In this document: positions 1-64,000 of the stretch, in pieces
How positions within the stretch are numbered: the stretch's first letter is position 1
Layout of the letters: the number at the start of each line of letters is the position of its first letter
Origin: Acholeplasma equirhinis
GTDB lineage: Bacteria > Bacillota_I > Bacilli_A > Acholeplasmatales > Acholeplasmataceae
Assembly: GCF_017052655.1 (NCBI RefSeq)
Contig: NZ_JAFIDC010000001.1
Location: 620,001-684,000 of the forward strand
Direction: 5' to 3'
DNA: 64,000 bases
Translations under genes and position numbers: made by a program
The notes under the pieces: model-generated
Seen by the model: only the letters and a program-made list of their open reading frames with translations
What the model was told of the DNA's origin: nothing
Databases searched by the model: none

Positions 1-192
1 GGAGATTTGATTACTAAGATATGCATCAATTTTACCCTTAGTCATTTCAATTTCTGGATAATTTATATCTAACCCTAATGAATAAAGACATTGAAGTTGC
101 CACTGAAATAATTCATGATCTGTAACTTTTAATAAGATATTTTTAATCTCATTACCAATATTTAGTTGTTTATTAAATGGATTAATCTTCAA
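1..192 (-). CDS. Hypothetical protein, N-terminal part only
   Basis: This is the 5' end of a minus-strand gene that runs off the left edge; 64 codons are open without a stop. It starts with TTG at 192, eight bases after an AGGAGAG ribosome binding site. The residues visible (MKINPFNKQLNIGNEI at the start) are charged, soluble and AT-biased, with no signal peptide. I do not recognise a family in this fragment. It is divergent from the membrane protein gene at 328. Confidence 0.55.
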   Translation of the reverse strand, partial: MKINPFNKQLNIGNEIKNILLKVTDHELFQWQLQCLYSLGLDINYPEIEMTKGKIDAYLSNQIS

Positions 193-327
193 TTTTACTC
201 TCCTAAACCCTCTAAAGTCGCTATATATACGCATTTACTTATACAATTAATTGATAAATTATGTTAAAAATGTTACAATGATAAAGGAATTATTATATAA
301 TGTAAAAAACGAGGTGAATTGCAAGAA

Positions 328-795
328 ATGGAAATGTTTAAAAAATATATGCCTCAAATCTCCCTTGGTGCCGGGATCTTAGTTCTATTATGTCTCTTTT
401 TGCCGACAATATCAATTAGAACTACAACTGGTGATTACGAATTCTTAGGGATGTTCGTGGCTTTTGGATCTAACTCAACTGAATTTAAGTTTCAAATGAA
501 TTTTGTATTATTACTTGCATTCTTATTACCTATTATCGCAGGTTTAATTCATTTTTTCACAAAGAATCATCCTAAGAAATTATTATTCCAATACATTTCA
601 GTTACTTTATTCGTAGTTGGTGGTATCTTATTCTTCTCATCACCTGCTTTATTCCAAGCATTAACTGGTCAAGTTTTCATTGATAATGCAGCTAATCTTT
701 ATACTGCAAATTATGGATTTGGAGCAATCTTATCAGGTGTCTTTTCAATTCTTACAGCATTAACTTCTGTAATGACTGCTTTAGTTGTTGAATAA
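328..795 (+). CDS. Small four-helix membrane protein, function unknown
   Basis: The product is about 155 residues and almost entirely hydrophobic, with four predicted membrane helices (roughly residues 8-27, 45-75, 85-108 and 128-152) and a short polar loop after the first. I set the start at the ATG at 328 because the GAGGTG site at 311-316 lies 11 bases upstream; a TTG at 319 would be only 2 bases from it. No catalytic motif or known family was recognised. It is a single-gene unit that ends at a hairpin terminator. Confidence 0.6.
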   Translation: MEMFKKYMPQISLGAGILVLLCLFLPTISIRTTTGDYEFLGMFVAFGSNSTEFKFQMNFVLLLAFLLPIIAGLIHFFTKNHPKKLLFQYISVTLFVVGGILFFSSPALFQALTGQVFIDNAANLYTANYGFGAILSGVFSILTALTSVMTALVVE

Positions 796-817
796 AAAAA
801 GGCGAAAGCCTTTTTTA
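794..817. terminator. Bidirectional intrinsic terminator
   Basis: A perfect hairpin (AAAAAAAGGC, GAAA loop, GCCTTTTTT) lies between two converging genes. It has an A-run on one side and a T-run on the other, so it can end both the upstream plus-strand gene and the lysine operon. Confidence 0.85.
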
Positions 818-1942
818 TTTAATTAGATTTAAAGTTTTCAAAATACCTTTGTAGTAATTTAGACCATTCAATAAAACAATTTCATCAAAATTAAAGAAAT
901 TTGAATGCAGAGGATGAATATATCCTCTTTTTTCATTTCTTGAACCTATTAATGCAAAGAACCCTGGTACTGCTTTTTGGTAATATGCAAAGTCTTCTGA
1001 GAACATATAAGGTTTAGTTTCGACAATTTCATCTTTTGACAATGATTTTTTTACAATCTCATAAAGTTCTGGTGCATTATTAACCGCTGGATAATAATCT
1101 ACAATATTTGTTTTAATTTCAACACCATACATATTAGATATACCTTCTGCCATAGAAACCATACGTGCTTTCATTGTTTCAAAAGTATGATCATCAAATC
1201 CACGCATTGTACCAGATAAGGTAACTTTATTCGCAATAATATTTCTAGCTTCTCCACCATGAATGGTACCAATTGTAATGACACCGGATTCAAGTGGATC
1301 TGTGTATCTTGAAATGATTTCATTTAAAGATGTTACAAGTTGACTAGCAGCAATAATAGCATCTTTACCTTCTTGAGGCATCGCACCATGCGCAGATGTT
1401 CCTAAAACTTCAAAATCAAATTCAGCATTACGTGCTAATAGTGGTCCTGCTTTAATTCCGACTTTACCTTCAGGTAGTCCTGGGAAAAGATGGATACCAA
1501 ATATCATTTCAACATTAAAATCAGATAATGCACCTTCTTCAATCATAACCTTAGCACCACCTGGACCTTCTTCTGCAGGCTGGAAGAGTAATACAATACT
1601 CTTTTCAGGTTCGCTTTGAGTTGATAGGAATTCTGCTAGACCTAATAACACTGACATGTGACCATCATGACCACAAGCATGCATTTTACCATCGTATTTA
1701 GATTTAAAGTCAACATTTGTTGCTTCAAATACAGGTAGTGCATCCATGTCTGAACGAAAAGCAATCGCTTTTTTTGATTTACCTTTTTTAACAGCAACTA
1801 AACCAGTTTTTGCGTATACTTTAGGTTCATACCCCCAAGATTCAAGTTTAGTTTTTACATAATTAAAAGTTTCAAATAAATCGAATTCTAGTTCTGGTAT
1901 CTGATGTAATTCACGTCTGTATTGTGTTAATTTTTCTAACAT
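815..1942 (-). CDS. M20-family amidohydrolase, probable N-acetyl-diaminopimelate deacetylase
   Basis: A zinc peptidase-family amidohydrolase that should remove acetate from N-acetyl-LL-2,6-diaminopimelate in the acetylase branch of lysine synthesis. Visible motifs are SDMDALP (about residue 65), MHACGHDGHM (about 88), PAEEGPGGA with the catalytic Glu pair (about 125), and HGAMP in the lid domain. Length matches YkuR-like deacetylases. The start is the ATG at 1942, eight bases after GGAAG; a GTG at 1951 would overlap the dapH stop. It is the last gene of the operon. Family members also hydrolyse hippurate or acyl-amino acids; the DAP role rests on its place after dapH. Confidence 0.85.
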   Translation of the reverse strand: MLEKLTQYRRELHQIPELEFDLFETFNYVKTKLESWGYEPKVYAKTGLVAVKKGKSKKAIAFRSDMDALPVFEATNVDFKSKYDGKMHACGHDGHMSVLLGLAEFLSTQSEPEKSIVLLFQPAEEGPGGAKVMIEEGALSDFNVEMIFGIHLFPGLPEGKVGIKAGPLLARNAEFDFEVLGTSAHGAMPQEGKDAIIAASQLVTSLNEIISRYTDPLESGVITIGTIHGGEARNIIANKVTLSGTMRGFDDHTFETMKARMVSMAEGISNMYGVEIKTNIVDYYPAVNNAPELYEIVKKSLSKDEIVETKPYMFSEDFAYYQKAVPGFFALIGSRNEKRGYIHPLHSNFFNFDEIVLLNGLNYYKGILKTLNLIK

Positions 1943-1947
1943 GAAAA

Positions 1948-2658
1948 TCACTTCCTTAAATCATCTAGGATTTTAGTTTTATCAATCGTTTTTTCGTCTT
2001 TATATTTAATAATTCTTGCAGGTGTACCAGCAACAACGGCATTTTCAGGGACATCTTGTGTAACAACTGCTCCAGCTGCAACAACTGCACCGCGGCCAAT
2101 TCTAACACCTTCTAATACGACAGCATTCGCACCAATTAGTACATTATCTTCAATAATGACTGGAGTTGCACTTGGTGGTTCTAATACACCAGCTAAAACA
2201 GAACCAGCACCGATATGACAGTTATCGCCAACTTCAACTCTAGCTCCTAAGACAACATTCATATCAATCATTGTTCTTTTACCAACAACTGCACCAATGT
2301 TAATGACAGAACCCATCATAATCACTGCTTCATCTTTGATAACTGCATGTTCACGAATCCAAACACCTGGTTCAATTCTTGCATTTATCTTTGTCAGATC
2401 AATCATTGGAATTGCTGAATTTCTACGGTCATTTTCAATAACATAATCAACAATTTCTGATTTATTATTTTCTATAAACGGTAAAACATCTTTTGCTTCA
2501 CCAAAAATTACACCTGAATGCTTGTCACCAAAATATCTTAATGAACTTAAATCAAGTTTTGATAAATCACCTTTAATATAAACTTTTACTGGTGTTTTTT
2601 TAGTTGACTCCTTAATAAACTTCGCAAGTTCATAAGGATCTTTCATAAAATCACTCAT
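1948..2658 (-). CDS. dapH: Tetrahydrodipicolinate N-acetyltransferase
   Basis: Acetylates L-2,3,4,5-tetrahydrodipicolinate using acetyl-CoA, committing the pathway to acetylated intermediates. The first ~85 residues form the DapH-specific N-terminal domain. The rest is a left-handed beta-helix of hexapeptide repeats ([44 protein letters not shown]). Length (236 residues) matches the Firmicute YkuQ/DapH type, not the longer succinylating DapD. The start overlaps the dapB stop by one base (TAATG), implying coupled translation. The stop is TGA. Confidence 0.93.
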
Positions 2659-3383
2659 TATATATCTCCTAATAGATCATCCATACCGAATAATCCCTTT
2701 TCTTTATTTTGTATAAACTTAGCTGCTTTTAATGCACCAATTGCAAACACTCTTTTGTCGTGTGCAATATGCTTTATTTCAATTGTTTCAGAAAGGTTTG
2801 AAAAAATGACTTCGTGTTCACCTACATAATTTCCTAAACGCAATGCATGCATATGAATACCCTTTTCACTACTATCACCATGAATAATTGGTGTTTCATA
2901 AGATAAATTTTTAGAAATATTTTCTGCCATTGTTAAAGCTGTGCCACTTGGTGCATCCTTTTTAAAACGATGGTGTTTTTCAACAAGTTCGATGTCATAG
3001 TTATCATCGATTTTAGATGCAATCATTTTTAATGCTTGGTTAACTAAATAAACACCTACTGAATAATTTGTTGAATAAAAAATAGGAATTTCTAAACTTG
3101 CTTCAACAATTTTCTTATAATCACTTTTAGAGTAACCAGTTGTTGCAAGAACAAGTGCTAATTTTGTTTGTTTAGCATACTTTAATATTTGATCTAAATT
3201 AGATGGATGAGAAAAATCAACTAAAACATCTGCTTTTTCAAGTTCTTGGATGCTTGATTTACTGATTTTAGTTTCTTGTAAATCAAGTCCACCTACAAAT
3301 TCTAATGTTTCATCTGCCATAACTGCTTCATAAACATTTTGACCCATCTTACCTAGAATACCTGAAATAATTATTTTAACCAT
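2658..3383 (-). CDS. dapB: 4-Hydroxy-tetrahydrodipicolinate reductase
   Basis: Reduces the dapA product to tetrahydrodipicolinate with NAD(P)H. The N-terminal nucleotide-binding loop is GILGKMGQ; the catalytic and substrate-binding segment [17 protein letters not shown] lies near residue 135. The later [12 protein letters not shown] segment is also typical. At 241 residues it is slightly short for the family but has both domains. It overlaps the end of dapA by 8 bases in the operon. Confidence 0.95.
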
Positions 3384-4254
3384 GGTTCACCAACTGATAT
3401 TTTTTTAGTACTTCTACTAACATCTTATCATTTTTCTTTTCAATCGGTAAGAGTGGTAATCTTGGTTTTCCACAGTTAAAGCCCATATGATTTAATGCGG
3501 CTTTGACTGGAACTGGATTTGTTTCAATAAATAATATTTGATTTAAGTCGTTAAGTTCTAAAAATTCTTTATCTACATTGTTACCAACTTTATAAAGTCT
3601 AACAAGTGATGATAAAATCGCAGGAATGATGTTTGCAGTAACAGATATCGTTCCATGTCCACCCATTTTTAAGACATCAAGTGTTTGATCATCATTACCT
3701 GAAAGTACAACAAAATTAGGGCCACATAGTTTAATAATTTCTGCTACTTGATTCAAATTGCCACTTGCTTCTTTGATACCAATAATGTTAGAAACTTTTG
3801 AAAGTTCGAAAACAGTTTTTGCTTCCATATTGATACCAGTTCTTGAAGGTACATTATATAAAATGACTGGTATTGAAACAGATTGTGCTATTTTCTTAAA
3901 GTGTGCAACTAATCCCTTTTGACTTGGTTTATTGTAATAAGGTGTAACAACAAGTAAGCCATCAGCACCTAATTTTTGTGTAAGTTTAGAAAATGAAATG
4001 GATGCTTTCGTATCATTCGTACCAGTTCCAACCACAAGTGGAATTCTTTTATTTACATAACTTACTGCAAATTCAATTAAAGCTTTCTTTTCTTTTAAAC
4101 TCATTGTGGCAGCTTCTGCAGTAGAACCAAGTAAAACAACATAATCTGTACCATTTTGCATATGGAAATCAAGGAGTTCTTTCAATACATCATAGTTAAC
4201 TTTATTTTTAATAAACGGTGTAACAAGTGCGACACCAACACCTGTGAAATTCAT
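3376..4254 (-). CDS. dapA: 4-Hydroxy-tetrahydrodipicolinate synthase
   Basis: Condenses pyruvate with aspartate semialdehyde; the first step specific to lysine. It is a TIM barrel of 292 residues. The Schiff-base lysine is in IGIKEASG (about residue 161) and the catalytic tyrosine in LYNVPSRTG (about 134). The substrate loop reads GSTAEAATMS where most enzymes have GTTGE, a small departure from consensus. It shares an ATGA overlap with the end of asd. Confidence 0.95.
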   Translation of the reverse strand: MNFTGVGVALVTPFIKNKVNYDVLKELLDFHMQNGTDYVVLLGSTAEAATMSLKEKKALIEFAVSYVNKRIPLVVGTGTNDTKASISFSKLTQKLGADGLLVVTPYYNKPSQKGLVAHFKKIAQSVSIPVILYNVPSRTGINMEAKTVFELSKVSNIIGIKEASGNLNQVAEIIKLCGPNFVVLSGNDDQTLDVLKMGGHGTISVTANIIPAILSSLVRLYKVGNNVDKEFLELNDLNQILFIETNPVPVKAALNHMGFNCGKPRLPLLPIEKKNDKMLVEVLKKYQLVNHG

Positions 4255-5237
4255 ACGATACCCTCCTTAATTAAATATTCTGCAATTTGAATTGCATTGG
4301 ATGCTGCACCTTTTCTAATATTATCAGCAACCGACCAAAGTAGTACTTTGTTTTTATGATTTAAATCAAGTCTTAATCGCCCAACCATCACCTTATCTTG
4401 ACCTGATGCATCCAGTGGTGTCGGATATACTGAATGATTAAAATAAATGATTGTATCATGTTTCATAAATACAGATTTTAATCTTTCCAAGTCAACTTCT
4501 TTTTCCGTTTCAACAACCATTGAAACACTGTGACCATTAAAAACTGGGACTCTCACACAAGTTGCATTTATTTCCATTTGTTTATTCAAAATCTTTTGAG
4601 ATTCATTAACCATCTTCATTTCTTCTTTAGTGTAACCACTCTCTAAAAATGAATCAATTTGAGGAATGACATTACTATAAATTTGTTTTGGATAAAATTC
4701 TGGTGGAAATCCTTGTTCCCCACGTTTTAAATCATTCAAACCAGGCGTTCCAGAACCTGAAACTGCTTGATATGAACTATAGGATACTGCCTTCACATTA
4801 AATAATTTATCAATCACTTTAAGTGGAACAACACTTTGAATTGTTGAACAGTTTGGATTTGCGATTAAGTGATTGTCCTTGTTTAAGATATGTCCATTGA
4901 TTTCTGGAACAATTAATGGTACGGTAGGATCCATTCGCCATTGACTAGAGTTATCAATAACATAAACACCTTTACTTGCTAAAAATGGTCCATATTGTTT
5001 AGATAATTCACTATCAATTGCAAAGAATGCAAAATCTAATTCCATATTAAATGCTTCTTCTTTAAGTTCAATAATAGGATATGTTTTGTCTCTAAAAGTT
5101 ACATTTAGTCCAACTGAACGACTTGATGCAAAAACATAAAGATTTTCTACATCAATTGAAGATTCTTCTAATACTTTAATCATTGTTTGACCAACAAGTC
5201 CAGTAGCACCTAGAATTGCAACATTATATTTTTTCAT
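4251..5237 (-). CDS. asd: Aspartate-semialdehyde dehydrogenase
   Basis: Reduces aspartyl phosphate to aspartate semialdehyde, the substrate of DapA. The NADP loop is GATGLVGQTM at the N-terminus. The active-site cysteine lies in NCSTIQ (about residue 130), followed by YQAVSGSGTPG; the dimerisation domain with HSVSMVVETE follows. The start is the ATG at 5237: it lies seven bases after GGAG and forms ATGA with the dapF stop. The upstream ATG at 5243 is one base from the binding site. Confidence 0.95.
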   Translation of the reverse strand: MKKYNVAILGATGLVGQTMIKVLEESSIDVENLYVFASSRSVGLNVTFRDKTYPIIELKEEAFNMELDFAFFAIDSELSKQYGPFLASKGVYVIDNSSQWRMDPTVPLIVPEINGHILNKDNHLIANPNCSTIQSVVPLKVIDKLFNVKAVSYSSYQAVSGSGTPGLNDLKRGEQGFPPEFYPKQIYSNVIPQIDSFLESGYTKEEMKMVNESQKILNKQMEINATCVRVPVFNGHSVSMVVETEKEVDLERLKSVFMKHDTIIYFNHSVYPTPLDASGQDKVMVGRLRLDLNHKNKVLLWSVADNIRKGAASNAIQIAEYLIKEGIV

Positions 5238-6022
5238 TGCCATTCTCCTTTAACTATTTTTTCTGCTGGTCCAATTAAATAAAGTTTTTCATCTTGAATT
5301 TCCACCTTTAACAAACCACCAGGTACAACGATATCTAACTGATTTGATGACACTCGCTTTGTGATATATGCATGAAATGCAGATGCTGAAACACCAGTTC
5401 CACAACTTAAAGTCCATCCTGCACCACGTTCAAAAGTTGTTATTTTTAATGTAGATTCATCAATCACTTCAACAAAATTAACATTTGTTTCATCTCTAAA
5501 GAGTGGATCTCTTTGTATCATTAATCCAAGATCTTCGCTTGTCATACTTTCTTCATCGAGATATACAACAGTATGCATTGTTCCAACTTTTAGAACATAT
5601 CCATTAACTTTTTGAAAGTTATACGGTTCTAAAGCATTGTTAATTTTTGTCAAATCATCGAGTCCTAAGTTTAGTTCTGCTGGACCTATATCTACTCTTA
5701 CTAAACCATCTTTAATTTCTACGTATTTTATACCGGCTAATGTTTCAACTGAAAAACTTGTATTTTTAATAAAGCCATGATCAAAAACAAACCTAGCAAA
5801 TGCACGAATACCATTCCCACACATTTTAGCAATGCTTCCATCTGAATTGTAATAGTTCATTTTGATATCAGCTATTTGTGATTTAGAAGGATATAGAATA
5901 CCATCTGCGCCAATGCCAAAATGACGATCACATACTTTCGCTGCAATCTCACTCGGGTTTTTGAGTTCTTCTTTAAACATTATGAAGTCATTACCAGTTG
6001 CTTGATATTTTTCAATATACAT
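5234..6022 (-). CDS. dapF: Diaminopimelate epimerase
   Basis: Interconverts LL- and meso-diaminopimelate before decarboxylation. The two catalytic cysteines are visible in MCGNGIRAFARF (about residue 68) and LSCGTGVSA (about 207), each at the expected place in a two-lobed PLP-independent fold. Length, 262 residues, is normal. It begins nine bases after lysC and ends in an ATGA overlap with asd. Confidence 0.96.
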   Translation of the reverse strand: MYIEKYQATGNDFIMFKEELKNPSEIAAKVCDRHFGIGADGILYPSKSQIADIKMNYYNSDGSIAKMCGNGIRAFARFVFDHGFIKNTSFSVETLAGIKYVEIKDGLVRVDIGPAELNLGLDDLTKINNALEPYNFQKVNGYVLKVGTMHTVVYLDEESMTSEDLGLMIQRDPLFRDETNVNFVEVIDESTLKITTFERGAGWTLSCGTGVSASAFHAYITKRVSSNQLDIVVPGGLLKVEIQDEKLYLIGPAEKIVKGEWQ

Positions 6023-6031
6023 TGCTACCTC

Positions 6032-7237
6032 CTACACATTAAAGTGTTCGGCAAATAATTGAACAACTTTGGTTTTGTATGTTTTATCAAAAGTATATGA
6101 AATTGAAATTTCAGATGTTGTAACCAATCTAAATTCTAATCCGTGTTCCGCTAAAAGTTCGAATGCTTCAGCAGCAATCCCTGATTGTGTACGCATTGCA
6201 GAACCAATCAGTGAAATTTTCACTAAGCCACTTGCTTGTTCAATCGTTGCTTTCGGATATAATTTTTTAAAGTTATCAAGTACTTCATTAATTGCATCTA
6301 AGTCATCAACGTGTGCTGTAAATGCAATATTCATTGTGCCATTCACTGAAGGGTTTTGGTTAATAATATCAACGTTGATTTCATTTTTAGCAAGTTCTCT
6401 AAATAAATCTGCAGTAGTTTTTGATTGATAAGGTATTTTTCTAATTGTTACCATCACAACTTTGTCTGAAACTGCAATACCAGTAACTTTTTTCTCTTCC
6501 ATCTTTGAATCTTTCTCCTTAATATAAGTACCGATTTCATCGGTATGTGCAGATGCAACATATACTGTTACACCAAAATTTTGTGCGATATCAATTGATC
6601 TAGGTTCCATGACTTTAGCACCTAAGAAAGCCATTTCTTTCATTTCTTCATAATCAATTTCAAGAAGTTGTTTTGCATTTGGATAAATACGTGGATCAAC
6701 CCCATAAATACCTGTTACATCTGTATATATTTCTGCAATACATTTTAATTTAGCACCAATTGCAACTGCAGTTGTATCAGACCCACCACGACCAAGTGTT
6801 GTAATTTCACCATCTTGATTAAGCCCTTGAAAACCAGCTACGATGATAATGTTACCTTCTTTAAGTTTTGATTCAATATTTGATACATTAATATCTGCTA
6901 TTTTATTTTTTGTATGTACACCTTTAGTTGAAATACCCGCTTGGAAACCAGTTAATGCGATTGCATGATGTCCTTTTTCTTGCAACATCATAGCTAGCAA
7001 TGCTGCAGAAACCATTTCACCTGTTGAAATTAATAAATCAACTTCACGTTTATTCGGATATTTAGAAACAGATTTTGCAAGTGATAGAAGTGAATTAGTT
7101 GTTTTGCCCATTGCGGAAACGACAACAACTAATTCATCATATTGTTCTTTTTTTCTAATGACCCTTTGTGCAACTTTTTCCATCAGTTCAATCGTTGCTA
7201 AACTTGAACCACCAAATTTCAAAACCGCTCTACTCAT
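6032..7237 (-). CDS. lysC: Aspartokinase
   Basis: Phosphorylates aspartate, the entry step of the pathway. It starts with the kinase motif KFGGSS and contains GRGGSDTTA (about residue 150) and YGVDPRIYP (about 178). Two C-terminal ACT domains (about 255-400) are the usual site of allosteric feedback by lysine, with or without threonine; which amino acid acts here cannot be read from the sequence. It has an ATGA overlap with lysA. Confidence 0.95.
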   Translation of the reverse strand: MSRAVLKFGGSSLATIELMEKVAQRVIRKKEQYDELVVVVSAMGKTTNSLLSLAKSVSKYPNKREVDLLISTGEMVSAALLAMMLQEKGHHAIALTGFQAGISTKGVHTKNKIADINVSNIESKLKEGNIIIVAGFQGLNQDGEITTLGRGGSDTTAVAIGAKLKCIAEIYTDVTGIYGVDPRIYPNAKQLLEIDYEEMKEMAFLGAKVMEPRSIDIAQNFGVTVYVASAHTDEIGTYIKEKDSKMEEKKVTGIAVSDKVVMVTIRKIPYQSKTTADLFRELAKNEINVDIINQNPSVNGTMNIAFTAHVDDLDAINEVLDNFKKLYPKATIEQASGLVKISLIGSAMRTQSGIAAEAFELLAEHGLEFRLVTTSEISISYTFDKTYKTKVVQLFAEHFNV

Positions 7238-8496
7238 ACTAAATGCTCATCATGGCTTAATAAATCCATGAAACTTTCTCTTTTAACAATCACTTTTGAT
7301 TTACCATCTTTAACAAATACCACTGCAGGTATCGTTAAACGGTTGTAATGCGATGCCATTGAATAATGATACGCTCCAGTAGATTTAACAAGTAATAAAT
7401 CATTAGGTTTAACTTCGGGCAGTAAAATATCATGAATGATGATATCCCCACTTTCACATGCTTTACCTGCTACTGTATATAATCTGTTCTTTTTTAAATC
7501 TTCTTTGCCAAAAACTAAAGCGTCATATTTAGCTTGATAAAGTGCTGTTCTAATATGATCATTCATAGAACCATCAATAAACATATAGTTTTTACCATTA
7601 ATTGTTGTTTTTACTTGATTAATTGTATAAAGTGTATACCCTGCTTCACCAACAATTGATCTACCAGGTTCAATATATACTTTTTCAACTGCTAAATTTA
7701 ATCTTGTCTTTATTTGATAAACTTCTTCAAGCATTTTTGGAAGCACATTCTTCAAATCTAATCTTGCATCAGATTCTAAATACTTAATTCCAAATCCACC
7801 ACCAAAATTTACTTCTGTTAAATTGATTCCAGTTTTTTCTTTAATAGATGCGTAAAATTCTAACACTGTTCGCACATGATCATAAAATGAATTTTCTTCT
7901 AAAATTTGTGAACCGATATGTGAATGTGTTCCTAAAAAATTAACAAATGGATGTTTAACTAATTTCTCAATCATTGAAATTACACTTGGATCTTGAATAG
8001 ATAAACCAAATTTAGAATCAAGTAAAGATGTTTTAATGTAATCATGGGTATGTGCATCAATACCCGGATTAATTCTTAACATTACCTTTGGAATATGTTT
8101 TTCATTCACTAATTCCATTAACATATCAGCTTCATATGGATTATCCAGTACAATAACACCTATTTTGAATTGAAGTGCTACATCTAATTCTTCTTTTGTT
8201 TTATTGTTTCCATGTAAGGCAATATGTTCACTTGGAAAACCAGCTTTTAATGCAGTATATACTTCACCTTGAGATACACAATCTAACCAAAGCCCTTCTG
8301 AATGAATTAATTCTGCCATTCCAATTGTTAAAAAAGCTTTAGATGCATAAATAACATCCGTCTTTAACTCAGGATGTTTGAAATGTTTTTTAAATGTTTG
8401 GCATTGTTCTCTGATTTTATCTTCATCAAAAATATAAAGCGGTGTTTGATAAGTATTTTTAAGTTGTTCTAGCGTGACGCCACCAATTTTTGTCAT
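7234..8496 (-). CDS. lysA: Diaminopimelate decarboxylase
   Basis: Final lysine step: decarboxylates meso-diaminopimelate. This PLP alanine-racemase-fold enzyme shows the cofactor lysine in YASKAF (about residue 47), HSHIGSQ (about 195), the phosphate-binding GGGFGIKY, EPGRSIVGEAG and the dimer-interface CESGD. Length is 420 residues. It is first in the operon, with an AAAGGAGATATT ribosome binding site just after the riboswitch terminator, so lysine should control it and everything downstream. Confidence 0.96.
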   Translation of the reverse strand: MTKIGGVTLEQLKNTYQTPLYIFDEDKIREQCQTFKKHFKHPELKTDVIYASKAFLTIGMAELIHSEGLWLDCVSQGEVYTALKAGFPSEHIALHGNNKTKEELDVALQFKIGVIVLDNPYEADMLMELVNEKHIPKVMLRINPGIDAHTHDYIKTSLLDSKFGLSIQDPSVISMIEKLVKHPFVNFLGTHSHIGSQILEENSFYDHVRTVLEFYASIKEKTGINLTEVNFGGGFGIKYLESDARLDLKNVLPKMLEEVYQIKTRLNLAVEKVYIEPGRSIVGEAGYTLYTINQVKTTINGKNYMFIDGSMNDHIRTALYQAKYDALVFGKEDLKKNRLYTVAGKACESGDIIIHDILLPEVKPNDLLLVKSTGAYHYSMASHYNRLTIPAVVFVKDGKSKVIVKRESFMDLLSHDEHLV

Positions 8497-8507
8497 AATA
8501 TCTCCTT

Positions 8508-8541
8508 TAAAAAAGAAAAATCACGGCAAAAGCCAGTGATC
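8508..8541 (-). terminator. Lysine-riboswitch intrinsic terminator
   Basis: On the minus strand ATCACTGGC pairs with GCCGTGAT around a TTTT loop, followed by a T-rich tract. The CTTTTGCC part can instead pair with GGCAAGAG upstream, giving a plausible antiterminator when lysine is absent. Confidence 0.8.
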
Positions 8542-8712
8542 GAACAACTAAACTCTTGCCTAGCCCCATAGAATGCGCACTTCATATAACATTAGGCTTG
8601 TTATATGAAACAGTGATGCATTTGTTCAATGCATCCCCAGCAAATAAAAATATTTGCTTCGGCGGTTACACCTTTCATCACTTACTATTTGTTAACCGCA
8701 GCCTCATTAAAT
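8542..8712 (-). promoter_or_regulatory. Lysine riboswitch (L box)
   Basis: The minus strand carries L-box hallmarks in order: GAGGCTGCGG, the AGTAAG segment, GGTGTAACCGCCGAAGC, then GCTGGGGATGCATTGAAC and ATGCATCACTGT, and the 3' GGGGCTAGGC strand that closes the aptamer. The order and spacing match the Bacillus lysC leader. Together with the terminator just downstream and lysine genes behind it, this is a transcription-attenuating OFF switch. Confidence 0.93.
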
Positions 8713-8733
8713 GAGATGATTTAATTTAAAAAC

Positions 8734-8739
8734 ATTATA
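8734..8739 (-). promoter_or_regulatory. -10 element of the lysine operon promoter
   Basis: TATAAT on the minus strand, preceded by TG (extended -10), about 20 bases before the aptamer. A TTGTAA lies upstream but with a short 15-base spacer, so the -35 is uncertain. Confidence 0.55.
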
Positions 8740-8853
8740 ACATGTAAATGATATTTACAACTATAAATAAGCAATAAATCTTAAATTTCACAGATTTGAT
8801 TTATAATTTTAGTAACAAAGGTACATTTATTAATCAAAAGGGGGAGATTTGAA

Positions 8854-9426
8854 TTGAATAATAATAACCGTATTTTACTCATCGTAGGAGCAGTTTTACT
8901 GATTTTTGTAGTTATATTCGCAGGTGTCTGGATTGGTGCAGATACAGGAGCAGTTACTAAACGTAATGAAGTCTTGTTACGAAAGCAATCAATTTATACA
9001 GCTTATTTAGGTCGCTATGATAAAGTTCAATTTTATACTGATGCAATTAATTCAGCAGACCAACAAATTCTTTCACAAATTACATTATTAACTGAAGCAA
9101 GAGTTGCATTTGCACAAGCAAATAATAATTTAAACTTTGAACAAGCAGACGATCAAATTGAAGTAATAGAAAATACTTTTATTTCACTCGTTTCTTATAT
9201 GGAACAAAATCCATCTAACTGGACGACTCTTGGTATAACTGAAGATTTCATTCAAGAATTCTCTGCATCTACAAATATGATTACCAATGCAATTGAAACA
9301 TATAATGAAGCAGTCACTGATTATCATAATCATATAGAAGTTATTCCTAATAGATGGTTTTTAGGATCTTATACACATGTTGAATTTTATCAAATTCCAA
9401 GCCTTTCAACAGTTATTCCTTCATAA
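8854..9426 (+). CDS. LemA family protein
   Basis: The product has an N-terminal membrane anchor (about residues 6-28) followed by a long helical outer domain. It ends with the LemA signature region YNEAVTDYHNHIEVIPNRWF, equivalent to the usual YN.AV..YN..I..FP segment. At 190 residues it has family length. TTG start at 8854, seven bases after a strong GGGGAG site. It is paired with a TPM-domain gene six bases downstream, the standard LemA partner. Its biochemical role is not established in general. Confidence 0.85.
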   Translation: MNNNNRILLIVGAVLLIFVVIFAGVWIGADTGAVTKRNEVLLRKQSIYTAYLGRYDKVQFYTDAINSADQQILSQITLLTEARVAFAQANNNLNFEQADDQIEVIENTFISLVSYMEQNPSNWTTLGITEDFIQEFSASTNMITNAIETYNEAVTDYHNHIEVIPNRWFLGSYTHVEFYQIPSLSTVIPS

Positions 9427-9432
9427 AATTAA

Positions 9433-10257
9433 ATGATAATAGCTAAATTAACTAAGGTTTTATTTTCAAGTATGCTATTTAGCATGCTTTTAACCTTAGT
9501 TGCATGTGCAACTCCATATCGATCGCTTGATCAACCGACACAAGAATTTTATATAAACGATGCTGCGGATGCACTACTTCAATCTACCAAATGGTATATC
9601 TATGTGAATGGTGAAACATACTACGAAAGTACATTGAATGATTCTACGATAACTAATGATCTAGAAGGTGTTCAAATTGTAGTTGCTACACATATTGGTG
9701 AAGTAGGTTCAATTAATACAACAAAAATCTTTAATGATTTTGGTGTAGGTAAAAATAATTTAGGAATTATGATATTCCTATTTTATGATGAAGTTGATGG
9801 TAATCTGGTCTTTAAAGAACTTGTTTTTGAAATTGGTATTAAAATGATGGAATATCTATCTGCATTTGAAGCTTCATCAATTATTGATGACTATTTTTAT
9901 AACGATCCAATTATTGAAGATGTTGATGAGGCAATCATAAATTTATACTTCGAACTGATTTATGTTACTTCAAATAAACTATATGGTTGGAGTTATAGTT
10001 ATGTTTCATATAATTACTATCACATTTATGACTATTTTGAAGAAAAATATTCTTTCACAAAACCACTTCCAAGTGAAGATTCAATTTGGGGATTCCAATT
10101 AGATTTATGGCAAGTCATATTAATTATGATTGGATTAGTTGTCATACTAGGTGTTGGTGGTAGATTCTTTTTCCCAATTGTCTTTTCTATGTTAGGCTTT
10201 GGCTCTAATAATAGAGGTGGTGGAGGTCAATCAAGAGGTTATTGGTTTAGAAAGTAA
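9433..10257 (+). CDS. TPM-domain (YgcG-like) membrane protein
   Basis: The signal segment (residues 1-26) ends in LTLVACA, which could be a lipobox or a plain signal peptide. The TPM domain (about 38-155) shows NDAADALL, GVQIVVATHIGEVG and FGVGKNNLGIMIFLF. One membrane helix lies near 228-255, and the C-terminus is glycine-rich (NRGGGGQSRGYWFRK), as is typical of the family. No strong ribosome binding site precedes the ATG, so translation may be coupled to lemA. Exact function unknown; probably envelope-associated. Confidence 0.8.
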   Translation: MIIAKLTKVLFSSMLFSMLLTLVACATPYRSLDQPTQEFYINDAADALLQSTKWYIYVNGETYYESTLNDSTITNDLEGVQIVVATHIGEVGSINTTKIFNDFGVGKNNLGIMIFLFYDEVDGNLVFKELVFEIGIKMMEYLSAFEASSIIDDYFYNDPIIEDVDEAIINLYFELIYVTSNKLYGWSYSYVSYNYYHIYDYFEEKYSFTKPLPSEDSIWGFQLDLWQVILIMIGLVVILGVGGRFFFPIVFSMLGFGSNNRGGGGQSRGYWFRK

Positions 10258-10285
10258 AAGGAGCAAACTTGCTCCTTTTTTATTA
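10256..10285. terminator. Bidirectional intrinsic terminator
   Basis: AAAGGAGCAA and TTGCTCCTTT pair around a short loop, followed by T-rich sequence; it separates convergent genes. Confidence 0.8.
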
Positions 10286-12019
10286 TATAAAATACTCTTT
10301 TCTTGGCAAATAAACTGAACTAAATGTTTTTAAATTACTATCAAAAATTATTTCAAGATTTGTGGTCCAAACAGTTGCTCCATTATCCTTTTGATTTCTT
10401 ATGACTTCTGCCATAACATCTAAAAGTGTTTCACCTGTAAAGACAATCTCCTCACCATTTTTAAATGACTCATTATTACCAAATATGTAGTCATTTGTTG
10501 CAACTTTATAGTATGTATTAGGATTAATCGATCCTAAACCCGATCTATAAACGACACCAACACCACTTAATTGGTTAATTACACTACCTTTAACTTTAAC
10601 GGTCACAATTGTATTATCAAAAGGTGAAATTTGGAATAGTTTAGCATAACTTAGTCCCTCGCCATATGAAATGCTTGTTCTTGTACCACCAAAGTTATGA
10701 ATACCAATATCACTATTTGTATAAATTTGCATCATTTTAGCTAAATAATATGTTAAATCATTTTGAGAATAATAATCTCCTGAATTTAAAATTGGAACAT
10801 ATAAATCTTCAATTTCTTCTACATATGAATTCACTAAATTTTTAATTGATTGATTTTCTTGATTGAGTTTAGGTTCATTATATCGATTTAGATTAACTGC
10901 ATCAGAATTAATTACACCTAAATTTCTATCATAAGTTAATGTAACTTTACCCAAATTTGTACCATTGGCTCCAGATTGAATGGTATGAACAACACCATGT
11001 GAAGTATTTGTATCCCTTACATAAGCATAATGTGTATGTCCATTGAAGATTGCATCAATACGTTTATTACCTGTAAAAGCTGCGACTTGATTGTTATAAA
11101 AAGATGCGTCTTGGTGATTAATTGCAACTACAATATCAGCACCTTCTTCTAATCTTACATATTCAGCCCAGTAACCAGTTAATTCAACTGGATCAGTAAA
11201 ATAATAATCTTGTATTCTTGGATATGAAATTGAACTTTCTAGTCCATAACCAATCGTACCAATTACTGCAATTTTAACACCAGCTTTTTCAATAATTGTA
11301 TACGGTTCAACATCAACATGACGCTCATTTGTAGTTTTTTCATAGACATTGGCACCTAAAAGTGGGAAGTTTGCTTGTAGTACATTTTCACCATTGAAAT
11401 ATTGTGTAACAACATTAAAACCCCAGTCAAATTCATGATTACCAACAACATACGCATCAAGTTGCATATGATTTAGAATGTCAATTGTGCTTGCACCATC
11501 ATACCAGTTAGATAAAATTTGTCCTTGAACAATATCACCACCAGATAAAAAGATTGTTTTATTTGGTCTTAATGTTTTAGCTTCTAAAACGACGTTACTA
11601 ATTTTAGATAATCCAATGGAATCACCATCTTCTAAAATCGCACCATGCAAGTCATTAATATAATAAAATTCAAAATCAATGACTTCTTCATCTTCGCCAG
11701 AATCTTTTAATTCAACTTTAACACTTGCAGTAGATTCGTATTTAACTGATTGATAAGTGACAGTAAATGTAATTTCATAACTTCCAACAGTTGTATATTG
11801 AACTTTTGCATCACTATACATTAAAAGTGATTTTAAATTGATATCACCAGGTTGATATGTTACAGATACAAGATCTTTATAAATCGGTTTATTATCACCA
11901 ATATAGTGAATAATCTCATCTGGATGTTCAAAATATACACCAGGTGTAATTTCTTCATTACATGCAGTTATTGTAATACCAATAATGAGTGCACATAAAA
12001 TAAGTATGATTTTTTTCAT
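10283..12019 (-). CDS. Secreted lipoprotein 5'-nucleotidase / metallophosphatase
   Basis: An UshA-type calcineurin-like phosphoesterase anchored outside the membrane. A lipoprotein signal (ITITACNEE) is followed by a small Ig-like domain (about residues 30-95). The metallophosphatase domain carries INDLHG, GGDIVQGQ, VVGNHEFDWG, AINHQDA and FNGHTHYAY, giving a full metal-binding set. The 5'-nucleotidase C-terminal domain shows GGTRTSI and ISPFDNTIV. Start is the ATG at 12019, about ten bases after GGAGGAAAG; a GTG at 12040 is less likely. It probably releases nucleosides and phosphate for uptake; the exact substrate is not readable. Confidence 0.9.
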   Translation of the reverse strand: MKKIILILCALIIGITITACNEEITPGVYFEHPDEIIHYIGDNKPIYKDLVSVTYQPGDINLKSLLMYSDAKVQYTTVGSYEITFTVTYQSVKYESTASVKVELKDSGEDEEVIDFEFYYINDLHGAILEDGDSIGLSKISNVVLEAKTLRPNKTIFLSGGDIVQGQILSNWYDGASTIDILNHMQLDAYVVGNHEFDWGFNVVTQYFNGENVLQANFPLLGANVYEKTTNERHVDVEPYTIIEKAGVKIAVIGTIGYGLESSISYPRIQDYYFTDPVELTGYWAEYVRLEEGADIVVAINHQDASFYNNQVAAFTGNKRIDAIFNGHTHYAYVRDTNTSHGVVHTIQSGANGTNLGKVTLTYDRNLGVINSDAVNLNRYNEPKLNQENQSIKNLVNSYVEEIEDLYVPILNSGDYYSQNDLTYYLAKMMQIYTNSDIGIHNFGGTRTSISYGEGLSYAKLFQISPFDNTIVTVKVKGSVINQLSGVGVVYRSGLGSINPNTYYKVATNDYIFGNNESFKNGEEIVFTGETLLDVMAEVIRNQKDNGATVWTTNLEIIFDSNLKTFSSVYLPRKEYFI

Positions 12020-12073
12020 TATGTACCAACTTTCCTCCACTATTATACTATAAAAAAATAGAGAATTACTTCT

Positions 12074-13591
12074 CTATTCTTCAAAAATCTTCATATCATC
12101 TTTAGTTAAGTGCTTTACTTGATACATTGCAATATCTGCTTTATGCATTAAATCTCGTAAATTTTGACCGTGAAGTGGGAATATTGCAGTACCAATCGAT
12201 GCTGTAATTTGAATGCTTTGTTTTTGAATTTTTAATTCTTTTCTTAAAACGCTTGCAACTTTTTGAATTTCAGAGGTCAATTCTTCTTGATATCCTCGAT
12301 AGTGCAGTAATAATACAAATTCATCTCCACCATACCTGGCTGCAAAATTACTTCCAGAAACAAGTGTATTTAATCTTGTTCCTATTTCTTTTAAGATTTC
12401 ATCCCCAGTATCATGACCGTATAGATCATTAAATTGTTTAAAGTCATCTAAATCAATCGTAACAATTGCAAAACTTTCTCTATTTTCCACTTTAGAATTA
12501 AAGTGTTTAATAAATAATCTTCTGTTTGGTAGTTCAGTTAATGAGTCATAATATGCATATCTATCAAGTTTTTCTTTTAACTCATAAATCTCTGTTATAT
12601 CTGTAAGTGAAATGATTTTAAGTGTCTCTTCTAATTGTTGAACGATGGATATGGATAATAATGAATGTAGTATTTCTCCATCGTATCTAAGCACTGGAAC
12701 TTCTTTATTAAAAACATCATGAGGATTTGCATCAAATTGTCGAGTATTCGGTCGATCTTTCACCAAATCAAACATTCGAATTTGTGAATAATGCTTTCCA
12801 ATTAAATCTTTTTTCGAATATCCTAACTCTCTGATAAGTGTTTCATTTACATCAAGTACAATATCAGTTTCTAAATCCATCATCATCATTGAAAGTGGTG
12901 ATTGACTGAAAATCGTTTTAAATTTATTTTGTTCATAAGCCATTTGTTGGAATGATTTATCGTTAATAAGTAAATTTAAATTAATAATCATGATTGTAAA
13001 GATAATGTAATAAATAAGGATAATGTTATAATCGGTACTATTTGCCAAATGATATGTCGAGTTACTATCTGCAAAAAATGCATTAATAATTCTACTTAAC
13101 GCAATAAATGCAAGTGCAAACATAAATGAAGCTGTCATAATAATGCTATGATTAGTTTCTTTCTTACGACTTTTTAACAAGAAAAATGCACCTTTTAATG
13201 AGATTGCTAAATATGCTACATTTAATGCAATTAACGAGAATGTAATATTTATATTAAACGAATTGAAATAAATAATAGAAATAGCTGCTAGTAACATTAA
13301 AATTGATTCTTCATAGTAGTTTGTAAATTTATCAAAGAATCGATTAATTCCAACTAATATTGAGAATAAACCACCTAAGACTAAAATCCCACTGATAGGT
13401 ACAGTGAAGTCTTTTAAATTAGCATCTGAAAATATTGAAATAATGATACCAAGTGTATGTAAAAATACACCTGTGATCCAACTTTTTATCCCTGAGTATT
13501 TTTTACCGACTTTAATATACGATTGAACTAACAATAAACAAGTCGCTATTGCTATTAACAGACAGGTTGCAATGATTGATGTAAAAATCAT
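12074..13591 (-). CDS. Membrane-bound PAS-GGDEF diguanylate cyclase
   Basis: Makes cyclic di-GMP from two GTP. About seven membrane helices fill residues 1-205, a PAS domain follows (about 222-335), then a GGDEF domain (about 345-505) with DSLTELPNR, the metal-binding IDLDDFKQFND, and an intact active site RYGGDEF. The inhibitory I-site RxxD that usually lies five residues before GGDEF is absent (SGSN here), so classical product inhibition is not expected. There is no EAL or HD-GYP domain. Good AGGGAGA site at the start. It is divergent from a c-di-GMP riboswitch about 180 bp away. Confidence 0.93.
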   Translation of the reverse strand: MIFTSIIATCLLIAIATCLLLVQSYIKVGKKYSGIKSWITGVFLHTLGIIISIFSDANLKDFTVPISGILVLGGLFSILVGINRFFDKFTNYYEESILMLLAAISIIYFNSFNINITFSLIALNVAYLAISLKGAFFLLKSRKKETNHSIIMTASFMFALAFIALSRIINAFFADSNSTYHLANSTDYNIILIYYIIFTIMIINLNLLINDKSFQQMAYEQNKFKTIFSQSPLSMMMMDLETDIVLDVNETLIRELGYSKKDLIGKHYSQIRMFDLVKDRPNTRQFDANPHDVFNKEVPVLRYDGEILHSLLSISIVQQLEETLKIISLTDITEIYELKEKLDRYAYYDSLTELPNRRLFIKHFNSKVENRESFAIVTIDLDDFKQFNDLYGHDTGDEILKEIGTRLNTLVSGSNFAARYGGDEFVLLLHYRGYQEELTSEIQKVASVLRKELKIQKQSIQITASIGTAIFPLHGQNLRDLMHKADIAMYQVKHLTKDDMKIFEE

Positions 13592-13686
13592 ATATCTCCC
13601 TTACATGATTTAAATGTGTTAAATTGATTATAGCAAAATATTTCTAATTTCAATGATTTAGATACTATAAAAAAAGAACTCTGTTC

Positions 13687-13753
13687 TTGTTTATAGGGTA
13701 TATGATTGCTATAATGTGTATTTTGCTTTACTTTTAATAGTTTATGATAAAAT
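13687..13753 (+). promoter_or_regulatory. Tandem candidate promoters upstream of c-di-GMP riboswitch 1
   Basis: TTGTTT at 13687-13692 and TATAAT at 13710-13715 are separated by exactly 17 bases. A second possible pair, TTGCTT at 13723 and a TGATAAAAT box near 13746, would start transcription just before the aptamer. Which is used cannot be told. Confidence 0.5.
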
Positions 13754-13770
13754 TATTTAATAAAAACATC

Positions 13771-13840
13771 AATCGGCAAACTTAGGGCAACCTAAGGACG
13801 CAAAGCTATAGGGTCTTTAATTTAAGACAGCCAGTTGCAA
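13771..13840 (+). promoter_or_regulatory. Cyclic-di-GMP-I (GEMM) riboswitch, copy 1
   Basis: The aptamer shows CGGCAAAC, a CTTAGG/CCTAAG stem closed by a GCAA tetraloop, the invariant GGACGCAAAGC, then AGGGTC and the receptor strand AGCCAGTTGC. This is the Firmicute form of the class. The 3' part (AGACAGCCAGTT) is also the 5' arm of the downstream terminator, so ligand binding should prevent termination: an inferred ON switch. It controls the TasA-like and repeat-protein genes that follow. Confidence 0.93.
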
Positions 13841-13872
13841 CTTCTAGTAAGTTAAAACTGCTGTCTTTTTTT
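13825..13872 (+). terminator. Expression-platform terminator of c-di-GMP riboswitch 1
   Basis: AGACAG-CAGTT pairs with AACTG-CTGTCT (one bulged C), with an inner AACTT/AAGTT hairpin, followed by seven T. It overlaps the 3' strand of the aptamer. Confidence 0.85.
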
Positions 13873-13885
13873 GGGGAAAAGTGAC

Positions 13886-14476
13886 ATGAGAGTTAGATTA
13901 CCAATCATTATTTTAATCTTGCTTTGTATATTAGTTGGGGGAACTTCATTTGCATTTTGGACGTATACAAACTTAAATGAAGGTTATTCAATTGAGAATA
14001 ACCGTGTAACTGTAGGTACAGCTAAAGATGCAACAACAACTGTAGATTTTTCATATTTAGGTTCTGCTAATTATAAATTAGTCCCTTTTGGTCGTGCACA
14101 AGATGCAGAACCTGGAGCAGTTGAATATGTTTTATTATCTTATGAAATTAATTGGACGAATGATGAAGATTCAGCCATCATTCCTGAAGGAACCTCGTTT
14201 GATTTAATTGTTCAAATTGACAATGTCACACCGAACAATCAGTTACTTGCATCACTGTTGAATATAAGTTATCAGGTTGGGGGATCAGAACCGATCGGTT
14301 TAACCGGTGAGTCTGTTCTTGATAACTTACAGGGGACAATAGTTATCAATGGTGATGCAGTAATGGTCTATGTTTTAGTTACTCTAACTAATCCAGAATC
14401 AATTAGTGATTACGATCAAATTGTTGGTGAAATTATTATTTTTGATGTTATCTTTACAGTTTCAGAACCATCTTAA
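13886..14476 (+). CDS. Secreted TasA/camelysin-like protein with SipW-type signal peptide
   Basis: The N-terminus is a short basic segment, a hydrophobic core (about residues 5-22) and the SipW-type junction GGTSFAFWTYTN. The mature part is a predicted beta-rich domain of about 170 residues. It shares a segment with the proteins at 26028 and 26573: YKLVPFGRAQDAEPGAVEYV, and a similar C-terminus (GEIIIFDVIFTV). I chose ATG 13886, eight bases after GGGGA; the TTG at 13871 is in the terminator tail. It lies directly behind riboswitch 1 and 12 bp before the repeat protein. The assignment to TasA/camelysin is by signal type and layout, not by search; fibre formation is inference. Confidence 0.75.
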   Translation: MRVRLPIIILILLCILVGGTSFAFWTYTNLNEGYSIENNRVTVGTAKDATTTVDFSYLGSANYKLVPFGRAQDAEPGAVEYVLLSYEINWTNDEDSAIIPEGTSFDLIVQIDNVTPNNQLLASLLNISYQVGGSEPIGLTGESVLDNLQGTIVINGDAVMVYVLVTLTNPESISDYDQIVGEIIIFDVIFTVSEPS

Positions 14477-14488
14477 GGGGAGAGTTTG

Positions 14489-16381
14489 ATGGATAAATTG
14501 AGATTTGATAAATTAAAATCTCTTGTAACAGCACTTGTCATATCGGCATGTATTTTAACGACGTCTGTTTCTTTTGCTTATTGGGTTAATGTCATTAATG
14601 GTGATCAAAATGTTGCAACCAATAATAACATTTCAATTCCTTCTTGGAACTATTTAATTGATGTTCCACCTGAAGGTGTACCAGAATATAACCCAAATGG
14701 TGTGTATCAAGAAGGTGACCTTGTTTGGTATACTGGTGTCATTTATGTTATTAGACATGGTGGTTATCATCAAACGACACCTCCTGGTCAACCTTATGGT
14801 GCATTTAAAGATATTTCAATGTTTTACTTACCTACAAATACATATGATTCTGGTGAAGTTGTTGCATATCAAGGTAACTTCTATCAAGTGACAAATGGTG
14901 GTATCGCAAACGATAGAGCACCAATTATCGGCAAAGGGTGGACAATTTTTAACTTTGCCATTCTAGAATATAATCCAACTTTTGAATACTCATTAAATCA
15001 TTATGTATTTTATGATGATATTATCTACAAAGTTGTCAACGTTGGTGATGCAAAAGATGCAGCAAACCCTACAACATTAAAGGGTTGGGAACGTTATAAC
15101 TTTGGTATAAGATCTTATGATAACTCAATTAAATACACAGTTAATGATGTTGTTGTTTATAATGGAAGTCTTTATTATGTAACAAATGCAACAAATGCAA
15201 GTGCAAACAATCCAGCAACACTCAATGGTTGGGATACATTTAATAAACCAATTTCTGAATACGTTTTAAATAAGAACTATCCGGAGGGTACACTAGTTAA
15301 TTATCAAGGTTATATATATGAAGTAATGGATTTTTATTATAAATCTGCAAGTCCTGCTGGAAATATTAACTGGCAACGTAAAAATGTATATTTCCCTGAA
15401 TATCAAGCAGGCTCTCAATACGATATCAATTCATATGTTAAATACAATGGGCAAGTTTACCGTGCAAAGTGGAATAATAATCAAAATCCATCGAATGCTG
15501 CTTGGGAAGTTGTTAATATTCAACCTTATAATCCAAATACAACATACACTCTAAATCAATTTGTAACATATAATGGTAAATATTACCAAGTTGTTAACGC
15601 TGATAATGCAAACATATCAGCTCCGGGTGAAATGTACAATGCTTGGAACTTAATCGATACGAATGATTATTCACCTACAAATGTATATACTTCAACAAAT
15701 ATTGTTTACCATAATGGCACATACTATAAACCTCAAAATGTAGCTAGAGCTAATCAGTATGAACCGGGTACACAACCTGATTCATGGGTTATGGTTGGTT
15801 CAGATCAATATGATCCATTCAAAACATATCAAGTTGGTAACTATGCAATCTACGAAGGTAGATACTATAAAGTCGTAAATGAAACAAATGCCAATATGTC
15901 AGCACCAGGTGAAATGTATAATGCTTGGAATGAAGTTGGTACTTATGAATATAATCCAACAAATGTTTATCTAGCAGGTGACTTTGTTTATTATGAAAAT
16001 AATCTTTACAGAGTACAAGATGCAGCAAGAGCTAATCAGTTCGTACCTGGCACAGCATATAACGCATGGAATCAAATCAATACCAATGAATGGCGTTGGT
16101 TTAATGTTTATGTTGCGAATGACCATGTTGTTTATAATGCTCGTGTATTTAGAGTACAAAATGTAGCAAACGCGCAACAAACGATACCTGGTTCTATTCC
16201 AAATGCTTGGAATGAAGTTGGTACTTATGCTTATAAGACATTCAATGTGTATTCGCCTGGTAATATTATTGTTTATAAAAATATTGCCTATGAAGCAATC
16301 TTAGGTTCTCAAGGTATTGAGCCAGATGCACTAAATGGTGCAACTTATTGGAAACACTATATTCCTGCAAACCAACAATAA
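14489..16381 (+). CDS. Large secreted protein with twelve carbohydrate-binding-like repeats
   Basis: A SipW-type signal (TTSVSFAYWVNV, residues about 25-36) precedes twelve tandem modules of 44-48 residues filling residues ~65-630. The module pattern is Y.P...Y..GD.V.Y.G..Y.V.N..NA..P.....W, with conserved aromatics, as in chitin-binding CBM5/12 (ChtBD3) modules. The last modules are the most alike (YNAWNEVGT recurs). No enzyme domain, sortase motif or C-terminal membrane anchor is present, so it may bind cells to glycans or cross-link matrix. ATG 14489 lies six bases after GGGGAG. It shares the c-di-GMP-controlled transcript of the upstream gene. Confidence 0.85.
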   Translation: MDKLRFDKLKSLVTALVISACILTTSVSFAYWVNVINGDQNVATNNNISIPSWNYLIDVPPEGVPEYNPNGVYQEGDLVWYTGVIYVIRHGGYHQTTPPGQPYGAFKDISMFYLPTNTYDSGEVVAYQGNFYQVTNGGIANDRAPIIGKGWTIFNFAILEYNPTFEYSLNHYVFYDDIIYKVVNVGDAKDAANPTTLKGWERYNFGIRSYDNSIKYTVNDVVVYNGSLYYVTNATNASANNPATLNGWDTFNKPISEYVLNKNYPEGTLVNYQGYIYEVMDFYYKSASPAGNINWQRKNVYFPEYQAGSQYDINSYVKYNGQVYRAKWNNNQNPSNAAWEVVNIQPYNPNTTYTLNQFVTYNGKYYQVVNADNANISAPGEMYNAWNLIDTNDYSPTNVYTSTNIVYHNGTYYKPQNVARANQYEPGTQPDSWVMVGSDQYDPFKTYQVGNYAIYEGRYYKVVNETNANMSAPGEMYNAWNEVGTYEYNPTNVYLAGDFVYYENNLYRVQDAARANQFVPGTAYNAWNQINTNEWRWFNVYVANDHVVYNARVFRVQNVANAQQTIPGSIPNAWNEVGTYAYKTFNVYSPGNIIVYKNIAYEAILGSQGIEPDALNGATYWKHYIPANQQ

Positions 16382-16386
16382 TATAA

Positions 16387-16420
16387 AACCCTAGTTCAAG
16401 TCGAACTAGGGTTCTTTTAT
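16387..16420 (+). terminator. Intrinsic terminator
   Basis: AACCCTAGTTC pairs perfectly with GAACTAGGGTT around AAGTC, followed by CTTTTATTT; ends the riboswitch-1 operon. Confidence 0.88.
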
Positions 16421-16435
16421 TTAAGTTAACTTTAA

Positions 16436-17413
16436 TTAGATCCAATCACCATTAAAAATTGAATTCTTAACAACGACATAATCAACTTTTCTGATTGCTT
16501 CGATATCTTTACCACCGGCATAAGATATCGATGATTGTAAATCTTCTCTCATTTCCTTTAGGGTATCTTCAATCTTACCTTTATATGGTATTAAAATCTT
16601 TTTACCTTCAACATTGATTCTTTCACCCTTTTGATACTCAGATGCAGAACCAAAGTATTCTTTCATCTTTTCACCATTAATTTCAAGGGTTCTTCCTGGT
16701 GATTCTTCATGACCTGCAAATAAGAATCCAATCATGATCATCGATGCACCAAATCGAATGGATTTTGCAATATCACCATGGGTTCTAATACCACCATCAG
16801 CAATTAATGGTTTTCTAGCAGCTTTTGAACATCTTGATAGTGCAGCTAATTGCCAACCACCTGTACCAAAACCTGTTTTAACTTTTGTAATACATACTTT
16901 ACCAGGTCCAACACCGATTTTAGTCGCATCTGCACCAGCATTTTCAAGCTCACGTACTGCTTCTGGTGTTGCAACATTACCAGCAATTAAGAAACTTTCT
17001 GGTAAATGTTCTTTTATAAAATGAATCATTTCAATGACAGTTTCCGCATGCCCATGCGCAACATCAATAGTAATATAATCAGGTATTAGGTTTAAACGTT
17101 TAAGTTCTAAAACAAAATCATACTCTTTTGGTTTAACACCTACAGAGATTGAAGTATATAATCCTTCTTTAATCATCTCTTGCATGAATGGAATACGTTT
17201 CTCCTCTTCAAAACGATGCATGATGTAAAAATATCCGTTACGAGCTAACCATTTTGCGAGATTTTCATCAATAATGGTTCCCATATTGGCAGGTACTACG
17301 GGTAATTTAAAAGTAACCTTTCCAAACTGAATCGATGTGTCACATTCACTTCTTGATTTCACGATACATTTAGAAGGAATTAACTGTATATCTTCATAAT
17401 CAAATACTTGCAT
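16436..17413 (-). CDS. guaC: GMP reductase
   Basis: Converts GMP to IMP with NADPH, linking guanine to adenine nucleotide supply. The TIM barrel has the catalytic cysteine in [11 protein letters not shown] (about residue 175), [12 protein letters not shown] and the flap SASEYQKGE. At about 325 residues it lacks the CBS pair of IMP dehydrogenase and matches the Gram-positive GMP reductase length. ATG 17413 follows AGGAGAGG by five bases; the upstream in-frame start at 17446 precedes this site and is unlikely. Confidence 0.9.
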
Positions 17414-17487
17414 ATCAACCTCTCCTTTACCTAACAACAAAATCATTATATCTTATGTAAGAAGAGATTACAAAGAAAAAGTAATGC

Positions 17488-18198
17488 TTATTTTTTGAAT
17501 TCAAAAACTGCATAAATTTTTCGTTCTTTATTTAAAAATAAAACAACATATGAATCAGGAGTTTTTTGTGTCACTAATGTCATCTCATCAAACATGACAA
17601 AAGGAAGTTTGTGTTCTGCAAAAAGTCTATTAAATTCAAACTCAAGTGGAAGTTGATTTACTGCAAACTCTATATAAAAAGCATTGTTTAAATGTTGAAA
17701 ATAATCTATATGAGATGGTTGAACTGTAATTTTTACTTCTTTTACAAATTCAAACTCACGATTCAAATCAATTTTTCTTCCAACAAAATTCATTTCGTAT
17801 TTGTGATGTTCACCAATACCTTTTAATTGTTCTTCTGACATTCTATAAGGTTTTAATGTATCAAGATTTATAAAAGATCCTAAACTATACGATTCGATCA
17901 ATGGCTTACCATATTCATCATATATAATTGTATTTCTGTAACCATAAAATGCATTAGTTTCCGTTGGAAACGAATGAATCTCTAATTGGTCTTTATATTT
18001 TGGCCATCTTTTAATTTCAACATATCTAAAATTAAGTACAATTGAATAATCTGCTTTTTCAGTAGCAAAATCTGTTTTAGTTACTTTTTCAATATCTTTC
18101 CCTTCAACATCTTGAATAAGATTAATTAAATCGCTTGGTCTGATTTTAAAGTTATATCCAATTTCAGATGTTTGAATCGTTCTTTTTTCTATTGTCAT
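17488..18198 (-). CDS. Acyl-ACP thioesterase
   Basis: Releases free fatty acids from acyl-carrier protein. Two hot-dog halves are visible: an N-terminal one with EIGYNFKIRPSDLINLIQD and a second with PSHIDYFQHLNNAFYIEFA, whose HLNNAFY matches the N/H substrate loop of the FatA/bacterial TE family. About 236 residues, normal for bacterial members. ATG 18198 lies shortly after AGGTGAT. It stands alone on its strand. Fits an organism that makes its own fatty acids and membrane lipids; chain length preference cannot be read. Confidence 0.87.
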   Translation of the reverse strand: MTIEKRTIQTSEIGYNFKIRPSDLINLIQDVEGKDIEKVTKTDFATEKADYSIVLNFRYVEIKRWPKYKDQLEIHSFPTETNAFYGYRNTIIYDEYGKPLIESYSLGSFINLDTLKPYRMSEEQLKGIGEHHKYEMNFVGRKIDLNREFEFVKEVKITVQPSHIDYFQHLNNAFYIEFAVNQLPLEFEFNRLFAEHKLPFVMFDEMTLVTQKTPDSYVVLFLNKERKIYAVFEFKK

Positions 18199-18305
18199 AA
18201 TATCACCTATGTTTTCATTATAGTTAAAATATTTGATTTTCTCAAATAAAGGGTATTTAAGTTTTATCATTTTATGATACGATATTTATAGGCAAGGTGA
18301 ATATA

Positions 18306-18677
18306 ATGAATTTTTTACTTAAGTTAATTTTAAATCGTTTTATACTATCGATATTAATTATCTTTTTATTTGCACTTGATTTTAAGTTCTTAACAATCAG
18401 TCCTTTAAGATATTATTCTTTAAATCAACCAGAAGTTGCAGCAACTGAATATTATGAAGTTGAACTTGGAGCAGCTAAAATATATGTATACATTTCTTAT
18501 GATGGTTCTAATATTCACTTAGTTCCAACGGATAATTTACCAGATGGTACAACAATAGAAAATCCAACAATGGTTGCATGGTACTACTATGGATTAGCAC
18601 TTGCACTTGCGAATATTATCCCATGGAAATGGTTTACAAAATCGGATAAACCCAAAGATAAAAAGAAGAAAAAATAA
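18306..18677 (+). CDS. Small membrane protein, function unknown
   Basis: The product is about 123 residues. Helix one is at about 3-27; a short outer segment contains NQPEVAATEYYEVELGAAK; a second hydrophobic stretch near 90-108 precedes a lysine-rich tail (KPKDKKKKK). The ATG at 18306 is five bases after AGGTGA; a GTG at 18297 overlaps that site. No family recognised. Confidence 0.6.
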   Translation: MNFLLKLILNRFILSILIIFLFALDFKFLTISPLRYYSLNQPEVAATEYYEVELGAAKIYVYISYDGSNIHLVPTDNLPDGTTIENPTMVAWYYYGLALALANIIPWKWFTKSDKPKDKKKKK

Positions 18678-18703
18678 CTGAACATAACGTGTTCAGTTTT
18701 TCT
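18676..18703 (+). terminator. Intrinsic terminator
   Basis: ACTGAACA and TGTTCAGT pair around TAACG, followed by TTTTCTTT. Confidence 0.82.
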
Positions 18704-18802
18704 TTATTAAAGCACTTTAATTTATTTTGATATTCAAATGGTTTATAATTAAGTTAAAGAGCAATAACTTTCAAATAAATCAAAAAGGGGAGGTTTATTA
18801 TT

Positions 18803-19495
18803 TTGAAAAGTCTTTTGTCTACGCTTAAAAGTTTCGCAGAATCCCAATTAGGGCTTGTAGTTGTTATCGTGATGGCTGTGATCCAACTTTCATTGTTTAA
18901 CGCATTACTTACAATGAATTTCACATTTAATGTCTCGGTATTAGGTGGTTGGTTATCAACACTTGTCGTTGGATTTGCAATTATTTGGGCACAATGGAAG
19001 GGTAAAGTACTTCTATCGCATTTACTTTTAGCATTATTATTTGCTGATGCTTTAAGAAATTTTGTAGTTGCATTAATTGGTTTGAACTTTGGTGCGGCAT
19101 TTGATTTACAACTATTACTATCACTTGTATCATTCTTATATACAGGTTTAGTCGTACTTGCTGAATTAATGCTCGGTAAAACAACAGCTGCTAAAATTCA
19201 AAAGGAAGATTTATTACCTCTTGCGATTTTCGCTGCAGCAGTTTACTTTAGTGCAGGTTGGTCATTAGTCTTACTTTCATTAATTCCTGTTGTCATTGCA
19301 CTTCTACTTGGTTCAAGAGTTGTTGCATTCTTATTTGCAGCAGCTACTGCACTTGGTTCAACCTTAGGTTATGTAAATGCAATCATGGTAGATGCTACTA
19401 TGCTTTCAAATTACTTATTATTAGCTTTATTTATTGTAGCACTGATATTCTTAGTGATGCCTTTAATGAAAGCTATTCAAAACCAAGAAGCTTAA
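18803..19495 (+). CDS. Polytopic membrane protein, function unknown
   Basis: A 230-residue protein made of about seven membrane helices with very short loops, such as VVVIVMAVIQLSLFNALL and LLLALFIVALIFLVMPLM. A cytosolic-looking loop near 125-135 (LGKTTAAKIQKEDL) resembles no nucleotide-binding motif I can defend. TTG start at 18803, nine bases after AGGGGAGG. It is monocistronic, between two terminators. No family assigned. Confidence 0.65.
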   Translation: MKSLLSTLKSFAESQLGLVVVIVMAVIQLSLFNALLTMNFTFNVSVLGGWLSTLVVGFAIIWAQWKGKVLLSHLLLALLFADALRNFVVALIGLNFGAAFDLQLLLSLVSFLYTGLVVLAELMLGKTTAAKIQKEDLLPLAIFAAAVYFSAGWSLVLLSLIPVVIALLLGSRVVAFLFAAATALGSTLGYVNAIMVDATMLSNYLLLALFIVALIFLVMPLMKAIQNQEA

Positions 19496-19506
19496 TTATT
19501 TCAAAA

Positions 19507-19541
19507 TAAAAAGAAACCACCTGTCAAAAGGTGGTTTTTTT
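19507..19541. terminator. Bidirectional intrinsic terminator
   Basis: AAACCACCT pairs with AGGTGGTTT around GTCAAA, with A-rich and T-rich flanks; serves converging genes. Confidence 0.85.
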
Positions 19542-20514
19542 AATCGATAAGTTCATATTTAACTTTTGGTAAGTCTTTGATAGATTTTGCTCCAATTATG
19601 ATCATAATCTTCTTTAAATCGTTAACGAATTCTTCTACGCGTTTGATAGCTTCATCAAATTCTAAGAACGTTAAATCTAAAAAGCATCTAGAAAGTCCAA
19701 CAGCTTTCGCACCAAGTATCAATGCCTTAATGACATCGAGTGGATTTCTTACACCACCTGATGCATAAATTGATACATCATCATCTTTTTCTAGTTTCAT
19801 AAGAATTTCTGCAGTATCTAAATTAAATTCATTTAGATAATCATATGATTTACCACTTCTTGCTTCTTCAATCTTAAGAAAAGATGTGCCACCACTGCCA
19901 GCAACATCAATGTGTTTAATGCCTAATCTCTTAAGTTTTGAAATAGTTGATAAAGATAAACCCATACCAACTTCTTTAACAATTAAAGGTACATCAATAA
20001 CATCTTTAATTTTTTTAATATTCTCAGTCCAATCAGAAAAATCTCTATCACCTTCTGGCATCACAAGTTCTTGAATCACATTTAAGTGTATAGAAAGTGC
20101 ATTTGCAGAAATTAAGTTGATTGCTTCAAGTGCTTGTGAAACTGAAGCATTTGCATTTAAATTTGAAACAACAATACCTTGATGATTTTTTCTAATAATT
20201 TCAAATGAAGGTTTAGATGCTTCATCTTTGAAAATGATTGATTGACTACCAGTTACCATTGGTAAATTAAAGTGATTTGCTAGACGTGATAAAAATTCAT
20301 TAATACGATGTCCATTTGCTGAACCACCTGTCATTGCATTAATATAAATTGGATAAGGCACTTTATATCCAAGGAACTCGGTATTTAATTCAATTTGATC
20401 CATGGATAAATCAGGAAGGTCTAATGCTTCTAATCTTATTTTATCGAATGCATTTTTCTTAACTTCCTGTTTTAAAGCAAGTTCAATATGTTCGTCTTTT
20501 CTATTTTTGCTCAT
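19540..20514 (-). CDS. fni: Type 2 isopentenyl-diphosphate isomerase
   Basis: FMN-dependent isomerase interconverting IPP and DMAPP, the last step of the mevalonate route. It begins MSKNRKDEHIELAL, with the family's RK..H. N-terminus; then YINAMTGGS, VVSNLNANAS, KEVGMGLS, VDVAGSGGTSF and the flavin phosphate loop SGGVRNPLD. Length ~324 residues. The ATG at 20514 sits four bases after GGGAG and overlaps the end of mvaK2 by 14 bases. Confidence 0.94.
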   Translation of the reverse strand: MSKNRKDEHIELALKQEVKKNAFDKIRLEALDLPDLSMDQIELNTEFLGYKVPYPIYINAMTGGSANGHRINEFLSRLANHFNLPMVTGSQSIIFKDEASKPSFEIIRKNHQGIVVSNLNANASVSQALEAINLISANALSIHLNVIQELVMPEGDRDFSDWTENIKKIKDVIDVPLIVKEVGMGLSLSTISKLKRLGIKHIDVAGSGGTSFLKIEEARSGKSYDYLNEFNLDTAEILMKLEKDDDVSIYASGGVRNPLDVIKALILGAKAVGLSRCFLDLTFLEFDEAIKRVEEFVNDLKKIMIIIGAKSIKDLPKVKYELID

Positions 20515-21547
20515 TATACTCCCAAACATTTAATTCAAGTGGTGTTAAACCAGCTTTAAACCAAGCATCTTGAACTAATATTCTTTGATTTTTATTTTGT
20601 GCAATCGCGAATCCACAATCACCAAATCCTGCTCCAGATGTTTTTGCAGGTAAACCATAATCTGATGCAATTTGCATCATCTTTTTAAATGGGCTTGATT
20701 CTATGATAATACCACTTTTAGATTGTAAATCAAGTAATTGGTCTCGATACATTTCAAGCATATATTTAGTCGTGAAATAATCATTTCTTACTAGTGCTTC
20801 TTTAAACTGTGTAACAATGAGTTTAGTTTTGTTTAAGAATGTTGCATACCAAGGTGATTGATTAATTGTTTGCATCTTGCCAACCATCTGTGAAGTTGAT
20901 TGAGATATTCCACTGTAACAAATTGCGAGTTCAAACGGTGGTTTAGGTAATCGAGTAATTTTTAAGAATGGCCAAGTTAAAGTCATAACCTCATCTAATT
21001 TCCCCTTATGATTCATCACCCAAATCAAATCATAACGTGTATAGTGTACCCACCCACCAAAGATTGATGCTGCAAGTTCTCCACCTGATGAAATATCATT
21101 AATTTCAATTTGAGCAAGTACTGCTAATTTAAATAAGTCTAATTTTTTTATTTTAACGTTGTGATAATCTAAAATACCTTTAATTACAGATACAACAACT
21201 GCACCTGATGAACCCAAACCATATTTTTGATTTTCTTCTGTTGTTAATTCAGATGATAAATTAATTGAATAGACTTTAGGTTCCACTTGTTTATAATTTA
21301 AATATAAATGAGCAACATAAACTGCAGCTTTTGCATGTGTTAATGTATCATATACAAATACTGGAAGTTTATCTGATAACATCCATTTAAAATGACCTAG
21401 TTCAGAAGAAAATTCATAAGTTTTTGATGCATCAACTGTGACATTAATAAACTTATCAACTGCAACTAAAACCGCTTCATTACCAGGTTTAAGTACAGAA
21501 TATTCACCAATAATATATAGTTTTCCCGGTACTTTAAGAGAAATCAT
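20501..21547 (-). CDS. mvaK2: Phosphomevalonate kinase
   Basis: A GHMP kinase that phosphorylates mevalonate 5-phosphate. N-terminal VPGKLYIIGEYSVL, the ATP loop GLGSSGAVVVSVIKG (about residue 108) and the C-terminal KTSGAGFGDCGFAI are diagnostic for the bacterial ERG8-like type. Length 348 residues. It has a 4-base overlap with mvaD in the mevalonate operon. Confidence 0.93.
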   Translation of the reverse strand: MISLKVPGKLYIIGEYSVLKPGNEAVLVAVDKFINVTVDASKTYEFSSELGHFKWMLSDKLPVFVYDTLTHAKAAVYVAHLYLNYKQVEPKVYSINLSSELTTEENQKYGLGSSGAVVVSVIKGILDYHNVKIKKLDLFKLAVLAQIEINDISSGGELAASIFGGWVHYTRYDLIWVMNHKGKLDEVMTLTWPFLKITRLPKPPFELAICYSGISQSTSQMVGKMQTINQSPWYATFLNKTKLIVTQFKEALVRNDYFTTKYMLEMYRDQLLDLQSKSGIIIESSPFKKMMQIASDYGLPAKTSGAGFGDCGFAIAQNKNQRILVQDAWFKAGLTPLELNVWEYNEQK

Positions 21548-22491
21548 AAAAGATGCACTCCTTTACCTTCATAACAAACAACGACATGGCAAATCTTTTC
21601 ATAATAACTTATAACGTCTTTGATATTTTCTTTTTTAACGATAATTTTCACATTTGGACCTGCATCCATGGTAGCATAAACTTTGTGTCCTTGACTACGT
21701 AACCATTTAGTCAAATCTAAAATTTCATGACTTGTTTCATTTAAATACTTCACACCAGTTTTAGAAATCAGTTCATGCATCAAAGTTGCATGAAGTTCAG
21801 CAGTTTTCCCCATTGCTTCAAAATCAACTTGATTAATTGCAAATACCATGTCATTTAGTAACATATTAGTTTTTGAAATCCAATCTGATTTTAATTCAGG
21901 AAATTCTTCTAATACATTCATTGCAGATCGTGAATCAATCTTTTTCTCTCTTTGATCGACCATACAAATTAACATAGCCATATCTGAAAAACCTTTGATA
22001 GGTTCAGCAAAACTTGTTATATGATCATAACCTTCATGCCAAATTGAAAATCCATCATAAATGGAACGAGCAGCTGAACCTGAACCAAATCTTGCAAGTG
22101 CAGATAGTGCTTTAGGTTCTAAGTGAATGTCATAACTTTCCGTTGCAGCAAGCGCAAGTGCTGCAAAAGCTGATGAGCTTGATGCAATACCAGCTTTTTT
22201 AGGTACATAATTGTAAGAAATAATTTCAGCAAAATAAGGGATATTGTATAGATGTCTTACCATATCCATAAAAGTTTTTACACGCTCAAGTTCAGGACCA
22301 GTAATAAATTTATCATCAATATAAAGATGATCTTCTGTTAATAAAGGTTTATATTCAACTGAAGTTTTTGTATAAAATTTATCCACAGTAAAACTTAAAG
22401 ATGAAGTTAATGGTAAGTTCCATTTTTTATCTTTTTTTCCCCAATATTTAATTAAAGCAATATTTACATGTGCTTTAGCTGTTTTCTTCAT
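21544..22491 (-). CDS. mvaD: Diphosphomevalonate decarboxylase
   Basis: ATP-dependent decarboxylation to isopentenyl diphosphate. Signature residues are in the N-terminal AHVNIALIKYWGKKD, PLTSSLSFTVD, the catalytic loop GIASSSSAFAALALAA (about 120), GSGSAARS (about 150), and MDAGPNVK near the C-terminus. 315 residues. The start overlaps mvaK1 by 17 bases. Confidence 0.95.
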   Translation of the reverse strand: MKKTAKAHVNIALIKYWGKKDKKWNLPLTSSLSFTVDKFYTKTSVEYKPLLTEDHLYIDDKFITGPELERVKTFMDMVRHLYNIPYFAEIISYNYVPKKAGIASSSSAFAALALAATESYDIHLEPKALSALARFGSGSAARSIYDGFSIWHEGYDHITSFAEPIKGFSDMAMLICMVDQREKKIDSRSAMNVLEEFPELKSDWISKTNMLLNDMVFAINQVDFEAMGKTAELHATLMHELISKTGVKYLNETSHEILDLTKWLRSQGHKVYATMDAGPNVKIIVKKENIKDVISYYEKICHVVVCYEGKGVHLL

Positions 22492-23428
22492 GAATAATTT
22501 CCTTTAAATCATAGAACCAAGTTGTCACTGCACCACTTGCTTTTAACGCTTCTGAAATGATAACAGCTTGTTCTGTATTTTTGGCAAGAGCAATCATACA
22601 ACCCCCCTTTCCACCACCAGTTAGTTTAGCTCCTAATGCACCAGATTTAATTGCAACATCAACTAATTCTTCTAACTTTTCATCTGAGACATGGATACTT
22701 CTTAAAAGTTGATGTGCTTCGGTCATAGCTAAACCTAAACGTATCACTTCGTTATTCTCTAAATAAGTTTTAACTTCTTTTGTTAATTCTTCTAATCGAT
22801 CAATTATTGGGTTAACAACGGTAGGATTTTCATTCCAAAGTTTTCTAACCTCTGTCACAGCTTCTTTTGTTAAACCCTCTTTACCTGTATCTGCTACAAC
22901 AATAACAGCATCCATTTGTAAAGGAATAATACTTTTACCTAAATCCTTTTGGTAAAAAACAGCTTTACCTGTTGTAATTGTTGAAGCATCTAATCCGCTT
23001 GGATTCACATGATAAATTTGTTCTGCTAAATCAACAAAATGATTTAATTGATCTATTGTCAAATCAACCTCAAATGCATCAAATAAACTTCTTACAACTG
23101 CAATCGAAACAGCTGCTGAAGAACCTAATCCCCTTTGAGAAGGCAAATTTGAATCTATTTTAATATGAAATCCATTTAGTGGTTGTTTTAAATAATCGAG
23201 TACAAGTTTAATAAGTTCTTTAATACCGAATAAATTGTCTGGTGCATCTTCTAAAAAACCTTGAAAATAAATACAATCAATGGTGATAGGTTTATCAGTT
23301 TTATAAATTTTAGAAGTGATTTGTACTTGCGTAAATGGTAAAGCGATTGCCGGTTTACCATAAACAACTGAATGTTCTCCCATCAAAATGATCTTCCCGC
23401 TTGCAACCCCTTGTCCAAAATCCACCAT
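22475..23428 (-). CDS. mvaK1: Mevalonate kinase
   Basis: First kinase of the lower mevalonate pathway and first gene of the operon. GHMP motifs are GKIILMGEHSVVYGKPAI, PSQRGLGSSAAVSIA (about residue 90) with a catalytic Asp in NPSGLDASTI, and AKLTGGGKGGCMIAL near the C-terminus. 317 residues. HMG-CoA synthase and reductase, which make its substrate, are not in this window. Confidence 0.94.
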   Translation of the reverse strand: MVDFGQGVASGKIILMGEHSVVYGKPAIALPFTQVQITSKIYKTDKPITIDCIYFQGFLEDAPDNLFGIKELIKLVLDYLKQPLNGFHIKIDSNLPSQRGLGSSAAVSIAVVRSLFDAFEVDLTIDQLNHFVDLAEQIYHVNPSGLDASTITTGKAVFYQKDLGKSIIPLQMDAVIVVADTGKEGLTKEAVTEVRKLWNENPTVVNPIIDRLEELTKEVKTYLENNEVIRLGLAMTEAHQLLRSIHVSDEKLEELVDVAIKSGALGAKLTGGGKGGCMIALAKNTEQAVIISEALKASGAVTTWFYDLKEIIHEENS

Positions 23429-23506
23429 AAATTTCGCTCGCTTTCTATAATCATTATATCATAATATGATACAATGAAAATATCCAATAAAGGAAAGGTA
23501 TTTATC

Positions 23507-24010
23507 ATGTCAAAACTATTATTACAACTATCTGTCAAAGACTTTGGAACAATGAAAATTGAACTGTATCCAGAAATTGCTCCAAATACAGTTTCTAATT
23601 TTGTTTCATATGTTAAACAAGGTTTTTATGACGGAAAAATCTTCCATCGCATCATTAAAGGATTTATGATCCAAGGTGGAGGTTCAATGGATGAAAAACA
23701 ACCAATTAAAGGTGAATTTTCTAGAAATGGATTTAAAAATGAATTAAAGCATGAAAAAGGTGTCATCTCTATGGCAAGAACACAAGATCCAAATTCTGCA
23801 ACTTCACAATTCTTTATCATGCATAAATCTGCACCACACTTAGATGGTAGTTATGCTGGATTCGGAAAAGTTATTGAAGGCTTAGATGTCATTGATAAGA
23901 TTGCTACAGTACAAACGAATCATTTTGATTCACCAATTTCACCTGTTGTCATCGAAAAATTTGAAATTTTAGAAAATACATATACACTTCAACCTGTTCA
24001 ATACGTATGA
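23507..24010 (+). CDS. Cyclophilin-type peptidyl-prolyl isomerase
   Basis: Catalyses cis-trans isomerisation of proline bonds. The cyclophilin core is complete: FHRIIKGFMIQGG (catalytic Arg), MARTQDPNSATSQFFIM, and GSYAGFGKVIEGLDV. There is no signal peptide, so it is cytosolic. About 167 residues. Start ATG 23507 is seven bases after AAAGGAAAGG; the upstream in-frame ATG at 23474 precedes this site. Its stop overlaps the psuK start (ATGA), an unusual pairing. Confidence 0.93.
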   Translation: MSKLLLQLSVKDFGTMKIELYPEIAPNTVSNFVSYVKQGFYDGKIFHRIIKGFMIQGGGSMDEKQPIKGEFSRNGFKNELKHEKGVISMARTQDPNSATSQFFIMHKSAPHLDGSYAGFGKVIEGLDVIDKIATVQTNHFDSPISPVVIEKFEILENTYTLQPVQYV

Positions 24011-24885
24011 AGCAAATTGTAGTTATCGGTGCAACCACGATTGATTTTCTTGCCAATATGCATCAATCGCATACGATGTATGATTCTAATCCTGGATTTA
24101 TTTATAAGTCTTGGGGTGGTGTTGCAAGAAATATTGCAGAAAATCTAGCAAGACTTGACTTAAATCCTACATTGATTACTGTATTAGGTGAAGATTCAAG
24201 AGATTTTTTAAATATGTCACGTGACATAAATTTAAAAGTTTTATATCAAAATGTACCTCAAACTGCAAGTTATATTGCGATACATGATGAAACTGGAAGT
24301 TTAGTCACTGCTGTTTCTTCTATGGAACAACTCTCAAAATTGACCCCACAACTGATCAAAAAGCATCATGACATTATATACGCAGCTGACATTGTAGTTC
24401 TTGATGCAAATATTCCAGAAAAAACTTTAGACTATATTATGACTGCTTATCAAAAACCATTTTATGTAGATTTAGTAAGTAGTGCTAAAGCACACAAGTT
24501 TATCCCTTATTTAAATAAAATTCATACAATTAAAATAAATATCATTGAAGGAAAAAAAATAACGATGTTTGAAGATCCTATTCAAATTGGTCAAATTTTA
24601 ATCAATAAAGGTATAAAGAATGTTTATTTAACAATGGGCAAACTCGGTGCTTACCATTTTAGTGATGAAGTAACAAACTTCTATCATAAATCATACGAGG
24701 GTAGAATGATTAATGATACAGGATGTGGTGATGCATTTTTTTCTGGAGTAATCTATGCAGAGATCAATAAATTAGATCCACTAAAAACTGGAACAATTAT
24801 GTCACATTTTACGCTACAATCTAGAGATTCAGTCTATAAAAAACTTAAACCAAATCAAGTGATTTCACTTGTAAAGGAGAAATAA
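24007..24885 (+). CDS. psuK: Pseudouridine kinase (PfkB family)
   Basis: A ribokinase-like sugar kinase: N-terminal [26 protein letters not shown] (substrate-binding GG..N), LGEDSRD, and the anion-hole and base motif [13 protein letters not shown] near residue 237. Adjacent PsuG (one base gap) identifies the substrate as pseudouridine, giving pseudouridine 5'-phosphate. 292 residues. By itself the sequence would fit several PfkB sugar kinases; context decides. Confidence 0.87.
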
Positions 24886-24886
24886 A

Positions 24887-25801
24887 ATGAATCAATATAT
24901 AGATTTTGCACCTGAGGTATTAGATGCACTTAAACTTGGTAAACCAGTTGTCGCATTAGAATCAACAATAATTTCGCATGGTATGCCATATCCAAGAAAT
25001 GTTGAAGTCGGAATGACGCTTGAAAAAATCATTAAAAACCAAGGTGCTACACCTGCAACAATCGCTATTTTAGATGGCAGAATTAAAGTTGGATTAACAC
25101 CAACTGAACTCACTAAATTAAGTCAACTTAAAAATGTAATGAAGGTTTCAAAAAGAGACATTCCTTATTGTATTGCAAAGGGTTATAATGGCGCAACTAC
25201 GGTATCTGCTACCATTTTAGTTGCAGCTATGGCAGGTATCAAAGTGTTTGCAACAGGTGGTATTGGTGGTGTTCATAGAAAAGGTCAAGAAACATTTGAT
25301 ATTTCACGCGATTTAGAGGAACTTGCAAATGAAAATGTTTGTGTTGTTTCCGCTGGGTGTAAATCTATTTTAGACATCGGATTAACATTAGAATATTTAG
25401 AAACCAAAGGTGTTCCTGTAGTAGGTTATAAATCAGATGAGTTCCCAGCATTTTATACAAAAAAAAGTGGATTTAGACTTGAATATCAATTAGATTCAGC
25501 AGATGAAATTGCAACACTATTAAAAACTAAATGGTCACTTCCACTACCAGGTGGTGTCTTAATTGCAAACCCAATTCCAGATATCTACTCACTCGATCCA
25601 GAATTCATAAATAATGAAATTGAAAAAGCACTTCTCTCAGCAGAACGTGATGATATAAAGGGTAAACAAATTACACCTTATCTACTAAGTAAAATTGAAC
25701 AATCAACCAAAGGTATTTCCTTAGATTCAAATATACAACTTGTCTATAACAATGCCAAACTTGCTGCAGATATTGCAATTGAACTTTCTAAATTATACTA
25801 A
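24887..25801 (+). CDS. psuG: Pseudouridine-5'-phosphate glycosidase
   Basis: Cleaves the C-C glycosidic bond to give uracil and ribose 5-phosphate. Family signatures: [17 protein letters not shown] (about residue 23), [21 protein letters not shown] with catalytic Lys, [11 protein letters not shown], and [14 protein letters not shown]. 304 residues, normal length. It has a good AAAGGAG site inside the psuK end. With psuK it recycles pseudouridine from RNA turnover. Confidence 0.95.
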
Positions 25802-25837
25802 TTAGAATCATTTTATAAACAGCATTTAGCATTTTGT

Positions 25838-25866
25838 TTGCATATCAAAGTATTTTTTATTATAAT
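25838..25866 (+). promoter_or_regulatory. Promoter of c-di-GMP riboswitch 2
   Basis: TTGCAT at 25838-25843 and TATAAT at 25861-25866, spaced by exactly 17 bases, with the aptamer starting about 25 bases later. Confidence 0.75.
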
Positions 25867-25892
25867 ATTAGCAATTATGAATTTAAGCATAT

Positions 25893-25966
25893 CTTATCGG
25901 CAAACTTAGGGTAACCTAAGGACGCAAAGCTATAGGGTCCTGATTTTACAGTGGCAGCCAGTTGCA
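25893..25966 (+). promoter_or_regulatory. Cyclic-di-GMP-I (GEMM) riboswitch, copy 2
   Basis: The core at 25897-25939 matches copy 1 (13773-13815) at 42 of 43 positions; the single change is in the tetraloop (GTAA for GCAA). GGACGCAAAGC and the receptor strand AGCCAGTTGC are intact, while the P2 arm between them differs in sequence. The 3' strand again lies within the terminator 5' arm, indicating ON control of the secreted proteins at 26028 and 26573. Confidence 0.93.
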
Positions 25967-26003
25967 AATCAAAACTTTTGATTTCAAGGGCTGCTTTTTC
26001 TTT
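25954..26003 (+). terminator. Expression-platform terminator of c-di-GMP riboswitch 2
   Basis: GCAGCC pairs with GGCTGC, enclosing a strong AAATCAAAA/TTTTGATTT stem, followed by TTTTTCTTT. It shares the GCAGCCAGTTGC strand with the aptamer. Confidence 0.87.
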
Positions 26004-26027
26004 CGTAACGGCTATGGGGGCATAGGT

Positions 26028-26543
26028 ATGAATAAAAGATTGAGTATAACATTACTCATTGTACTTGTTATCGCAATCATATATACAGTATCTGTTTCAT
26101 TTTCATATTGGGCTGCGCTAGACCATTATGCAAATGTATATATATCAATTGATACATTACATGAAGCAGAATTATCTGTAAATCTTAAAGAAGATGAATC
26201 AAATTTTAATAAAAAACTTGTCCCTCAAGGTTTTGTAAAAAATTCAGATGAAGTTGATGAAATACACTTCATCTTCGAACTTGACTTAACCGGTGATGAA
26301 TTACTACCAGGTGTTGAGCTTGGATTAACCATCACAGCCATAAATGTTTTGTTAGATGGAACTGATCAATATAACTACTTAGTTGTTATTGAACTTCCAA
26401 ATAACGGCAATCTCTTAATCTCGAATGAAGTTCTCGTAGTAGTTGTCAAGGTTAGACTTCTTGAACCAGCGACAAGTGAGATTGCTACTGCAATCATGGG
26501 TAAAAATATCACCTTTGATTTGCACTTTAGGGTTGTTTCTTAA
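26028..26543 (+). CDS. Secreted TasA/camelysin-like protein with SipW-type signal peptide
   Basis: A 171-residue protein. Hydrophobic signal at about 6-24 and junction SVSFSYWAALD. The mature part resembles the proteins at 26573 and 13886: KKLVPQGFVKNSDEVDEIHF aligns with their LVP.G block, and it ends in GKNITFDLHFRVV. The ATG at 26028 is seven bases after GGGGG; the in-frame TTG at 25962 lies in the riboswitch. It is the first gene after riboswitch 2, 29 bp before its paralogue. It may be a minor or initiator subunit (TapA-like) by analogy only. Confidence 0.72.
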   Translation: MNKRLSITLLIVLVIAIIYTVSVSFSYWAALDHYANVYISIDTLHEAELSVNLKEDESNFNKKLVPQGFVKNSDEVDEIHFIFELDLTGDELLPGVELGLTITAINVLLDGTDQYNYLVVIELPNNGNLLISNEVLVVVVKVRLLEPATSEIATAIMGKNITFDLHFRVVS

Positions 26544-26572
26544 TTTTAAGAATAAAAAAGGGAGAGTATATA

Positions 26573-27172
26573 ATGAAAAAGAATCAAAAATTAATGCTAG
26601 CAGTCTTATTCTTACTAGCAGTTGTATCCTTAGGGATTTCTTATGCATATTGGGCTTCAATTGAATTAGAAGCAGATGTTGATGGTAATGTTGTTACAAT
26701 CGGTACTGGTCGTATTTCAGAAGTTAGTGCTTCTGCTCTTGGTCAAACTGACGGTGTATTAGTACCTGCTGGTCAAGCAGCTAATTCATTAGAAGATGAT
26801 GCTGTTGAATATGTAATGTTTAAATTCCAAGTTGTTTGGGAATCAAATGATGCAGATTCAGAAAAAACTGGTGTTGTAACTGTTGCTTTTGACGATCTTG
26901 AAATTGATCATCCTCTCAGTTCAATCTTAGTTGATTACGTATCACTTTCTTACCAAATTGGTGGTACACATGATGATGGTACATTTAACGGTGATGGTGA
27001 TTATGCTATCGAAGGAAACGGTGGTGCAGTTACTGTTTGGGTTAAAGTTGTTCTATTAGAACCTATGGAAAATTTACCAGGAGTTACTAAAGAAAATGCT
27101 GAAGATTATGCTAAAGCATTATTCGGTTCAGAAATTACATTCACAGTATTATTTACAGTTATTGAAGACTAA
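26573..27172 (+). CDS. Secreted TasA/camelysin-like protein, possible matrix-fibre subunit
   Basis: A 199-residue, acidic, glycine- and valine-rich protein. Signal MKKNQKLMLAVLFLLAVVSL then GISYAYWASIELEADVDGN, the clearest SipW-type junction in the window. The LVPAGQAANSLEDDAVEYVM block and FGSEITFTVLFTVIED end are shared with the two paralogues. A strong GGGAGAG site precedes it. It is followed at once by a terminator, as expected for the abundant product of a short operon. Fibre assembly is inference from TasA; sequence identity to TasA was not measured. Confidence 0.75.
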   Translation: MKKNQKLMLAVLFLLAVVSLGISYAYWASIELEADVDGNVVTIGTGRISEVSASALGQTDGVLVPAGQAANSLEDDAVEYVMFKFQVVWESNDADSEKTGVVTVAFDDLEIDHPLSSILVDYVSLSYQIGGTHDDGTFNGDGDYAIEGNGGAVTVWVKVVLLEPMENLPGVTKENAEDYAKALFGSEITFTVLFTVIED

Positions 27173-27190
27173 TTAAAGAGAATTTGAATA

Positions 27191-27214
27191 AAGTGGTCTC
27201 TAGACCACTTTTTC
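27191..27214 (+). terminator. Intrinsic terminator
   Basis: AAGTGGTC and GACCACTT pair around TCTA, followed by TTT; separates the secreted-protein operon from the SipW-like pair. Confidence 0.83.
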
Positions 27215-27290
27215 AATTCATATAAAAATATAAAATTATGCTAAAATAATGATAAAGATATACTTTACCATTATAAATAGGGGTATTTAC

Positions 27291-27818
27291 ATGGCGGAAA
27301 AGTTAGATTCAAATAAATTAATAAGTATCATCCTATACAGCATTATAGGTCTTTTAGGTTTATTCATTGTCTTCGTCTTATATTTCCCATTTGTAACAAT
27401 GAATTTATTCGGATTTGCAATATATGGTGGATTCAGTGGTGTAGATGCTTCTTTAGATAGAGGTGATGCATTAATTGTTACACTCGATGATTTTGAAACT
27501 TTAGATAATACTAAACTAATTGTTTTTGAACTCGATGGTTACGGTAGTGCAGATGGTCTTAAAGTCTATAAGATCATGACTGAAGTTGTAGCTACAGAAA
27601 AAACTTATCGTGTACATAGTTCAGGTTCTGCAATATCCTATCAATGGGATATTACTGAAGATATGTATTTAGGTACTGTTAAATCTAAATTACCTGCATT
27701 AGGTTATATTATTGGATTCTTAAGAAGTCCAATTGGTGTAACTGTGATTCTTATTAATGTCATATTAATAACAACAGCTGTCATCTTGGTTAAAAAATTA
27801 AAACCACAATCAAAATAA
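27291..27818 (+). CDS. SipW-like membrane protein, signal-peptidase fold, catalytic Ser not evident
   Basis: One helix near each end (about residues 10-35 and 148-168) flanks a beta-rich outer domain, the layout of SipW/archaeal-type signal peptidases. SGVDASLDRGDALIV occupies the place of the usual SGSMEP..KRGD box, with glycine where the nucleophilic serine should be. LGYIIGFLRSPIGV matches the family's C-terminal helix entry. The His-Arg dyad motif is not visible. ATG 27291 follows AGGGG by eight bases. It may be a divergent or inactive paralogue, a chaperone for SipW-type substrates, or unrelated. Confidence 0.5.
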   Translation: MAEKLDSNKLISIILYSIIGLLGLFIVFVLYFPFVTMNLFGFAIYGGFSGVDASLDRGDALIVTLDDFETLDNTKLIVFELDGYGSADGLKVYKIMTEVVATEKTYRVHSSGSAISYQWDITEDMYLGTVKSKLPALGYIIGFLRSPIGVTVILINVILITTAVILVKKLKPQSK

Positions 27819-27839
27819 TTTTTTTAATAGGGGCTAAGA

Positions 27840-28424
27840 ATGAAATCCATTAGAGCACTACTTTTAGTATTTTCTGTGCTATTTTTTATGGTTGAAATAT
27901 TCTTGGTTGTTATGATTTTATTAGGACCACAGAATGAATATCTCTTCTACTCGTATAATCATATTCAAGCAGTTCCATTCAACCAACCCATCGTTAATAA
28001 TACAGTTCAAGTCGGTATCGGTAAAATGGTACCTTTTAATGTTGATGATTTAGAACCTGGAGATTATGTTGTTGCACATAATAATATCAATTTAGACTAC
28101 ATGTGGGTTCATCGTGTGATATCTATTGATACTAATAATGAAACAATCACACTTTCAGTTAATGATCTCCTTGGCACATATGAGATGAGGTATGATGAAA
28201 TAAGTGGTAACTATATTGGAGATTCTAATCTACTTGAACAACTTCTCTTTATTTCTACAGATCCTTGGATATTCTTTTTAAATGTCGGTGCTGCTATATC
28301 ACTTACAATCTTTTTAAGTTTATGGACAATCCATGGTTATCGTAAATTTAGAGACTCTGGTCATGATGACCAAAATAATTCGGCAACAAAAAATTACAAA
28401 TTGGAAGATTTTGTGAAACTTTAA
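27840..28424 (+). CDS. SipW-like membrane protein retaining the VHRV motif
   Basis: A 194-residue protein with helices at about 8-30 and 143-165. Between them LEPGDYVVAHNN and YMWVHRVISID match the second half of the signal peptidase I core (GD.V.F...THRV), including the His used by ER/SipW-type enzymes. The SGSMEP nucleophile box is not recognisable in the preceding PFNQPIVNNTVQVGIGKMVP segment. It follows its paralogue by 21 bp with a GGGG site. Likely to belong to the secreted-protein system nearby; whether it cleaves anything is open. Confidence 0.5.
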   Translation: MKSIRALLLVFSVLFFMVEIFLVVMILLGPQNEYLFYSYNHIQAVPFNQPIVNNTVQVGIGKMVPFNVDDLEPGDYVVAHNNINLDYMWVHRVISIDTNNETITLSVNDLLGTYEMRYDEISGNYIGDSNLLEQLLFISTDPWIFFLNVGAAISLTIFLSLWTIHGYRKFRDSGHDDQNNSATKNYKLEDFVKL

Positions 28425-28465
28425 TATTTTTATATTTAAATTAAAAAATATGATAAAATACTTTT

Positions 28466-28556
28466 AGAAGGGGAGTAGTTTCCCAAGTATTAATCGTCAA
28501 GTCGGTTACGTTAACCCGGTTAATATTCAAGTATGCAACTTGTAACGAGACCTTCA
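28466..28556 (+). promoter_or_regulatory. yybP-ykoY manganese riboswitch
   Basis: The leader has the class hallmark AGAAGGGGAGTAG at the 5' side and GCAACTTGTAACGAGACCTTC at the 3' side, with CGTCAAGTCGGTTACG between. GAAGG and CCTTC close the aptamer; CCTTC is also part of the terminator 5' arm, so Mn2+ binding should allow read-through into the ATPase gene (ON switch). Confidence 0.9.
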
Positions 28557-28598
28557 AGACCTGAAAAAATGGTTTTGAAGGTCTTTATTTATTTTTTA
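28549..28598 (+). terminator. Manganese-riboswitch terminator
   Basis: GACCTTCAAGACC pairs with GGTTTTGAAGGTC (one G-U pair) around a nine-base loop, followed by a T-rich stretch ending in six T. Confidence 0.9.
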
Positions 28599-28612
28599 CC
28601 GGAGGAAAAGAA

Positions 28613-31315
28613 ATGGAAAAAAATACATATCAACAAACAGTTGATGAAACATTTGCAACACTGCAAACAACAAAAAATGGATTATCTAGTAATGAAGTTC
28701 AACTAAGGATCGAAAGATTTGGTAAGAATGAACTTATCGCTGAAAAGAAAAGACCTATATTTTTAAAGTTTTTAGATCAATTTAAAGACTTTATGGTCAT
28801 CGTTTTGCTGATTGCTGCAGGTATAGCTTTTGTCGCTGCAATACTTGAACAAAAGCCTGAAGAATTAACTGAAGGTTTACTCATTGTCGGTATTGTTTTG
28901 ATTAATGCGATTATTGGGGTTGTTCAAGAAGCTAAAGCGGATGAAGCTTTAGAATCCATAAAGAAAATGTCAAGTCCACATGCAACAGTTCTAAGAGATG
29001 GTGTAGAAATTAAAATTGATGTTAAGGATTTAGTGCCTGGTGATATTGTCATTCTTCAAGCAGGTGATTTTGTTCCGGCTGATTTAAGACTTATTGAGGT
29101 AGTCAATCTAAAATGTGATGAATCACCTTTAACTGGTGAAGCAGTCCCAGTTGAAAAAGATAATATCGTTATTCAAAATAACGATGTTCCACTTGGTGAT
29201 CGAATTAATCTTGCATATATGGGTACAGTTGTAACTTATGGTCGTGGTGCTGGTGTTGTAATTTCGAGTGGTATGCAAACCGAAATTGGTAAAATTGCAT
29301 CTATGTTAAATCAGAGTGAAAAATCAGAAACACCACTTCAAAAGAGCATTGCTCAACTAGGTAAAACTTTAGCACTTCTTGCGTTAATTATTGTAGGTAT
29401 TATCTTTGCCATTCAAATAACAAGAGGATTAATTAATGGTGAACTTCATATTCTAGAATCATTTATGTCAGCAATTGCTTTAGCTGTTGCTGCAATTCCA
29501 GAGGGGTTACCTGCAATTATTACGATTGTTTTATCGATAGGTATGCAAAACTTAGTTAAGAAAAAAGCAATCATGCGTACACTACCTGCAGTTGAAACCC
29601 TTGGATCTACATCTATTATCTGTTCAGATAAAACTGGAACATTAACTCAAAATATTATGACTGTTACAGATTTATATGTAAATGGTCAAACACTCAAAGT
29701 TTCTGAAATTAAAAAACCAACCTCAGAGCTTGAAATGCTTATTGATTATAGTGTACTTTGTAATGACACGATTGTTAAATATCAAGATAATCAATACTTA
29801 AAAATTGGAGACCCTACTGAAATTGCATTGACTGATTTATCAATTCAATGTGAAATTAATCCAATTGCTATATTAGAAAAATATCCAAGAGTCTTTGAAT
29901 TACCTTTTGACTCTGACCGTAAAATGATGACAACCGTGCATAAAATAGATGATCAATATGTTTCTATCACAAAAGGTGCACCAGATGTCATCTTTGGTAA
30001 ATCATCAAGTTACTATCATGATGAAACAGTTAAACCATTTGATGAATCTACCTATCTTATGTTCAACCAACAAAATACATTCTTTACAGACCAAGCATTA
30101 AGAGTACTTGCAATAGCATTTAAACTCTATCCAGAAGAAACCGTATTTGATAAAAATGTTGCTGCAACTTTAGAAAACAATTTAACATTACTTGGACTTG
30201 TTGGTATGATTGATCCAGCAAGACCTGAGGTTAAAGATGCCATTAAAGAAACTAAACGTGCAGGTATTACAACAATCATGATTACAGGTGACCATAAAAA
30301 TACTGCTGTTGCGATCGCAAAAGAACTTGGTATTTTAATAGATGATAACCTTGCAATCACTGGCAAAGAATTAGATAAAATGAGTGATGAAGAATACTTT
30401 GCAAAACTTAAAGACATTAGAGTTTATGCAAGAGTATCACCAGAAAATAAGGTCAGAATTGTTGAAGCTTGGAAACAAACCGGTCTTGTTGTTGCAATGA
30501 CCGGTGATGGTGTCAATGATGCACCTTCAATTAAAAAGGCTGATATTGGTATTGCAATGGGTATTACAGGAACTGAAGTTGCTAAAGGTGCATCTGATAT
30601 GATTTTAACTGATGATAACTTTGCTACGATTGTTACGGCAGTTGGTGAAGGTCGTGCCATCTTTGCTAACATTAAAAAAGCAATTCACTTCTTACTTTCA
30701 TGTAATATCGGTGAAATCATTACAATATTCTTAGGTGTCACATTAGGACTTGTTTTATTCCCTAACGAACCATTTCTACAAATTCTTTCAGCTTCACAAA
30801 TCTTATGGGTAAACTTAGTCACTGACTCATTAATGGCAATCGGTTTAGGTCTTGAACCTAAAGAAGATAACATCATGGATGAATCTCCAAGAGATTCTAA
30901 AAAGAGCATCTTCTCTGGTGGTTTAGGTTTCAAAATTGCATGGCAAGGCATTTTAATCGGTTCAATAACTTTCCTCGCATTCTATATTGGTTATCAAATG
31001 AATGGTATTAGACACGCTCAAACACTTACCTTTATGGTACTCGCGATTACACAGTTATTCCATGCATTTAATGTAAGATCAGAAATGAAATCAGCATTTA
31101 ATCTAGGTAAAAATAAATTCTTGATATTTGCCTTTATTGGTTGTTTCTTACTTCAATTATTAACGGTATTTGTGCCATTTATTGCAGAAAATGTATTTGA
31201 TATTGATTCAGTTTATCATTGGGATTTAACCGATTGGTTAATTGTTCTAGGATTATCAATTATTCCTGTTATCATTGTTGAAATAACAAAAATATTTAAA
31301 AAATCATCAAAATAA
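28613..31315 (+). CDS. P2-type cation-transporting ATPase (Ca2+/Mn2+ export)
   Basis: A 900-residue P-type ATPase: N-terminal cation-ATPase domain, two TM pairs around the actuator domain (DESPLTGEAVP), the ion-site PEGLPAI in TM4, phosphorylation site CSDKTGTLTQN, ATP-binding ITKGAPDV, hinge MTGDGVNDAPSIKKADIG, and six C-terminal helices. It is of SERCA/PMR1 type (P2). Homologues are usually named calcium pumps, but the Mn2+ riboswitch directly upstream argues for Mn2+ efflux. GGAGG site six bases before ATG; single-gene transcript. Confidence 0.93.
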   Translation: MEKNTYQQTVDETFATLQTTKNGLSSNEVQLRIERFGKNELIAEKKRPIFLKFLDQFKDFMVIVLLIAAGIAFVAAILEQKPEELTEGLLIVGIVLINAIIGVVQEAKADEALESIKKMSSPHATVLRDGVEIKIDVKDLVPGDIVILQAGDFVPADLRLIEVVNLKCDESPLTGEAVPVEKDNIVIQNNDVPLGDRINLAYMGTVVTYGRGAGVVISSGMQTEIGKIASMLNQSEKSETPLQKSIAQLGKTLALLALIIVGIIFAIQITRGLINGELHILESFMSAIALAVAAIPEGLPAIITIVLSIGMQNLVKKKAIMRTLPAVETLGSTSIICSDKTGTLTQNIMTVTDLYVNGQTLKVSEIKKPTSELEMLIDYSVLCNDTIVKYQDNQYLKIGDPTEIALTDLSIQCEINPIAILEKYPRVFELPFDSDRKMMTTVHKIDDQYVSITKGAPDVIFGKSSSYYHDETVKPFDESTYLMFNQQNTFFTDQALRVLAIAFKLYPEETVFDKNVAATLENNLTLLGLVGMIDPARPEVKDAIKETKRAGITTIMITGDHKNTAVAIAKELGILIDDNLAITGKELDKMSDEEYFAKLKDIRVYARVSPENKVRIVEAWKQTGLVVAMTGDGVNDAPSIKKADIGIAMGITGTEVAKGASDMILTDDNFATIVTAVGEGRAIFANIKKAIHFLLSCNIGEIITIFLGVTLGLVLFPNEPFLQILSASQILWVNLVTDSLMAIGLGLEPKEDNIMDESPRDSKKSIFSGGLGFKIAWQGILIGSITFLAFYIGYQMNGIRHAQTLTFMVLAITQLFHAFNVRSEMKSAFNLGKNKFLIFAFIGCFLLQLLTVFVPFIAENVFDIDSVYHWDLTDWLIVLGLSIIPVIIVEITKIFKKSSK

Positions 31316-31330
31316 ATCATTAGAACCATT

Positions 31331-31365
31331 AAAAAAAACCACCTGTTGTTAGGTGGTTTTCTTTT
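31331..31365. terminator. Bidirectional intrinsic terminator
   Basis: AAAACCACCT pairs with AGGTGGTTTT around GTTGTT; an A-run on the left and T-rich tract on the right let it end both the ATPase gene and rnpB. Confidence 0.87.
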
Positions 31366-31370
31366 GATTT

Positions 31371-31727
31371 AAGAATTGGTGCATAAGCCATGTTCTGTAG
31401 AATTCAATTCTTGTGACTATTTATCTCGAGATAGACTCGTAAGTTTCCCATTGCTGAGATTCTCATGCCCCTACCAAATTTGGGTTGCTAGCTTGAGGGG
31501 TTTACCGCGTTTCATTTTACTGGTTTCCCAATAAACTCGTTTCTGTGGCACGTTCTGAACCTTGATCATAGTTTCCCTTAGATTTTTGGTTCGCCGTTAT
31601 GATTTCTCATACCCAAAGTTATTTTTTTCTTTGGCACAAACACTACAGACCACTAGGGTCTGTGCTAGCATGGACTTTCCTAACAAGGACTACATGTAGC
31701 CTTGCTCAGTCACCTTCCCAATTCTAA
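31371..31727 (-). ncRNA. rnpB: RNase P RNA, bacterial type B
   Basis: Catalytic RNA of RNase P. On the minus strand AGAATTGG at the 5' end pairs with CCAATTCT at the 3' end (P1). Conserved elements follow in order: GAGGAAAGTCC-like GGAAAGTCCATGCTAGCAC, AACGGCGAACC, GTGCCACAGAAACG, GAAACGCGGTAAACCCC, and the 3' ACAGAACATGGCTTA. The GCAC segment pattern fits the Bacillus-like class. About 357 nt; ends are set from P1 pairing. Confidence 0.93.
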
Positions 31728-31736
31728 ATCGTATTC

Positions 31737-31765
31737 ATTTTATATGTAATACTTTAAAATGTCAA
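31737..31765 (-). promoter_or_regulatory. rnpB promoter
   Basis: On the minus strand TTGACA (31760-31765) and TAAAAT (31737-31742) are spaced by exactly 17 bases. The -35 box abuts the pnp stop codon. Confidence 0.8.
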
Positions 31766-33916
31766 TTATTGTAAAGCGTCTTTGCGTGATAAGTCTACGC
31801 GACCTTTTTCATCAATCTTAATAACTTTAACTAAGATTTGATCGCCAACTTTAACTAGTCCTTCTAGACTTTCAGTACGTTCTTTGCTCCATTTAGAGAT
31901 ATGAACTAAACCTTCAGTTCCTGGGAAGATTTCGGCAAATACACCTTGAATTTTCTTACCTTCTTTATCCATCAGAAGGCGAGTTACTTTAGCTTCGTAT
32001 AATTCGCCAACTTTAGCTTCTCTCACTAAGTTTGCAATATACTCAGCTGCTTTGTTAATCCATGATGAATCAGTATGCATAATAAATACTCTACCATCTT
32101 GTTCAATATCAATCTTAACATTGTTATGATCTTCAATGATTTGAGTAATGATTTTACCACCTGAACCAATCACATCACGAATCTTTTCAGGGTTGATACG
32201 AATCATCTTAACTTTTGGAGCATACGCAGAAAGTTCTGGTCTAACATCATTAATTGTTGCAGACATATGTTCTAGGATATGAAGTCTTCCAAGTTTTGCT
32301 TGAGCAAGTGCTTCTTCAAAGATTTCTCTTGTAATACCTGATATTTTGATATCCATTTGAAGTGCTGTAATACCATCTTTAGTACCAGCTACTTTAAAGT
32401 CCATATCACCTTCATGGTCTTCCATACCTTGAATGTCTGAAAGAATGGTATAGTGATCACCTTCTTTAATTAAACCCATTGCAATACCTGCAACTGGAGC
32501 TTTAATAGGCACACCAGCAGCCATTAATGCCATTGAACCGACACAAATTGTTGCTTGTGATGAAGAACCATTTGATTCTAAAATTTCTGATACAACACGA
32601 ATTGAATAAGGGAATTCATCTTCTGAAGGTAAAACTTGTAATAATGCTCTTTCTCCTAAAGCACCATGACCAACTTCACGACGACCTGGTGCACCATAAC
32701 GTCCTGTTTCCCCTACTGAGAATGGAGGGAAGTTATAATGTAACATAAAGCGTTTAGATACTTCGGCTTCTTCAAGACCATCAATAATTTGGTTTTCACC
32801 TAATGAACCTAAAGTTACAACACCTAACGCTTGTGTTTGACCACGTGTAAATAATGCTGAACCGTGAGTTCTAGGTAAAATGTCTACTCTTGATGATAAT
32901 GGACGAATTTCATCCACTTTACGTCCATCAGGACGTACTTTATCAACAGTAATTAATCTACGAACTTCCATTCTTACGATTTCATCGACAACTCTGCCAA
33001 CTTGTTTTAAGAATTTAGCTTGTTCTTTTTCATCTAACACTTTAACGCCTTCAACTTCTTTCCAGAAGTAGTTTGCTGAAAAATGTTCTAAAGTATTTTC
33101 TTTAATCTCATCAATTTTTGCATATCGTTCAGCTTTTTCAACAATTGATACAGCCTTAATAAGATCAGCTTCAGCATAAGCTCTAACCATCTTATCAATT
33201 GCTTCATCAATCTTGTTAAGTTCAGGAATTAATTTTTCTTGACCGACAGCTGCTTTAATTTCTAATTGAAAATCACATAAAGTTTTAATTGCTTCATGAC
33301 CAAACATTAAAGCACCTAACATTGCTTCTTCAGATACTTGTTTAGCACCAGCTTCAACCATGTTAATTGCTACCTTTGTACCAGCAAGAGTTAAATCAAT
33401 ATCTGATTGTTCCATTTGAGCTGGTGTTGGGTTTAATACATATTCACCATTTACACGACCAACATTCACACCTGCAATAGGTCCAAGGAATGGGATCGGT
33501 GAAATTTCAAGTGCGATTGATGAGCCTAACATAGCTGCAACTTCACTTGGAACTTCTGGATCGCTTGATAATACAGTATTTACGATTTGAACTTCATTTC
33601 TATAACCTTCATCAAATAAAGGTCTAATCGGTCTATCGATTAATCTTGAAACGAGTGTTTCATGTTCAGAAGGTCGTCCTTCTCTTCTTAAGAATCCACC
33701 AGGAATCTTACCTGCTGCATATAATTTTTCTTGATAGATAACCATCAATGGGAAAAAGTCTGTTTCTGCAGATGTTTCTTTACCAACAACTGTTGATAAA
33801 ACAACTGTATCTCCATAATAAACCATAACAGAGCCGTGAGCTTGTTTAGCTACTTCTCCGATTTCGACACGTAAAGGCTTGCCAGCTAATACGGTCTCAA
33901 ACACTTGTTTTGACAT
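31766..33916 (-). CDS. pnp: Polynucleotide phosphorylase
   Basis: 3'-5' phosphorolytic exoribonuclease of RNA turnover. Two RNase PH domains are visible ([18 protein letters not shown]; later [18 protein letters not shown] with [10 protein letters not shown]), an alpha-helical linker, a KH domain ([20 protein letters not shown] near residue 555) and a C-terminal S1 domain ([10 protein letters not shown]). 716 residues, full length. It lies downstream of rpsO on the same strand, the common order, with rnpB following. Confidence 0.97.
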
Positions 33917-34042
33917 ATAAAATCTCCTTCATTTTATATTTATTTCTATACTTTTATAGCCTTGTCTATTATAACATTTATTTAAATAAATGTGTTGAAT
34001 ATTCAGTCAGTGAAACAAAAAAAGTAGAAAAAAACATAAAAA

Positions 34043-34064
34043 AAACTCCGAAGAGTTTTTTTAT
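34043..34064 (-). terminator. Terminator after rpsO
   Basis: AAAAAACTC, CGAA loop, GAGTTTTTTT just after the rpsO stop codon. Confidence 0.8.
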
Positions 34065-34333
34065 TATCGTCTTAATCCGAGTTCGTTGATCAATGCAGCA
34101 TAACGAGAAGCATCTGTATTTTTTAGATACTTAAGTAAGTTTCTTCTGCGTCCAATCTTCATGAATAAACCACGTTTTGAGTGGAAATCATGTGTGTGAA
34201 CTTGAAGGTGTTCGTTAAGTTCATTGATTTCAGCAGTTAAAATTGCGATTTGTACTTCTGGTGAACCAGTGTCTCCAGCAAATCTTGCAAATTTTTCTAC
34301 TAATGCTTTTTTGTTATCTTTTGATAGTGCCAT
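34064..34333 (-). CDS. rpsO: 30S ribosomal protein S15
   Basis: Binds the central domain of 16S rRNA early in 30S assembly. 89 residues with the family pattern: [49 protein letters not shown]. Own promoter upstream and terminator downstream; GGAGGAC site before ATG. Confidence 0.97.
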
Positions 34334-34373
34334 TTTGTCCTCCTAATGTCTCTAATAGCTGAAGAAAGTGCTT

Positions 34374-34395
34374 GGCTAACGCTGTCCTCGCTACC
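34374..34395 (-). promoter_or_regulatory. Stem-loop in rpsO leader, possible S15 autoregulatory site
   Basis: Minus-strand GGTAGCG pairs with CGTTAGCC (one bulged G) around AGGACAG, in the short leader between promoter and ribosome binding site. S15 controls its own mRNA through varied leader structures in many bacteria; that this one does so is inference. Confidence 0.4.
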
Positions 34396-34405
34396 GACCG
34401 TAGAA

Positions 34406-34434
34406 ATAATACCATAATTAAGAACAAAATGCAA
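34406..34434 (-). promoter_or_regulatory. rpsO promoter
   Basis: On the minus strand TTGCAT (34429-34434), 17-base spacer, TATTAT (34406-34411). Confidence 0.65.
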
Positions 34435-34486
34435 CATGTTACTGAAAATTTTCATTAAATTGTTGTGAATTGTCGAAAAATATACA

Positions 34487-34813
34487 TTAAACCTTAACAA
34501 ATTGGTCAACATTCACAATAAATACGGTGGCTCCACCAACAGATACTTCAATTGGAAGATGCGCAGAAAATGCACCGAATTCATTAACAATCGCATTTGG
34601 AACGATCTTATTTCTGCGTTTAGAATACTTTTCAATAATATCTAAAGCTTCAGGTACTTTTTCATCATTAACCCCAATTAAGAATGTCGCATTACCTTCT
34701 CTTAAGAATCCACCTTTTGTAGATAATCTAGTAGCGAAGAAGTTCTCGTTGATTAAACCTTTTTGTACTTTGTTTGCATCTTCATTTGAAATAACTGCGA
34801 TTATAAGTTTCAT
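34487..34813 (-). CDS. darA: Cyclic-di-AMP receptor, PII-like (DarA/PstA)
   Basis: A small cytosolic PII-like trimer that binds c-di-AMP. MKLIIAVISNEDANKVQKGL, FFATRLSTKGGFLREGNATF (ligand loop) and FIGV/FLIGVNDEKV are family hallmarks; 108 residues. ATG 34813 is eight bases after GGAGGT; the upstream in-frame start covers the site. It shows c-di-AMP signalling in the cell; the cyclase is not in this window. It lies between ribF and rpsO on the same strand. Confidence 0.92.
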   Translation of the reverse strand: MKLIIAVISNEDANKVQKGLINENFFATRLSTKGGFLREGNATFLIGVNDEKVPEALDIIEKYSKRRNKIVPNAIVNEFGAFSAHLPIEVSVGGATVFIVNVDQFVKV

Positions 34814-34853
34814 ATTTGCTACCTCCAACTATACCTCTATTTTAACATATTTG

Positions 34854-35750
34854 TTATACTTTTCTCGTTAATTTAATTGTCTCTTTGACATCTTTATCAA
34901 TTTGTTTTAAGAGTTCTTCTACGGTATTGAATTTAATTTCATCTCTTAAATAATATTCAAATGAAACTGTAATTTCTTGATCGTATAAATCACCGTTATA
35001 ATCAATAATAAATACTTCAAGACGCTTCGTTGTTGAATAATTTAAAGTCGGATTATGACCTAAGTTAGCACACCCTAAATAATTCTTATCACCGATTCTA
35101 ACGTTAACAACATAGATACCAACCTTCGGCATATAGTAATTCTTATAGTTAATGTTTGCTGTAGGATAACCAATCAGTGAACCAACTTTATCACCGTGCA
35201 CAACCTCACCATGAATTTGATAACTTCTTCCAAGTAGTGATTTAACAAGACGAATATTACCTTGATCAAGTAATGATTTCACATAAGTTGATGAGACTCT
35301 AACGTTTTTATATAGTAAATCCTGAACAAGTTCGACCTCAAAATACTTTTCTAAATCATGAACTGTACCAAGTCCTCTATAACCAAACTTAAAGTCACGA
35401 CCGATAACTATTCTTTTTACATTAATCCTTTTTAAAAAGTGAATAAAATCATATGCTGAAAGTTTAGAGAAATCTGGAGTGAAATGAATAATGAAAAAGA
35501 AATCTAATCCTGTCTTAGATAAAAATTCCGTTTTATCATGATTATCCATTAAAGTCGGTAAAGTTGTTTTAGTAATCACAGATACAGGATGCGGTGAAAA
35601 AGTCATTACTGCACTTTTGGTATCTTTGTAAGATTTTGTCTTACTAACAATGTTTTGATGACCAATATGGAAACCATCAAAATTACCAATCGCTAAAGTT
35701 AACGGTTCATGGTTTTCTACTTTATCATATGTTGTGTCAAATACAATCAT
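34854..35750 (-). CDS. ribF: Bifunctional riboflavin kinase / FAD synthetase
   Basis: Makes FMN then FAD from riboflavin. The N-terminal nucleotidyltransferase has LAIGNFDGFHIGHQNIV (HxGH) and VIGRDFKFGYRGLG; the C-terminal riboflavin kinase domain shows GYPTANI and an NLGHNPT segment. 298 residues, slightly short but with both domains. Its start overlaps the truB stop by 4 bases, a classical pairing. Confidence 0.95.
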   Translation of the reverse strand: MIVFDTTYDKVENHEPLTLAIGNFDGFHIGHQNIVSKTKSYKDTKSAVMTFSPHPVSVITKTTLPTLMDNHDKTEFLSKTGLDFFFIIHFTPDFSKLSAYDFIHFLKRINVKRIVIGRDFKFGYRGLGTVHDLEKYFEVELVQDLLYKNVRVSSTYVKSLLDQGNIRLVKSLLGRSYQIHGEVVHGDKVGSLIGYPTANINYKNYYMPKVGIYVVNVRIGDKNYLGCANLGHNPTLNYSTTKRLEVFIIDYNGDLYDQEITVSFEYYLRDEIKFNTVEELLKQIDKDVKETIKLTRKV

Positions 35751-36601
35751 AGTTCACTACCTCTAAAGAAATATTTTGGAACAAATACTTCATTTTCTTT
35801 CACATAAAATGCAATCGGCGTCTTATTTTGATCCAATATCACAACTGGTTCATCACCTTTAATATGACGAGAATCTAAGTACTGCCCATTTTTTACTAAT
35901 TTAACCACAAAATCATTCAATACTATATATCTTTCGCTTTCGAACAATTTTGTATCAGGAATTAAATCTGTTAACTCAACTTCATCAATTGTCTTAGCTT
36001 GACTTAAATCATAAGCACCAATCATCATGCGTTTGAGTCTTGATAAAGCACCAAAAGTATTTAATTTCAATCCTAAATCTCTTGCAATACTTCGAATATA
36101 AGTTCCTTTTGAAACATGCGTTTTAAACTCTAATGCTTCACCATAGTTTATGATATCAAAACTATAGATTTCAACTTTTCTTGTATCAAATTCAACTTTC
36201 TCACCACTTCTTGCAATATCGTAGGCTTTTCTTCCGTTTTTCTTAATTGCAGAATACTGAGGTGGTATTTGTTCATACCTTGGTAGAAAGTTTTTAATTT
36301 CGCTTTCAATTTGATTTAAACTCGGTATAACATTTGAGGTTTCTAAAACCTCACCAGTCACATCATCTGTATCATATGCTTTACCAAAAACAATACTACC
36401 TTCATAAGTTTTACTTAAATCATCAAATAAAAACGCAAGTTTAGTTGCTTTACCAATCAGTAAAATTAAAAGACCCGTAGCAAAAGGATCAAGTGTCCCT
36501 GTATGCCCCACTTTATCTAATTTTAACTTTCTTTTCACTCTGTAAACAACATCATGGCTAGTTAACCCAGCCTCTTTATGAATTAATAAAATTCCGTCCA
36601 T
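35747..36601 (-). CDS. truB: tRNA pseudouridine-55 synthase
   Basis: Modifies U55 in the T-loop of tRNAs. MDGILLIHKEAGLTSHDVV, then the catalytic aspartate motif VGHTGTLDPFATGLL (about residue 40), RKAYDIARSGE and HVSKGTYIRSIARDLG. About 284 residues. ATG 36601 lies six bases after AGGTG; the GTG at 36610 overlaps that site. Confidence 0.95.
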   Translation of the reverse strand: MDGILLIHKEAGLTSHDVVYRVKRKLKLDKVGHTGTLDPFATGLLILLIGKATKLAFLFDDLSKTYEGSIVFGKAYDTDDVTGEVLETSNVIPSLNQIESEIKNFLPRYEQIPPQYSAIKKNGRKAYDIARSGEKVEFDTRKVEIYSFDIINYGEALEFKTHVSKGTYIRSIARDLGLKLNTFGALSRLKRMMIGAYDLSQAKTIDEVELTDLIPDTKLFESERYIVLNDFVVKLVKNGQYLDSRHIKGDEPVVILDQNKTPIAFYVKENEVFVPKYFFRGSEL

Positions 36602-36633
36602 CTTGCGCACCTTCTGTAAGTCAATTATATCAC

Positions 36634-36661
36634 AATAAAAAAGGCTTTAGCGAAAGCCTTT
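36634..36661 (-). terminator. Terminator after trxA
   Basis: AAAAAGGCTTT, AGCG loop, AAAGCCTTTTT between trxA and truB. Confidence 0.83.
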
Positions 36662-36668
36662 TTCATTA

Positions 36669-36977
36669 TTATTTATGTTCTTCTAACCAGCTTAATAGCT
36701 TTTCTTTAGGTTGATAACCTGAAGCTCTTGCTACTTCCTTACCGTTTTTGAATAAAACGAGTGTAGGAACTGCTCTGATACCATTTTCGATAGCTTCTTT
36801 TCTGTATTCATCAATGTCAATTTTTACGAATTTTGTATCAGGAGTTTCTGAACTGATTTGTTCTAAAACTGGCATTAACATATTACATGGTCCACACCAA
36901 GTAGCGAAGAAATCTAATAATACGAGTCCTGGTTTGTCGACCACTGAGTTAAAGTCTTCACCTTTATATTGTTGCAT
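36669..36977 (-). CDS. trxA: Thioredoxin
   Basis: Cytosolic disulfide reductase. Active site FFATWCGPCNMLMP, then DIDEYRKEAIENGIRAVPTLVLFKNG (read as two parts) with the cis-proline. 102 residues, standard length. GGAGGCAG site; single-gene unit. Confidence 0.96.
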   Translation of the reverse strand: MQQYKGEDFNSVVDKPGLVLLDFFATWCGPCNMLMPVLEQISSETPDTKFVKIDIDEYRKEAIENGIRAVPTLVLFKNGKEVARASGYQPKEKLLSWLEEHK

Positions 36978-37051
36978 AATCTGCCTCCACTATATATCTT
37001 TATTCCTATTATAACCCTTGAAGCAACTTTAAGCAAAGGAAATGGCTGTTA

Positions 37052-39358
37052 CTAAAGGCTAATAATGGTTACACCATTTAAACCTTCACCTTCGCCTCCG
37101 TATCTATGGGATTTTATGTAACTTGATTGTTTAATATAATCGTAAACTGCTTTTCTCACAGCACCAGTTCCAAACCCGTGAATAACACGGATTGAAGGAA
37201 TATTTGATAGCAATGCATCATCGATTGCTTTATCCATAAGATGTTTCACATCTTCAAATCTCACACCACGTAAATCGAGTTCATATGAACCTTTTTTAGA
37301 TGGTGTATTCACTACAGCAACCTTCTTCGGTTTATTTACTGTCGTTTTTGGTTTATCTGTCTTTCTTAATTGTGATTCAGAAAATTCAAGTTCAAATTGA
37401 CCAAATGCTACGATAAACTTATCCTTTTTAATACCAATGATTTCACCTTCTTGTTGGTATGTTTCAATATAGACATAATCACCAACATTTAACTTTTCTT
37501 TAGTAAGTTTAGTGTTCACGGATTCTTGTTTATTGAGTTTACCTTTTAAATCTGCTTGTTCAGGTTTAGAAAGTGATTGTTTGTTTGATAATTCTTCAAT
37601 TAAATCAATTGCTTCTTGTTTTAATTTTTCATAACGTTTGAGTTCCTTTTGTTTAATTTGATCAAGAAGTTGATTTTTTTCTTTTTCTAAATAAGCAGTC
37701 TTATCTTTGTATGATTGAATTTGTTTTTGTAACTCTAATTCTTTTTTCTTTAATTCTTCTCTTAAGTTTTCAACTGCTTGTTGTTCGAAGTTTAATTTTT
37801 CAATTGATTTAGCAAGATTTGATTTTCTACCTTCTAAAAGATTTTCTGCATGTAGGATGACATCCTTTTTAAGTCCTAATCTTTTAGCGATTTTTAGTGC
37901 ATGTGAACTACCGGCAATACCTAGTTGTAATTTATAGAGTGGCTTTAAACTTTCTTGATCAAATGCGACAGACGCATTTAAAATATCATCTTGTTCAAAT
38001 GCATAAAGTTTTAATTCACTATAATGTGTGGTCACAATCAATCGATTTTGTTTGTTTTTTCTAATTTCATCAATGATTGCAATCGCAAGTGATACACCTT
38101 CAACTGGGTCAGTACCTGAACCTAATTCATCTAAAAGAATTAAGGATTGACCACTCATTTGATCAAACATGTTTTTAATTTTTGTCAAATGTGATGAGAA
38201 TGTTGATAACGATTGTTGAATTGATTGTTCATCACCAATATCTGCAAATATGTGGTCAAAGATTGCAAGTTCGCTTTGCTCATTGGCAGGAATTAGTAAA
38301 CCAACTTGCATCATTAAAGTGAATAAACCAATCGTTTTAAGGGCTACAGTCTTACCACCCGTATTTGGACCAGTTATCAACATAATCGGCTGTTCTGGAC
38401 TCAATTTAACATCAATAGGAACGACTTTCTCTTTATCTAGGAGTGGATGTCTCGCGTCTTTCAAAGAAATTTTACCTTCTTTATTGATTCTTGGTTTAAT
38501 TGCTTGAACTGTTTGTGCATAACAGGCTTTAGCATGTACCATATCAAGTTCAATAAAAATATTTAAATTTTTGACTAATGTTTCTTGATATGGAGAAATA
38601 CGATTTGTTAAATCTCTTAATATGATTTCAATTTCTGCTAGTTCACCACGATTTAAAAACTCTAAATCTTGTGTCACTTGTCTTATATCATCTGGTTCAA
38701 TATAAATTGTTTGACCAGATGCAGAGATATCATGAATGACACCTTTAATTTTGTTTTTGTATGTGTCTTTAACTGGAATAACATAACGATCATTTCTTTT
38801 GACAATTAAACTTTCATTTAAATAATCTGCATATTTGGTTAAAACTTGACCTAACAGTTTATCAAGAAGAGTTCTTTTTATTTTAATTTGTCTTCTAATT
38901 TCTGATAACTTAGTCGATGCATGATCATAAACTAAACCTTCATGATCAATGATTTGGTTAATTTTAGTCAATACTTCTTTATGATTTTCTAAACTTAAAA
39001 TAAGCTCTTTAATTTTCATGAGCTTTGATTCAAATTGTTGTTGATATCGATCAAATGCAATTTCCATTGAAATTAATTTTCTAATACCCAAAAATTCATC
39101 AATAGATAATTGACTTGATACTCTTAATTTTTGTAAAACGTTATGAATATCATAATGTTCAAAAAAAGGTAATTTACCATATTGGTAAATCATCTGAAGA
39201 CAGTCATCTGTGGTATTTAGTTGATCATATACAGTTTTGTAGTCTTTTTGTGGTGTAAGTTCTATAATCGCTTCACTCGCTGATTTTGAGAAAGTGTAGG
39301 TGCTTACTGTTTGTAAAATGATATGCATTTCTAAAACTGATTTTGAGAAAGACAACAC
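37052..39358 (-). CDS. mutS2: MutS2 family ATPase / endonuclease
   Basis: Recombination-suppressing or ribosome-collision factor. A long helical core (about 1-310) leads to the ABC-type ATPase with Walker A ITGPNTGGKTVALKT, signature QSLSTFSSHL, Walker B LILLDELGSGTDP. A coiled coil (about 510-610) follows, and a C-terminal Smr nuclease domain with ELDLRGVRFEDV and IRVIHGFGTGAVR. About 768 residues. The start is uncertain: GTG 39358 is five bases and TTG 39355 eight bases after GGCGG; no ATG is near. Confidence 0.94.
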   Translation of the reverse strand: MLSFSKSVLEMHIILQTVSTYTFSKSASEAIIELTPQKDYKTVYDQLNTTDDCLQMIYQYGKLPFFEHYDIHNVLQKLRVSSQLSIDEFLGIRKLISMEIAFDRYQQQFESKLMKIKELILSLENHKEVLTKINQIIDHEGLVYDHASTKLSEIRRQIKIKRTLLDKLLGQVLTKYADYLNESLIVKRNDRYVIPVKDTYKNKIKGVIHDISASGQTIYIEPDDIRQVTQDLEFLNRGELAEIEIILRDLTNRISPYQETLVKNLNIFIELDMVHAKACYAQTVQAIKPRINKEGKISLKDARHPLLDKEKVVPIDVKLSPEQPIMLITGPNTGGKTVALKTIGLFTLMMQVGLLIPANEQSELAIFDHIFADIGDEQSIQQSLSTFSSHLTKIKNMFDQMSGQSLILLDELGSGTDPVEGVSLAIAIIDEIRKNKQNRLIVTTHYSELKLYAFEQDDILNASVAFDQESLKPLYKLQLGIAGSSHALKIAKRLGLKKDVILHAENLLEGRKSNLAKSIEKLNFEQQAVENLREELKKKELELQKQIQSYKDKTAYLEKEKNQLLDQIKQKELKRYEKLKQEAIDLIEELSNKQSLSKPEQADLKGKLNKQESVNTKLTKEKLNVGDYVYIETYQQEGEIIGIKKDKFIVAFGQFELEFSESQLRKTDKPKTTVNKPKKVAVVNTPSKKGSYELDLRGVRFEDVKHLMDKAIDDALLSNIPSIRVIHGFGTGAVRKAVYDYIKQSSYIKSHRYGGEGEGLNGVTIISL

Positions 39359-39417
39359 AATCACCGCCTTTATTGAGTTTAATGTTATAATTATATTAGT
39401 AAGGGAGATTCAATATC

Positions 39418-40275
39418 TTGAAAAGCTATACATTAAGTTTAACTAATGAACAATTAGAAGAACTCAAACAATTTTATCACAATTATCAACAGAAGGTTAA
39501 TCAACCTTATTTAAGTTTCGTTGCAGTACATAATGATGTTAGAATCAATGCCTTTACTTCAGGAAAAGTTGTACTTCAAGGTGAAGAAATCAACTCGGAA
39601 TTAGTAACCATTAAATCTTACTTAAACATTAAGAATTATTCTGCTATCGGAAGTGACGAAGTCGGAACCGGAGATGTCTTTGGACCAGTCGTTGTATGTA
39701 CAGTTTATACATCCGTTGACGACTTAGACTTTTTAGAAAGTCTTAATGTAAGAGACTCTAAAACAATTAAGAACAAAGACATTATTCGATTAGGACCAAT
39801 TATTGCTAAACGATTAACACATTCATTAGTTATTCTCTCACCAGAGAAATACAATGAAACATTCAAAGATGGTTATAACTTAAATAAAATTAAAGCATTA
39901 TTACATAACCATATGATCATTAAGACCACTTCTAAAGTTAATGAAACTGTTCCAGTAATCCTAGACCAGTTCTGTTTACCAAATCACTACTTTAACTATC
40001 TTAAAGATGAAAAGTTAGTATATCGTGATATTGAATTCCACACTAAAGCGGAATCTATTCACCTTTCAGTAGCAGCTGCATCCATTATTGCAAGATATGC
40101 ATTCCTTGCAAAGATGCATACATTATCTAAAGAACTTGGTATTTCATTAAAACTTGGTGCTGGTAAAGAAGTTGATGAACAATTAAAAGAAATTGTTTCA
40201 GAAAAAGGTACAGCAATCTTACCAAAAATCGCAAAAATGAATTATAAGAACATCACTAAGATGAACTTAAGATAA
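39418..40275 (+). CDS. rnhC: Ribonuclease HIII
   Basis: Removes RNA from RNA-DNA hybrids. An N-terminal TBP-like substrate-binding domain (about 1-75) precedes the nuclease core with SAIGSDEVGTGDVFGPVVV, RDSKTIK, ILDQFCLPNHY and ASIIARYAFL. 285 residues. TTG start at 39418 after AAGGGAGA. It is divergent from mutS2 and ends overlapping the rluD-like gene by 9 bases. Confidence 0.94.
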   Translation: MKSYTLSLTNEQLEELKQFYHNYQQKVNQPYLSFVAVHNDVRINAFTSGKVVLQGEEINSELVTIKSYLNIKNYSAIGSDEVGTGDVFGPVVVCTVYTSVDDLDFLESLNVRDSKTIKNKDIIRLGPIIAKRLTHSLVILSPEKYNETFKDGYNLNKIKALLHNHMIIKTTSKVNETVPVILDQFCLPNHYFNYLKDEKLVYRDIEFHTKAESIHLSVAAASIIARYAFLAKMHTLSKELGISLKLGAGKEVDEQLKEIVSEKGTAILPKIAKMNYKNITKMNLR

Positions 40276-41157
40276 TTTTTTTAGATAATCTCTAAATGAT
40301 TCGGGCAATGGCACTTCAAAGGTCATTGCTTTTTTTGTAATTGGATGAACAAATTCTAATTTGTATGCATGTAACATTTGACCATCTTTTAAAGGGTCAC
40401 TTTTTAATCCATATAAAGGGTCACCAACAATCGGATGATTAATAAATGATAAATGCACTCTAATTTGATGTGTTCTACCGGTTTCTAAGTCACATTGTAA
40501 AAGACTCATATGTTTAAATGTTTCTAATACTTTAAAATGTGTGACAGCATGTTTGCCGTCTTTAATAACAGCATTTTTAATTCTTAATTTAGGATGTCTG
40601 CCAATTGGTGCATTAATCGTCCCATTAGATTCTTCAAATGTACCATGTACGAGTGCGATATAACTTCTTTTGATATCATGATTTGCAAGATCTTTTGCAA
40701 GTACTTGATGTGCACGATTTGTCTTTGCAACCATTAAAAGACCTGATGTATCTTTATCAATTCGATGAATGATTCCTGGTCTAAAAACCCCATTAATATT
40801 GGATAGACTATCCATTTGATATAAAAGACCATGAACAAGTGTGGTATCCTTGTGAGACTTTGCAGGATGTACGACTAAGCCTTTTGGCTTATTTACAACA
40901 AGCAAATCCTCGTCTTCATAAACAATATCTAAATTTAAATTTTCTGGTTTTAAATCAAGTTCTTTAACTTCTGCTTCAAAGACATCAATCACGTCGCCAT
41001 TTTTAAGATTAAAACCTGGTTTAACAGATTTCCCATTAACCAGCACTTTATCTTCTTTAATTAATTTGGTAATAAAACTACGATTTAAACCAAGTTCGTC
41101 AACTAAATAATGATCTAGTCTTTGGTTTAAATCCGTATCAATCTTGATTTGTTTCAT
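40267..41157 (-). CDS. RluD-family rRNA pseudouridine synthase
   Basis: An N-terminal S4 RNA-binding domain (NQRLDHYLVDELGLNRSFI) is followed by the RluA/RluD catalytic domain with GIIHRIDKDTSGLLMVAKT carrying the catalytic Asp, and GRTHQIRVHL near the C-terminus. 296 residues. It overlaps lspA by 20 bases, the usual Firmicute lspA-ylyB pair. The exact rRNA site is not readable from sequence. Confidence 0.93.
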   Translation of the reverse strand: MKQIKIDTDLNQRLDHYLVDELGLNRSFITKLIKEDKVLVNGKSVKPGFNLKNGDVIDVFEAEVKELDLKPENLNLDIVYEDEDLLVVNKPKGLVVHPAKSHKDTTLVHGLLYQMDSLSNINGVFRPGIIHRIDKDTSGLLMVAKTNRAHQVLAKDLANHDIKRSYIALVHGTFEESNGTINAPIGRHPKLRIKNAVIKDGKHAVTHFKVLETFKHMSLLQCDLETGRTHQIRVHLSFINHPIVGDPLYGLKSDPLKDGQMLHAYKLEFVHPITKKAMTFEVPLPESFRDYLKKLS

Positions 41158-41641
41158 TTTGAATGCTCTTTTCTTTACGTTTTCTTATCTCATCTAAAAT
41201 AACAATATCAATAATTAGGAATGCAACACCAAAGTTAAGTAGTGCATCTGCTAAATTAAAATATGTATGACCAACAAATGGTAAGAATGGAATTTGAATA
41301 TAGTCAATGACATAACCATACATCACGCGATCAATTGCATTACCAAGTGTACCTGCAATTAAAAAAATCGTTGCTATCGTATAAACCTTTTTTGTTTTAA
41401 AATCTGATTTACTAAATAAATAACCAAAAAATATAAGAGCAAAAATCGTAATTAAGAAAAATAAGAATTGCTCACCTTCAAGCATACCAAAAGATGCTCC
41501 GGTATTTTGGTAGTGACCAAATTTTAATATGTTTGGCAGGATTGTTTCAACTTGACCTGGTTGATATAGACTTGAAAATAACATTTTAAGTCCATAGTCA
41601 GCAAGTATCAAGAGACCAATGATGATGTATGAAATAAGCAT
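41138..41641 (-). CDS. lspA: Lipoprotein signal peptidase
   Basis: Type II signal peptidase that cleaves prolipoproteins in the membrane. Four helices; motifs NTGASFGML, GNAIDRVMYGYVIDYI and YFNLADALLNFGV contain the two catalytic aspartates. 167 residues. It would process lipoproteins such as the 5'-nucleotidase at 10283. Confidence 0.95.
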   Translation of the reverse strand: MLISYIIIGLLILADYGLKMLFSSLYQPGQVETILPNILKFGHYQNTGASFGMLEGEQFLFFLITIFALIFFGYLFSKSDFKTKKVYTIATIFLIAGTLGNAIDRVMYGYVIDYIQIPFLPFVGHTYFNLADALLNFGVAFLIIDIVILDEIRKRKEKSIQNETNQD

Positions 41642-41643
41642 AG

Positions 41644-42027
41644 TTATAACCTCGCAAATATTGATGAAATAATAATTGAACCTATGATTAGGATCAAAAC
41701 TCCAATTAATATGCCATCAAATAAGATAAGTTTCTTCAAAGAAACTTCTTTTAAACTTGGTTCCCAAGTTTGATAAATTTTATAAAGTAAAATTAAATAT
41801 AAAAATACACTAACAATTAATAAAATTAATGCTAAATACGATAAAAATAATTGAATATGCACATAAGCATAAAATGTATAAAGAATTAACATCATAGGTA
41901 TTAAAACTAAAAGTACTAATCCAAATGAAAAACCATGTGCTTTAAGTGCTTTTTTGAAGGTAAATGTAGCATCAAATTTTCTTTTCTCATTTAGATAGCT
42001 TTTAAAGAAATTACTGATTAATTTCAT
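41644..42027 (-). CDS. Small membrane protein, function unknown
   Basis: About 127 residues. A charged N-terminal region (MKLISNFFKSYLNEKRKFDA) is followed by three hydrophobic helices (about 28-48, 57-80, 102-124). ATG 42027 follows GAGGTGG by three bases; a TTG at 42039 overlaps that site. It overlaps the PDZ-Lon protease gene by about 17 bases and sits two bases before lspA, so it belongs to the same transcript. YIP1-like topology is possible but not supported by a motif. Confidence 0.6.
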   Translation of the reverse strand: MKLISNFFKSYLNEKRKFDATFTFKKALKAHGFSFGLVLLVLIPMMLILYTFYAYVHIQLFLSYLALILLIVSVFLYLILLYKIYQTWEPSLKEVSLKKLILFDGILIGVLILIIGSIIISSIFARL

Positions 42028-42985
42028 AAACCACCTCAATAGCTTCTAAAATATTCGAAACTGGATATAGATTAATTTGATTTGAAAGATCTGCGACTTC
42101 TTGATACTGAGAAGCAGGTAACATGAAATGTTTCATACCTTCATTAATTGCTGCATATACTTTTTGTCTAAGTCCACCAATTGTTCCAATTTGATTATTG
42201 TATCGAATGGTTCCAGTCCCAACAATATTTTCCTTCATAAACAGTGAACCTTCAAGTGAAAAATAGATTGTTAAAGTATACATCATGCCTGCAGATGGTC
42301 CACCAGATAAAATGTTTTCACCTGGTAAATAATATTTAGGTGATGCTGATTTGATATTATATTTTGGATAGAATCTAAAAATATCATCTTTAGTTTTTAC
42401 TAAAGCGATTGTTCTTATGTCACCTTTTCTGTCTACCTTTAGTGTAATTTCACCTTGATAATCAAGAAAGAATAAACCCATGGTTTCATAATCATTAAAT
42501 GTTTGATTATTAATTTCAAGGATGATATCACCAATATTTAATTGATTAAATTTAGCTTCTCTATAATCGACAACAAGACCTGTAAGTTCATACTCAATCT
42601 CAACTTCTGGATTTGTTGCAGATGAAAGTGAGTATGCAGTAACAATAGCCTGTTCAAAAGATGCACGTTTTTGAAGTTGACTACGTTCGATATCTTCAAA
42701 TAAATTAATTTGAGATTCATATGGTGACATTTTATACACATCAAAAATATCACTCATTTCATAGATCATCCTTTGAAAACCAGTAATACGCTCTAGACTG
42801 ATCACAGAAACACTATGTAATTTATTTGGTTCTAAATGACCTTCAATTTCTATCATAGTATTTGTTGGACGTGTTTTATAAGGTGTAATCACTGCGTATT
42901 CTGTTGGAACTACGAGTGAAATCATGAGTAAAAGATATGCAAATATGAGTGAATGAAAAAGTGTTTTAAATGTTGTCTTTTTCAA
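42011..42985 (-). CDS. Membrane-anchored PDZ-Lon (YlbL/SepM-like) serine protease
   Basis: One N-terminal helix (about 8-28), a degenerate PDZ domain (about 120-200, with FNQLNIGDIILEINNQTF) and a Lon-type protease domain. The catalytic serine is in LSGGPSAGMMYTL and the lysine in QKVYAAINEG. About 324 residues. No ATG is near the start; TTG 42985 is nine bases after GGAGA and TTG 42991 three, so the former is chosen. The gene overlaps the end of the deaminase gene. Natural substrate unknown. Confidence 0.85.
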   Translation of the reverse strand: MKKTTFKTLFHSLIFAYLLLMISLVVPTEYAVITPYKTRPTNTMIEIEGHLEPNKLHSVSVISLERITGFQRMIYEMSDIFDVYKMSPYESQINLFEDIERSQLQKRASFEQAIVTAYSLSSATNPEVEIEYELTGLVVDYREAKFNQLNIGDIILEINNQTFNDYETMGLFFLDYQGEITLKVDRKGDIRTIALVKTKDDIFRFYPKYNIKSASPKYYLPGENILSGGPSAGMMYTLTIYFSLEGSLFMKENIVGTGTIRYNNQIGTIGGLRQKVYAAINEGMKHFMLPASQYQEVADLSNQINLYPVSNILEAIEVVYEINQ

Positions 42986-43445
42986 GAACAATCGTCTCCA
43001 TTGTAATTTGACGTGCCTTAATACCTGCTTTTTCCATCATATAGGTTGAAGCTTGATTAAAGTCTTTACCGTGATCTTTATTTGACATATAAACGATTTC
43101 TTTAATACCTGATTGTACAATTAATTTCATACATTCATTACACGGGAAAAGTGTCACATAAAGCGATGACCCTTTTAAATTTGTTGTTGCATTTAAAATA
43201 GCATTCGCTTCTGCATGTACAACATATGGATATTTTGTTTTAAGAAAGTCCCCTTCTTTTTCCCAAGAAAACTCTTCGTCTTTAATTCCGTTTGGAAGTC
43301 CATTGTAGCCAATACCAATGATCCTTTTATCTGAATTGATGATACAAGCACCAACTTGTGTTGCTGGATCTTTTGAACGTAATGCGGATAGCTTTGCTAC
43401 CCCCATAAAATAAGTATCCCAAGAAATGTAATTATCCCTTTTCAT
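42966..43445 (-). CDS. comEB: dCMP deaminase (ComEB family)
   Basis: Zinc cytidylate deaminase giving dUMP for thymidylate synthesis. Zinc ligands in VVHAEANAI and FPCNECMK; ALRSKDPATQVGACI near the N-terminus. 159 residues. The com name is historical; no other competence gene is visible here. Confidence 0.92.
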   Translation of the reverse strand: MKRDNYISWDTYFMGVAKLSALRSKDPATQVGACIINSDKRIIGIGYNGLPNGIKDEEFSWEKEGDFLKTKYPYVVHAEANAILNATTNLKGSSLYVTLFPCNECMKLIVQSGIKEIVYMSNKDHGKDFNQASTYMMEKAGIKARQITMETIVLEKDNI

Positions 43446-43448
43446 TAT

Positions 43449-43940
43449 TTAGTCCACCTTTAGAATATCTGTTAAATCGACATGACAATAACCACCAGGA
43501 TTTTTATCTAGATAATCTTGATGATAGTTTTCTGCATTATAGAAGTTTTTTAATGGTTCAACTGAAACAACGATTGGTTTATGATAATTTGGTCTCATTG
43601 CATCAATTATTTTTTCAGAAACTTCTTTAGTATCTAAATCGTCATAATAAATACCAGAACGATATTGGATGCCCACATCATGACCTTGACGATTTAAAGA
43701 TGTCGGGTCAATGATGTGGAAAAAATGCTTCAATATTTTTTCTGTTGTTGTTTTAGTCTCATCGTATTCAATTAAGACTGCTTCTGCATGTGTAGCAATA
43801 CCATTGCAAACTTCTTGGTAAGTCGGATTATCTTTATTACCATTAGCATAACCAACGGTAGTATCCACTACCCCTTCAATTTGTTTAAAATAGGCTTCAA
43901 CACCCCAAAAACATCCACCAGCTACGACGATCTTTTTCAT
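43449..43940 (-). CDS. msrA: Peptide methionine-S-sulfoxide reductase A
   Basis: Repairs oxidised methionine. Catalytic cysteine in [13 protein letters not shown] at the N-terminus; also [18 protein letters not shown] and [15 protein letters not shown]. 163 residues, single domain. Adjoins aspS with a one-base overlap of TAA/ATG. Confidence 0.96.
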
Positions 43941-45643
43941 TATTTAATCACCTTTAATCCTAAATCATCCCATTGTTTTGAATCAGCAGGTGAAGGTGAT
44001 TGCATCATTAAGTCTTTTGCTGATTGTGTTTTAGGGAATGCAATAACATCTTTAATATTATCTGTCTTCGTTGCAAGCATCACAAGACGGTCTAGCCCAA
44101 GTGCTAGTCCACCATGTGGAGGTGTTCCGTATTTTAATGCATCTAGGAAGAATCCGAATTTGTTTAATTTTTCTGCTTCTGAGAATCCTAATGTTTCAAA
44201 CATTAAGTTTTGAACTTCATTTAAGTAAATTCTAATCGATCCACCACCAACTTCATAACCATTCCAAACAATGTCATATGCTTTAGCAAGTGCTTCTTTT
44301 GGATTGTTTCTTAATTCTTCAACATCTTTAGGTGATGTGAATGGATGGTGTTTTGCATAGAATCTTTGTTCTTCAGCATTGAATTCGAGTAATGGGAAAT
44401 CATAGACCCATAATACATTGTCTAATGACTCATCAATCATGTTTAAATCTTTAGCAATCACTTTACGAATTGCACCAAGTGCATTTGTTGAATCTTCGTA
44501 AGCACCAGGAACTAAAATTAAAAGTTCGCCTTCATTTAACAGGTAACCTTCAACAAACTTCGCGATTGAACCTGCTAAAAGACCAGCTTCATTTTTAAGA
44601 TATGCGAGTGCCTTACCATGATTCTTCTTAACAATTTCTGTTAACTTATCAAAGTATTTTCTGGTAAACATCGCATCATTTTTTAAACGAAGACCACGAA
44701 TAACATCGCCTTCTGCAAAGATTGGTATTGAATAATCTTTAAAACTTTCGGTAAAGTTTTCAATTAAAAGTTCAAAACGTGTATCTGGTTTGTCTGAACC
44801 ATATTTATCAAATGCTTCAGCATAGGTCATTCTTGGAATTGGTAAAGGTAATTCTTTCTTTAAAACATCTTTAAACATGTTTGCCATAACTTTTTCAGTT
44901 AATTCCATGACATCATCTTGATCAACAAATGATGCTTCGATGTCGACTTGAGTAAATTCAAGTTGACGGTCAGCGCGTCCATCTTCATCTCTAAAACATC
45001 TTGCAAATTGGAAGTACTTTTCATAACCTGCAATCATATAAAGTTGTTTAAAGATTTGTGGTGATTGTGCAAGTGCATACGCTTCACCATGATATAAACG
45101 TGAAGGCACTAAAAACTCTTTCGCACCTTCTGGTGTTGATTTAACAAGATAAGGTGTTTCAAGTTCAGTATATTCTTCATTAAGTAATGTTTTTCTTATT
45201 GACTGTGTAATTTCATTACGTGTCATTAAATATCTTTGTTGACTTGGCTTTCTTAAGTCTAAATAACGATATTTAAGTCTAACTTCTTCAGATACATTAT
45301 CAAATTCAGCAATTGTAATTGGTGTTGTTTCAGCTGTATTAATAATATTTAATGCCTCAACTTCAATTTCAATTTCACCGGTTTTTAAGTCTTTATTTTT
45401 TGACTCACGTTCTAAAACTTTACCAGTAACTTCAATCACATATTCATTTTTAACTGAGTTTGCAATTTCATATTGTGAGGATTCAGGTCTAACAACAAGT
45501 TGAGTAATACCTTTTCTGTCTCTAAGGTCAATAAAAATTAAACCTCCAAGATTTCTTTTTTTATTTACCCATCCTTTGAGACTGACAATTTCATTTACAT
45601 TTTTAATTGTTAATTCATTATTATGATGTGTGTATTTATACAT
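43940..45643 (-). CDS. aspS: Aspartyl-tRNA synthetase
   Basis: Class II synthetase charging tRNA-Asp. N-terminal OB-fold ([20 protein letters not shown]), class II motif 2 [20 protein letters not shown], a GAD insertion, and motif 3 [12 protein letters not shown] near the C-terminus. 567 residues. It is translated overlapping hisS by 8 bases; the operon leader is a T-box with a likely Asp specifier. Whether it also charges Asn cannot be decided here. Confidence 0.95.
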
Positions 45644-46907
45644 GATGTAACATCTCCTTAAGATTTATCACTAAATCTTTAATATCAATTAATTCTTGAA
45701 ATTCTGTTTTTGTATTTTTTACGTTGATTTTGCCCATGTTTAGTTCATTTTCTCCTAAGATTAAGAGGAACTTCGCATTTTGAGCTAAAGCTTCTTTAAG
45801 TTGTCCTTTGAAAGCTTTACCAGAGTAGTTTAAATCAACTGAAATGTTTTCTTTTCTTAATAAACTTTGAAGTTTCATTGCTTCTTTTTTAGAAGTTTCA
45901 TCAAATGTAATAAAGTATGCATCAAGTTTTGGTTCATCAACCATTTTGATACCTTCAAGCTCTAAAGCATCAAGTAAACGTTCCATTCCAAATGCAAACC
46001 CTACACCAGGTTTTGAAGGTCCACCGAGTGACTCTACAAGTTCATTGTAACGTCCACCACCACCAAGTGCATTTTGAGACCCAAACCCTTCAATATCTGC
46101 TTGGATTTCAAATACTACAAATGAATAATAATCAAGACCACGTACTAAACGTTTGTCAATTTTATATTCAACACCTGCAAGTGCTAATGCTTCTTGGATT
46201 TTTTCAAAGTTAAGCTTAGCTTCATCGCTTAAATGATCAAGCGGTAGAGGTGCATCTTTTAATAATTCTTTATCCACAGGATCTTTAGAATCTAGGATAC
46301 GTAATGGATTCTTATCTAATCTTGCTTGTGAATCTGGTGAAAGTTGATCTTTTTTAGGTTCTAAGAATGCTTTTAGAACTTTCATATAGTTTTGTTTAGA
46401 TGCTTTATCACCTAATGAGTTAATCTTAACTGAAACACCTTTTAAGCTCAGACCTTTAATGATTTCATATGCAAGTTGAATAACTTCTGCATCTAAATAC
46501 GGATCCATCGCACCGACAACTTCAACACCAAATTGTGAGAATTGACGGAAACGACCTTTTTGAGGACGCTCATATCTAAAATTAGGTCCCATGTACCAAA
46601 GTTTGACTAAATCATTTGTTGCATAAAGTTTATTTTCGATATAACTTCTAATAATACCGGCAGTACCTTCAGGACGAAGAGTTAACATTCTACCACCTTT
46701 ATCTTCAAAGTTATATGTTTCTTTAGTCACCATATCTGAATTTTCATCTTCTCTATGAAAGACATTTGAATATTCCATAATTGGTGTTCTGATTTCTTGA
46801 TAATTAAATTTTTTAAAAACTGCTTTGACATATGTTTCAAGTGCTTGCCAACGACGTGCTTCACTTGATAAAACATCATATGTACCTTTAACTTTTACTA
46901 AACTCAT
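45636..46907 (-). CDS. hisS: Histidyl-tRNA synthetase
   Basis: Class II enzyme charging tRNA-His. KGTYDVL N-terminus, motif 2 YMGPNFRYERPQKGRFRQF, histidine-specific VRGLDYYSFVVFE (about residue 265) and GGGGRYNEL, motif 3 GVGFAFGMERLL, plus the C-terminal anticodon-binding domain. 423 residues. It overlaps the GNAT gene by an ATGA junction. Confidence 0.95.
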   Translation of the reverse strand: MSLVKVKGTYDVLSSEARRWQALETYVKAVFKKFNYQEIRTPIMEYSNVFHREDENSDMVTKETYNFEDKGGRMLTLRPEGTAGIIRSYIENKLYATNDLVKLWYMGPNFRYERPQKGRFRQFSQFGVEVVGAMDPYLDAEVIQLAYEIIKGLSLKGVSVKINSLGDKASKQNYMKVLKAFLEPKKDQLSPDSQARLDKNPLRILDSKDPVDKELLKDAPLPLDHLSDEAKLNFEKIQEALALAGVEYKIDKRLVRGLDYYSFVVFEIQADIEGFGSQNALGGGGRYNELVESLGGPSKPGVGFAFGMERLLDALELEGIKMVDEPKLDAYFITFDETSKKEAMKLQSLLRKENISVDLNYSGKAFKGQLKEALAQNAKFLLILGENELNMGKINVKNTKTEFQELIDIKDLVINLKEMLHHV

Positions 46908-47449
46908 TTAAATTGCTCCTTTGTAAGATAATACCAACTTGATGGTTCTTTTTGCCCTGTAAATCTGTTGTAGTATTTTTCATGATCAATGCGGTCAAAG
47001 ATAAAGTTATTCTTTTCAATGACACGTTTTGATCCAATATTTTCATTTGAATGTCCAATGATAATTTTCTCATAACCAAAATACCAGAAACCAACTTCAA
47101 GAATTTTTCTTAAAGCTTTAGTCATAACACCTTTATTCCAATAATGTCGGTTTAAACAATAACCAACCTCGACTGAACCGTCTGCATATTTAGTATGAAA
47201 GTCGATGGTTCCGATCATTTTATTATTTTGTAAATCAACAATTGCATAACCAACAGGTAATCCTCTTTCTGGTCGTTTTTGAAAAACTTTTCTAATTGAA
47301 CCAACTGCTTCTGTTAAATCTAAGTAGGGTCCCCAACTTAAATATTTAACGACTTCCATGTCTGAGCCATACTCAAACATATCTTTCGCATCTGATAATT
47401 CAATATCTCTTAACATGTAATGATCAAAATAAAGTACGGGTTGTTTCAT
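46904..47449 (-). CDS. GNAT-family acetyltransferase (RimJ/RimL-like)
   Basis: A 181-residue N-acetyltransferase: MLRDIELSDAKDMFEYGSD at the N-terminus, VGYCLNRHYWNKGVMTKAL with the acetyl-CoA loop, then NENIGSKRVIEKNNF. The fold is complete. It is the first gene behind the T-box, so a probable aspartate-starvation signal controls an acetyltransferase together with two synthetases. Substrate unknown. Confidence 0.88.
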   Translation of the reverse strand: MKQPVLYFDHYMLRDIELSDAKDMFEYGSDMEVVKYLSWGPYLDLTEAVGSIRKVFQKRPERGLPVGYAIVDLQNNKMIGTIDFHTKYADGSVEVGYCLNRHYWNKGVMTKALRKILEVGFWYFGYEKIIIGHSNENIGSKRVIEKNNFIFDRIDHEKYYNRFTGQKEPSSWYYLTKEQFK

Positions 47450-47465
47450 GAAAAACTTCCTTTCT

Positions 47466-47502
47466 AAATAAAAATTCGCCCTTAAAAATTCTAAGGACGA
47501 AA
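47466..47502 (-). terminator. T-box leader terminator
   Basis: Minus-strand TTCGTCCTTA pairs with TAAGGGCGAA, followed by TTTTTATTT; overlaps the region that the antiterminator would occupy. Confidence 0.85.
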
Positions 47503-47668
47503 ATTAAAATTCGCGGTGCCACCTTAGTTCCAGTTACCTGGCCCTCAAAGTTACTTAGGTTTCCGAAGTTGTCCCACTATTTCTATTTATCCAGTCTTTC
47601 ACCATTCTACTGTTCGCTTTTTATAGATTACATCATAGTTTCTTCTTCATCTTCAACCGATTTAATTT
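47503..47668 (-). promoter_or_regulatory. T-box leader of the GNAT-hisS-aspS operon
   Basis: The 14-nt T-box AAGGTGGCACCGCG lies at about 47511-47524 on the minus strand. Stem I contains GAACAGTAGAATGGTGAAAG. AACTAT pairs with ATAGT, and between ATAGT and CTTC the loop reads GGGACAA, placing GAC (aspartate) as the likely specifier. Uncharged tRNA-Asp would then switch the operon on. The codon choice is by manual folding. Confidence 0.88.
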
Positions 47669-47675
47669 ATAATTA

Positions 47676-47705
47676 ATCATAACATTTTATACTGGGTTAA
47701 GTCAA
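47676..47705 (-). promoter_or_regulatory. Promoter of the T-box operon
   Basis: Minus-strand TTGACT (47700-47705), 18-base spacer, TATGAT (47676-47681). Confidence 0.6.
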
Positions 47706-47709
47706 TGAC

Positions 47710-48783
47710 TTAGAGTGTATCATTAAACTTTTTAAGCCCAGATTTAATATTTTCTTTATAGAAATTCATTGTAATTTCAAATACAACTTGAACAGGGACA
47801 GAAAGTATCGCTCCAATAATACCGAAGAATGCTTGTCCTAGGAGGACAAATGCAATCGTTGAGATTGGATTAAGTTTAAGTTGTGTTTGATAGATTTTAG
47901 GGTTAATAACGTATGCGTCAAGCTGTGGAAAGATCAATGTGAATACACCAAGACCAATCATGCCATAAGCTGCATGTGGTACTGTCATTATGATAATTGC
48001 TGTGAATAAAATTGAGAAATATCCACCAAAATATGGAATTAATGATAGCACTGCAGCAATAAATGCAACCAATGGTACGAAAATCCAAAACTCTGGGAAG
48101 AATATTGCCATAATGAGCATTAATCCACCATATTCTACAGCTTGAATACCTGCAATAATCACTTCTGCCCAAAGATAATTCGTAAGTTCCTTATCAATTG
48201 TTTTAACAAAATCAAATGTCTTTGGTTTAAGCGTATCTGCTAAATAGTTTCTTATACCAAGTCTCATTCTAGGGAAATTAAGTAAGAAAATAATACCGAC
48301 TACTACAACAACTGCACCACCAATAATTGTGGTCCATACAGCATCTACTGTACCACCTGATGCTGTAAAGTAATTGGTAATTTGAACAATCGTATCTGAA
48401 ACGATTGAGTTCACATAAGCTGTTACATCTGATGTATCAACATTTAAAATCACACCAATTTCATGAAGAATATTTTCAACACCGACAGTTAAACTACCAA
48501 TTTCATCAAGTGCTGGTTTAATCACACCATAGATTAGGTAGAAAATAAACAATACCGACAGTGAATAAACAATGAAGATACCTAACCATCGTGGTATTTT
48601 ATATTTCTGCATTAAATTGATTAATGGATTTAATATGTATGCCAACGTAAATGCTATGATTAAAGGTAGGAGTGCATATAAAGCTGTGTCTAAAACACTT
48701 GCAATAAAGGGATAAATTAGAATTAATCCACCTACGATTAATAACAATATTAGAATGTTTAACAGCCTAAAATTTATTTTCAT
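47710..48783 (-). CDS. AI-2E/PerM family membrane transporter
   Basis: A 357-residue polytopic protein: two helix pairs at the N-terminus (to about 95), a soluble loop (about 95-145), then five more helices. PLVAFIAAVLSLIPYFGGYF and the C-terminal LNPISTIAFVLLGQAFFGIIG, ending in a P.QVV-type segment, are family features. Family members export quorum signals or act as Na+/H+ antiporters; the substrate here is unknown. It directly follows dtd by one base. Confidence 0.87.
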   Translation of the reverse strand: MKINFRLLNILILLLIVGGLILIYPFIASVLDTALYALLPLIIAFTLAYILNPLINLMQKYKIPRWLGIFIVYSLSVLFIFYLIYGVIKPALDEIGSLTVGVENILHEIGVILNVDTSDVTAYVNSIVSDTIVQITNYFTASGGTVDAVWTTIIGGAVVVVVGIIFLLNFPRMRLGIRNYLADTLKPKTFDFVKTIDKELTNYLWAEVIIAGIQAVEYGGLMLIMAIFFPEFWIFVPLVAFIAAVLSLIPYFGGYFSILFTAIIIMTVPHAAYGMIGLGVFTLIFPQLDAYVINPKIYQTQLKLNPISTIAFVLLGQAFFGIIGAILSVPVQVVFEITMNFYKENIKSGLKKFNDTL

Positions 48784-48784
48784 C

Positions 48785-49228
48785 TTAATCCTCCAGTTCG
48801 TACATTAAATTGAACGGCCCATTGTATAGGGCTTCAATTTCCATATGTGCACCAAAGACTCCAGTCTCTACTTTAAAACCTTGTTTTCTAATTAATTCGA
48901 CAAAAAACTGATAGAGTGGTTTTGCAAGTTCAGGTCTTGCAGCATGTGTAAAACTTGGTCTGTTGTTATTAGATGCATCACCATACAATGTGAATTGTGA
49001 AACAACTAAAATATGATGTTTGGATGGATCAATTTTTAAATTTAGTTTGTCGTTCTCATCGTGAAATATTCTTAATTTTAAAAGCTTATCCACACATTTT
49101 TGAACTATGCTCTCATTATCAGTTGTTTTAACACCAAGATAGACAACATAACCTTCATCAATTTCTGATATTAATTTAGAATCAACAAATAATTTTGCAT
49201 ATTTAACTTTTGTAACTAGCATTCTCAT
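48785..49228 (-). CDS. dtd: D-aminoacyl-tRNA deacylase
   Basis: Hydrolyses D-amino acids mischarged on tRNA. Conserved VSQFTLYGDASNNNRPSF (SQFTL) and a GVFGAHMEI segment where the usual motif is GxFGAxM; 147 residues. The C-terminal NGPFNLMYEL corresponds to the NxGPVT motif with P followed by F instead of V. ATG overlaps the rsh stop (ATGA), the classical rel-dtd pairing. Confidence 0.92.
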   Translation of the reverse strand: MRMLVTKVKYAKLFVDSKLISEIDEGYVVYLGVKTTDNESIVQKCVDKLLKLRIFHDENDKLNLKIDPSKHHILVVSQFTLYGDASNNNRPSFTHAARPELAKPLYQFFVELIRKQGFKVETGVFGAHMEIEALYNGPFNLMYELED

Positions 49229-51399
49229 CGGATATCACGCTCTACATAATAAACCTGAGGTACTTTGTTAATATTAGTTATTAAACTGTTTAATTCATTT
49301 ACGTTAGAAAGTGAAACTTTAAGTTTAATAATACTTTCAAACTGGCTATTTGAAATTGCTGAAATTTCAGCAATATTTACACCGCTTGAGTTAACTGCTT
49401 GGATGACATCAGTTAATAGAGTTGCACGTGTTGTTCCTTTAATTTTTAACCATGTAGGGTATTTTCTAGTAATATTGATACCCCAAAGTGCTGGTAATAA
49501 TCTATTTTGATCATATTCTTTGATATTTGTACAATGCATACCATGAATAACAATCCCTGAACCTTTCGTAACAAATCCAACGATCTCATCACCAGGAACT
49601 GGTGTACAACAGTTAGCAAGCTTAATTTGTGGTGTTGTTAATCCTTCAACAATCACACCTGTATCAGAAGTTGCAACTAGTTGTCTACTTGTTCTTTCTA
49701 GTTGTCTTTGAAGTAATGTTTCCTTTGTTGCTTCAGGCATTAATTTATTCATAACTGCTTTAGCAGATATGATACCTTTACCTATTTCTTTATAAAGGTC
49801 TTCAACAGTTTCTACATTGTTCTTTTCAAAATTTTCTTTTACCCATTGATCAGATAATTCAAAATCTTTCTTATTGAGAACAAATTCTTTTTCAAGTGCT
49901 TCTTTACCTTGTGCAATTATTAAATCTTGATTTTCTTTATTCAAGAAAATCTTGATTTTATGTCTTGCATGTGGTGATTTTGCAATTTTCAACCAGTCTT
50001 CACTTGGACCAGATGAATTTTTATTCGTTTTAATTGAGATGACATCGCCTGTTTGTAAAGTGTGATCAAGTGTAACAATTCTATTATTTACAATTGCTCC
50101 AACCATACGATGTCCGACATCGGTATGGATTCTATATGCAAAGTCAATCGGTGTCGAACCTGCTGGAAGTTCGATGACTTCACCTTTTGGTGTGAAGACA
50201 TAAACATTTGCTGATAAGATATCCGTTTTAATGGTGTCTACGAATTCCTGACTTGATTCTTGTTTATCGTCAGTATCTTCTGTTAATTTAAGTAAATCTG
50301 CATACCATTTAAGTTTAGATGCAATTTCAAATTGTTCTTTTTCTTTAGAGTATACTTTAGATTCTTTATATGCCCAATGAGCAGCAATCCCGTCTTCTGC
50401 GACCTTATCCATCTCATGCGTTCTAATTTGAACTTCGAATAAAGTCCCATCACTATGAAGCACAGTTGTATGGAGTGACTGATACATGTTCGGTTTTGGA
50501 ACTGCAATATAATCCTTAAAACGTTTTGGAATTGGAGTAAAATGCGCATGGATGATACCAAGTGATTGATAACAAGTTTCAACTTTATCAACAATAATTC
50601 TAACTGCTAATAAATCATAGATATCTTCAAAAGCACGTCCACCATTTACCATCTTTTTATAGATGGAGTAAATATTTTTAATACGACCTTTTATATCAAA
50701 ATCTTTAATTCCAGATTCTGCAAATAATTCTTTAATATAGTTGATAACATGAGAAATTGAACTTTCACGTTCATCTTTTTTTGCTTTAACCATGTTAGAA
50801 ACTTTATAATACATCGCTGGGTCAACAAAACGAAGTGATCGATCTTCAAGTTCAGCTTTCCAACGGAAAAGACCGAGTCTGTGTGCAATAGGTGCATAGA
50901 TATCTAAAGTTTCTTTAGCAATACGCAATTGCTTTTCAGGTGCCATAGAATCTAGTGTACGCATATTATGCATTCTATCCGCAAGTTTAATTAACACAAC
51001 TCGAATATCTTTTGCCATAGCAAGTAACATTTTTTGTTGGTTATCTGCTTGTACAATATCTTGGAAAATTAATTTGTTTAATTTTGTAACAGCATCTACA
51101 AGTTGTGAGATGTCTTTACCAAATATTTTTTCAATATCTACAAGTGTTAAATCAGTATCTTCGACAGTATCATGTAAAAGAGCCGCAACTAAGGTATTAG
51201 GTCCGGCTTCAAGTTCAGCTAATATTCTTGTTACAGCAACAGGATGGGTAATGTATGGTTCGCCACTTTTACGCATTTGCCCTAGATGCTTTTCTTTAGC
51301 AAGTTGGTAAGCTTTTGTGATTAAATTGATGCTCTCAGGTTTTGTGATATAGTGAGCTATATCATTCATCAGTGCTTGATATAATGCATCGCTTTCCAA
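49225..51399 (-). CDS. relA: (p)ppGpp synthetase/hydrolase, long RSH enzyme
   Basis: Stringent-response alarmone enzyme. The HD hydrolase domain (about 30-180) has HPVAVTRIL and LLHDTVEDTD, intact, so degradation is expected. The synthetase domain follows (YDLLAVRIIV, YQSLHTTVLH), then TGS (VYVFTPKGEVIELPAGSTPI), a CCTPVPGDEIVG zinc-finger-like segment and a C-terminal ACT domain. 724 residues, full Firmicute length. Next upstream gene is apt. Confidence 0.95.
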   Translation of the reverse strand: MESDALYQALMNDIAHYITKPESINLITKAYQLAKEKHLGQMRKSGEPYITHPVAVTRILAELEAGPNTLVAALLHDTVEDTDLTLVDIEKIFGKDISQLVDAVTKLNKLIFQDIVQADNQQKMLLAMAKDIRVVLIKLADRMHNMRTLDSMAPEKQLRIAKETLDIYAPIAHRLGLFRWKAELEDRSLRFVDPAMYYKVSNMVKAKKDERESSISHVINYIKELFAESGIKDFDIKGRIKNIYSIYKKMVNGGRAFEDIYDLLAVRIIVDKVETCYQSLGIIHAHFTPIPKRFKDYIAVPKPNMYQSLHTTVLHSDGTLFEVQIRTHEMDKVAEDGIAAHWAYKESKVYSKEKEQFEIASKLKWYADLLKLTEDTDDKQESSQEFVDTIKTDILSANVYVFTPKGEVIELPAGSTPIDFAYRIHTDVGHRMVGAIVNNRIVTLDHTLQTGDVISIKTNKNSSGPSEDWLKIAKSPHARHKIKIFLNKENQDLIIAQGKEALEKEFVLNKKDFELSDQWVKENFEKNNVETVEDLYKEIGKGIISAKAVMNKLMPEATKETLLQRQLERTSRQLVATSDTGVIVEGLTTPQIKLANCCTPVPGDEIVGFVTKGSGIVIHGMHCTNIKEYDQNRLLPALWGINITRKYPTWLKIKGTTRATLLTDVIQAVNSSGVNIAEISAISNSQFESIIKLKVSLSNVNELNSLITNINKVPQVYYVERDIR

Positions 51400-51432
51400 A
51401 CCAGTCCCCTCCCTTTCAAAAAAGTTATAAAA

Positions 51433-51945
51433 TTAATAATGAATTAAAGATAATATATCATAATCTTTTAATAAACTTCTGCCATTTAAATCATCAAGTT
51501 CGATTAAGAACGCTGCACCAACAACTTCACCACCTAATTTTTCAACAAGTTGGACAGTTGCTTGTACAGTTCCACCAGTTGCAAGTAAATCATCAATGAT
51601 AAGAACTTTATCACCTTTTTTAATTGCATCACTATGAATGGATAATGCATTGGATCCATATTCTAAATCATAAGTCACTGTGACGGCTTCTCTTGGTAAT
51701 TTACCTGGTTTTCTTACTGGAACAAAACCAATACCCATATTTACTGCAACTGGGCACCCAAAAATAAAACCTCTTGCTTCAGGTCCAACAATTACAGTTG
51801 CACCTTTTTGTTTTGCAAATTCAGTAAACTTATCTGCAGCATATTTGTATGCTTCACCATCTAACATAAGTGGTGTGATATCTCTAAATAAAATCCCATC
51901 TTTTGGGAAGTTTGGTACTGCAGCAATATATTTTTTAAGATCCAT
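51433..51945 (-). CDS. apt: Adenine phosphoribosyltransferase
   Basis: Salvages adenine to AMP using [25 protein letters not shown]-terminus, [14 protein letters not shown], and the PRPP loop [13 protein letters not shown]. 170 residues. Good GAGAGGT site. Lies upstream of rsh, as in Bacillus. Confidence 0.96.
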
Positions 51946-52065
51946 GATGTTACCTCTCTTCGTGGAAAAAAATAGCCATGTCTTGGCTTAATATAAATAT
52001 TTTATAATATTTACCTCAAACTTACAATAAAATAAAATGTTATAATAACTTTAGGATGTGATGAC

Positions 52066-53292
52066 ATGGAACCACTCGCTTCAAGAATGCGACCAAAATC
52101 ACTCAAAGATGTTTATGGTCAAGACCATCTTTTAGGTGATTCAGGTGTATTAACACAAATGTTGAATAAGAAAAAATGGTTAAGTTTCATTTTATTTGGT
52201 CCTCCGGGAACAGGTAAAACAACCATTGCAGGTTTATTTTCTAAGGAATCGGGACTTGATACCTATTTTTTCAATGCTTCAACAGATAATAAACAAAAAC
52301 TAAAAGATATTTTAGATATGACTGCTTACCACGATGTTTTAATCATTGTTGATGAAATTCATCGTATGAAAACTGATATCCAAGATTATCTACTTCCGTT
52401 TCTAGAAACAGGTAAGGCGATTATGATTGGATTAACAACTTTAAATCCATATCAAAGCATCAATATCGCAATCAGATCACGTTGTCATCTTTATGAAATT
52501 AAACAACTTGAAGATGAAGATATAAAAAAAGCACTATTTAATGCACTACCTATGCTAGATGCTGACATTAAATTAAGTGAAGATGCGATAAAGGCAATTA
52601 TTCGTTTTTCAAATCATGAAATTCGTTCTGCATTAAATTTACTTGAAAGTGCATCTTTAGTCTTAAAGGATGGAGAAGTATTATCATCAAATACAGTCAG
52701 ACGTTTAGCTGGTAAACCACAACTATCACTAGATGATGGTGAAGACCACTACTTCGAAATGTTAAGTGCACTTCAAAAATCCATACGTGGTAGTGATGTG
52801 GATGCTTCACTTCATTATCTTGCTAGACTCATTACATTAGGTGATTTAGAAGTGATTATCAGAAGATTACTCGTAATTGCTTATGAAGATATTGGTCTTG
52901 CGAATCCTACCATACCTCAAAAAGTATTAACAGCTTGTCAAACTGCAAAAATGTTAGGATTCCCTGAGGCTAGAATACCACTTGCAAATGTTGTGGTTGA
53001 TATGGCAATTTCACCTAAATCTAATACAGCTTATTCAGCACTCGATAAAGCACTAGCAGATTTCCAAAGTGGAAATACAGGTGAAATACCAAAACACATT
53101 GATAATAAATATTTAAAGGTTCATCCTGAGGCATATCATTATCCACATAATGATCCGAATGCTTTAAACAGTGAAAAGTATTTACCTGAGAAAATTATTA
53201 AAGTCAAATACTACGAACCTAAGGATGACAATCCTTATGAAAAAGCATTAAAAGAACGTAAAAAATTAATCGATAAAATTAAAGGATATTAG
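52066..53292 (+). CDS. rarA: RarA/MgsA family AAA+ ATPase
   Basis: Clamp-loader-like ATPase acting at stalled forks. PLASRMRPKSLKDVYGQDHL N-terminus, Walker A LFGPPGTGKTT, Walker B IIVDEIHRM, sensor region LTTLNPYQSI, and the C-terminal tetramerisation domain with ARLITLGDLEVIIRRLLV and YEDIGLANP. 408 residues. In an operon with the PfpI gene, 8 bp downstream. Confidence 0.93.
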   Translation: MEPLASRMRPKSLKDVYGQDHLLGDSGVLTQMLNKKKWLSFILFGPPGTGKTTIAGLFSKESGLDTYFFNASTDNKQKLKDILDMTAYHDVLIIVDEIHRMKTDIQDYLLPFLETGKAIMIGLTTLNPYQSINIAIRSRCHLYEIKQLEDEDIKKALFNALPMLDADIKLSEDAIKAIIRFSNHEIRSALNLLESASLVLKDGEVLSSNTVRRLAGKPQLSLDDGEDHYFEMLSALQKSIRGSDVDASLHYLARLITLGDLEVIIRRLLVIAYEDIGLANPTIPQKVLTACQTAKMLGFPEARIPLANVVVDMAISPKSNTAYSALDKALADFQSGNTGEIPKHIDNKYLKVHPEAYHYPHNDPNALNSEKYLPEKIIKVKYYEPKDDNPYEKALKERKKLIDKIKGY

Positions 53293-53300
53293 GAGGACTC

Positions 53301-53825
53301 ATGGAATTAAAAGGTAAACGTGTAATAACAATCGTTTCTAACGATTATGATGACTTGGAATTTCATTATCCATTGATCAGACTAAAAGAGGCTGGTGCTG
53401 AAGTTGTTGTTGCAGCACTTAAAGCAAAAGAAACATATAAAGGCAAATATGGCTTATCTACTGTGAGTGATGTTGCATTTGGTGATGTTGATATTACCAA
53501 ATTTGATGCCATTGTTATTCCTGGTGGATGGGCACCTGATTTACTCCGTCGTTTTGACGAAGTATTAAACTTTGTTCGCTATATGCACGAAAACAAAAAG
53601 GTGATTGGTGCAATTTGTCATGCAGGTTGGGTATTATCTTCTGCACATATCTTAAAAGGTGTGAAAATGACATCAACGCCTGGAATTAAAGATGATATGA
53701 TGTATGCTGGCGCTACTTGGGTAGATGAACCAGTTGTTATTTCAGGTCACATTATCACTGCAAGAAGACCACCAGATTTACCACTATATTTACCTGAACT
53801 TATTAAAGCAATTGCTAAAAAATAA
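53301..53825 (+). CDS. PfpI/DJ-1 family protein
   Basis: A 174-residue DJ-1/PfpI-fold protein. The nucleophile elbow AICHAGWVLSSA (Cys about residue 110) and IVIPGGWAPDLLRR are typical; the latter supplies the backbone oxyanion. Members act as glyoxalases, deglycases or proteases; the role here is not determined. AGGAGG site just after rarA. Confidence 0.9.
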   Translation: MELKGKRVITIVSNDYDDLEFHYPLIRLKEAGAEVVVAALKAKETYKGKYGLSTVSDVAFGDVDITKFDAIVIPGGWAPDLLRRFDEVLNFVRYMHENKKVIGAICHAGWVLSSAHILKGVKMTSTPGIKDDMMYAGATWVDEPVVISGHIITARRPPDLPLYLPELIKAIAKK

Positions 53826-53853
53826 TGGAGCCATCAATTGGCTCCATTTTTTC
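53824..53853. terminator. Bidirectional intrinsic terminator
   Basis: ATGGAGCCA and TGGCTCCAT pair around TCAAT, followed by six T; between convergent genes. Confidence 0.85.
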
Positions 53854-53854
53854 A

Positions 53855-55537
53855 TTAATTTCTTTCTGTTGATATGATTACTGGAATTGTAATTGGACGT
53901 CGTTTAGTTTCATTATAAATAAACTTAGAAACTTCATCTCTTGCTTCTATTTTAAATTCATTCCAGTTAACATATTTGCCTTGTAAATGTTTGTCAGCAA
54001 CTTTCGTGAAAATGAGTTTAACATCATCTAAAATTGATTTTTCAGAGTCGTCATAATGAACAAATCCTTTAGTGATCACTTCAACATCACTTAAAACTTT
54101 TTTAGCTTTTGGATCAACATTTGCAATAACTAACATCACACCATCTGCAGCTAAAAGTTCTCTATCTCTCATGACATAGTCATTGACATCACCAATTGCA
54201 GTACCATCGATTAAAATATCACCAGTTTTAATTTCACCTTTAGCAACATATGCATCTTTACCATCATTAAAGTTAACTGAATCACCATTATCAAGTAAGA
54301 AAATATTATCATCTGTATAACCGAGTTCAAGTGCTAACTTTTTAACACCGTATTGATGTCGGAATTCACCGATTGTCGGAATGACATATTTTGGTCTTAA
54401 TAAATTGATCATCATTTTAATTTCTTCTGCTGTTGCATGGGCTGATGATAATAAACGTTTATCCATAACTTTAATTTGTGCATCTGACCTGTAAAGTACG
54501 TCTAAAGTTCTTGCTGCCATCTTTTCAGTACCAGGCACTGGTGCTGTCATTAATAAGATTGTGTCATTTTCATTGATATGGATTAATCTATCTTGTTTTT
54601 TGCACATTCTTTGTAACATAAAGAATGGTTCATGACGATTACCAGTTACTAAACAAACAAGATTGTTTTGAGTATTTTGGTTCTTTTCATCAATGAATCG
54701 AAGATTTGTTAGTGCATCTTTAGGAATATTTAAATAACCTTTTTCGATTGCGATATCAACAATTCTTTGTGCTCTTCTTCCGATAATCGCAATCTTCTTA
54801 TGATGTATTAATGAGATATCGATAATTCTTTGAATTTTTTGAAGATCGGATGAGAATAGTGAAACAATAATTCTACCTTCTGCATTTGCATATACAGAAT
54901 TTATCTTATGCGTTAAAGTATCACCTATACCTCCATCTTGAACTAATGTAGATCCAAGCGATTCCGTTAATAAGGCAATGACGTTCTTTTGTGCAAGTTC
55001 ATTAATTTTTGAAAAATCTGTTTGATATTTTGGATCACCGTTTTGTACGAAAGTAAAGTCTGATGTATAGACAATTACACCGTCAATAGTGTGGATTGCA
55101 ACACCGACTGATTCAGGAATTGAGTGCGTCGTTGAAAAGAAGGTAAGTTTAACATTACCACTTCGAATTATTGTATTACGATCAATTGTATGTAAGGTTA
55201 GTTTGTCTAGGTCAAAGTTTTTTTCTTTTAAGGAATCTTTAATGACTTCCATGGTAAATGGTGTTGCATATACAGGTACATTTAAGTCTTGTAAAATATG
55301 CGGAAGCGCACCAATATGATCTTCATGGGCATGTGTTAAGAAAATCCCTTTAATTCTATCTTTGATATTGATTAACATACGGTAATTTGGAATAATTTCA
55401 TCAACTCCGTATAATTCTTGGGTTGGATACTTTAAACCAGCATCCAATATAAAATATTGTCTGTCGACATCAACGACATACATATTTTTCCCATTTTCAC
55501 CTAGTCCACCTAACGCGAAAAAGCGTATTTCACTCAA
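53855..55537 (-). CDS. rnj: Ribonuclease J
   Basis: Metallo-beta-lactamase/beta-CASP exo- and endoribonuclease central to mRNA decay. GGLGENGKNMYVV, zinc motif LTHAHEDHIGALPHI, TSDFTF, the beta-CASP region, and the RNase J-specific SSAHATAEEIKMMINLLRP (as in SGHA....). 560 residues. Starts with ATG after AAAGGAAAG; monocistronic. Confidence 0.94.
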   Translation of the reverse strand: MSEIRFFALGGLGENGKNMYVVDVDRQYFILDAGLKYPTQELYGVDEIIPNYRMLINIKDRIKGIFLTHAHEDHIGALPHILQDLNVPVYATPFTMEVIKDSLKEKNFDLDKLTLHTIDRNTIIRSGNVKLTFFSTTHSIPESVGVAIHTIDGVIVYTSDFTFVQNGDPKYQTDFSKINELAQKNVIALLTESLGSTLVQDGGIGDTLTHKINSVYANAEGRIIVSLFSSDLQKIQRIIDISLIHHKKIAIIGRRAQRIVDIAIEKGYLNIPKDALTNLRFIDEKNQNTQNNLVCLVTGNRHEPFFMLQRMCKKQDRLIHINENDTILLMTAPVPGTEKMAARTLDVLYRSDAQIKVMDKRLLSSAHATAEEIKMMINLLRPKYVIPTIGEFRHQYGVKKLALELGYTDDNIFLLDNGDSVNFNDGKDAYVAKGEIKTGDILIDGTAIGDVNDYVMRDRELLAADGVMLVIANVDPKAKKVLSDVEVITKGFVHYDDSEKSILDDVKLIFTKVADKHLQGKYVNWNEFKIEARDEVSKFIYNETKRRPITIPVIISTERN

Positions 55538-55677
55538 TTAACATCTTTCCTTTCTGAAACGGTTGTTTGGTTGTTACTATTATAACACAAAATGTGATTA
55601 AAACTTGAAATTACATACTCACTTAATATTTTTATTTTTAACAAAATAACTTATAATGTATATATGTGAGGGTTAAC

Positions 55678-56247
55678 ATGTTAAATTATCCTAATAAGAA
55701 AAAGCCAATTCAAAAAGTTAATAACTATGCAAATCTTGGGATGACCCTTGAAAGTGACATTGAAGAAACAAATCAATATTATTTAACTCATAATATTGCT
55801 GTCATACATAAAAAACCAACACCCATACAAGTTGTAAATGTATCTTATCCTGCTAGAAATAAAGCTAAAATTACTGAGGCTTATTATAGAACACCATCCA
55901 CAACAGATTTTAATGGTTTATATAAGGGTAAATATATTGATTTTGATGCTAAGGAAACAAATTCTAAAACATCGATGCCACTTGCAAACATCCATGAACA
56001 CCAAATGAGACATTTAAAAGATGTTGAACATCATGGTGGTATTGCTTTCTTTATCGTAGGCTGGAAAGTATATAATGAATATTACTTATTACCTTATAAA
56101 GAATTAGAACCGCTTTGGGAAGCATCAAAAAAAGATGGCAGAAAATCTATTCCTTATAGTTTTTTTAAAGAAAAAGGGATAAAAATCCCTTTCTCCTATC
56201 AACCTAGACTTGATTATTTAAAAGCAGTTGATCAATTACTGAAATGA
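55678..56247 (+). CDS. recU: Holliday junction resolvase RecU
   Basis: Resolves four-way junctions in recombination. RecU features: NLGMTLESDIEETNQYYL, AVIHKKPTPIQVV, GKYIDFDAKETNS (metal ligands) and GGIAFFIVGW. About 189 residues. ATG 55678 lies five bases after GAGGG; the GTG at 55666 contains that site. Its 3' end overlaps the convergent thiT by 12 bases. Confidence 0.94.
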   Translation: MLNYPNKKKPIQKVNNYANLGMTLESDIEETNQYYLTHNIAVIHKKPTPIQVVNVSYPARNKAKITEAYYRTPSTTDFNGLYKGKYIDFDAKETNSKTSMPLANIHEHQMRHLKDVEHHGGIAFFIVGWKVYNEYYLLPYKELEPLWEASKKDGRKSIPYSFFKEKGIKIPFSYQPRLDYLKAVDQLLK

Positions 56248-56796
56248 TTCCGTTAGTAAGATCAGCTGTTTTTTTATACCTAATGCAATCACAAAACTTA
56301 TTGTAAATGTGGTTGCTAAATAAGGTAAATTATAAAGAATAAACGAATAGAACCAAGCATTTGTTCCAACAGGTGCATAATCCGCAAAAATTAATACTCC
56401 GGATAATCCATGTGAAATCCATCGTAAGATAAATGCACACAAGAAAACTAATGCTAACTTCTTCCATCCCTTTAATACATCTTTACCAAAGAAACCACCA
56501 ACTGCAGCAATACCTGCAAACGGAATGATGTAATCAAGTAAGAAACTACCCCAATGGAATGTGTAACCATCCATAATGAGTGAGATGACACCATATACCG
56601 CACCACCAAGTAATCCGTATTGCCAACCGATAACAATACCAATTAATATCAGTGGTAACATATTGATACCAAATACATTACCACCTTGAGGCATCTCAAG
56701 ATTTAATCCTGGTGTGATTTTAATCACGAACCCTAACGCAATCGCAAGGGCAGCTAGTACTGCTGTCAATACTAACTTCTTTAATTCTTTATTCAT
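56236..56796 (-). CDS. thiT: Thiamine transporter, ECF S-component ThiT
   Basis: Substrate-binding membrane subunit for thiamine uptake with a shared ECF module. About six helices, the N-terminal AVLAALAIALGFV (family AxxxA), a PQGGNVFGINMLPLILIG segment, and the thiamine-contacting GYTFHWGSFLLDYIIPF with several aromatics. 186 residues. A TPP riboswitch directly upstream confirms the substrate. The ECF ATPases are not in this window. Confidence 0.93.
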   Translation of the reverse strand: MNKELKKLVLTAVLAALAIALGFVIKITPGLNLEMPQGGNVFGINMLPLILIGIVIGWQYGLLGGAVYGVISLIMDGYTFHWGSFLLDYIIPFAGIAAVGGFFGKDVLKGWKKLALVFLCAFILRWISHGLSGVLIFADYAPVGTNAWFYSFILYNLPYLATTFTISFVIALGIKKQLILLTESFQ

Positions 56797-56814
56797 TCTT
56801 TTTCCTCCTGAAAA

Positions 56815-56843
56815 ATAAAAAATTCTTCGGGATTACCAAAGAA
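56815..56843 (-). terminator. TPP-riboswitch terminator
   Basis: Minus-strand CTTTGG pairs with CCGAAG around TAATC, followed by AATTTTTTATTTTT. Confidence 0.75.
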
Positions 56844-56945
56844 AAAGTTTTCTAGATAACTTTTCCTACGCTGGTATAACCCAGATCAGGTACACGGGTC
56901 GATTTTGAATTTAATCCTCTCAGTCATTCTAATGACTCCCCGAAG
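56844..56945 (-). promoter_or_regulatory. TPP riboswitch (thi box)
   Basis: Minus-strand order: CTTCGGGGAGTC, the pyrimidine-binding GACTGAGAGGAT, GACCCGTGTACCTGATCTGG and GTTATACCAGCGTAGG, all consensus. CTTCGGGG at the 5' end could also pair with the terminator CCGAAG, allowing switching. Expected to turn thiT off when TPP is high. Confidence 0.95.
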
Positions 56946-56956
56946 TGATCATACGT

Positions 56957-56962
56957 ATTATA
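56957..56962 (-). promoter_or_regulatory. -10 element of thiT promoter
   Basis: TATAAT on the minus strand about 12 bases before the TPP aptamer; a weak TTTTGG lies 17 bases upstream. Confidence 0.55.
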
Positions 56963-57036
56963 ACACATAAAAAAATACCCCAAAATTATATGCTTTTTCA
57001 CTTTAAAAATATTAAAAATAATTTTCTATAATTTTA

Positions 57037-57065
57037 TTGACAACGCATGTAATCAGATATATAAT
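57037..57065 (+). promoter_or_regulatory. Consensus promoter of the NfeD/SPFH operon
   Basis: TTGACA (57037-57042), exactly 17 bases, TATAAT (57060-57065): a perfect sigma-A consensus. Confidence 0.85.
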
Positions 57066-57088
57066 AAAAGCATACGAGGTGATGAAAC

Positions 57089-57463
57089 ATGAACATTACA
57101 TGGTTTAATGGTGAGCCGAAAGAAATCGTCGTCACATTAACTCCAATTCATCTAACCATCAACAAACCAGGGACACAGTTTTTTGAAACTGCAAACCAAG
57201 TCATGCTGGGTTATGATGAAGGAAAGCAACTATTGTTTATCAAGCCACTCAGCAAGAGTGAGGTATTAAGGGGTGATATCCCTGAGCATACTAGGTATAA
57301 TATAAGTATCAACGCATCCTATGGACGTATTACGAATAAAGCTTTTATCAATAGGATTTCAAATTTATTCAATTTGAATCTAACTGAAAAAGGATCTAAA
57401 TTTAAAGCCCAATGGATTGCCAACATGAGTATGTTAGAAGTTTCATTAAAGGAGGTCCTATAG
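57089..57463 (+). CDS. Hypothetical protein in NfeD/SPFH operon
   Basis: A 124-residue soluble protein beginning MNITWFNGEPKEIVVTLTP. No membrane helix or known motif; beta-rich at the N-terminus and more basic toward the C-terminus (NASYGRITNKAFINRI). GAGGTGATG site; 4 bp before the NfeD gene and clearly co-transcribed. Possibly an accessory of the membrane module; function not recognised. Confidence 0.7.
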   Translation: MNITWFNGEPKEIVVTLTPIHLTINKPGTQFFETANQVMLGYDEGKQLLFIKPLSKSEVLRGDIPEHTRYNISINASYGRITNKAFINRISNLFNLNLTEKGSKFKAQWIANMSMLEVSLKEVL

Positions 57464-57467
57464 CCAT

Positions 57468-57902
57468 ATGAATGAATATATGATTTGGTTCTGGCTTGCA
57501 GTATTTGTGATTGCTGTTGGTTTTGAATTTGCTACAACTGAATTTGTAAGCATTTGGTTTGCAATTGCTGCAATTCCATCTTTACTTATTGCAATCTTTG
57601 CACCAGGTAGTCTTTGGCTAGAGGTGATCGTCTTCTTCACCGTTGGCTTTGTGTTAATGGCTTTAACTAGACCGCTTGTCGTTAAATACTTTAGAAGAAA
57701 TGTCGTCGATACGAATGTTGATGCTTATATTGGTAAAGTTGCAATAGTAGTTAAACCTATTTCTGATGTACAATATGGATCTGTTAAATTTGAAGGCACA
57801 GAATGGACAGCAATGTCAAATGAATCCATCGAAGCTGGTGCGAAAGTAAGAATACTTGCTATCGAAGGTAATAAATTGATCGTTACAAAAATCGATAATT
57901 AA
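57468..57902 (+). CDS. NfeD-like membrane protein
   Basis: A short-form NfeD protein of 144 residues: three membrane helices (about 5-70) followed by a C-terminal OB-fold domain (about 85-143, DAYIGKVAIVVKPI, GSVKFEGTEWTAMSNE, AGAKVRILAIEGNKLIV). No ClpP-like protease domain. It typically partners the SPFH protein that follows 23 bp downstream. AGGAGGT site upstream. Confidence 0.9.
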   Translation: MNEYMIWFWLAVFVIAVGFEFATTEFVSIWFAIAAIPSLLIAIFAPGSLWLEVIVFFTVGFVLMALTRPLVVKYFRRNVVDTNVDAYIGKVAIVVKPISDVQYGSVKFEGTEWTAMSNESIEAGAKVRILAIEGNKLIVTKIDN

Positions 57903-57925
57903 AAATAATATAAAGGAGATTTTAA

Positions 57926-58852
57926 ATGGAAACATTATTAATTGTTCTTGCAGTCTTATTAGTCATTGCTGCATTAATCCTAGTATCGGGTTTTAGAGTG
58001 GTTAACCAAACCAATAAGTATATTGTTCAACGTTTAGGTGCGTATCATGCAACTTGGGGTGTAGGTATTCACTTCTTAATTCCATTCATTGATAGAGTTG
58101 TTGCAATCGTTAACTTAAAGGAACAAGTCAAAGACTTTGACCCACAAGCCGTGATCACTAAAGATAACGTTACAATGCAAATCGATACAATCGTCTTCTA
58201 TCAAGTAACTGACCCTAAACTTTACGCTTATGGAGTTGATAATCCAGTAAACGCGATTGAAGCATTATCTGCTACTACTTTACGTAATATCATTGGTGAA
58301 CTTGATTTAGATGCAACATTAACGTCTCGTGATATAATCAACACTAAAATGCGTGATACTTTAGACGAAGCAACTGATAAATGGGGTATTAAAGTTAACC
58401 GTGTAGAAGTTAAAAACATTATGCCTCCTAAAGATATTCGTGAATCAATGGAAAAGCAAATGCGTGCAGAACGTGAAAAACGTCAAACAATCCTTATCGC
58501 TGAAGGGGAAAAACGCGCTAAGATCTTAGAAGCTGAAGGTCATTCAGAATCAGTAATTTTAAGAGCTGAAGCTGAAAAACGTCAAGTTATCTTACAAGCT
58601 GAAGCTGAAGCTGAACAAATTGAAAAATTAAAGAGAGCTGAAGCACTTGGTATTCAATTAATTAAAGAGGCTGGAGCTGATGAAGCAGTTCTTAAGATTA
58701 AAGCATTTGAAGCACTTGCTAAACTTGCTGAAGGTCAATCAACTAAGATTGTTGTTCCATCAAATCTTGCTGAACTTGCTGGTGTTGTAACTGCACTTGC
58801 AGATACTGCATTACCGGGAAACGAAAAAGCAGCAAAGAAAAAAGCTGAATAA
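57926..58852 (+). CDS. SPFH/band-7 (stomatin-like, QmcA) membrane scaffold protein
   Basis: One N-terminal helix (about 3-24), then the SPFH domain (about 28-190: VNQTNKYIVQRLGAYH, FDPQAVITKDNVTMQIDTIV, NIIGELDLDATLTSRD) and a long charged coiled coil with repeated AEAEK/R segments (about 175-245). 308 residues. The stomatin/QmcA type organises membrane domains. Strong AAAGGAGA site. Last gene of a three-gene operon with its own terminator. Confidence 0.92.
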   Translation: METLLIVLAVLLVIAALILVSGFRVVNQTNKYIVQRLGAYHATWGVGIHFLIPFIDRVVAIVNLKEQVKDFDPQAVITKDNVTMQIDTIVFYQVTDPKLYAYGVDNPVNAIEALSATTLRNIIGELDLDATLTSRDIINTKMRDTLDEATDKWGIKVNRVEVKNIMPPKDIRESMEKQMRAEREKRQTILIAEGEKRAKILEAEGHSESVILRAEAEKRQVILQAEAEAEQIEKLKRAEALGIQLIKEAGADEAVLKIKAFEALAKLAEGQSTKIVVPSNLAELAGVVTALADTALPGNEKAAKKKAE

Positions 58853-58856
58853 TTTC

Positions 58857-58886
58857 TCAAAGGGTCAATAAACTTGACCCTTTTTT
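58857..58886 (+). terminator. Intrinsic terminator
   Basis: AAAGGGTCAA and TTGACCCTTT pair around TAAAC, followed by a T-run. Confidence 0.87.
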
Positions 58887-58904
58887 TATGCAGATAGATT
58901 AGTA

Positions 58905-59868
58905 TAACAAGTGCAACACACAAATAAAAAATAAAGGTTCATAGAATCTCTTATAATGTAAGTGACCAAACAAACAAAATAAGGAGAAACTATGAACTAT
59001 CAACATCTTACCATAGAAGAGCGAGCGTGTATATTTCAATTCAAGCAAATGGGGATGAAAATACGTGAAATCGCAAGAGCATTAAAAAGAGAACCATCGA
59101 CGATATCTAGGGAACTTAAAAGAAACAGCTATCAAAACCAAAAAAGATATCATCCAGTAGGGGCACAAAACAAATACGAATTGAGACGAAAAAAGTGTCA
59201 TAGACCAAAAATAATCACAGAGGAAATCAAAAACTATATAGAATCGAAACTAAATGAAAGATGGTCACCTGAGCAAATATCAAAGCGAGAGAAAGATCGT
59301 ATCGAGGGATGTCCATCGTTTTCTACTATTTACAGATGGATTCATGAGTGCATGATTTTAAAGGGCGATATGACAAAGCTACGAAGAAAGGGTAAGTTCA
59401 AGCGTCCCCAAGAGACTAGGGGTAGATTTAATATTGGCAAAACCATCAAAAAGAGACCCAAAGATGTCCACAAACGAAAAGTGATAGGGCACCGGGAAGC
59501 CGATACAGTAGAATCAGGAAGAGTTGGTCATACACGAAAGAGTAAATACTGTTTCGTTACATTAATTGAACGAAAATCGCGTATTTATATAGCTAAGTTA
59601 CTTCCTGATCGCACACAAGAGAACGTTACAAGAGCTATTATCGAAATATTATCGCAGTATCCAAAAGATTACGTTAAAACGATAACGTGCGACAGAGGCA
59701 AAGAATTTTCTGGTTATAAGGAAATAGAGAATCAATTAGGATGTGATGTATACTTCGCAGATCCGTACTGTGCTTGGCAAAAAGGCAGCAACGAAAATGT
59801 TTAGGCTTTAAAACACCATTAGAAGTGATGAATGATTTTTAATTTTTTATAAAGTGTGGCACTTGAAT
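58905..59868 (+). mobile_element. IS30-family insertion sequence remnant
   Basis: Imperfect terminal inverted repeats are visible: CAAGTGCAACAC at 58908-58919 and GTGTGGCACTTG at 59854-59865 (11 of 12 match). Between them lies one transposase gene with an internal deletion. About 960 bp, against the usual ~1.0-1.1 kb. It sits between two terminators and disrupts no visible gene. Exact ends and target duplications were not resolved. Confidence 0.75.
58992..59841 (+). pseudogene. IS30-family transposase, disrupted by internal deletion
   Basis: Codons run from ATG 58992 to a premature TAG at 59802-59804. The N-terminal helix-turn-helix (YQHLTIEERACIFQFKQMGM, IARALKREPSTISRELKRN) and the DDE core are visible: GHREADTVESG, TCDRGKEFSGY and DPYCAWQKGSNEN with the final Glu. 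After SNENV the reading frame shifts; the expected C-terminal end GFKTPLEVMNDF reappears in another frame at 59806-59841. About 35-40 residues are missing, so the product is probably inactive. Confidence 0.88.
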
Positions 59869-59912
59869 TGACAAATCATCTGTAAAAAAAAGGACTAATC
59901 ATAGTCCTTATA

Positions 59913-60938
59913 TCAATATATAATTTCAGTTACTTTTTGATCATCTAAAGATTCTAGCACTTTTTCAAGTAAAAGCATCGTATTTTCTAAGTCATTAAGA
60001 TCTGCAACAGATGTATGTGAATGTGTATAACGTACAGGTATTCCAATCACTAAACTTGCTGCACCACTTTTAGATAGTGACATTTGCGCAGCATCAGATG
60101 CTTCATGTTGAATAGATGTTTCTTGATATGGAATTTGATGTTTCTTTGCAATATCAATAACATAGTTTCTTAGACCATGATGAGCAATTAAACCTGAATC
60201 ATAAAATACAATTTGTGGACCCATTCCGAGTTGATTACCTGTTTTATCGCCACCTGGTGTATCATTAGCAGGGATTGCTTCTAGAGAAATCGCAAGATCA
60301 GGTTCAACCATGTATGCAGTTGTTTTAGCACCTTTAATGCCAACTTCACCTTGAACAGTAAATGCAACATTCAAGTTCACTTTTAAATCTAACTTTTTAT
60401 TTAAAATTTCTTTTAATGCTAATACACCTAGACGATTATCAAGTGCCTTACCAAAGACTTTTGATTCACCTAATGGTTGGAGTGGTTCAAATGGTGTAAT
60501 CATATCACCAACCGAAATACCTGCCGCTTGTGCATCCTTAAGTGATTTAAATCCTAAGTCTAAATATAAATTCTTTTGATTTAAATCCTTATCATTAAAA
60601 TGATTTGGATTTGCATTTAAAACACCTAATAATTTGTTTGTTTTAGTGGTAACTAAGAATTTTTGATTGACGAGGTTAAAACCTGAAAGTTTACCAATAG
60701 TTTGAAACTTTAAGAAACCCTCTGGTGTAATTTGCGTTACCATCATACCAACTTCATCAATATGTGCTGATAACATTACCTTCATTCCTTTACCATAACT
60801 ATAAACTAAAGAACCAAGATAATCTTTTTTAGCCTCAAGTTGAATAGTTTGTTGAAGGAATGATGAAACTTCTTTTTCATTTGACACAATACCATTTAAT
60901 TCAGTTAATGTTTTTAAGTCTTGATACAATTTATGCAT
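59913..60938 (-). CDS. M42-family glutamyl/deblocking aminopeptidase
   Basis: Cytosolic dinuclear-metal aminopeptidase of tetrahedral-complex type (PepA/FrvX). Metal and catalytic motifs: LSAHIDEVGMMV, FGKALDNRLGVLAL, VQGEVGIKGAK (catalytic Glu), ISLEAIPANDTPGGD and the final metal His in PVRYTHSHTSV. About 341 residues. ATG 60938 is chosen; an in-frame GTG at 60953 overlaps the preceding gene more. Acidic residue or blocked-peptide preference cannot be decided. Confidence 0.9.
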   Translation of the reverse strand: MHKLYQDLKTLTELNGIVSNEKEVSSFLQQTIQLEAKKDYLGSLVYSYGKGMKVMLSAHIDEVGMMVTQITPEGFLKFQTIGKLSGFNLVNQKFLVTTKTNKLLGVLNANPNHFNDKDLNQKNLYLDLGFKSLKDAQAAGISVGDMITPFEPLQPLGESKVFGKALDNRLGVLALKEILNKKLDLKVNLNVAFTVQGEVGIKGAKTTAYMVEPDLAISLEAIPANDTPGGDKTGNQLGMGPQIVFYDSGLIAHHGLRNYVIDIAKKHQIPYQETSIQHEASDAAQMSLSKSGAASLVIGIPVRYTHSHTSVADLNDLENTMLLLEKVLESLDDQKVTEIIY

Positions 60939-61539
60939 TTTTTGATTCTTCACTTTCTTCTGCTTTATCTTTAACTTGTTTAGTAACTTTAGGTAGTTTT
61001 AGTGCTTTGAGTAAAACGATTGTTGCAAGTAATAAACATAAACCTACAACAAACACTTTAATGATGATACCAACTTGTAGAGTTCTTGAATCTAAAATCA
61101 ATCCACCAGCTGCAACCAATAGACCAAATGCAACTAATTTCCAAAGAGGCATTTTAGTTTCATTGAATCTTTCAACAACTAGAGTAGAAATGCCATGGAA
61201 AATAACAAGGAATCCTAGATACACATTAACAGATAAGTTAAGTGCTTTAAGATCGTCTACAAATTCAGGAAGTATAAATCCATAAAGTGAGATAATTACA
61301 ACAAATACTAATTCAATGATTGTTAAATACTTTAAATCTTTTTTCATCGATTTAAAATCTTTAAGTAAAAAGATTGAACCACCAATTAATAATAAAAATC
61401 CAATTATTAATTGATCAAAATTTAAACCAAATAAATCTTCTGTAATTGGTGTTGCGAATAATACGCCAACACCAAGCAATAAAAAAGCAGCAACAAATAA
61501 TAAAATTGCTTTTGGAGCGATAACTTGTTTTTCTTTCAT
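60931..61539 (-). CDS. HdeD/DUF308-like membrane protein
   Basis: A 202-residue protein with about six short helices in paired repeats (LLFVAAFLLLGVGVLF, LIIGFLLLIGGSIFLL, IIELVFVVIISLYGFI, LAVNVYLGFLVI-like, LVAFGLLVAAGGLIL, VVGLCLLLATIVLL) and an acidic, charged tail (KDKAEESEESKNA). The arrangement resembles HdeD-type proteins, but no diagnostic motif was verified. It overlaps the peptidase start, so they are one transcript. Confidence 0.6.
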   Translation of the reverse strand: MKEKQVIAPKAILLFVAAFLLLGVGVLFATPITEDLFGLNFDQLIIGFLLLIGGSIFLLKDFKSMKKDLKYLTIIELVFVVIISLYGFILPEFVDDLKALNLSVNVYLGFLVIFHGISTLVVERFNETKMPLWKLVAFGLLVAAGGLILDSRTLQVGIIIKVFVVGLCLLLATIVLLKALKLPKVTKQVKDKAEESEESKNA

Positions 61540-61571
61540 AAATATAACACCTCGCTTAAATTATAACCTTT

Positions 61572-61745
61572 TTCCAATAAAAAAGCCTAAGAAGCGGTGA
61601 GAATCTGTTATGTTTAAGTGGGAACTTCCTTGTCTCATACTTTGGGATTCCAATTAAATGGCGTTCAACTCCAGTATGGTTCAAATTCCCTAACGGATCT
61701 ATTTGGGTTCCACGGGTGCTTCCTAGGTACCTTTAATTTACATCT
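61572..61745 (-). ncRNA. ssrS: 6S-like structured RNA
   Basis: On the minus strand a ~165-nt transcript folds as a long interrupted rod: CCTAGGAAGC with GCTTCTTAGG, GTGGAAC with GTTCCCAC, CATACT with AGTATG, leaving asymmetric internal loops, and ends in CTTAGGCTTTTTTATT. That shape and size fit 6S RNA, which mimics an open promoter for RNA polymerase. Sequence alone does not prove it; an unknown leader for the gene at 61539 is the alternative. Confidence 0.5.
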
Positions 61746-61773
61746 AATTACTTTTTTTGTCAATCTAAATGTC

Positions 61774-62640
61774 TTAGTCCTTCAATTTATTTATTAATAA
61801 ATTGGTTAAATCCTGGCTTAAATCTTCACGTTCTAATGCAAAATCAATGATAGCTTCAATGTAACCAATTTTAGAACCAATATCATAACGTTTACCTTGC
61901 ATATCCATTGAATATACTTTTTCTGAATCCATTAATCTTAAGATTGAATCTGTGAGTTGAATCTCACCACCAGCACCTCTTGTTTGATTCTTTAAAAGTT
62001 CAAAAATTCGTGGTGTTAAGACATAACGACCAGAGATTGCTGAATTTGATGGTGCCTTACCTTGAGGTTTCTCAACAACACCTTTTAGTTCAACAATTGG
62101 TTTTGAAGTATTATCTTTTGGAATACATATACCATATAATTTAGTATCACTATCTGGTACTTCCAAAGTACCTAAAATTGTAGATTTCTTTTCATTATAT
62201 GCATTGATTAATTGTTTTAATGCTGGTTCAGTTTTAGAAACATACACATCATCACCAAGTAAAACTGCAAAAGGCTCATTACCTACAAACTTTTCAGCTT
62301 GTAAAACAGCGTGTCCAAGACCTAATTGTTCTTCCTGAATGGTATAAAAAATCTTAGCTCCATATGATGTATGTTTAATCAGTTCAATGTCGTTTAATTT
62401 ATTTTTTTCAGCAAGAAATGCTTCTAAATCAGAATTTCTTTCAAAATAAGATGAGATCGCACCTTTATTTGTTGAAATAATTATTAAAATTTCTTCTATA
62501 CCAGAATTCACTGCTTCTTCTACAATGTAAGATAACGCAGGTTTATCAATAATCGGTAACATTTCTTTAGGTACTGCTTTAGTAATTGGTAAAAATCTAG
62601 TTCCCCAACCAGCTGCAGGAATAACTGCTTTTTTAATCAT
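61774..62640 (-). CDS. galU: UTP-glucose-1-phosphate uridylyltransferase
   Basis: Makes UDP-glucose for glycolipids and glycans. N-terminal KAVIPAAGWGTRFLPITKAV with the nucleotide-binding loop, LPIIDKPALSYIVEEAVNSG, FAVLLGDDVYV and GVVEKPQGKAPSNSAISGRY. About 288 residues. ATG 62640 lies after AGGGGGC; it overlaps the upstream gene's stop by 8 bases. In wall-less bacteria its product likely feeds glucosyl-diacylglycerol membrane lipids (established for Acholeplasma). Confidence 0.94.
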   Translation of the reverse strand: MIKKAVIPAAGWGTRFLPITKAVPKEMLPIIDKPALSYIVEEAVNSGIEEILIIISTNKGAISSYFERNSDLEAFLAEKNKLNDIELIKHTSYGAKIFYTIQEEQLGLGHAVLQAEKFVGNEPFAVLLGDDVYVSKTEPALKQLINAYNEKKSTILGTLEVPDSDTKLYGICIPKDNTSKPIVELKGVVEKPQGKAPSNSAISGRYVLTPRIFELLKNQTRGAGGEIQLTDSILRLMDSEKVYSMDMQGKRYDIGSKIGYIEAIIDFALEREDLSQDLTNLLINKLKD

Positions 62641-64000
62641 ATTTATTGCCCCCTTCATAATAGACAAGTATTCTAACATAAGTTGCGCGATAGATCATCG
62701 CATTTAATAAGATATCTCTAACCTTTTGCTCTATAGCAAACTTTGAATTAGTTGTTTTAACGGACACTCTTGCCGCATAATAATCTTCATCATCTAGATC
62801 TTCCATTCTAGATATATAATATAATTTCGAGATTGCTTCAATATCTTCTAAATTTCTAAATGAGAAAATGACTGAAATAATAATCTCTTTATTTTCCATT
62901 TCAAGCTCATTTAAGAGTTCTGCTAAAGACAGTGCTCTTGCAACTATATATTCTGTCTTATGGAAAAATTGTGTTTCATAAATTTGTTTATGCTTATCAA
63001 AGATAATTTGACTATAAACTTTTGTATGGAAGATGGATTCTAAAAACACACTAAACTTTTCTGTGCGTTTTGCATGTTTATGATAAAACTCTGTATAAAC
63101 CATGATGTTGGATCCATCAAAAGTATAAGCTGTAATCATAAAATGTTTTCTATTTGCATAGACTAAAATATCATGAAGATTCTTTTCAAATTGCTCTACT
63201 GTTGATTTAAACTTATACATACCGACTAGATTGTATGTTTCATTATATACAAATGGTTCATAAAATTCATTTGCGTAAACGAATCTATTATCTGCAGCAT
63301 CATAATATTTATACGCTCTATAGGCAACTCGATTTAGACTTGCAATTTTCTCATATACAATATCAACTGTTGCGAGTAAAACAATTAAAATTGTGAATGT
63401 AATTTGGAGCGAAAGTGGTATACCTTGTACAATCCATAAAAAGAAAATCATTGGAACAAAAATGAACATAATCGACGCTCTAAACATCGCAGTAAAGCCA
63501 TTTTTGTATAATACAAAGGTAAGTAAAAATAAAGTGATTACACCATAGAAAGTAAAGATTTGGATAGGATTATAGAGTGTTAAATCAATATAGATATTCT
63601 TTAATTCATTAATAAATAAAAAGATACCACAAGCCAGTAAAACTAGTGTAGTAATTTGTCTGATTCTTAGATACCAAACTTTTGTATATAATTTTCTCGT
63701 CTGTGGTAATCGAACATAGTTTTTCATTTCTTGACGATAACTATAAAATGGCCAGTAATTACCACGGAATGATATACGAAGCGGTAAAGTATCTTCATCA
63801 TTGAATTTCTTATCTAAAAATTCTTCAAAATTTGCAAGTGGATTTAAAACAATTGTTAATGTTCCGATAGCGATAATCGCGACTTGATAATCAGGCAGTA
63901 AAAAGAGTAATGCACAAATCACTGCAGAATATATTGAGGTTACTAAAAATTTAGGAAGTCCTGAAAACAAATAAATCATAGCAAGTACGATGACGATCAC
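62633..64000 (-). CDS. Large membrane protein, 5' end outside the window, function unknown
   Basis: 455 residues are visible and the reading frame is open to the right edge, so the true start may lie beyond it. Membrane helices at about 1-60, 105-125, 140-160, 168-190 and 192-212 are followed by a soluble C-terminal region of ~240 residues (KYYDAADNRFVYANEF, DGSNIMVYTEFYHKHAKR, ARALSLAELLNELEMENK). No motif recognised. Just upstream of galU with an 8-base overlap, so possibly linked to surface glycan or lipid metabolism. Confidence 0.65.
   Translation of the reverse strand: MIVIVLAMIYLFSGLPKFLVTSIYSAVICALLFLLPDYQVAIIAIGTLTIVLNPLANFEEFLDKKFNDEDTLPLRISFRGNYWPFYSYRQEMKNYVRLPQTRKLYTKVWYLRIRQITTLVLLACGIFLFINELKNIYIDLTLYNPIQIFTFYGVITLFLLTFVLYKNGFTAMFRASIMFIFVPMIFFLWIVQGIPLSLQITFTILIVLLATVDIVYEKIASLNRVAYRAYKYYDAADNRFVYANEFYEPFVYNETYNLVGMYKFKSTVEQFEKNLHDILVYANRKHFMITAYTFDGSNIMVYTEFYHKHAKRTEKFSVFLESIFHTKVYSQIIFDKHKQIYETQFFHKTEYIVARALSLAELLNELEMENKEIIISVIFSFRNLEDIEAISKLYYISRMEDLDDEDYYAARVSVKTTNSKFAIEQKVRDILLNAMIYRATYVRILVYYEGGNKYD

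Follow-up and report, generated by a model that had tools for sequence, protein, structure and literature searches.

Two operons in the 64,000-nt stretch of the Acholeplasma equirhinis genome analysed here (hereafter the window, whose coordinates are used unless a contig is named) belong, in our estimate with a probability of about 0.7, to a c-di-GMP regulon for surface proteins processed by SipW-type signal peptidases, and derive from the split of a single operon. The parts of these operons, the overlap between their terminators and riboswitch aptamers, the association of riboswitches with SipW-type genes across the family, the ancestry of the operon and the loss of peptidase active sites were all observed computationally. 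In Bacillus, the SipW/TasA system builds an amyloid-like matrix under the control of SinR. A sequence-only reading of the window had combined the parts into one regulated system; this outline held up and proved incomplete, in that the system is centred on a core locus outside the window.

Riboswitch leaders, exported proteins and cyclase

A covariance-model search of the whole window with Rfam RF01051 (curated gathering cut-off, 35 bits) detected two c-di-GMP-I riboswitch aptamers on the forward strand, at 13765..13842 (61.0 bits) and 25889..25969 (62.0 bits), each with an E-value of ~1e-9, as had been recognised from the sequence alone; the genome contains five such riboswitches, these two included. 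The motifs GGCAAA, CGCAAAG and GTTGC are found in both. When aligned by us with Vc2 and with the Rfam consensus, the alignment from which the base equivalence was taken, both aptamers appear to carry the ligand-contact bases expected of c-di-GMP binders, which we take to be G20, A47 and C92 in Vc2 numbering, with G20 presumably distinguishing c-di-GMP binders from cGAMP binders.

Both aptamers share sequence with an intrinsic terminator. The 5' arm of terminator 1 (13824..13871, +; -20.3 kcal/mol, z -3.0) is the 3' strand of aptamer 1, the hairpin being AAGACAGC...GCTGTCTT followed by a T-run, and terminator 2 (25953..25997, +; -19.4 kcal/mol, z -3.5; GGCAGCC...GGGCTGC, then a T-run) overlaps the 3' strand of aptamer 2. 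Across the family, the 5' arm of the terminator lies inside the aptamer in 26 of the 33 riboswitches examined, both window leaders among them. A simpler count of stems found the overlap in 20 of 32 leaders, compared to ~2 after plain shuffling and ~5 (maximum, 10) after shuffling that preserves the T-run; swapping downstream regions between loci is not a valid control for this count because the complement of the conserved aptamer strand occurs at every locus. Because aptamer and terminator are mutually exclusive, this arrangement follows ON logic, and c-di-GMP is probably the ON signal for both window leaders, as originally proposed. A clear overlapping terminator is missing in two of the five genomic riboswitches, being weak in one (L001) and absent in the other (L002). 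L002, which comes second of the two riboswitches at the core locus, lies ~20 nt before the start codon, as does its counterpart in the congener G004 (L052), which likewise has no overlapping terminator; given these two features, this riboswitch may act on translation.

The first leader is followed by secA1 (13886..14476, +), an open reading frame for an exported protein with a SipW-type signal (SFAFW) that is a paralogue of secB2 and homologous to the secB2 proteins of relatives, and by the gene for an exported CBM protein (14489..16381, +; signal SFAYW) with eight CBM5/12 repeats (Pfam PF02839, E 2e-28), behind which lies a terminator (16387..16413, +). The second leader precedes secB1 (26028..26543, +; SFSYW), with 25-35% identity to the first operon gene of relatives, and secB2 (26573..27172, +; SYAYW). 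The hydrophobic N-terminal segment of all four proteins closes with this common motif, which bears out the four secreted proteins with SipW-type signals seen at the outset. All four remain below the match level of the NCBIfam SipW-signal model TIGR04088, which yields weak matches in relatives (2/29 and 4/11), so that the label "SipW-type" for the window proteins is based on the shared motif and on gene context.

Profile comparison shows secB1 to be homologous to secB2 (probability 99%); neither has a match to a Pfam family, profile searches of the PDB with either protein returned nothing, and the Pfam and PDB sequence searches detected no similarity to TasA. The AlphaFold model of secB2 (mean pLDDT 83) is a predicted beta-sandwich for which TasA (5of1/5of2) occupies ranks 1-3 among 350,542 PDB chains. 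This fold match is marginal (E 1e-3 to 7e-3, TM 0.31-0.35) and weakly suggests that secB2 is TasA-like, as distinct from a proven TasA. Export, the predicted fold, the CBM repeats and the known uses of c-di-GMP together point to a surface or matrix role of these proteins.

Divergently from the first riboswitch operon (+), the window encodes a PAS-GGDEF diguanylate cyclase with a multi-pass membrane N-terminus (12074..13591, -; Pfam GGDEF 148 bits, PAS_9 33 bits). The protein is complete, as first read, with an intact YGGDEF motif, and inspection by eye revealed no RxxD inhibitory site in it. The suggestion that the cyclase and its adjacent target form a conserved unit was dropped: in four congeners with riboswitches, the orthologue is located on another contig or ~200 kb away from them. 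GGDEF or EAL genes adjoin riboswitch operons at L024, L078-L081 and L084, the orthologue of the window cyclase never being among them. The whole genome (1.45 Mb in seven contigs, C1, C2 and so on) yielded matches to ten GGDEF and four EAL proteins. Because no PilZ protein was found in the genome, the riboswitches are the main recognisable readers of c-di-GMP; the only MshEN domain protein found, at C1:36718, is possibly another. The genome has no penicillin-binding transpeptidase, whereas the same search was positive in 10 of 14 control genomes, which supports the wall-less state assumed from the beginning.

Operon ancestry and inactive peptidase paralogues

The sequence-only reading had proposed to look for the same arrangement in other Acholeplasmataceae, and the association of riboswitches with SipW-type genes recurs there. 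c-di-GMP-I riboswitches are present in 46 of 88 family genomes, and none was found in 29 species with small genomes that belong to one genus (g11), which we take to be probably phytoplasmas. The sequence available downstream was long enough at 80 riboswitch loci, which are related by descent and hence not independent events. Among these, a fixed rule identified a SipW-type signal in the first or second gene behind the riboswitch in 70, with four more loci recognised by eye; the background of this rule is 5 of 140 ORFs, two of these coming from a core locus. The exceptions include GLUG-like secreted proteins (L048 and L053) and one prepilin-like gene (L158), and a giant exported protein lies close to one riboswitch in each of the genomes G004 (L077) and G006 (L083). 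In A. equirhinis, all five riboswitches precede SipW-type operons or one degenerate relative, the gene downstream of the fifth encoding a 163-residue secB1 relative with a degenerate signal motif.

About 20 genomes, including those of Peloplasma aerotolerans, Tenericutes bacterium MO-XQ and the Mycoplasmatota strains zrk2 and zrk7, contain a single operon, riboswitch-secB1-secB2-CBM-Sip1-psSip2-Sip3, adjoining ung, with not every member seen in some of these genomes and the riboswitch pattern unseen in some. The orthologue of the CBM gene is the third gene of this operon. In A. equirhinis, the operon is divided: the window carries riboswitch-secA1-CBM at one place and riboswitch-secB1-secB2-psSip1-psSip2 at another, whereas Sip3, which is missing from the window, precedes ung on another contig (L029). 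The window loci are thus a split copy of one ancestral operon, and the fact that their genes make up one operon under one riboswitch in these relatives supports the sequence-only reading that the two loci form one system.

An internal terminator follows secB2 (27187..27218, +; -17 kcal/mol, z -4.2). Its position is kept in many relatives, and the two genes beyond it, psSip1 and psSip2, may therefore be transcribed at a lower level or from a separate promoter. The placement of genes directly behind the riboswitches accordingly holds for both pairs of exported proteins and fails for the peptidase-like genes, which this strong terminator after 27172 sets apart.

Alignments show that psSip1 (27291..27818, +), a signal-peptidase-like membrane protein, lacks both the catalytic Ser and the His in its active-site regions (SGVDASLDRGD and VYKI), whereas S-M and H are retained in most of its Sip1 relatives, with T and Y in one lineage. 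psSip1 itself has no Pfam match; 20 of the 22 aligned members of its family match Peptidase_S26. The second protein, psSip2 (27840..28424, +), was assigned from its alignment and from a profile comparison in which it matched the Sip1 family (probability 97%, E 9e-12), and the Ser-Met motif is absent in all 21 aligned sequences of its own family. Because this motif is missing family-wide in a homologue of the Sip1 family, psSip2 is a conserved pseudo-enzyme and not debris. The homology of psSip1 and psSip2 to signal peptidases is supported in both cases only through their relatives. A model of the pseudo-peptidase gave mostly SH3/Tudor-like fold matches and one LexA-fold match, the C-terminal domain of lambda repressor at rank 5, all of them weak. 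Of the earlier description of two SipW-like membrane proteins, the homology therefore survives, and the implied role in processing the exported proteins was dropped in view of the missing active-site residues, the catalytic Ser being absent in both. The apparently active signal peptidases of the genome are those at C1:150006-150704, C1:154072-154683, C1:785865-787157 and C2:93285-93995.

A core locus outside the window

The centre of the c-di-GMP/SipW system is not the window but the core locus at C1:143-158 kb (L024). In order, this locus comprises two EAL proteins, a riboswitch, a membrane protein and two SipW-type exported proteins, then a SipW (S-M ... HR), a membrane-anchored AAA protein, a DUF2357 protein and a second SipW. 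Another riboswitch follows, together with a further pair of exported proteins, the final one of which is weakly CBM5/12-like. The two SipW proteins (C1:150006-150704, that is, L024:12006-12704, and C1:154072-154683, that is, L024:16072-16683) score 52.7 and 61.7 bits with TIGR02228 (cut-off, 51.85 bits), and both carry the S-M ... H motif. The AAA protein has a McrB-like N-R-D motif and a hydrophobic N-terminus, with a weak AAA_5 match (E 0.07), and its neighbour matches DUF2357 with E 4e-10.

McrBC-like systems associated with signal peptidases have been announced briefly under the name CoCoPALM, with no further description in the relevant part of that source, where "pilus assembly factors" are suggested for these loci; the GTPase carries a TM/coiled-coil region, and its DUF2357 partner is McrC-like (PMC11090510). 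The core locus appears to contain the components named there, namely, a McrB-like NxD GTPase with a transmembrane segment (here, the TM-AAA protein with N-R-D), a DUF2357 partner and adjacent signal peptidases, two in number. A class-wide sample of 395 genomes contained the core GTPase in 134 of them. Whereas the CoCoPALM description, in the same part of the source, is given without a link to c-di-GMP (PMC11090510), 34 of the 45 core GTPase genes checked have a c-di-GMP-I riboswitch no more than 10 kb away, compared to 1.7 expected by chance; these include 14 of the 19 outside the order. The literature searched, which covered few subscription journals, contained no report of such a link. Tentatively, and with rather low confidence, we suggest that the McrB-like GTPase/DUF2357 pair could act as a membrane machine rather than in restriction, one that is switched on by c-di-GMP riboswitches, processes and assembles TasA-like surface fibres together with SipW and conserved dead peptidases, and represents the chief c-di-GMP output in wall-less and related Bacilli. 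Apart from this suggestion, the findings at the core locus connect the little-described CoCoPALM pair with the export of surface proteins and not with defence against phages.

Proposed mechanism, alternatives and known systems

From these observations, we infer the ligand, the direction of control, the processing and a fibre or adhesion function as follows. Diguanylate cyclases, of which the genome encodes ten with a GGDEF domain, one beside a window operon, would raise the level of c-di-GMP, which would bind the leader aptamers and sequester the 3' strand otherwise used by the terminator. Transcription would then read through into the genes for the TasA-like exported proteins and the carbohydrate-binding protein. 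The exported proteins would be cut by SipW-type peptidases encoded elsewhere, chiefly in the core locus, which itself is under two c-di-GMP riboswitches; the orphaned operon member next to ung may be a further processing peptidase. The products most likely would assemble into fibres or a matrix attaching the wall-less cell to polysaccharide surfaces.

Three other interpretations have to be weighed. The same parts could work in the opposite direction, with c-di-GMP shutting off expression, as it does at the flgB leader of Clostridioides difficile, given that both polarities are known for c-di-GMP riboswitches (PMC8470499) and that the terminators of L048 and L053 follow the aptamer without overlapping it, which could mean OFF logic at these loci. 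However, the terminator in both window leaders, as in most of the family, takes the aptamer's own 3' strand, so that the ligand should prevent its formation, and we consider this direction of control very improbable. Somewhat less remote, albeit still unlikely, is that the exported proteins serve a pilus-like machine, as its subunits or partners, rather than forming TasA-like fibres: the core GTPase/DUF2357 pair with its signal peptidases fits the CoCoPALM loci as far as these are described (PMC11090510), one riboswitch (L158) precedes the prepilin-like gene, and the genome encodes an MshEN protein. Against this speak the predicted beta-sandwich of secB2, the position of TasA at the head of its fold list, and the prepilin motif missing from the window signals.

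We attach a similarly small probability to the window loci being decaying leftovers that may no longer work. The operon has been split, Sip1 has lost its Ser and His and is dead, a processing gene has been displaced, and in other members of the genus the riboswitches are found at the core locus or near giant proteins, the window operon not being seen there. Nevertheless, the aptamers, the terminators, the four exported reading frames and the signal motifs are all intact; psSip2 has no catalytic Ser in any of the relatives either, so that its condition is not decay; and Sip3 is retained elsewhere in the genome. We therefore favour two working operons of one regulon.

This regulon resembles TasA-SipW(-TapA) of Bacillus subtilis in its SipW-type signals, in SipW peptidases encoded near their substrates and, tentatively, in the TasA-like fold predicted for secB2, and differs from it in the wall-less host, a riboswitch instead of SinR, the additional CBM protein, the dead peptidase paralogues and the lack of detected TasA sequence similarity. 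A c-di-GMP-sensing leader ahead of a surface protein gene is shared with Vc1-gbpA of Vibrio cholerae, where the riboswitch precedes an adhesin gene and gbpA is chitin-binding (PMC3971182), and with the leaders of surface protein and pilus genes in Clostridioides difficile (PMC8470499); in contrast to these cases, the targets here are SipW-type operons, which account for almost all of the riboswitch regulon in many genera. Control of surface proteins by c-di-GMP riboswitches is thus already known, whereas its coupling to SipW/TasA-type secretion in wall-less bacteria is new. In line with the sequence-only reading, we found no description of such a regulon in Mollicutes in the literature searched, with few subscription journals covered.

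In 2008, Acholeplasma laidlawii was reported to encode 14 GGDEF/EAL proteins missing from other mycoplasmas (PMC2408644), for which we found no target in the literature searched. Riboswitch control of genes for exported surface proteins would be the first plausible job for c-di-GMP signalling in these organisms. The wiring of riboswitch to SipW is found again in dozens of related species and is conserved throughout the order and outside it. The purpose of c-di-GMP in wall-less cells becomes directly testable in a laboratory species that can be cultured, the core locus being also present in the congener G004, putatively A. laidlawii PG-8A.

Candidate protein readers of c-di-GMP

Two EAL proteins are encoded immediately upstream of the core riboswitch, at positions 5284-9044 of the core locus of the host genome (L024, G000:C1:138001-158000). 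In the second of these proteins, the DDFGTG motif is lost and DLSTTD is found instead; instead of acting as an enzyme, this protein may serve as a receptor for c-di-GMP. Besides the riboswitches, an additional reader of c-di-GMP is possibly represented by an MshEN domain (L196, G000:C1:36718-36975), which is located inside a 558-residue open frame.

Riboswitch arrangements and exported proteins

GLUG-like exported proteins are encoded downstream of the c-di-GMP-I riboswitches at two loci, L048 and L053. The terminators of these riboswitches lie outside the aptamer, without overlapping it, yet could pair with its GTTGCAA, an arrangement under which both could possibly function as OFF switches.

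A further SipW locus (L028, G000:C1:778001-795000; positions 6686-11168) encodes five exported proteins of the type Y/F-A-I/L-F, and no c-di-GMP riboswitch is present at this locus. Among relatives, two genomes have a c-di-GMP-I riboswitch near genes for giant exported proteins, which exceed 2,200 residues in length (L077 in G004 and L083 in G006). At L158, the gene located immediately 3' of such a riboswitch carries a signal that is type IV prepilin-like (GFTLVELI). In several genomes, the core operon is preceded by 2-4 tandem c-di-GMP-I aptamers (L038, L054, L056, L061, L062 and others).

Other leaders in the window

The structured leader at 28460-28600, upstream of a P-type cation ATPase gene, contains GGGGAGTAG and GAGACC elements plus a terminator, and resembles a yybP-ykoY (Mn2+) leader; an Rfam search with this leader returned no match. 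In this wall-less bacterium, a lysine riboswitch (8565-8715) is located upstream of a diaminopimelate decarboxylase-like gene.

What the first reader, a model, noticed from the sequence alone, without database searches (positions are those of the whole stretch)
14489..16381. Twelve tandem CBM5/12-like modules on a SipW-type secreted protein
Seen: twelve ~47-residue modules with repeating aromatic and glycine positions fill nearly the whole protein, and the later modules are homogenised at DNA level (AATGCTTGGAATGAAGTTGG recurs). Inference: a polyvalent glycan- or chitin-binding adhesin; module number may vary between strains by slippage.
Basis: partly seen in the sequence, partly recalled or inferred. 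Interest (0 to 1): 0.65.

Follow-up and report, generated by a model that had tools for sequence, protein, structure and literature searches.

The report
Riboswitch-controlled repeat protein of wall-less bacteria
A bacterium whose nearest relatives lack a cell wall carries genes for a secreted protein built from twelve chitin-binding-type domains, most of which have lost the known sugar-gripping residues, and the genes look switched on by the signal molecule c-di-GMP together with fibre-like proteins, which suggests an on-demand surface fibre in a group of bacteria where none has been described in the papers I could search.

Summary
ORF 14489-16381 encodes 630 aa with exactly twelve abutting 42-49 aa modules; Pfam CBM_5_12 matches at E=2.2e-28 and AlphaFold gives the fold (pLDDT 94). 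DNA homogenisation is weak: modules are 15-55% identical, in a two-module (282 nt) period, and lengths are stable within genera. The paired aromatics that grip chitin are missing in register from all twelve modules, so 'chitin-binding' is not supported.

The surroundings matter more. The gene is second in a two-gene unit behind a c-di-GMP-I riboswitch (13765-13842) whose terminator overlaps the aptamer, predicting ON control. A second riboswitch (25889-25969) precedes two TasA-like subunits and two degenerate SipW paralogues. In relatives these are one operon, gap-TasA1-TasA2-CBM-SipA-MemB-SipC-ung, with a riboswitch in front in 9 of 9; here it is split in three. All five c-di-GMP-I riboswitches of this genome precede TasA-like genes. 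The CBM protein starts, after its signal peptide, with a 20-residue tag shared with other large secreted proteins and weakly with TasA-like subunits, recalling TasA/TapA donor strands.

Best reading: a c-di-GMP-switched, SipW-processed TasA-like fibre system carrying a CBM5/12-derived rod. Fibre assembly and ligand are untested.

The parts
13765..13842 (+). c-di-GMP-I riboswitch aptamer in the leader of the two-gene unit
   Evidence: Rfam RF01051, 61.0 bits (gathering score 35), E=1.8e-9, full length
13824..13872 (+). intrinsic terminator-like hairpin plus T-run; 5' arm AAGACAGC (13824-13831) lies inside the aptamer 3' strand, predicting an ON switch
   Evidence: stem found by script; -17.4 kcal/mol, z=-3.4, no shuffle as stable; minimum-energy fold of the leader is the terminator form
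13886..14476 (+). TasA-like subunit (TasA2 family), secreted
   Evidence: HMM of the TasA2 family from relatives E=2.1e-28; AF2 pLDDT 68.7; Foldseek rank 2 = B. subtilis TasA 5of2, E=2e-3, prob 0.99, TMq 0.39
14489..16381 (+). CBM5/12-repeat protein, 630 aa
14489..14578 (+). predicted signal peptide (aa 1-30, ...SVSFA|YW)
   Evidence: sequence; alignment with relatives; cleavage site not determined
14579..14647 (+). post-cleavage N-terminal tag YWVNVINGDQNVATNNNISIPSW
   Evidence: profile shared with proteins of unrelated C-terminal parts, always directly after the signal peptide
14684..16372 (+). twelve abutting CBM5/12-like modules
   Evidence: coordinates; AF2 of m07-m09 pLDDT 94.3, pTM 0.78
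16387..16413 (+). intrinsic terminator closing the unit
   Evidence: 11-pair stem, CTTTTATTTA tail
12074..13591 (-). divergent PAS-GGDEF protein, possible local c-di-GMP source
   Evidence: Pfam GGDEF E=2.2e-43; YGGDEF motif intact
25889..25969 (+). second c-di-GMP-I riboswitch
   Evidence: RF01051, 62.0 bits; GCAGCC/GGCTGC-T5 terminator overlaps its 3' strand
26028..26543 (+). TasA-like subunit, TasA1 family (mechanical ORF 25962-26543)
   Evidence: HMM E=4.1e-22
26573..27172 (+). TasA-like subunit, TasA2 family
   Evidence: HMM E=2.1e-24; 34% identical to the 13886 gene
27249..27818 (+). degenerate SipW paralogue (SipA) without the conserved His
   Evidence: HMM E=8.1e-27
27840..28424 (+). 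degenerate S26-like membrane protein (MemB)
   Evidence: HMM E=2.9e-17

Best explanation
The gene encodes the rod-like accessory subunit of a c-di-GMP-switched, SipW-processed, TasA-like extracellular fibre system. Steps: (1) a diguanylate cyclase, perhaps the divergent PAS-GGDEF neighbour, raises c-di-GMP [inferred]; (2) c-di-GMP binds the leader riboswitch, keeps the aptamer 3' strand out of the terminator and lets transcription through, here and at the second operon about 10 kb away [aptamers and overlapping hairpins shown; switching inferred]; (3) TasA-like subunits and the CBM-repeat protein are exported and cut by a SipW-type peptidase, probably SipC next to ung on another contig [genes shown, processing inferred]; (4) the new N-terminus YW...ISIPSW acts like the TasA/TapA donor strand and plugs the protein onto a TasA-like subunit [similarity shown, assembly inferred]; (5) the twelve abutting modules project as a rod about twelve domains long whose faces, no longer of the canonical chitin-gripping kind, contact a surface, matrix polymer or neighbouring cell [fold shown, ligand unknown].
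For: CBM5/12 by sequence and fold (2rts 1.4 A over 47 columns). RF01051 in front of both window clusters, in front of TasA1 in 9 of 9 relatives with an intact operon start, and 5 of 5 copies in this genome precede TasA-like genes. Overlapping terminator, z=-3.4. Conserved operon gap-TasA1-TasA2-CBM-SipA-MemB-SipC-ung in relatives; its parts lie in this window and at ung, and SipC before ung is kept in 8 of 8 genomes of the genus. SipC and SipA of relatives pass TIGR02228. Shared N-terminal tag, as TapA shares TasA's donor strand (PMC9674648; PMC10151520). Riboswitch and repeat protein co-occur in 35 genomes, one has the protein alone, 11 the riboswitch alone; both absent in all 28 genomes of genus g8.
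Against: The TasA relationship is not detectable by sequence (Pfam none; PDB profile none) and rests on a mid-confidence model whose best Foldseek E is above 1e-3. TIGR04088 SipW-substrate signal not met. The tag profile does not reach significance in the window's own TasA2 proteins and the reverse search is weak. The gene for the active peptidase is not linked to this unit. Co-occurrence is confounded by phylogeny. No expression, fibre or binding data.
Confidence: 0.6

Rival explanations
1. Polyvalent chitin or GlcNAc-glycan adhesin: each module binds a sugar weakly and twelve together give avidity.
For: CBM5/12 family and fold; nearest solved tandem relatives are chitin-oligosaccharide deacetylase CBMs; m05 F-Y-Y and m06 Trp could be residual sites.
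Against: No module has the adjacent aromatic pair in register, nor the Trp of CBM12 ChiA1; only the buried core Tyr and Trp are kept. Most later modules share an Asn-rich VxNxxNAN motif instead. No chitinase link was found, though the genome was not searched for chitinases.
Confidence: 0.2
2. Pure spacer: the modules bind nothing and form a stiff stalk that holds the N-terminal tag, or a bound partner, away from the membrane.
For: Modules abut without linkers and three model as an ordered string (pTM 0.78); canonical binding residues are lost in nearly all modules.
Against: The Asn-rich motif is kept across genera that are otherwise about 28-40% identical, which suggests a surface under selection; the C-terminal module is distinct and conserved.
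Confidence: 0.25
3. TapA-like starter: the protein donates the first strand that begins TasA-like polymerisation, and the modules anchor the fibre base to the cell surface.
For: N-terminal similarity, as reported for TapA; encoded right behind a TasA-like gene; no TasA-like domain of its own.
Against: No membrane or wall anchor seen in the sequence; large proteins with unrelated C-terminal parts carry the same tag, which fits interchangeable tips better than one starter.
Confidence: 0.25
4. Phage tail-fibre remnant or phage-derived gene; CBM5/12-like modules are common in tail fibres.
For: Foldseek hits to Caudovirales proteins and an F2-pyocin fibre.
Against: No phage genes seen around it; conserved, riboswitch-led synteny with gap and ung over many species.
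Confidence: 0.02

Closest known systems
Bacillus subtilis tapA-sipW-tasA operon (TasA fibres)
   Same: SipW-type peptidase, small secreted beta-rich subunits, an accessory secreted protein whose new N-terminus resembles that of the subunits
   Different: No sequence homology to TasA detected; several subunit families; extra degenerate peptidase paralogues; c-di-GMP riboswitch instead of SinR control; accessory protein is a twelve-module CBM5/12 string; nearest named cultured relative (Peloplasma) is wall-less
CBM5/CBM12 chitin-binding modules (ChiA1 1ED7, ChiC 2D49, Vibrio chitin-oligosaccharide deacetylase tandem CBMs)
   Same: Fold, about 45 aa length, YxxGDxVxYNGxxY core, core Tyr and Trp
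   Different: Twelve copies, no catalytic domain, aromatic binding pair missing, Asn-rich motif in the same loop
c-di-GMP-I (GEMM) riboswitches
   Same: Full-length RF01051 match far above threshold, terminator expression platform
   Different: Controls a SipW/TasA-like/CBM unit in Acholeplasmataceae-type genomes; I found no paper describing this

Membership tests
CBM5/12 | Profile match to PF02839 above the curated cut-off | tested here: met
   98.5 bits against 26.2
CBM5/12 | ChtBD3 fold | tested here: met
   AF2 pLDDT 94; 2rts 1.4 A over 47 columns, 2d49 TMt 0.67
CBM5/12 | Adjacent surface aromatics (Y-W or W-W), or the ChiA1 Trp, that bind chitin | tested here: not met
   Absent in register in 12 of 12 modules; m05 FYY displaced, m06 single W; residues defined in PMC8449059
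CBM5/12 | Binds chitin or another carbohydrate | not testable with these tools
   needs binding assays
SipW-dependent substrate | TIGR04088 signal | tested here: not met
   No match for window proteins; 12.3 bits against 19 in one relative's TasA1
SipW-dependent substrate | Aromatic residues right after the cleavage site | tested here: met
   SFA|YW by sequence; conserved [YF][WF] in 12 of 12 orthologues; the cleavage site itself is predicted
SipW peptidase | ER/archaeal-type S26 peptidase with Ser and His | tested here: met
   TIGR02228 above cut-off at two own-genome loci and in relatives; SipC of this genome has SMEP and THH but scores 40 bits, below the 51.85 cut-off
TasA/camelysin | Sequence profile (Pfam, PDB chains) | tested here: not met
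TasA/camelysin | TasA jelly-roll fold | tested here: inconclusive
   5of2 rank 2, prob 0.99, but E=2e-3 and model pLDDT 68.7
TasA/camelysin | Polymerises by N-terminal donor strand | not testable with these tools
   only similarity of N-terminal segments shown
c-di-GMP-I riboswitch | Covariance-model match above gathering score | tested here: met
   61.0 and 62.0 bits against 35
c-di-GMP-I riboswitch | Ligand-responsive expression platform | tested here: inconclusive
   terminator overlapping the aptamer 3' strand; response not measured

The most novel reading that the evidence does not exclude
Acholeplasmataceae-type bacteria possess a modular plug-in fibre: one TasA-like filament, switched by c-di-GMP riboswitches, onto which different large surface proteins (CBM5/12 rods, GLUG, RCC1-type and GA-like proteins) are attached through one interchangeable N-terminal donor-strand tag exposed by a SipW-type peptidase that works with catalytically dead paralogues.
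Probability: 0.3. Interest if true: 0.85.

Novelty: new variant of a known kind. Interest (0 to 1): 0.68.

Why it matters
The nearest named cultured relative is a wall-less mollicute, and mollicutes are usually thought of as poor in surface appendages and second-messenger control. Here one genome's whole set of c-di-GMP-I riboswitches points at one class of target, secreted TasA-like proteins and their CBM-repeat partner, and the pattern recurs across free-living relatives while being absent from all 28 small-genome species of one genus. That makes a concrete question testable in a cultured species such as Peloplasma aerotolerans: does a bacterium without a cell wall build a c-di-GMP-controlled matrix fibre, and what does the CBM-derived rod hold on to? 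It also offers a tag for finding fibre-attached proteins from sequence alone.

Tried and rejected
Slippage-prone array: Tandem Repeats Finder finds none and lengths are stable within genera. Single-module homogenisation: the period is two modules. Phage origin: viral fold hits exist but synteny is chromosomal. TIGR04088 as proof of SipW dependence: not met. TasA by sequence: no PDB or Pfam match. Profile search of the tag in the window's own TasA2 proteins: not significant. Literature for SipW/TasA with CBM5, Acholeplasma with c-di-GMP riboswitch and c-di-GMP with Mollicutes: nothing describing the system. The Peloplasma description has no mention of biofilm, TasA, chitin, adhesins or fibres. 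The triple-module alignment slid some rows by one module; kept because modules stay in register.

Full report
OBSERVATION. ORF 14489-16381 on the + strand encodes 630 aa. It splits into exactly twelve modules of 42-49 aa with no linkers (aa 66-628). Pfam CBM_5_12 matches at E=2.2e-28. DNA repeats D1, D2 and D4 all have 282-nt spacing at 62-76% identity, so the late part probably grew by duplication of module pairs (m7-8, m9-10, start of m11-12). Between-module amino-acid identity is 15-55%, so the modules are old and diverged rather than homogenised. Orthologues have 10 modules in Peloplasma-like genomes and 8 in others, with lengths stable within a genus (531-552 aa in most full-length g3 species, 439-455 aa in g15).

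FOLD AND LIGAND. AlphaFold2 on m07-m09 with 54 module triples from the window and named relatives gives pLDDT 94.3 and pTM 0.78. Foldseek finds CBM5/12 domains: Vibrio chitin-oligosaccharide deacetylases with probability 1.0, 2rts at 1.4 A over 47 columns, 2d49 with TMt 0.67. No E-value there is below 1e-3, as expected for so small a domain; sequence search of the PDB agrees more strongly (1.3e-10). The residues that bind chitin in CBM5 are two adjacent surface aromatics plus a third, while a buried Tyr and Trp make the core (PMC8449059). Aligned to 1ED7 and 2D49, all twelve modules lack the adjacent aromatic pair in register; m05 has F-Y-Y one residue later and m06 a single Trp. In relatives at most one module keeps the pair (KYYTQ, KFYTT, GYYTT) and two relatives have lost it. 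The most conserved C-terminal modules carry VxNxxNANxxxPGTxxNAWN instead. The fold is CBM5/12; canonical chitin binding is not predicted.

PARTNER GENE AND OPERON. Directly upstream, 12 nt apart, is a 196-aa secreted protein (13886-14476). Its family in relatives lies between a second small secreted protein and the CBM-repeat gene, in a conserved operon gap - TasA1 - TasA2 - CBM repeat - SipA - MemB - SipC - ung (named records include Peloplasma aerotolerans M4Ah, strains zrk7 and MO-XQ, and several MAGs). SipA and SipC of relatives pass the SipW-type model TIGR02228. A model of the window TasA2 (pLDDT 68.7) has B. subtilis TasA 5of2 as second Foldseek hit (E=2e-3, probability 0.99); sequence search finds no TasA. 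'TasA-like' is therefore a working label.

THE OPERON IS SPLIT HERE. Family HMMs place TasA1 (E=4e-22), TasA2 (2e-24), SipA (8e-27) and MemB (3e-17) at window 25962-28424, and SipC (3e-32) on another contig immediately before ung. All eight genomes of the genus keep SipC before ung, and two of them still have gap - SipC - ung. Only this genome of the eight has the TasA2 family by protein search. The simplest history is one ancestral operon, broken into three parts here and largely lost in sister species; acquisition of the window parts from a related genus is not excluded.

RIBOSWITCHES. Rfam finds a c-di-GMP-I riboswitch at 13765-13842 (61.0 bits, gathering score 35) directly before the two-gene unit and another at 25889-25969 (62.0 bits) before the second cluster. 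In relatives RF01051 precedes TasA1 in 9 of 9 loci where that leader is held in full (L044, L045, L046, L048, L049, L050, L051, L053, L054). This genome has five RF01051 matches in all: the two here, two in a second SipW operon (L011), and one at C1:238714-238791 before a 163-aa TasA1 homologue (E=1.4e-21). All five therefore lead TasA-like genes. In the first leader AAGACAGC (13824-13831), inside the aptamer 3' strand, pairs with GCTGTCTT before seven T; the hairpin is -17.4 kcal/mol, z=-3.4, and the second leader has the equivalent GCAGCC/GGCTGC-T5. Ligand binding should release transcription. The script did not find the same overlap in most relatives, so the ON prediction is made for the two window leaders only. 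A PAS-GGDEF gene with intact GGDEF motif is divergent to the first leader.

N-TERMINAL TAG. A profile of the 34 residues after the predicted cleavage site of the CBM proteins, searched against 596 ORFs, hits only N-termini right after signal peptides among its better matches: other large secreted proteins (E 7e-9 to 1e-3) and TasA2 subunits of several relatives (E 1e-4 to 1e-2). The large proteins have unrelated remainders: GLUG repeats, RCC1 propeller, GA-like, M26-N-like. Four of them also have a c-di-GMP-I riboswitch in front (L055, L056, L058 twice). This resembles TasA and TapA, whose shared N-terminal residues form the donor strand of the fibre (PMC9674648; PMC10151520). Limits: the window's own TasA2 proteins do not match the tag profile significantly and the reverse search is weak; part of the TasA2-to-CBM similarity lies in the signal peptide.

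DISTRIBUTION. In 88 genomes of the family, CBM-repeat matches occur in 36 and RF01051 in 46, jointly in 35 (Fisher p=1e-13, or 5e-6 without genus g8; both inflated by shared ancestry, and some matches are to the N-terminal tag only). All 28 genomes of genus g8, with 0.3-0.9 Mb genomes, lack both; they look like host-dependent phytoplasmas, which I infer from size and position only.

SECOND SYSTEM. L011 (own genome) and L082 (strain MO-XQ) hold a related operon: c-di-GMP riboswitch, TasA-like genes, SipW, an AAA ATPase, a DUF2357 protein, a second SipW, more TasA-like genes, and a last large protein with CBM5/12-like repeats (741 aa here, 2523 aa in MO-XQ). A large CBM5/12-repeat protein as the end product of c-di-GMP-controlled SipW operons thus recurs.

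VERDICT. Observation confirmed; interpretation partly supported. Shown: modules, fold, loss of the chitin pair, operon synteny, riboswitches with overlapping terminators, shared tag. Inferred: ligand response, SipW processing, fibre assembly, rod function.

Noticed in passing
L048, L049, L050, L051, L053, L054 SipA genes and window 27249-27818: The first SipW paralogue has lost its catalytic residues (ESMEP/THYI becomes DTMEP/TYY and similar), and MemB never has the Ser: an active S26 peptidase encoded beside two dead paralogues.
   Followed up: partly
L011:4974-14626 and L082:1440-18874: A c-di-GMP-controlled SipW/TasA-like operon contains a McrB-like AAA ATPase and a DUF2357 (McrC-like) gene, an unexpected place for such a pair.
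   Followed up: partly
G021:C2:259425-259876, G055:C107:46853-47168, G059:C89:2819-3168: Three to four c-di-GMP-I riboswitches in tandem about 125 nt apart.
   Followed up: no
L012:5687-10169: Third own-genome locus with a 430-aa SipW-like protein and five TasA-like genes, no riboswitch found.
   Followed up: no
L052:7998-9302: In strain zrk2 the CBM-repeat gene stands alone, away from its operon, with a gene that looks like an IS transposase downstream (transposase by eye).
   Followed up: no
window 8565-8715, 56846-56952, 31379-31721 (all - strand): Lysine riboswitch, TPP riboswitch and class B RNase P RNA.
   Followed up: no
window 19540-23428 (- strand): Apparent mevalonate-pathway cluster: IPP isomerase, phosphomevalonate kinase, diphosphomevalonate decarboxylase and mevalonate kinase, by eye from the translations.
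   Followed up: no
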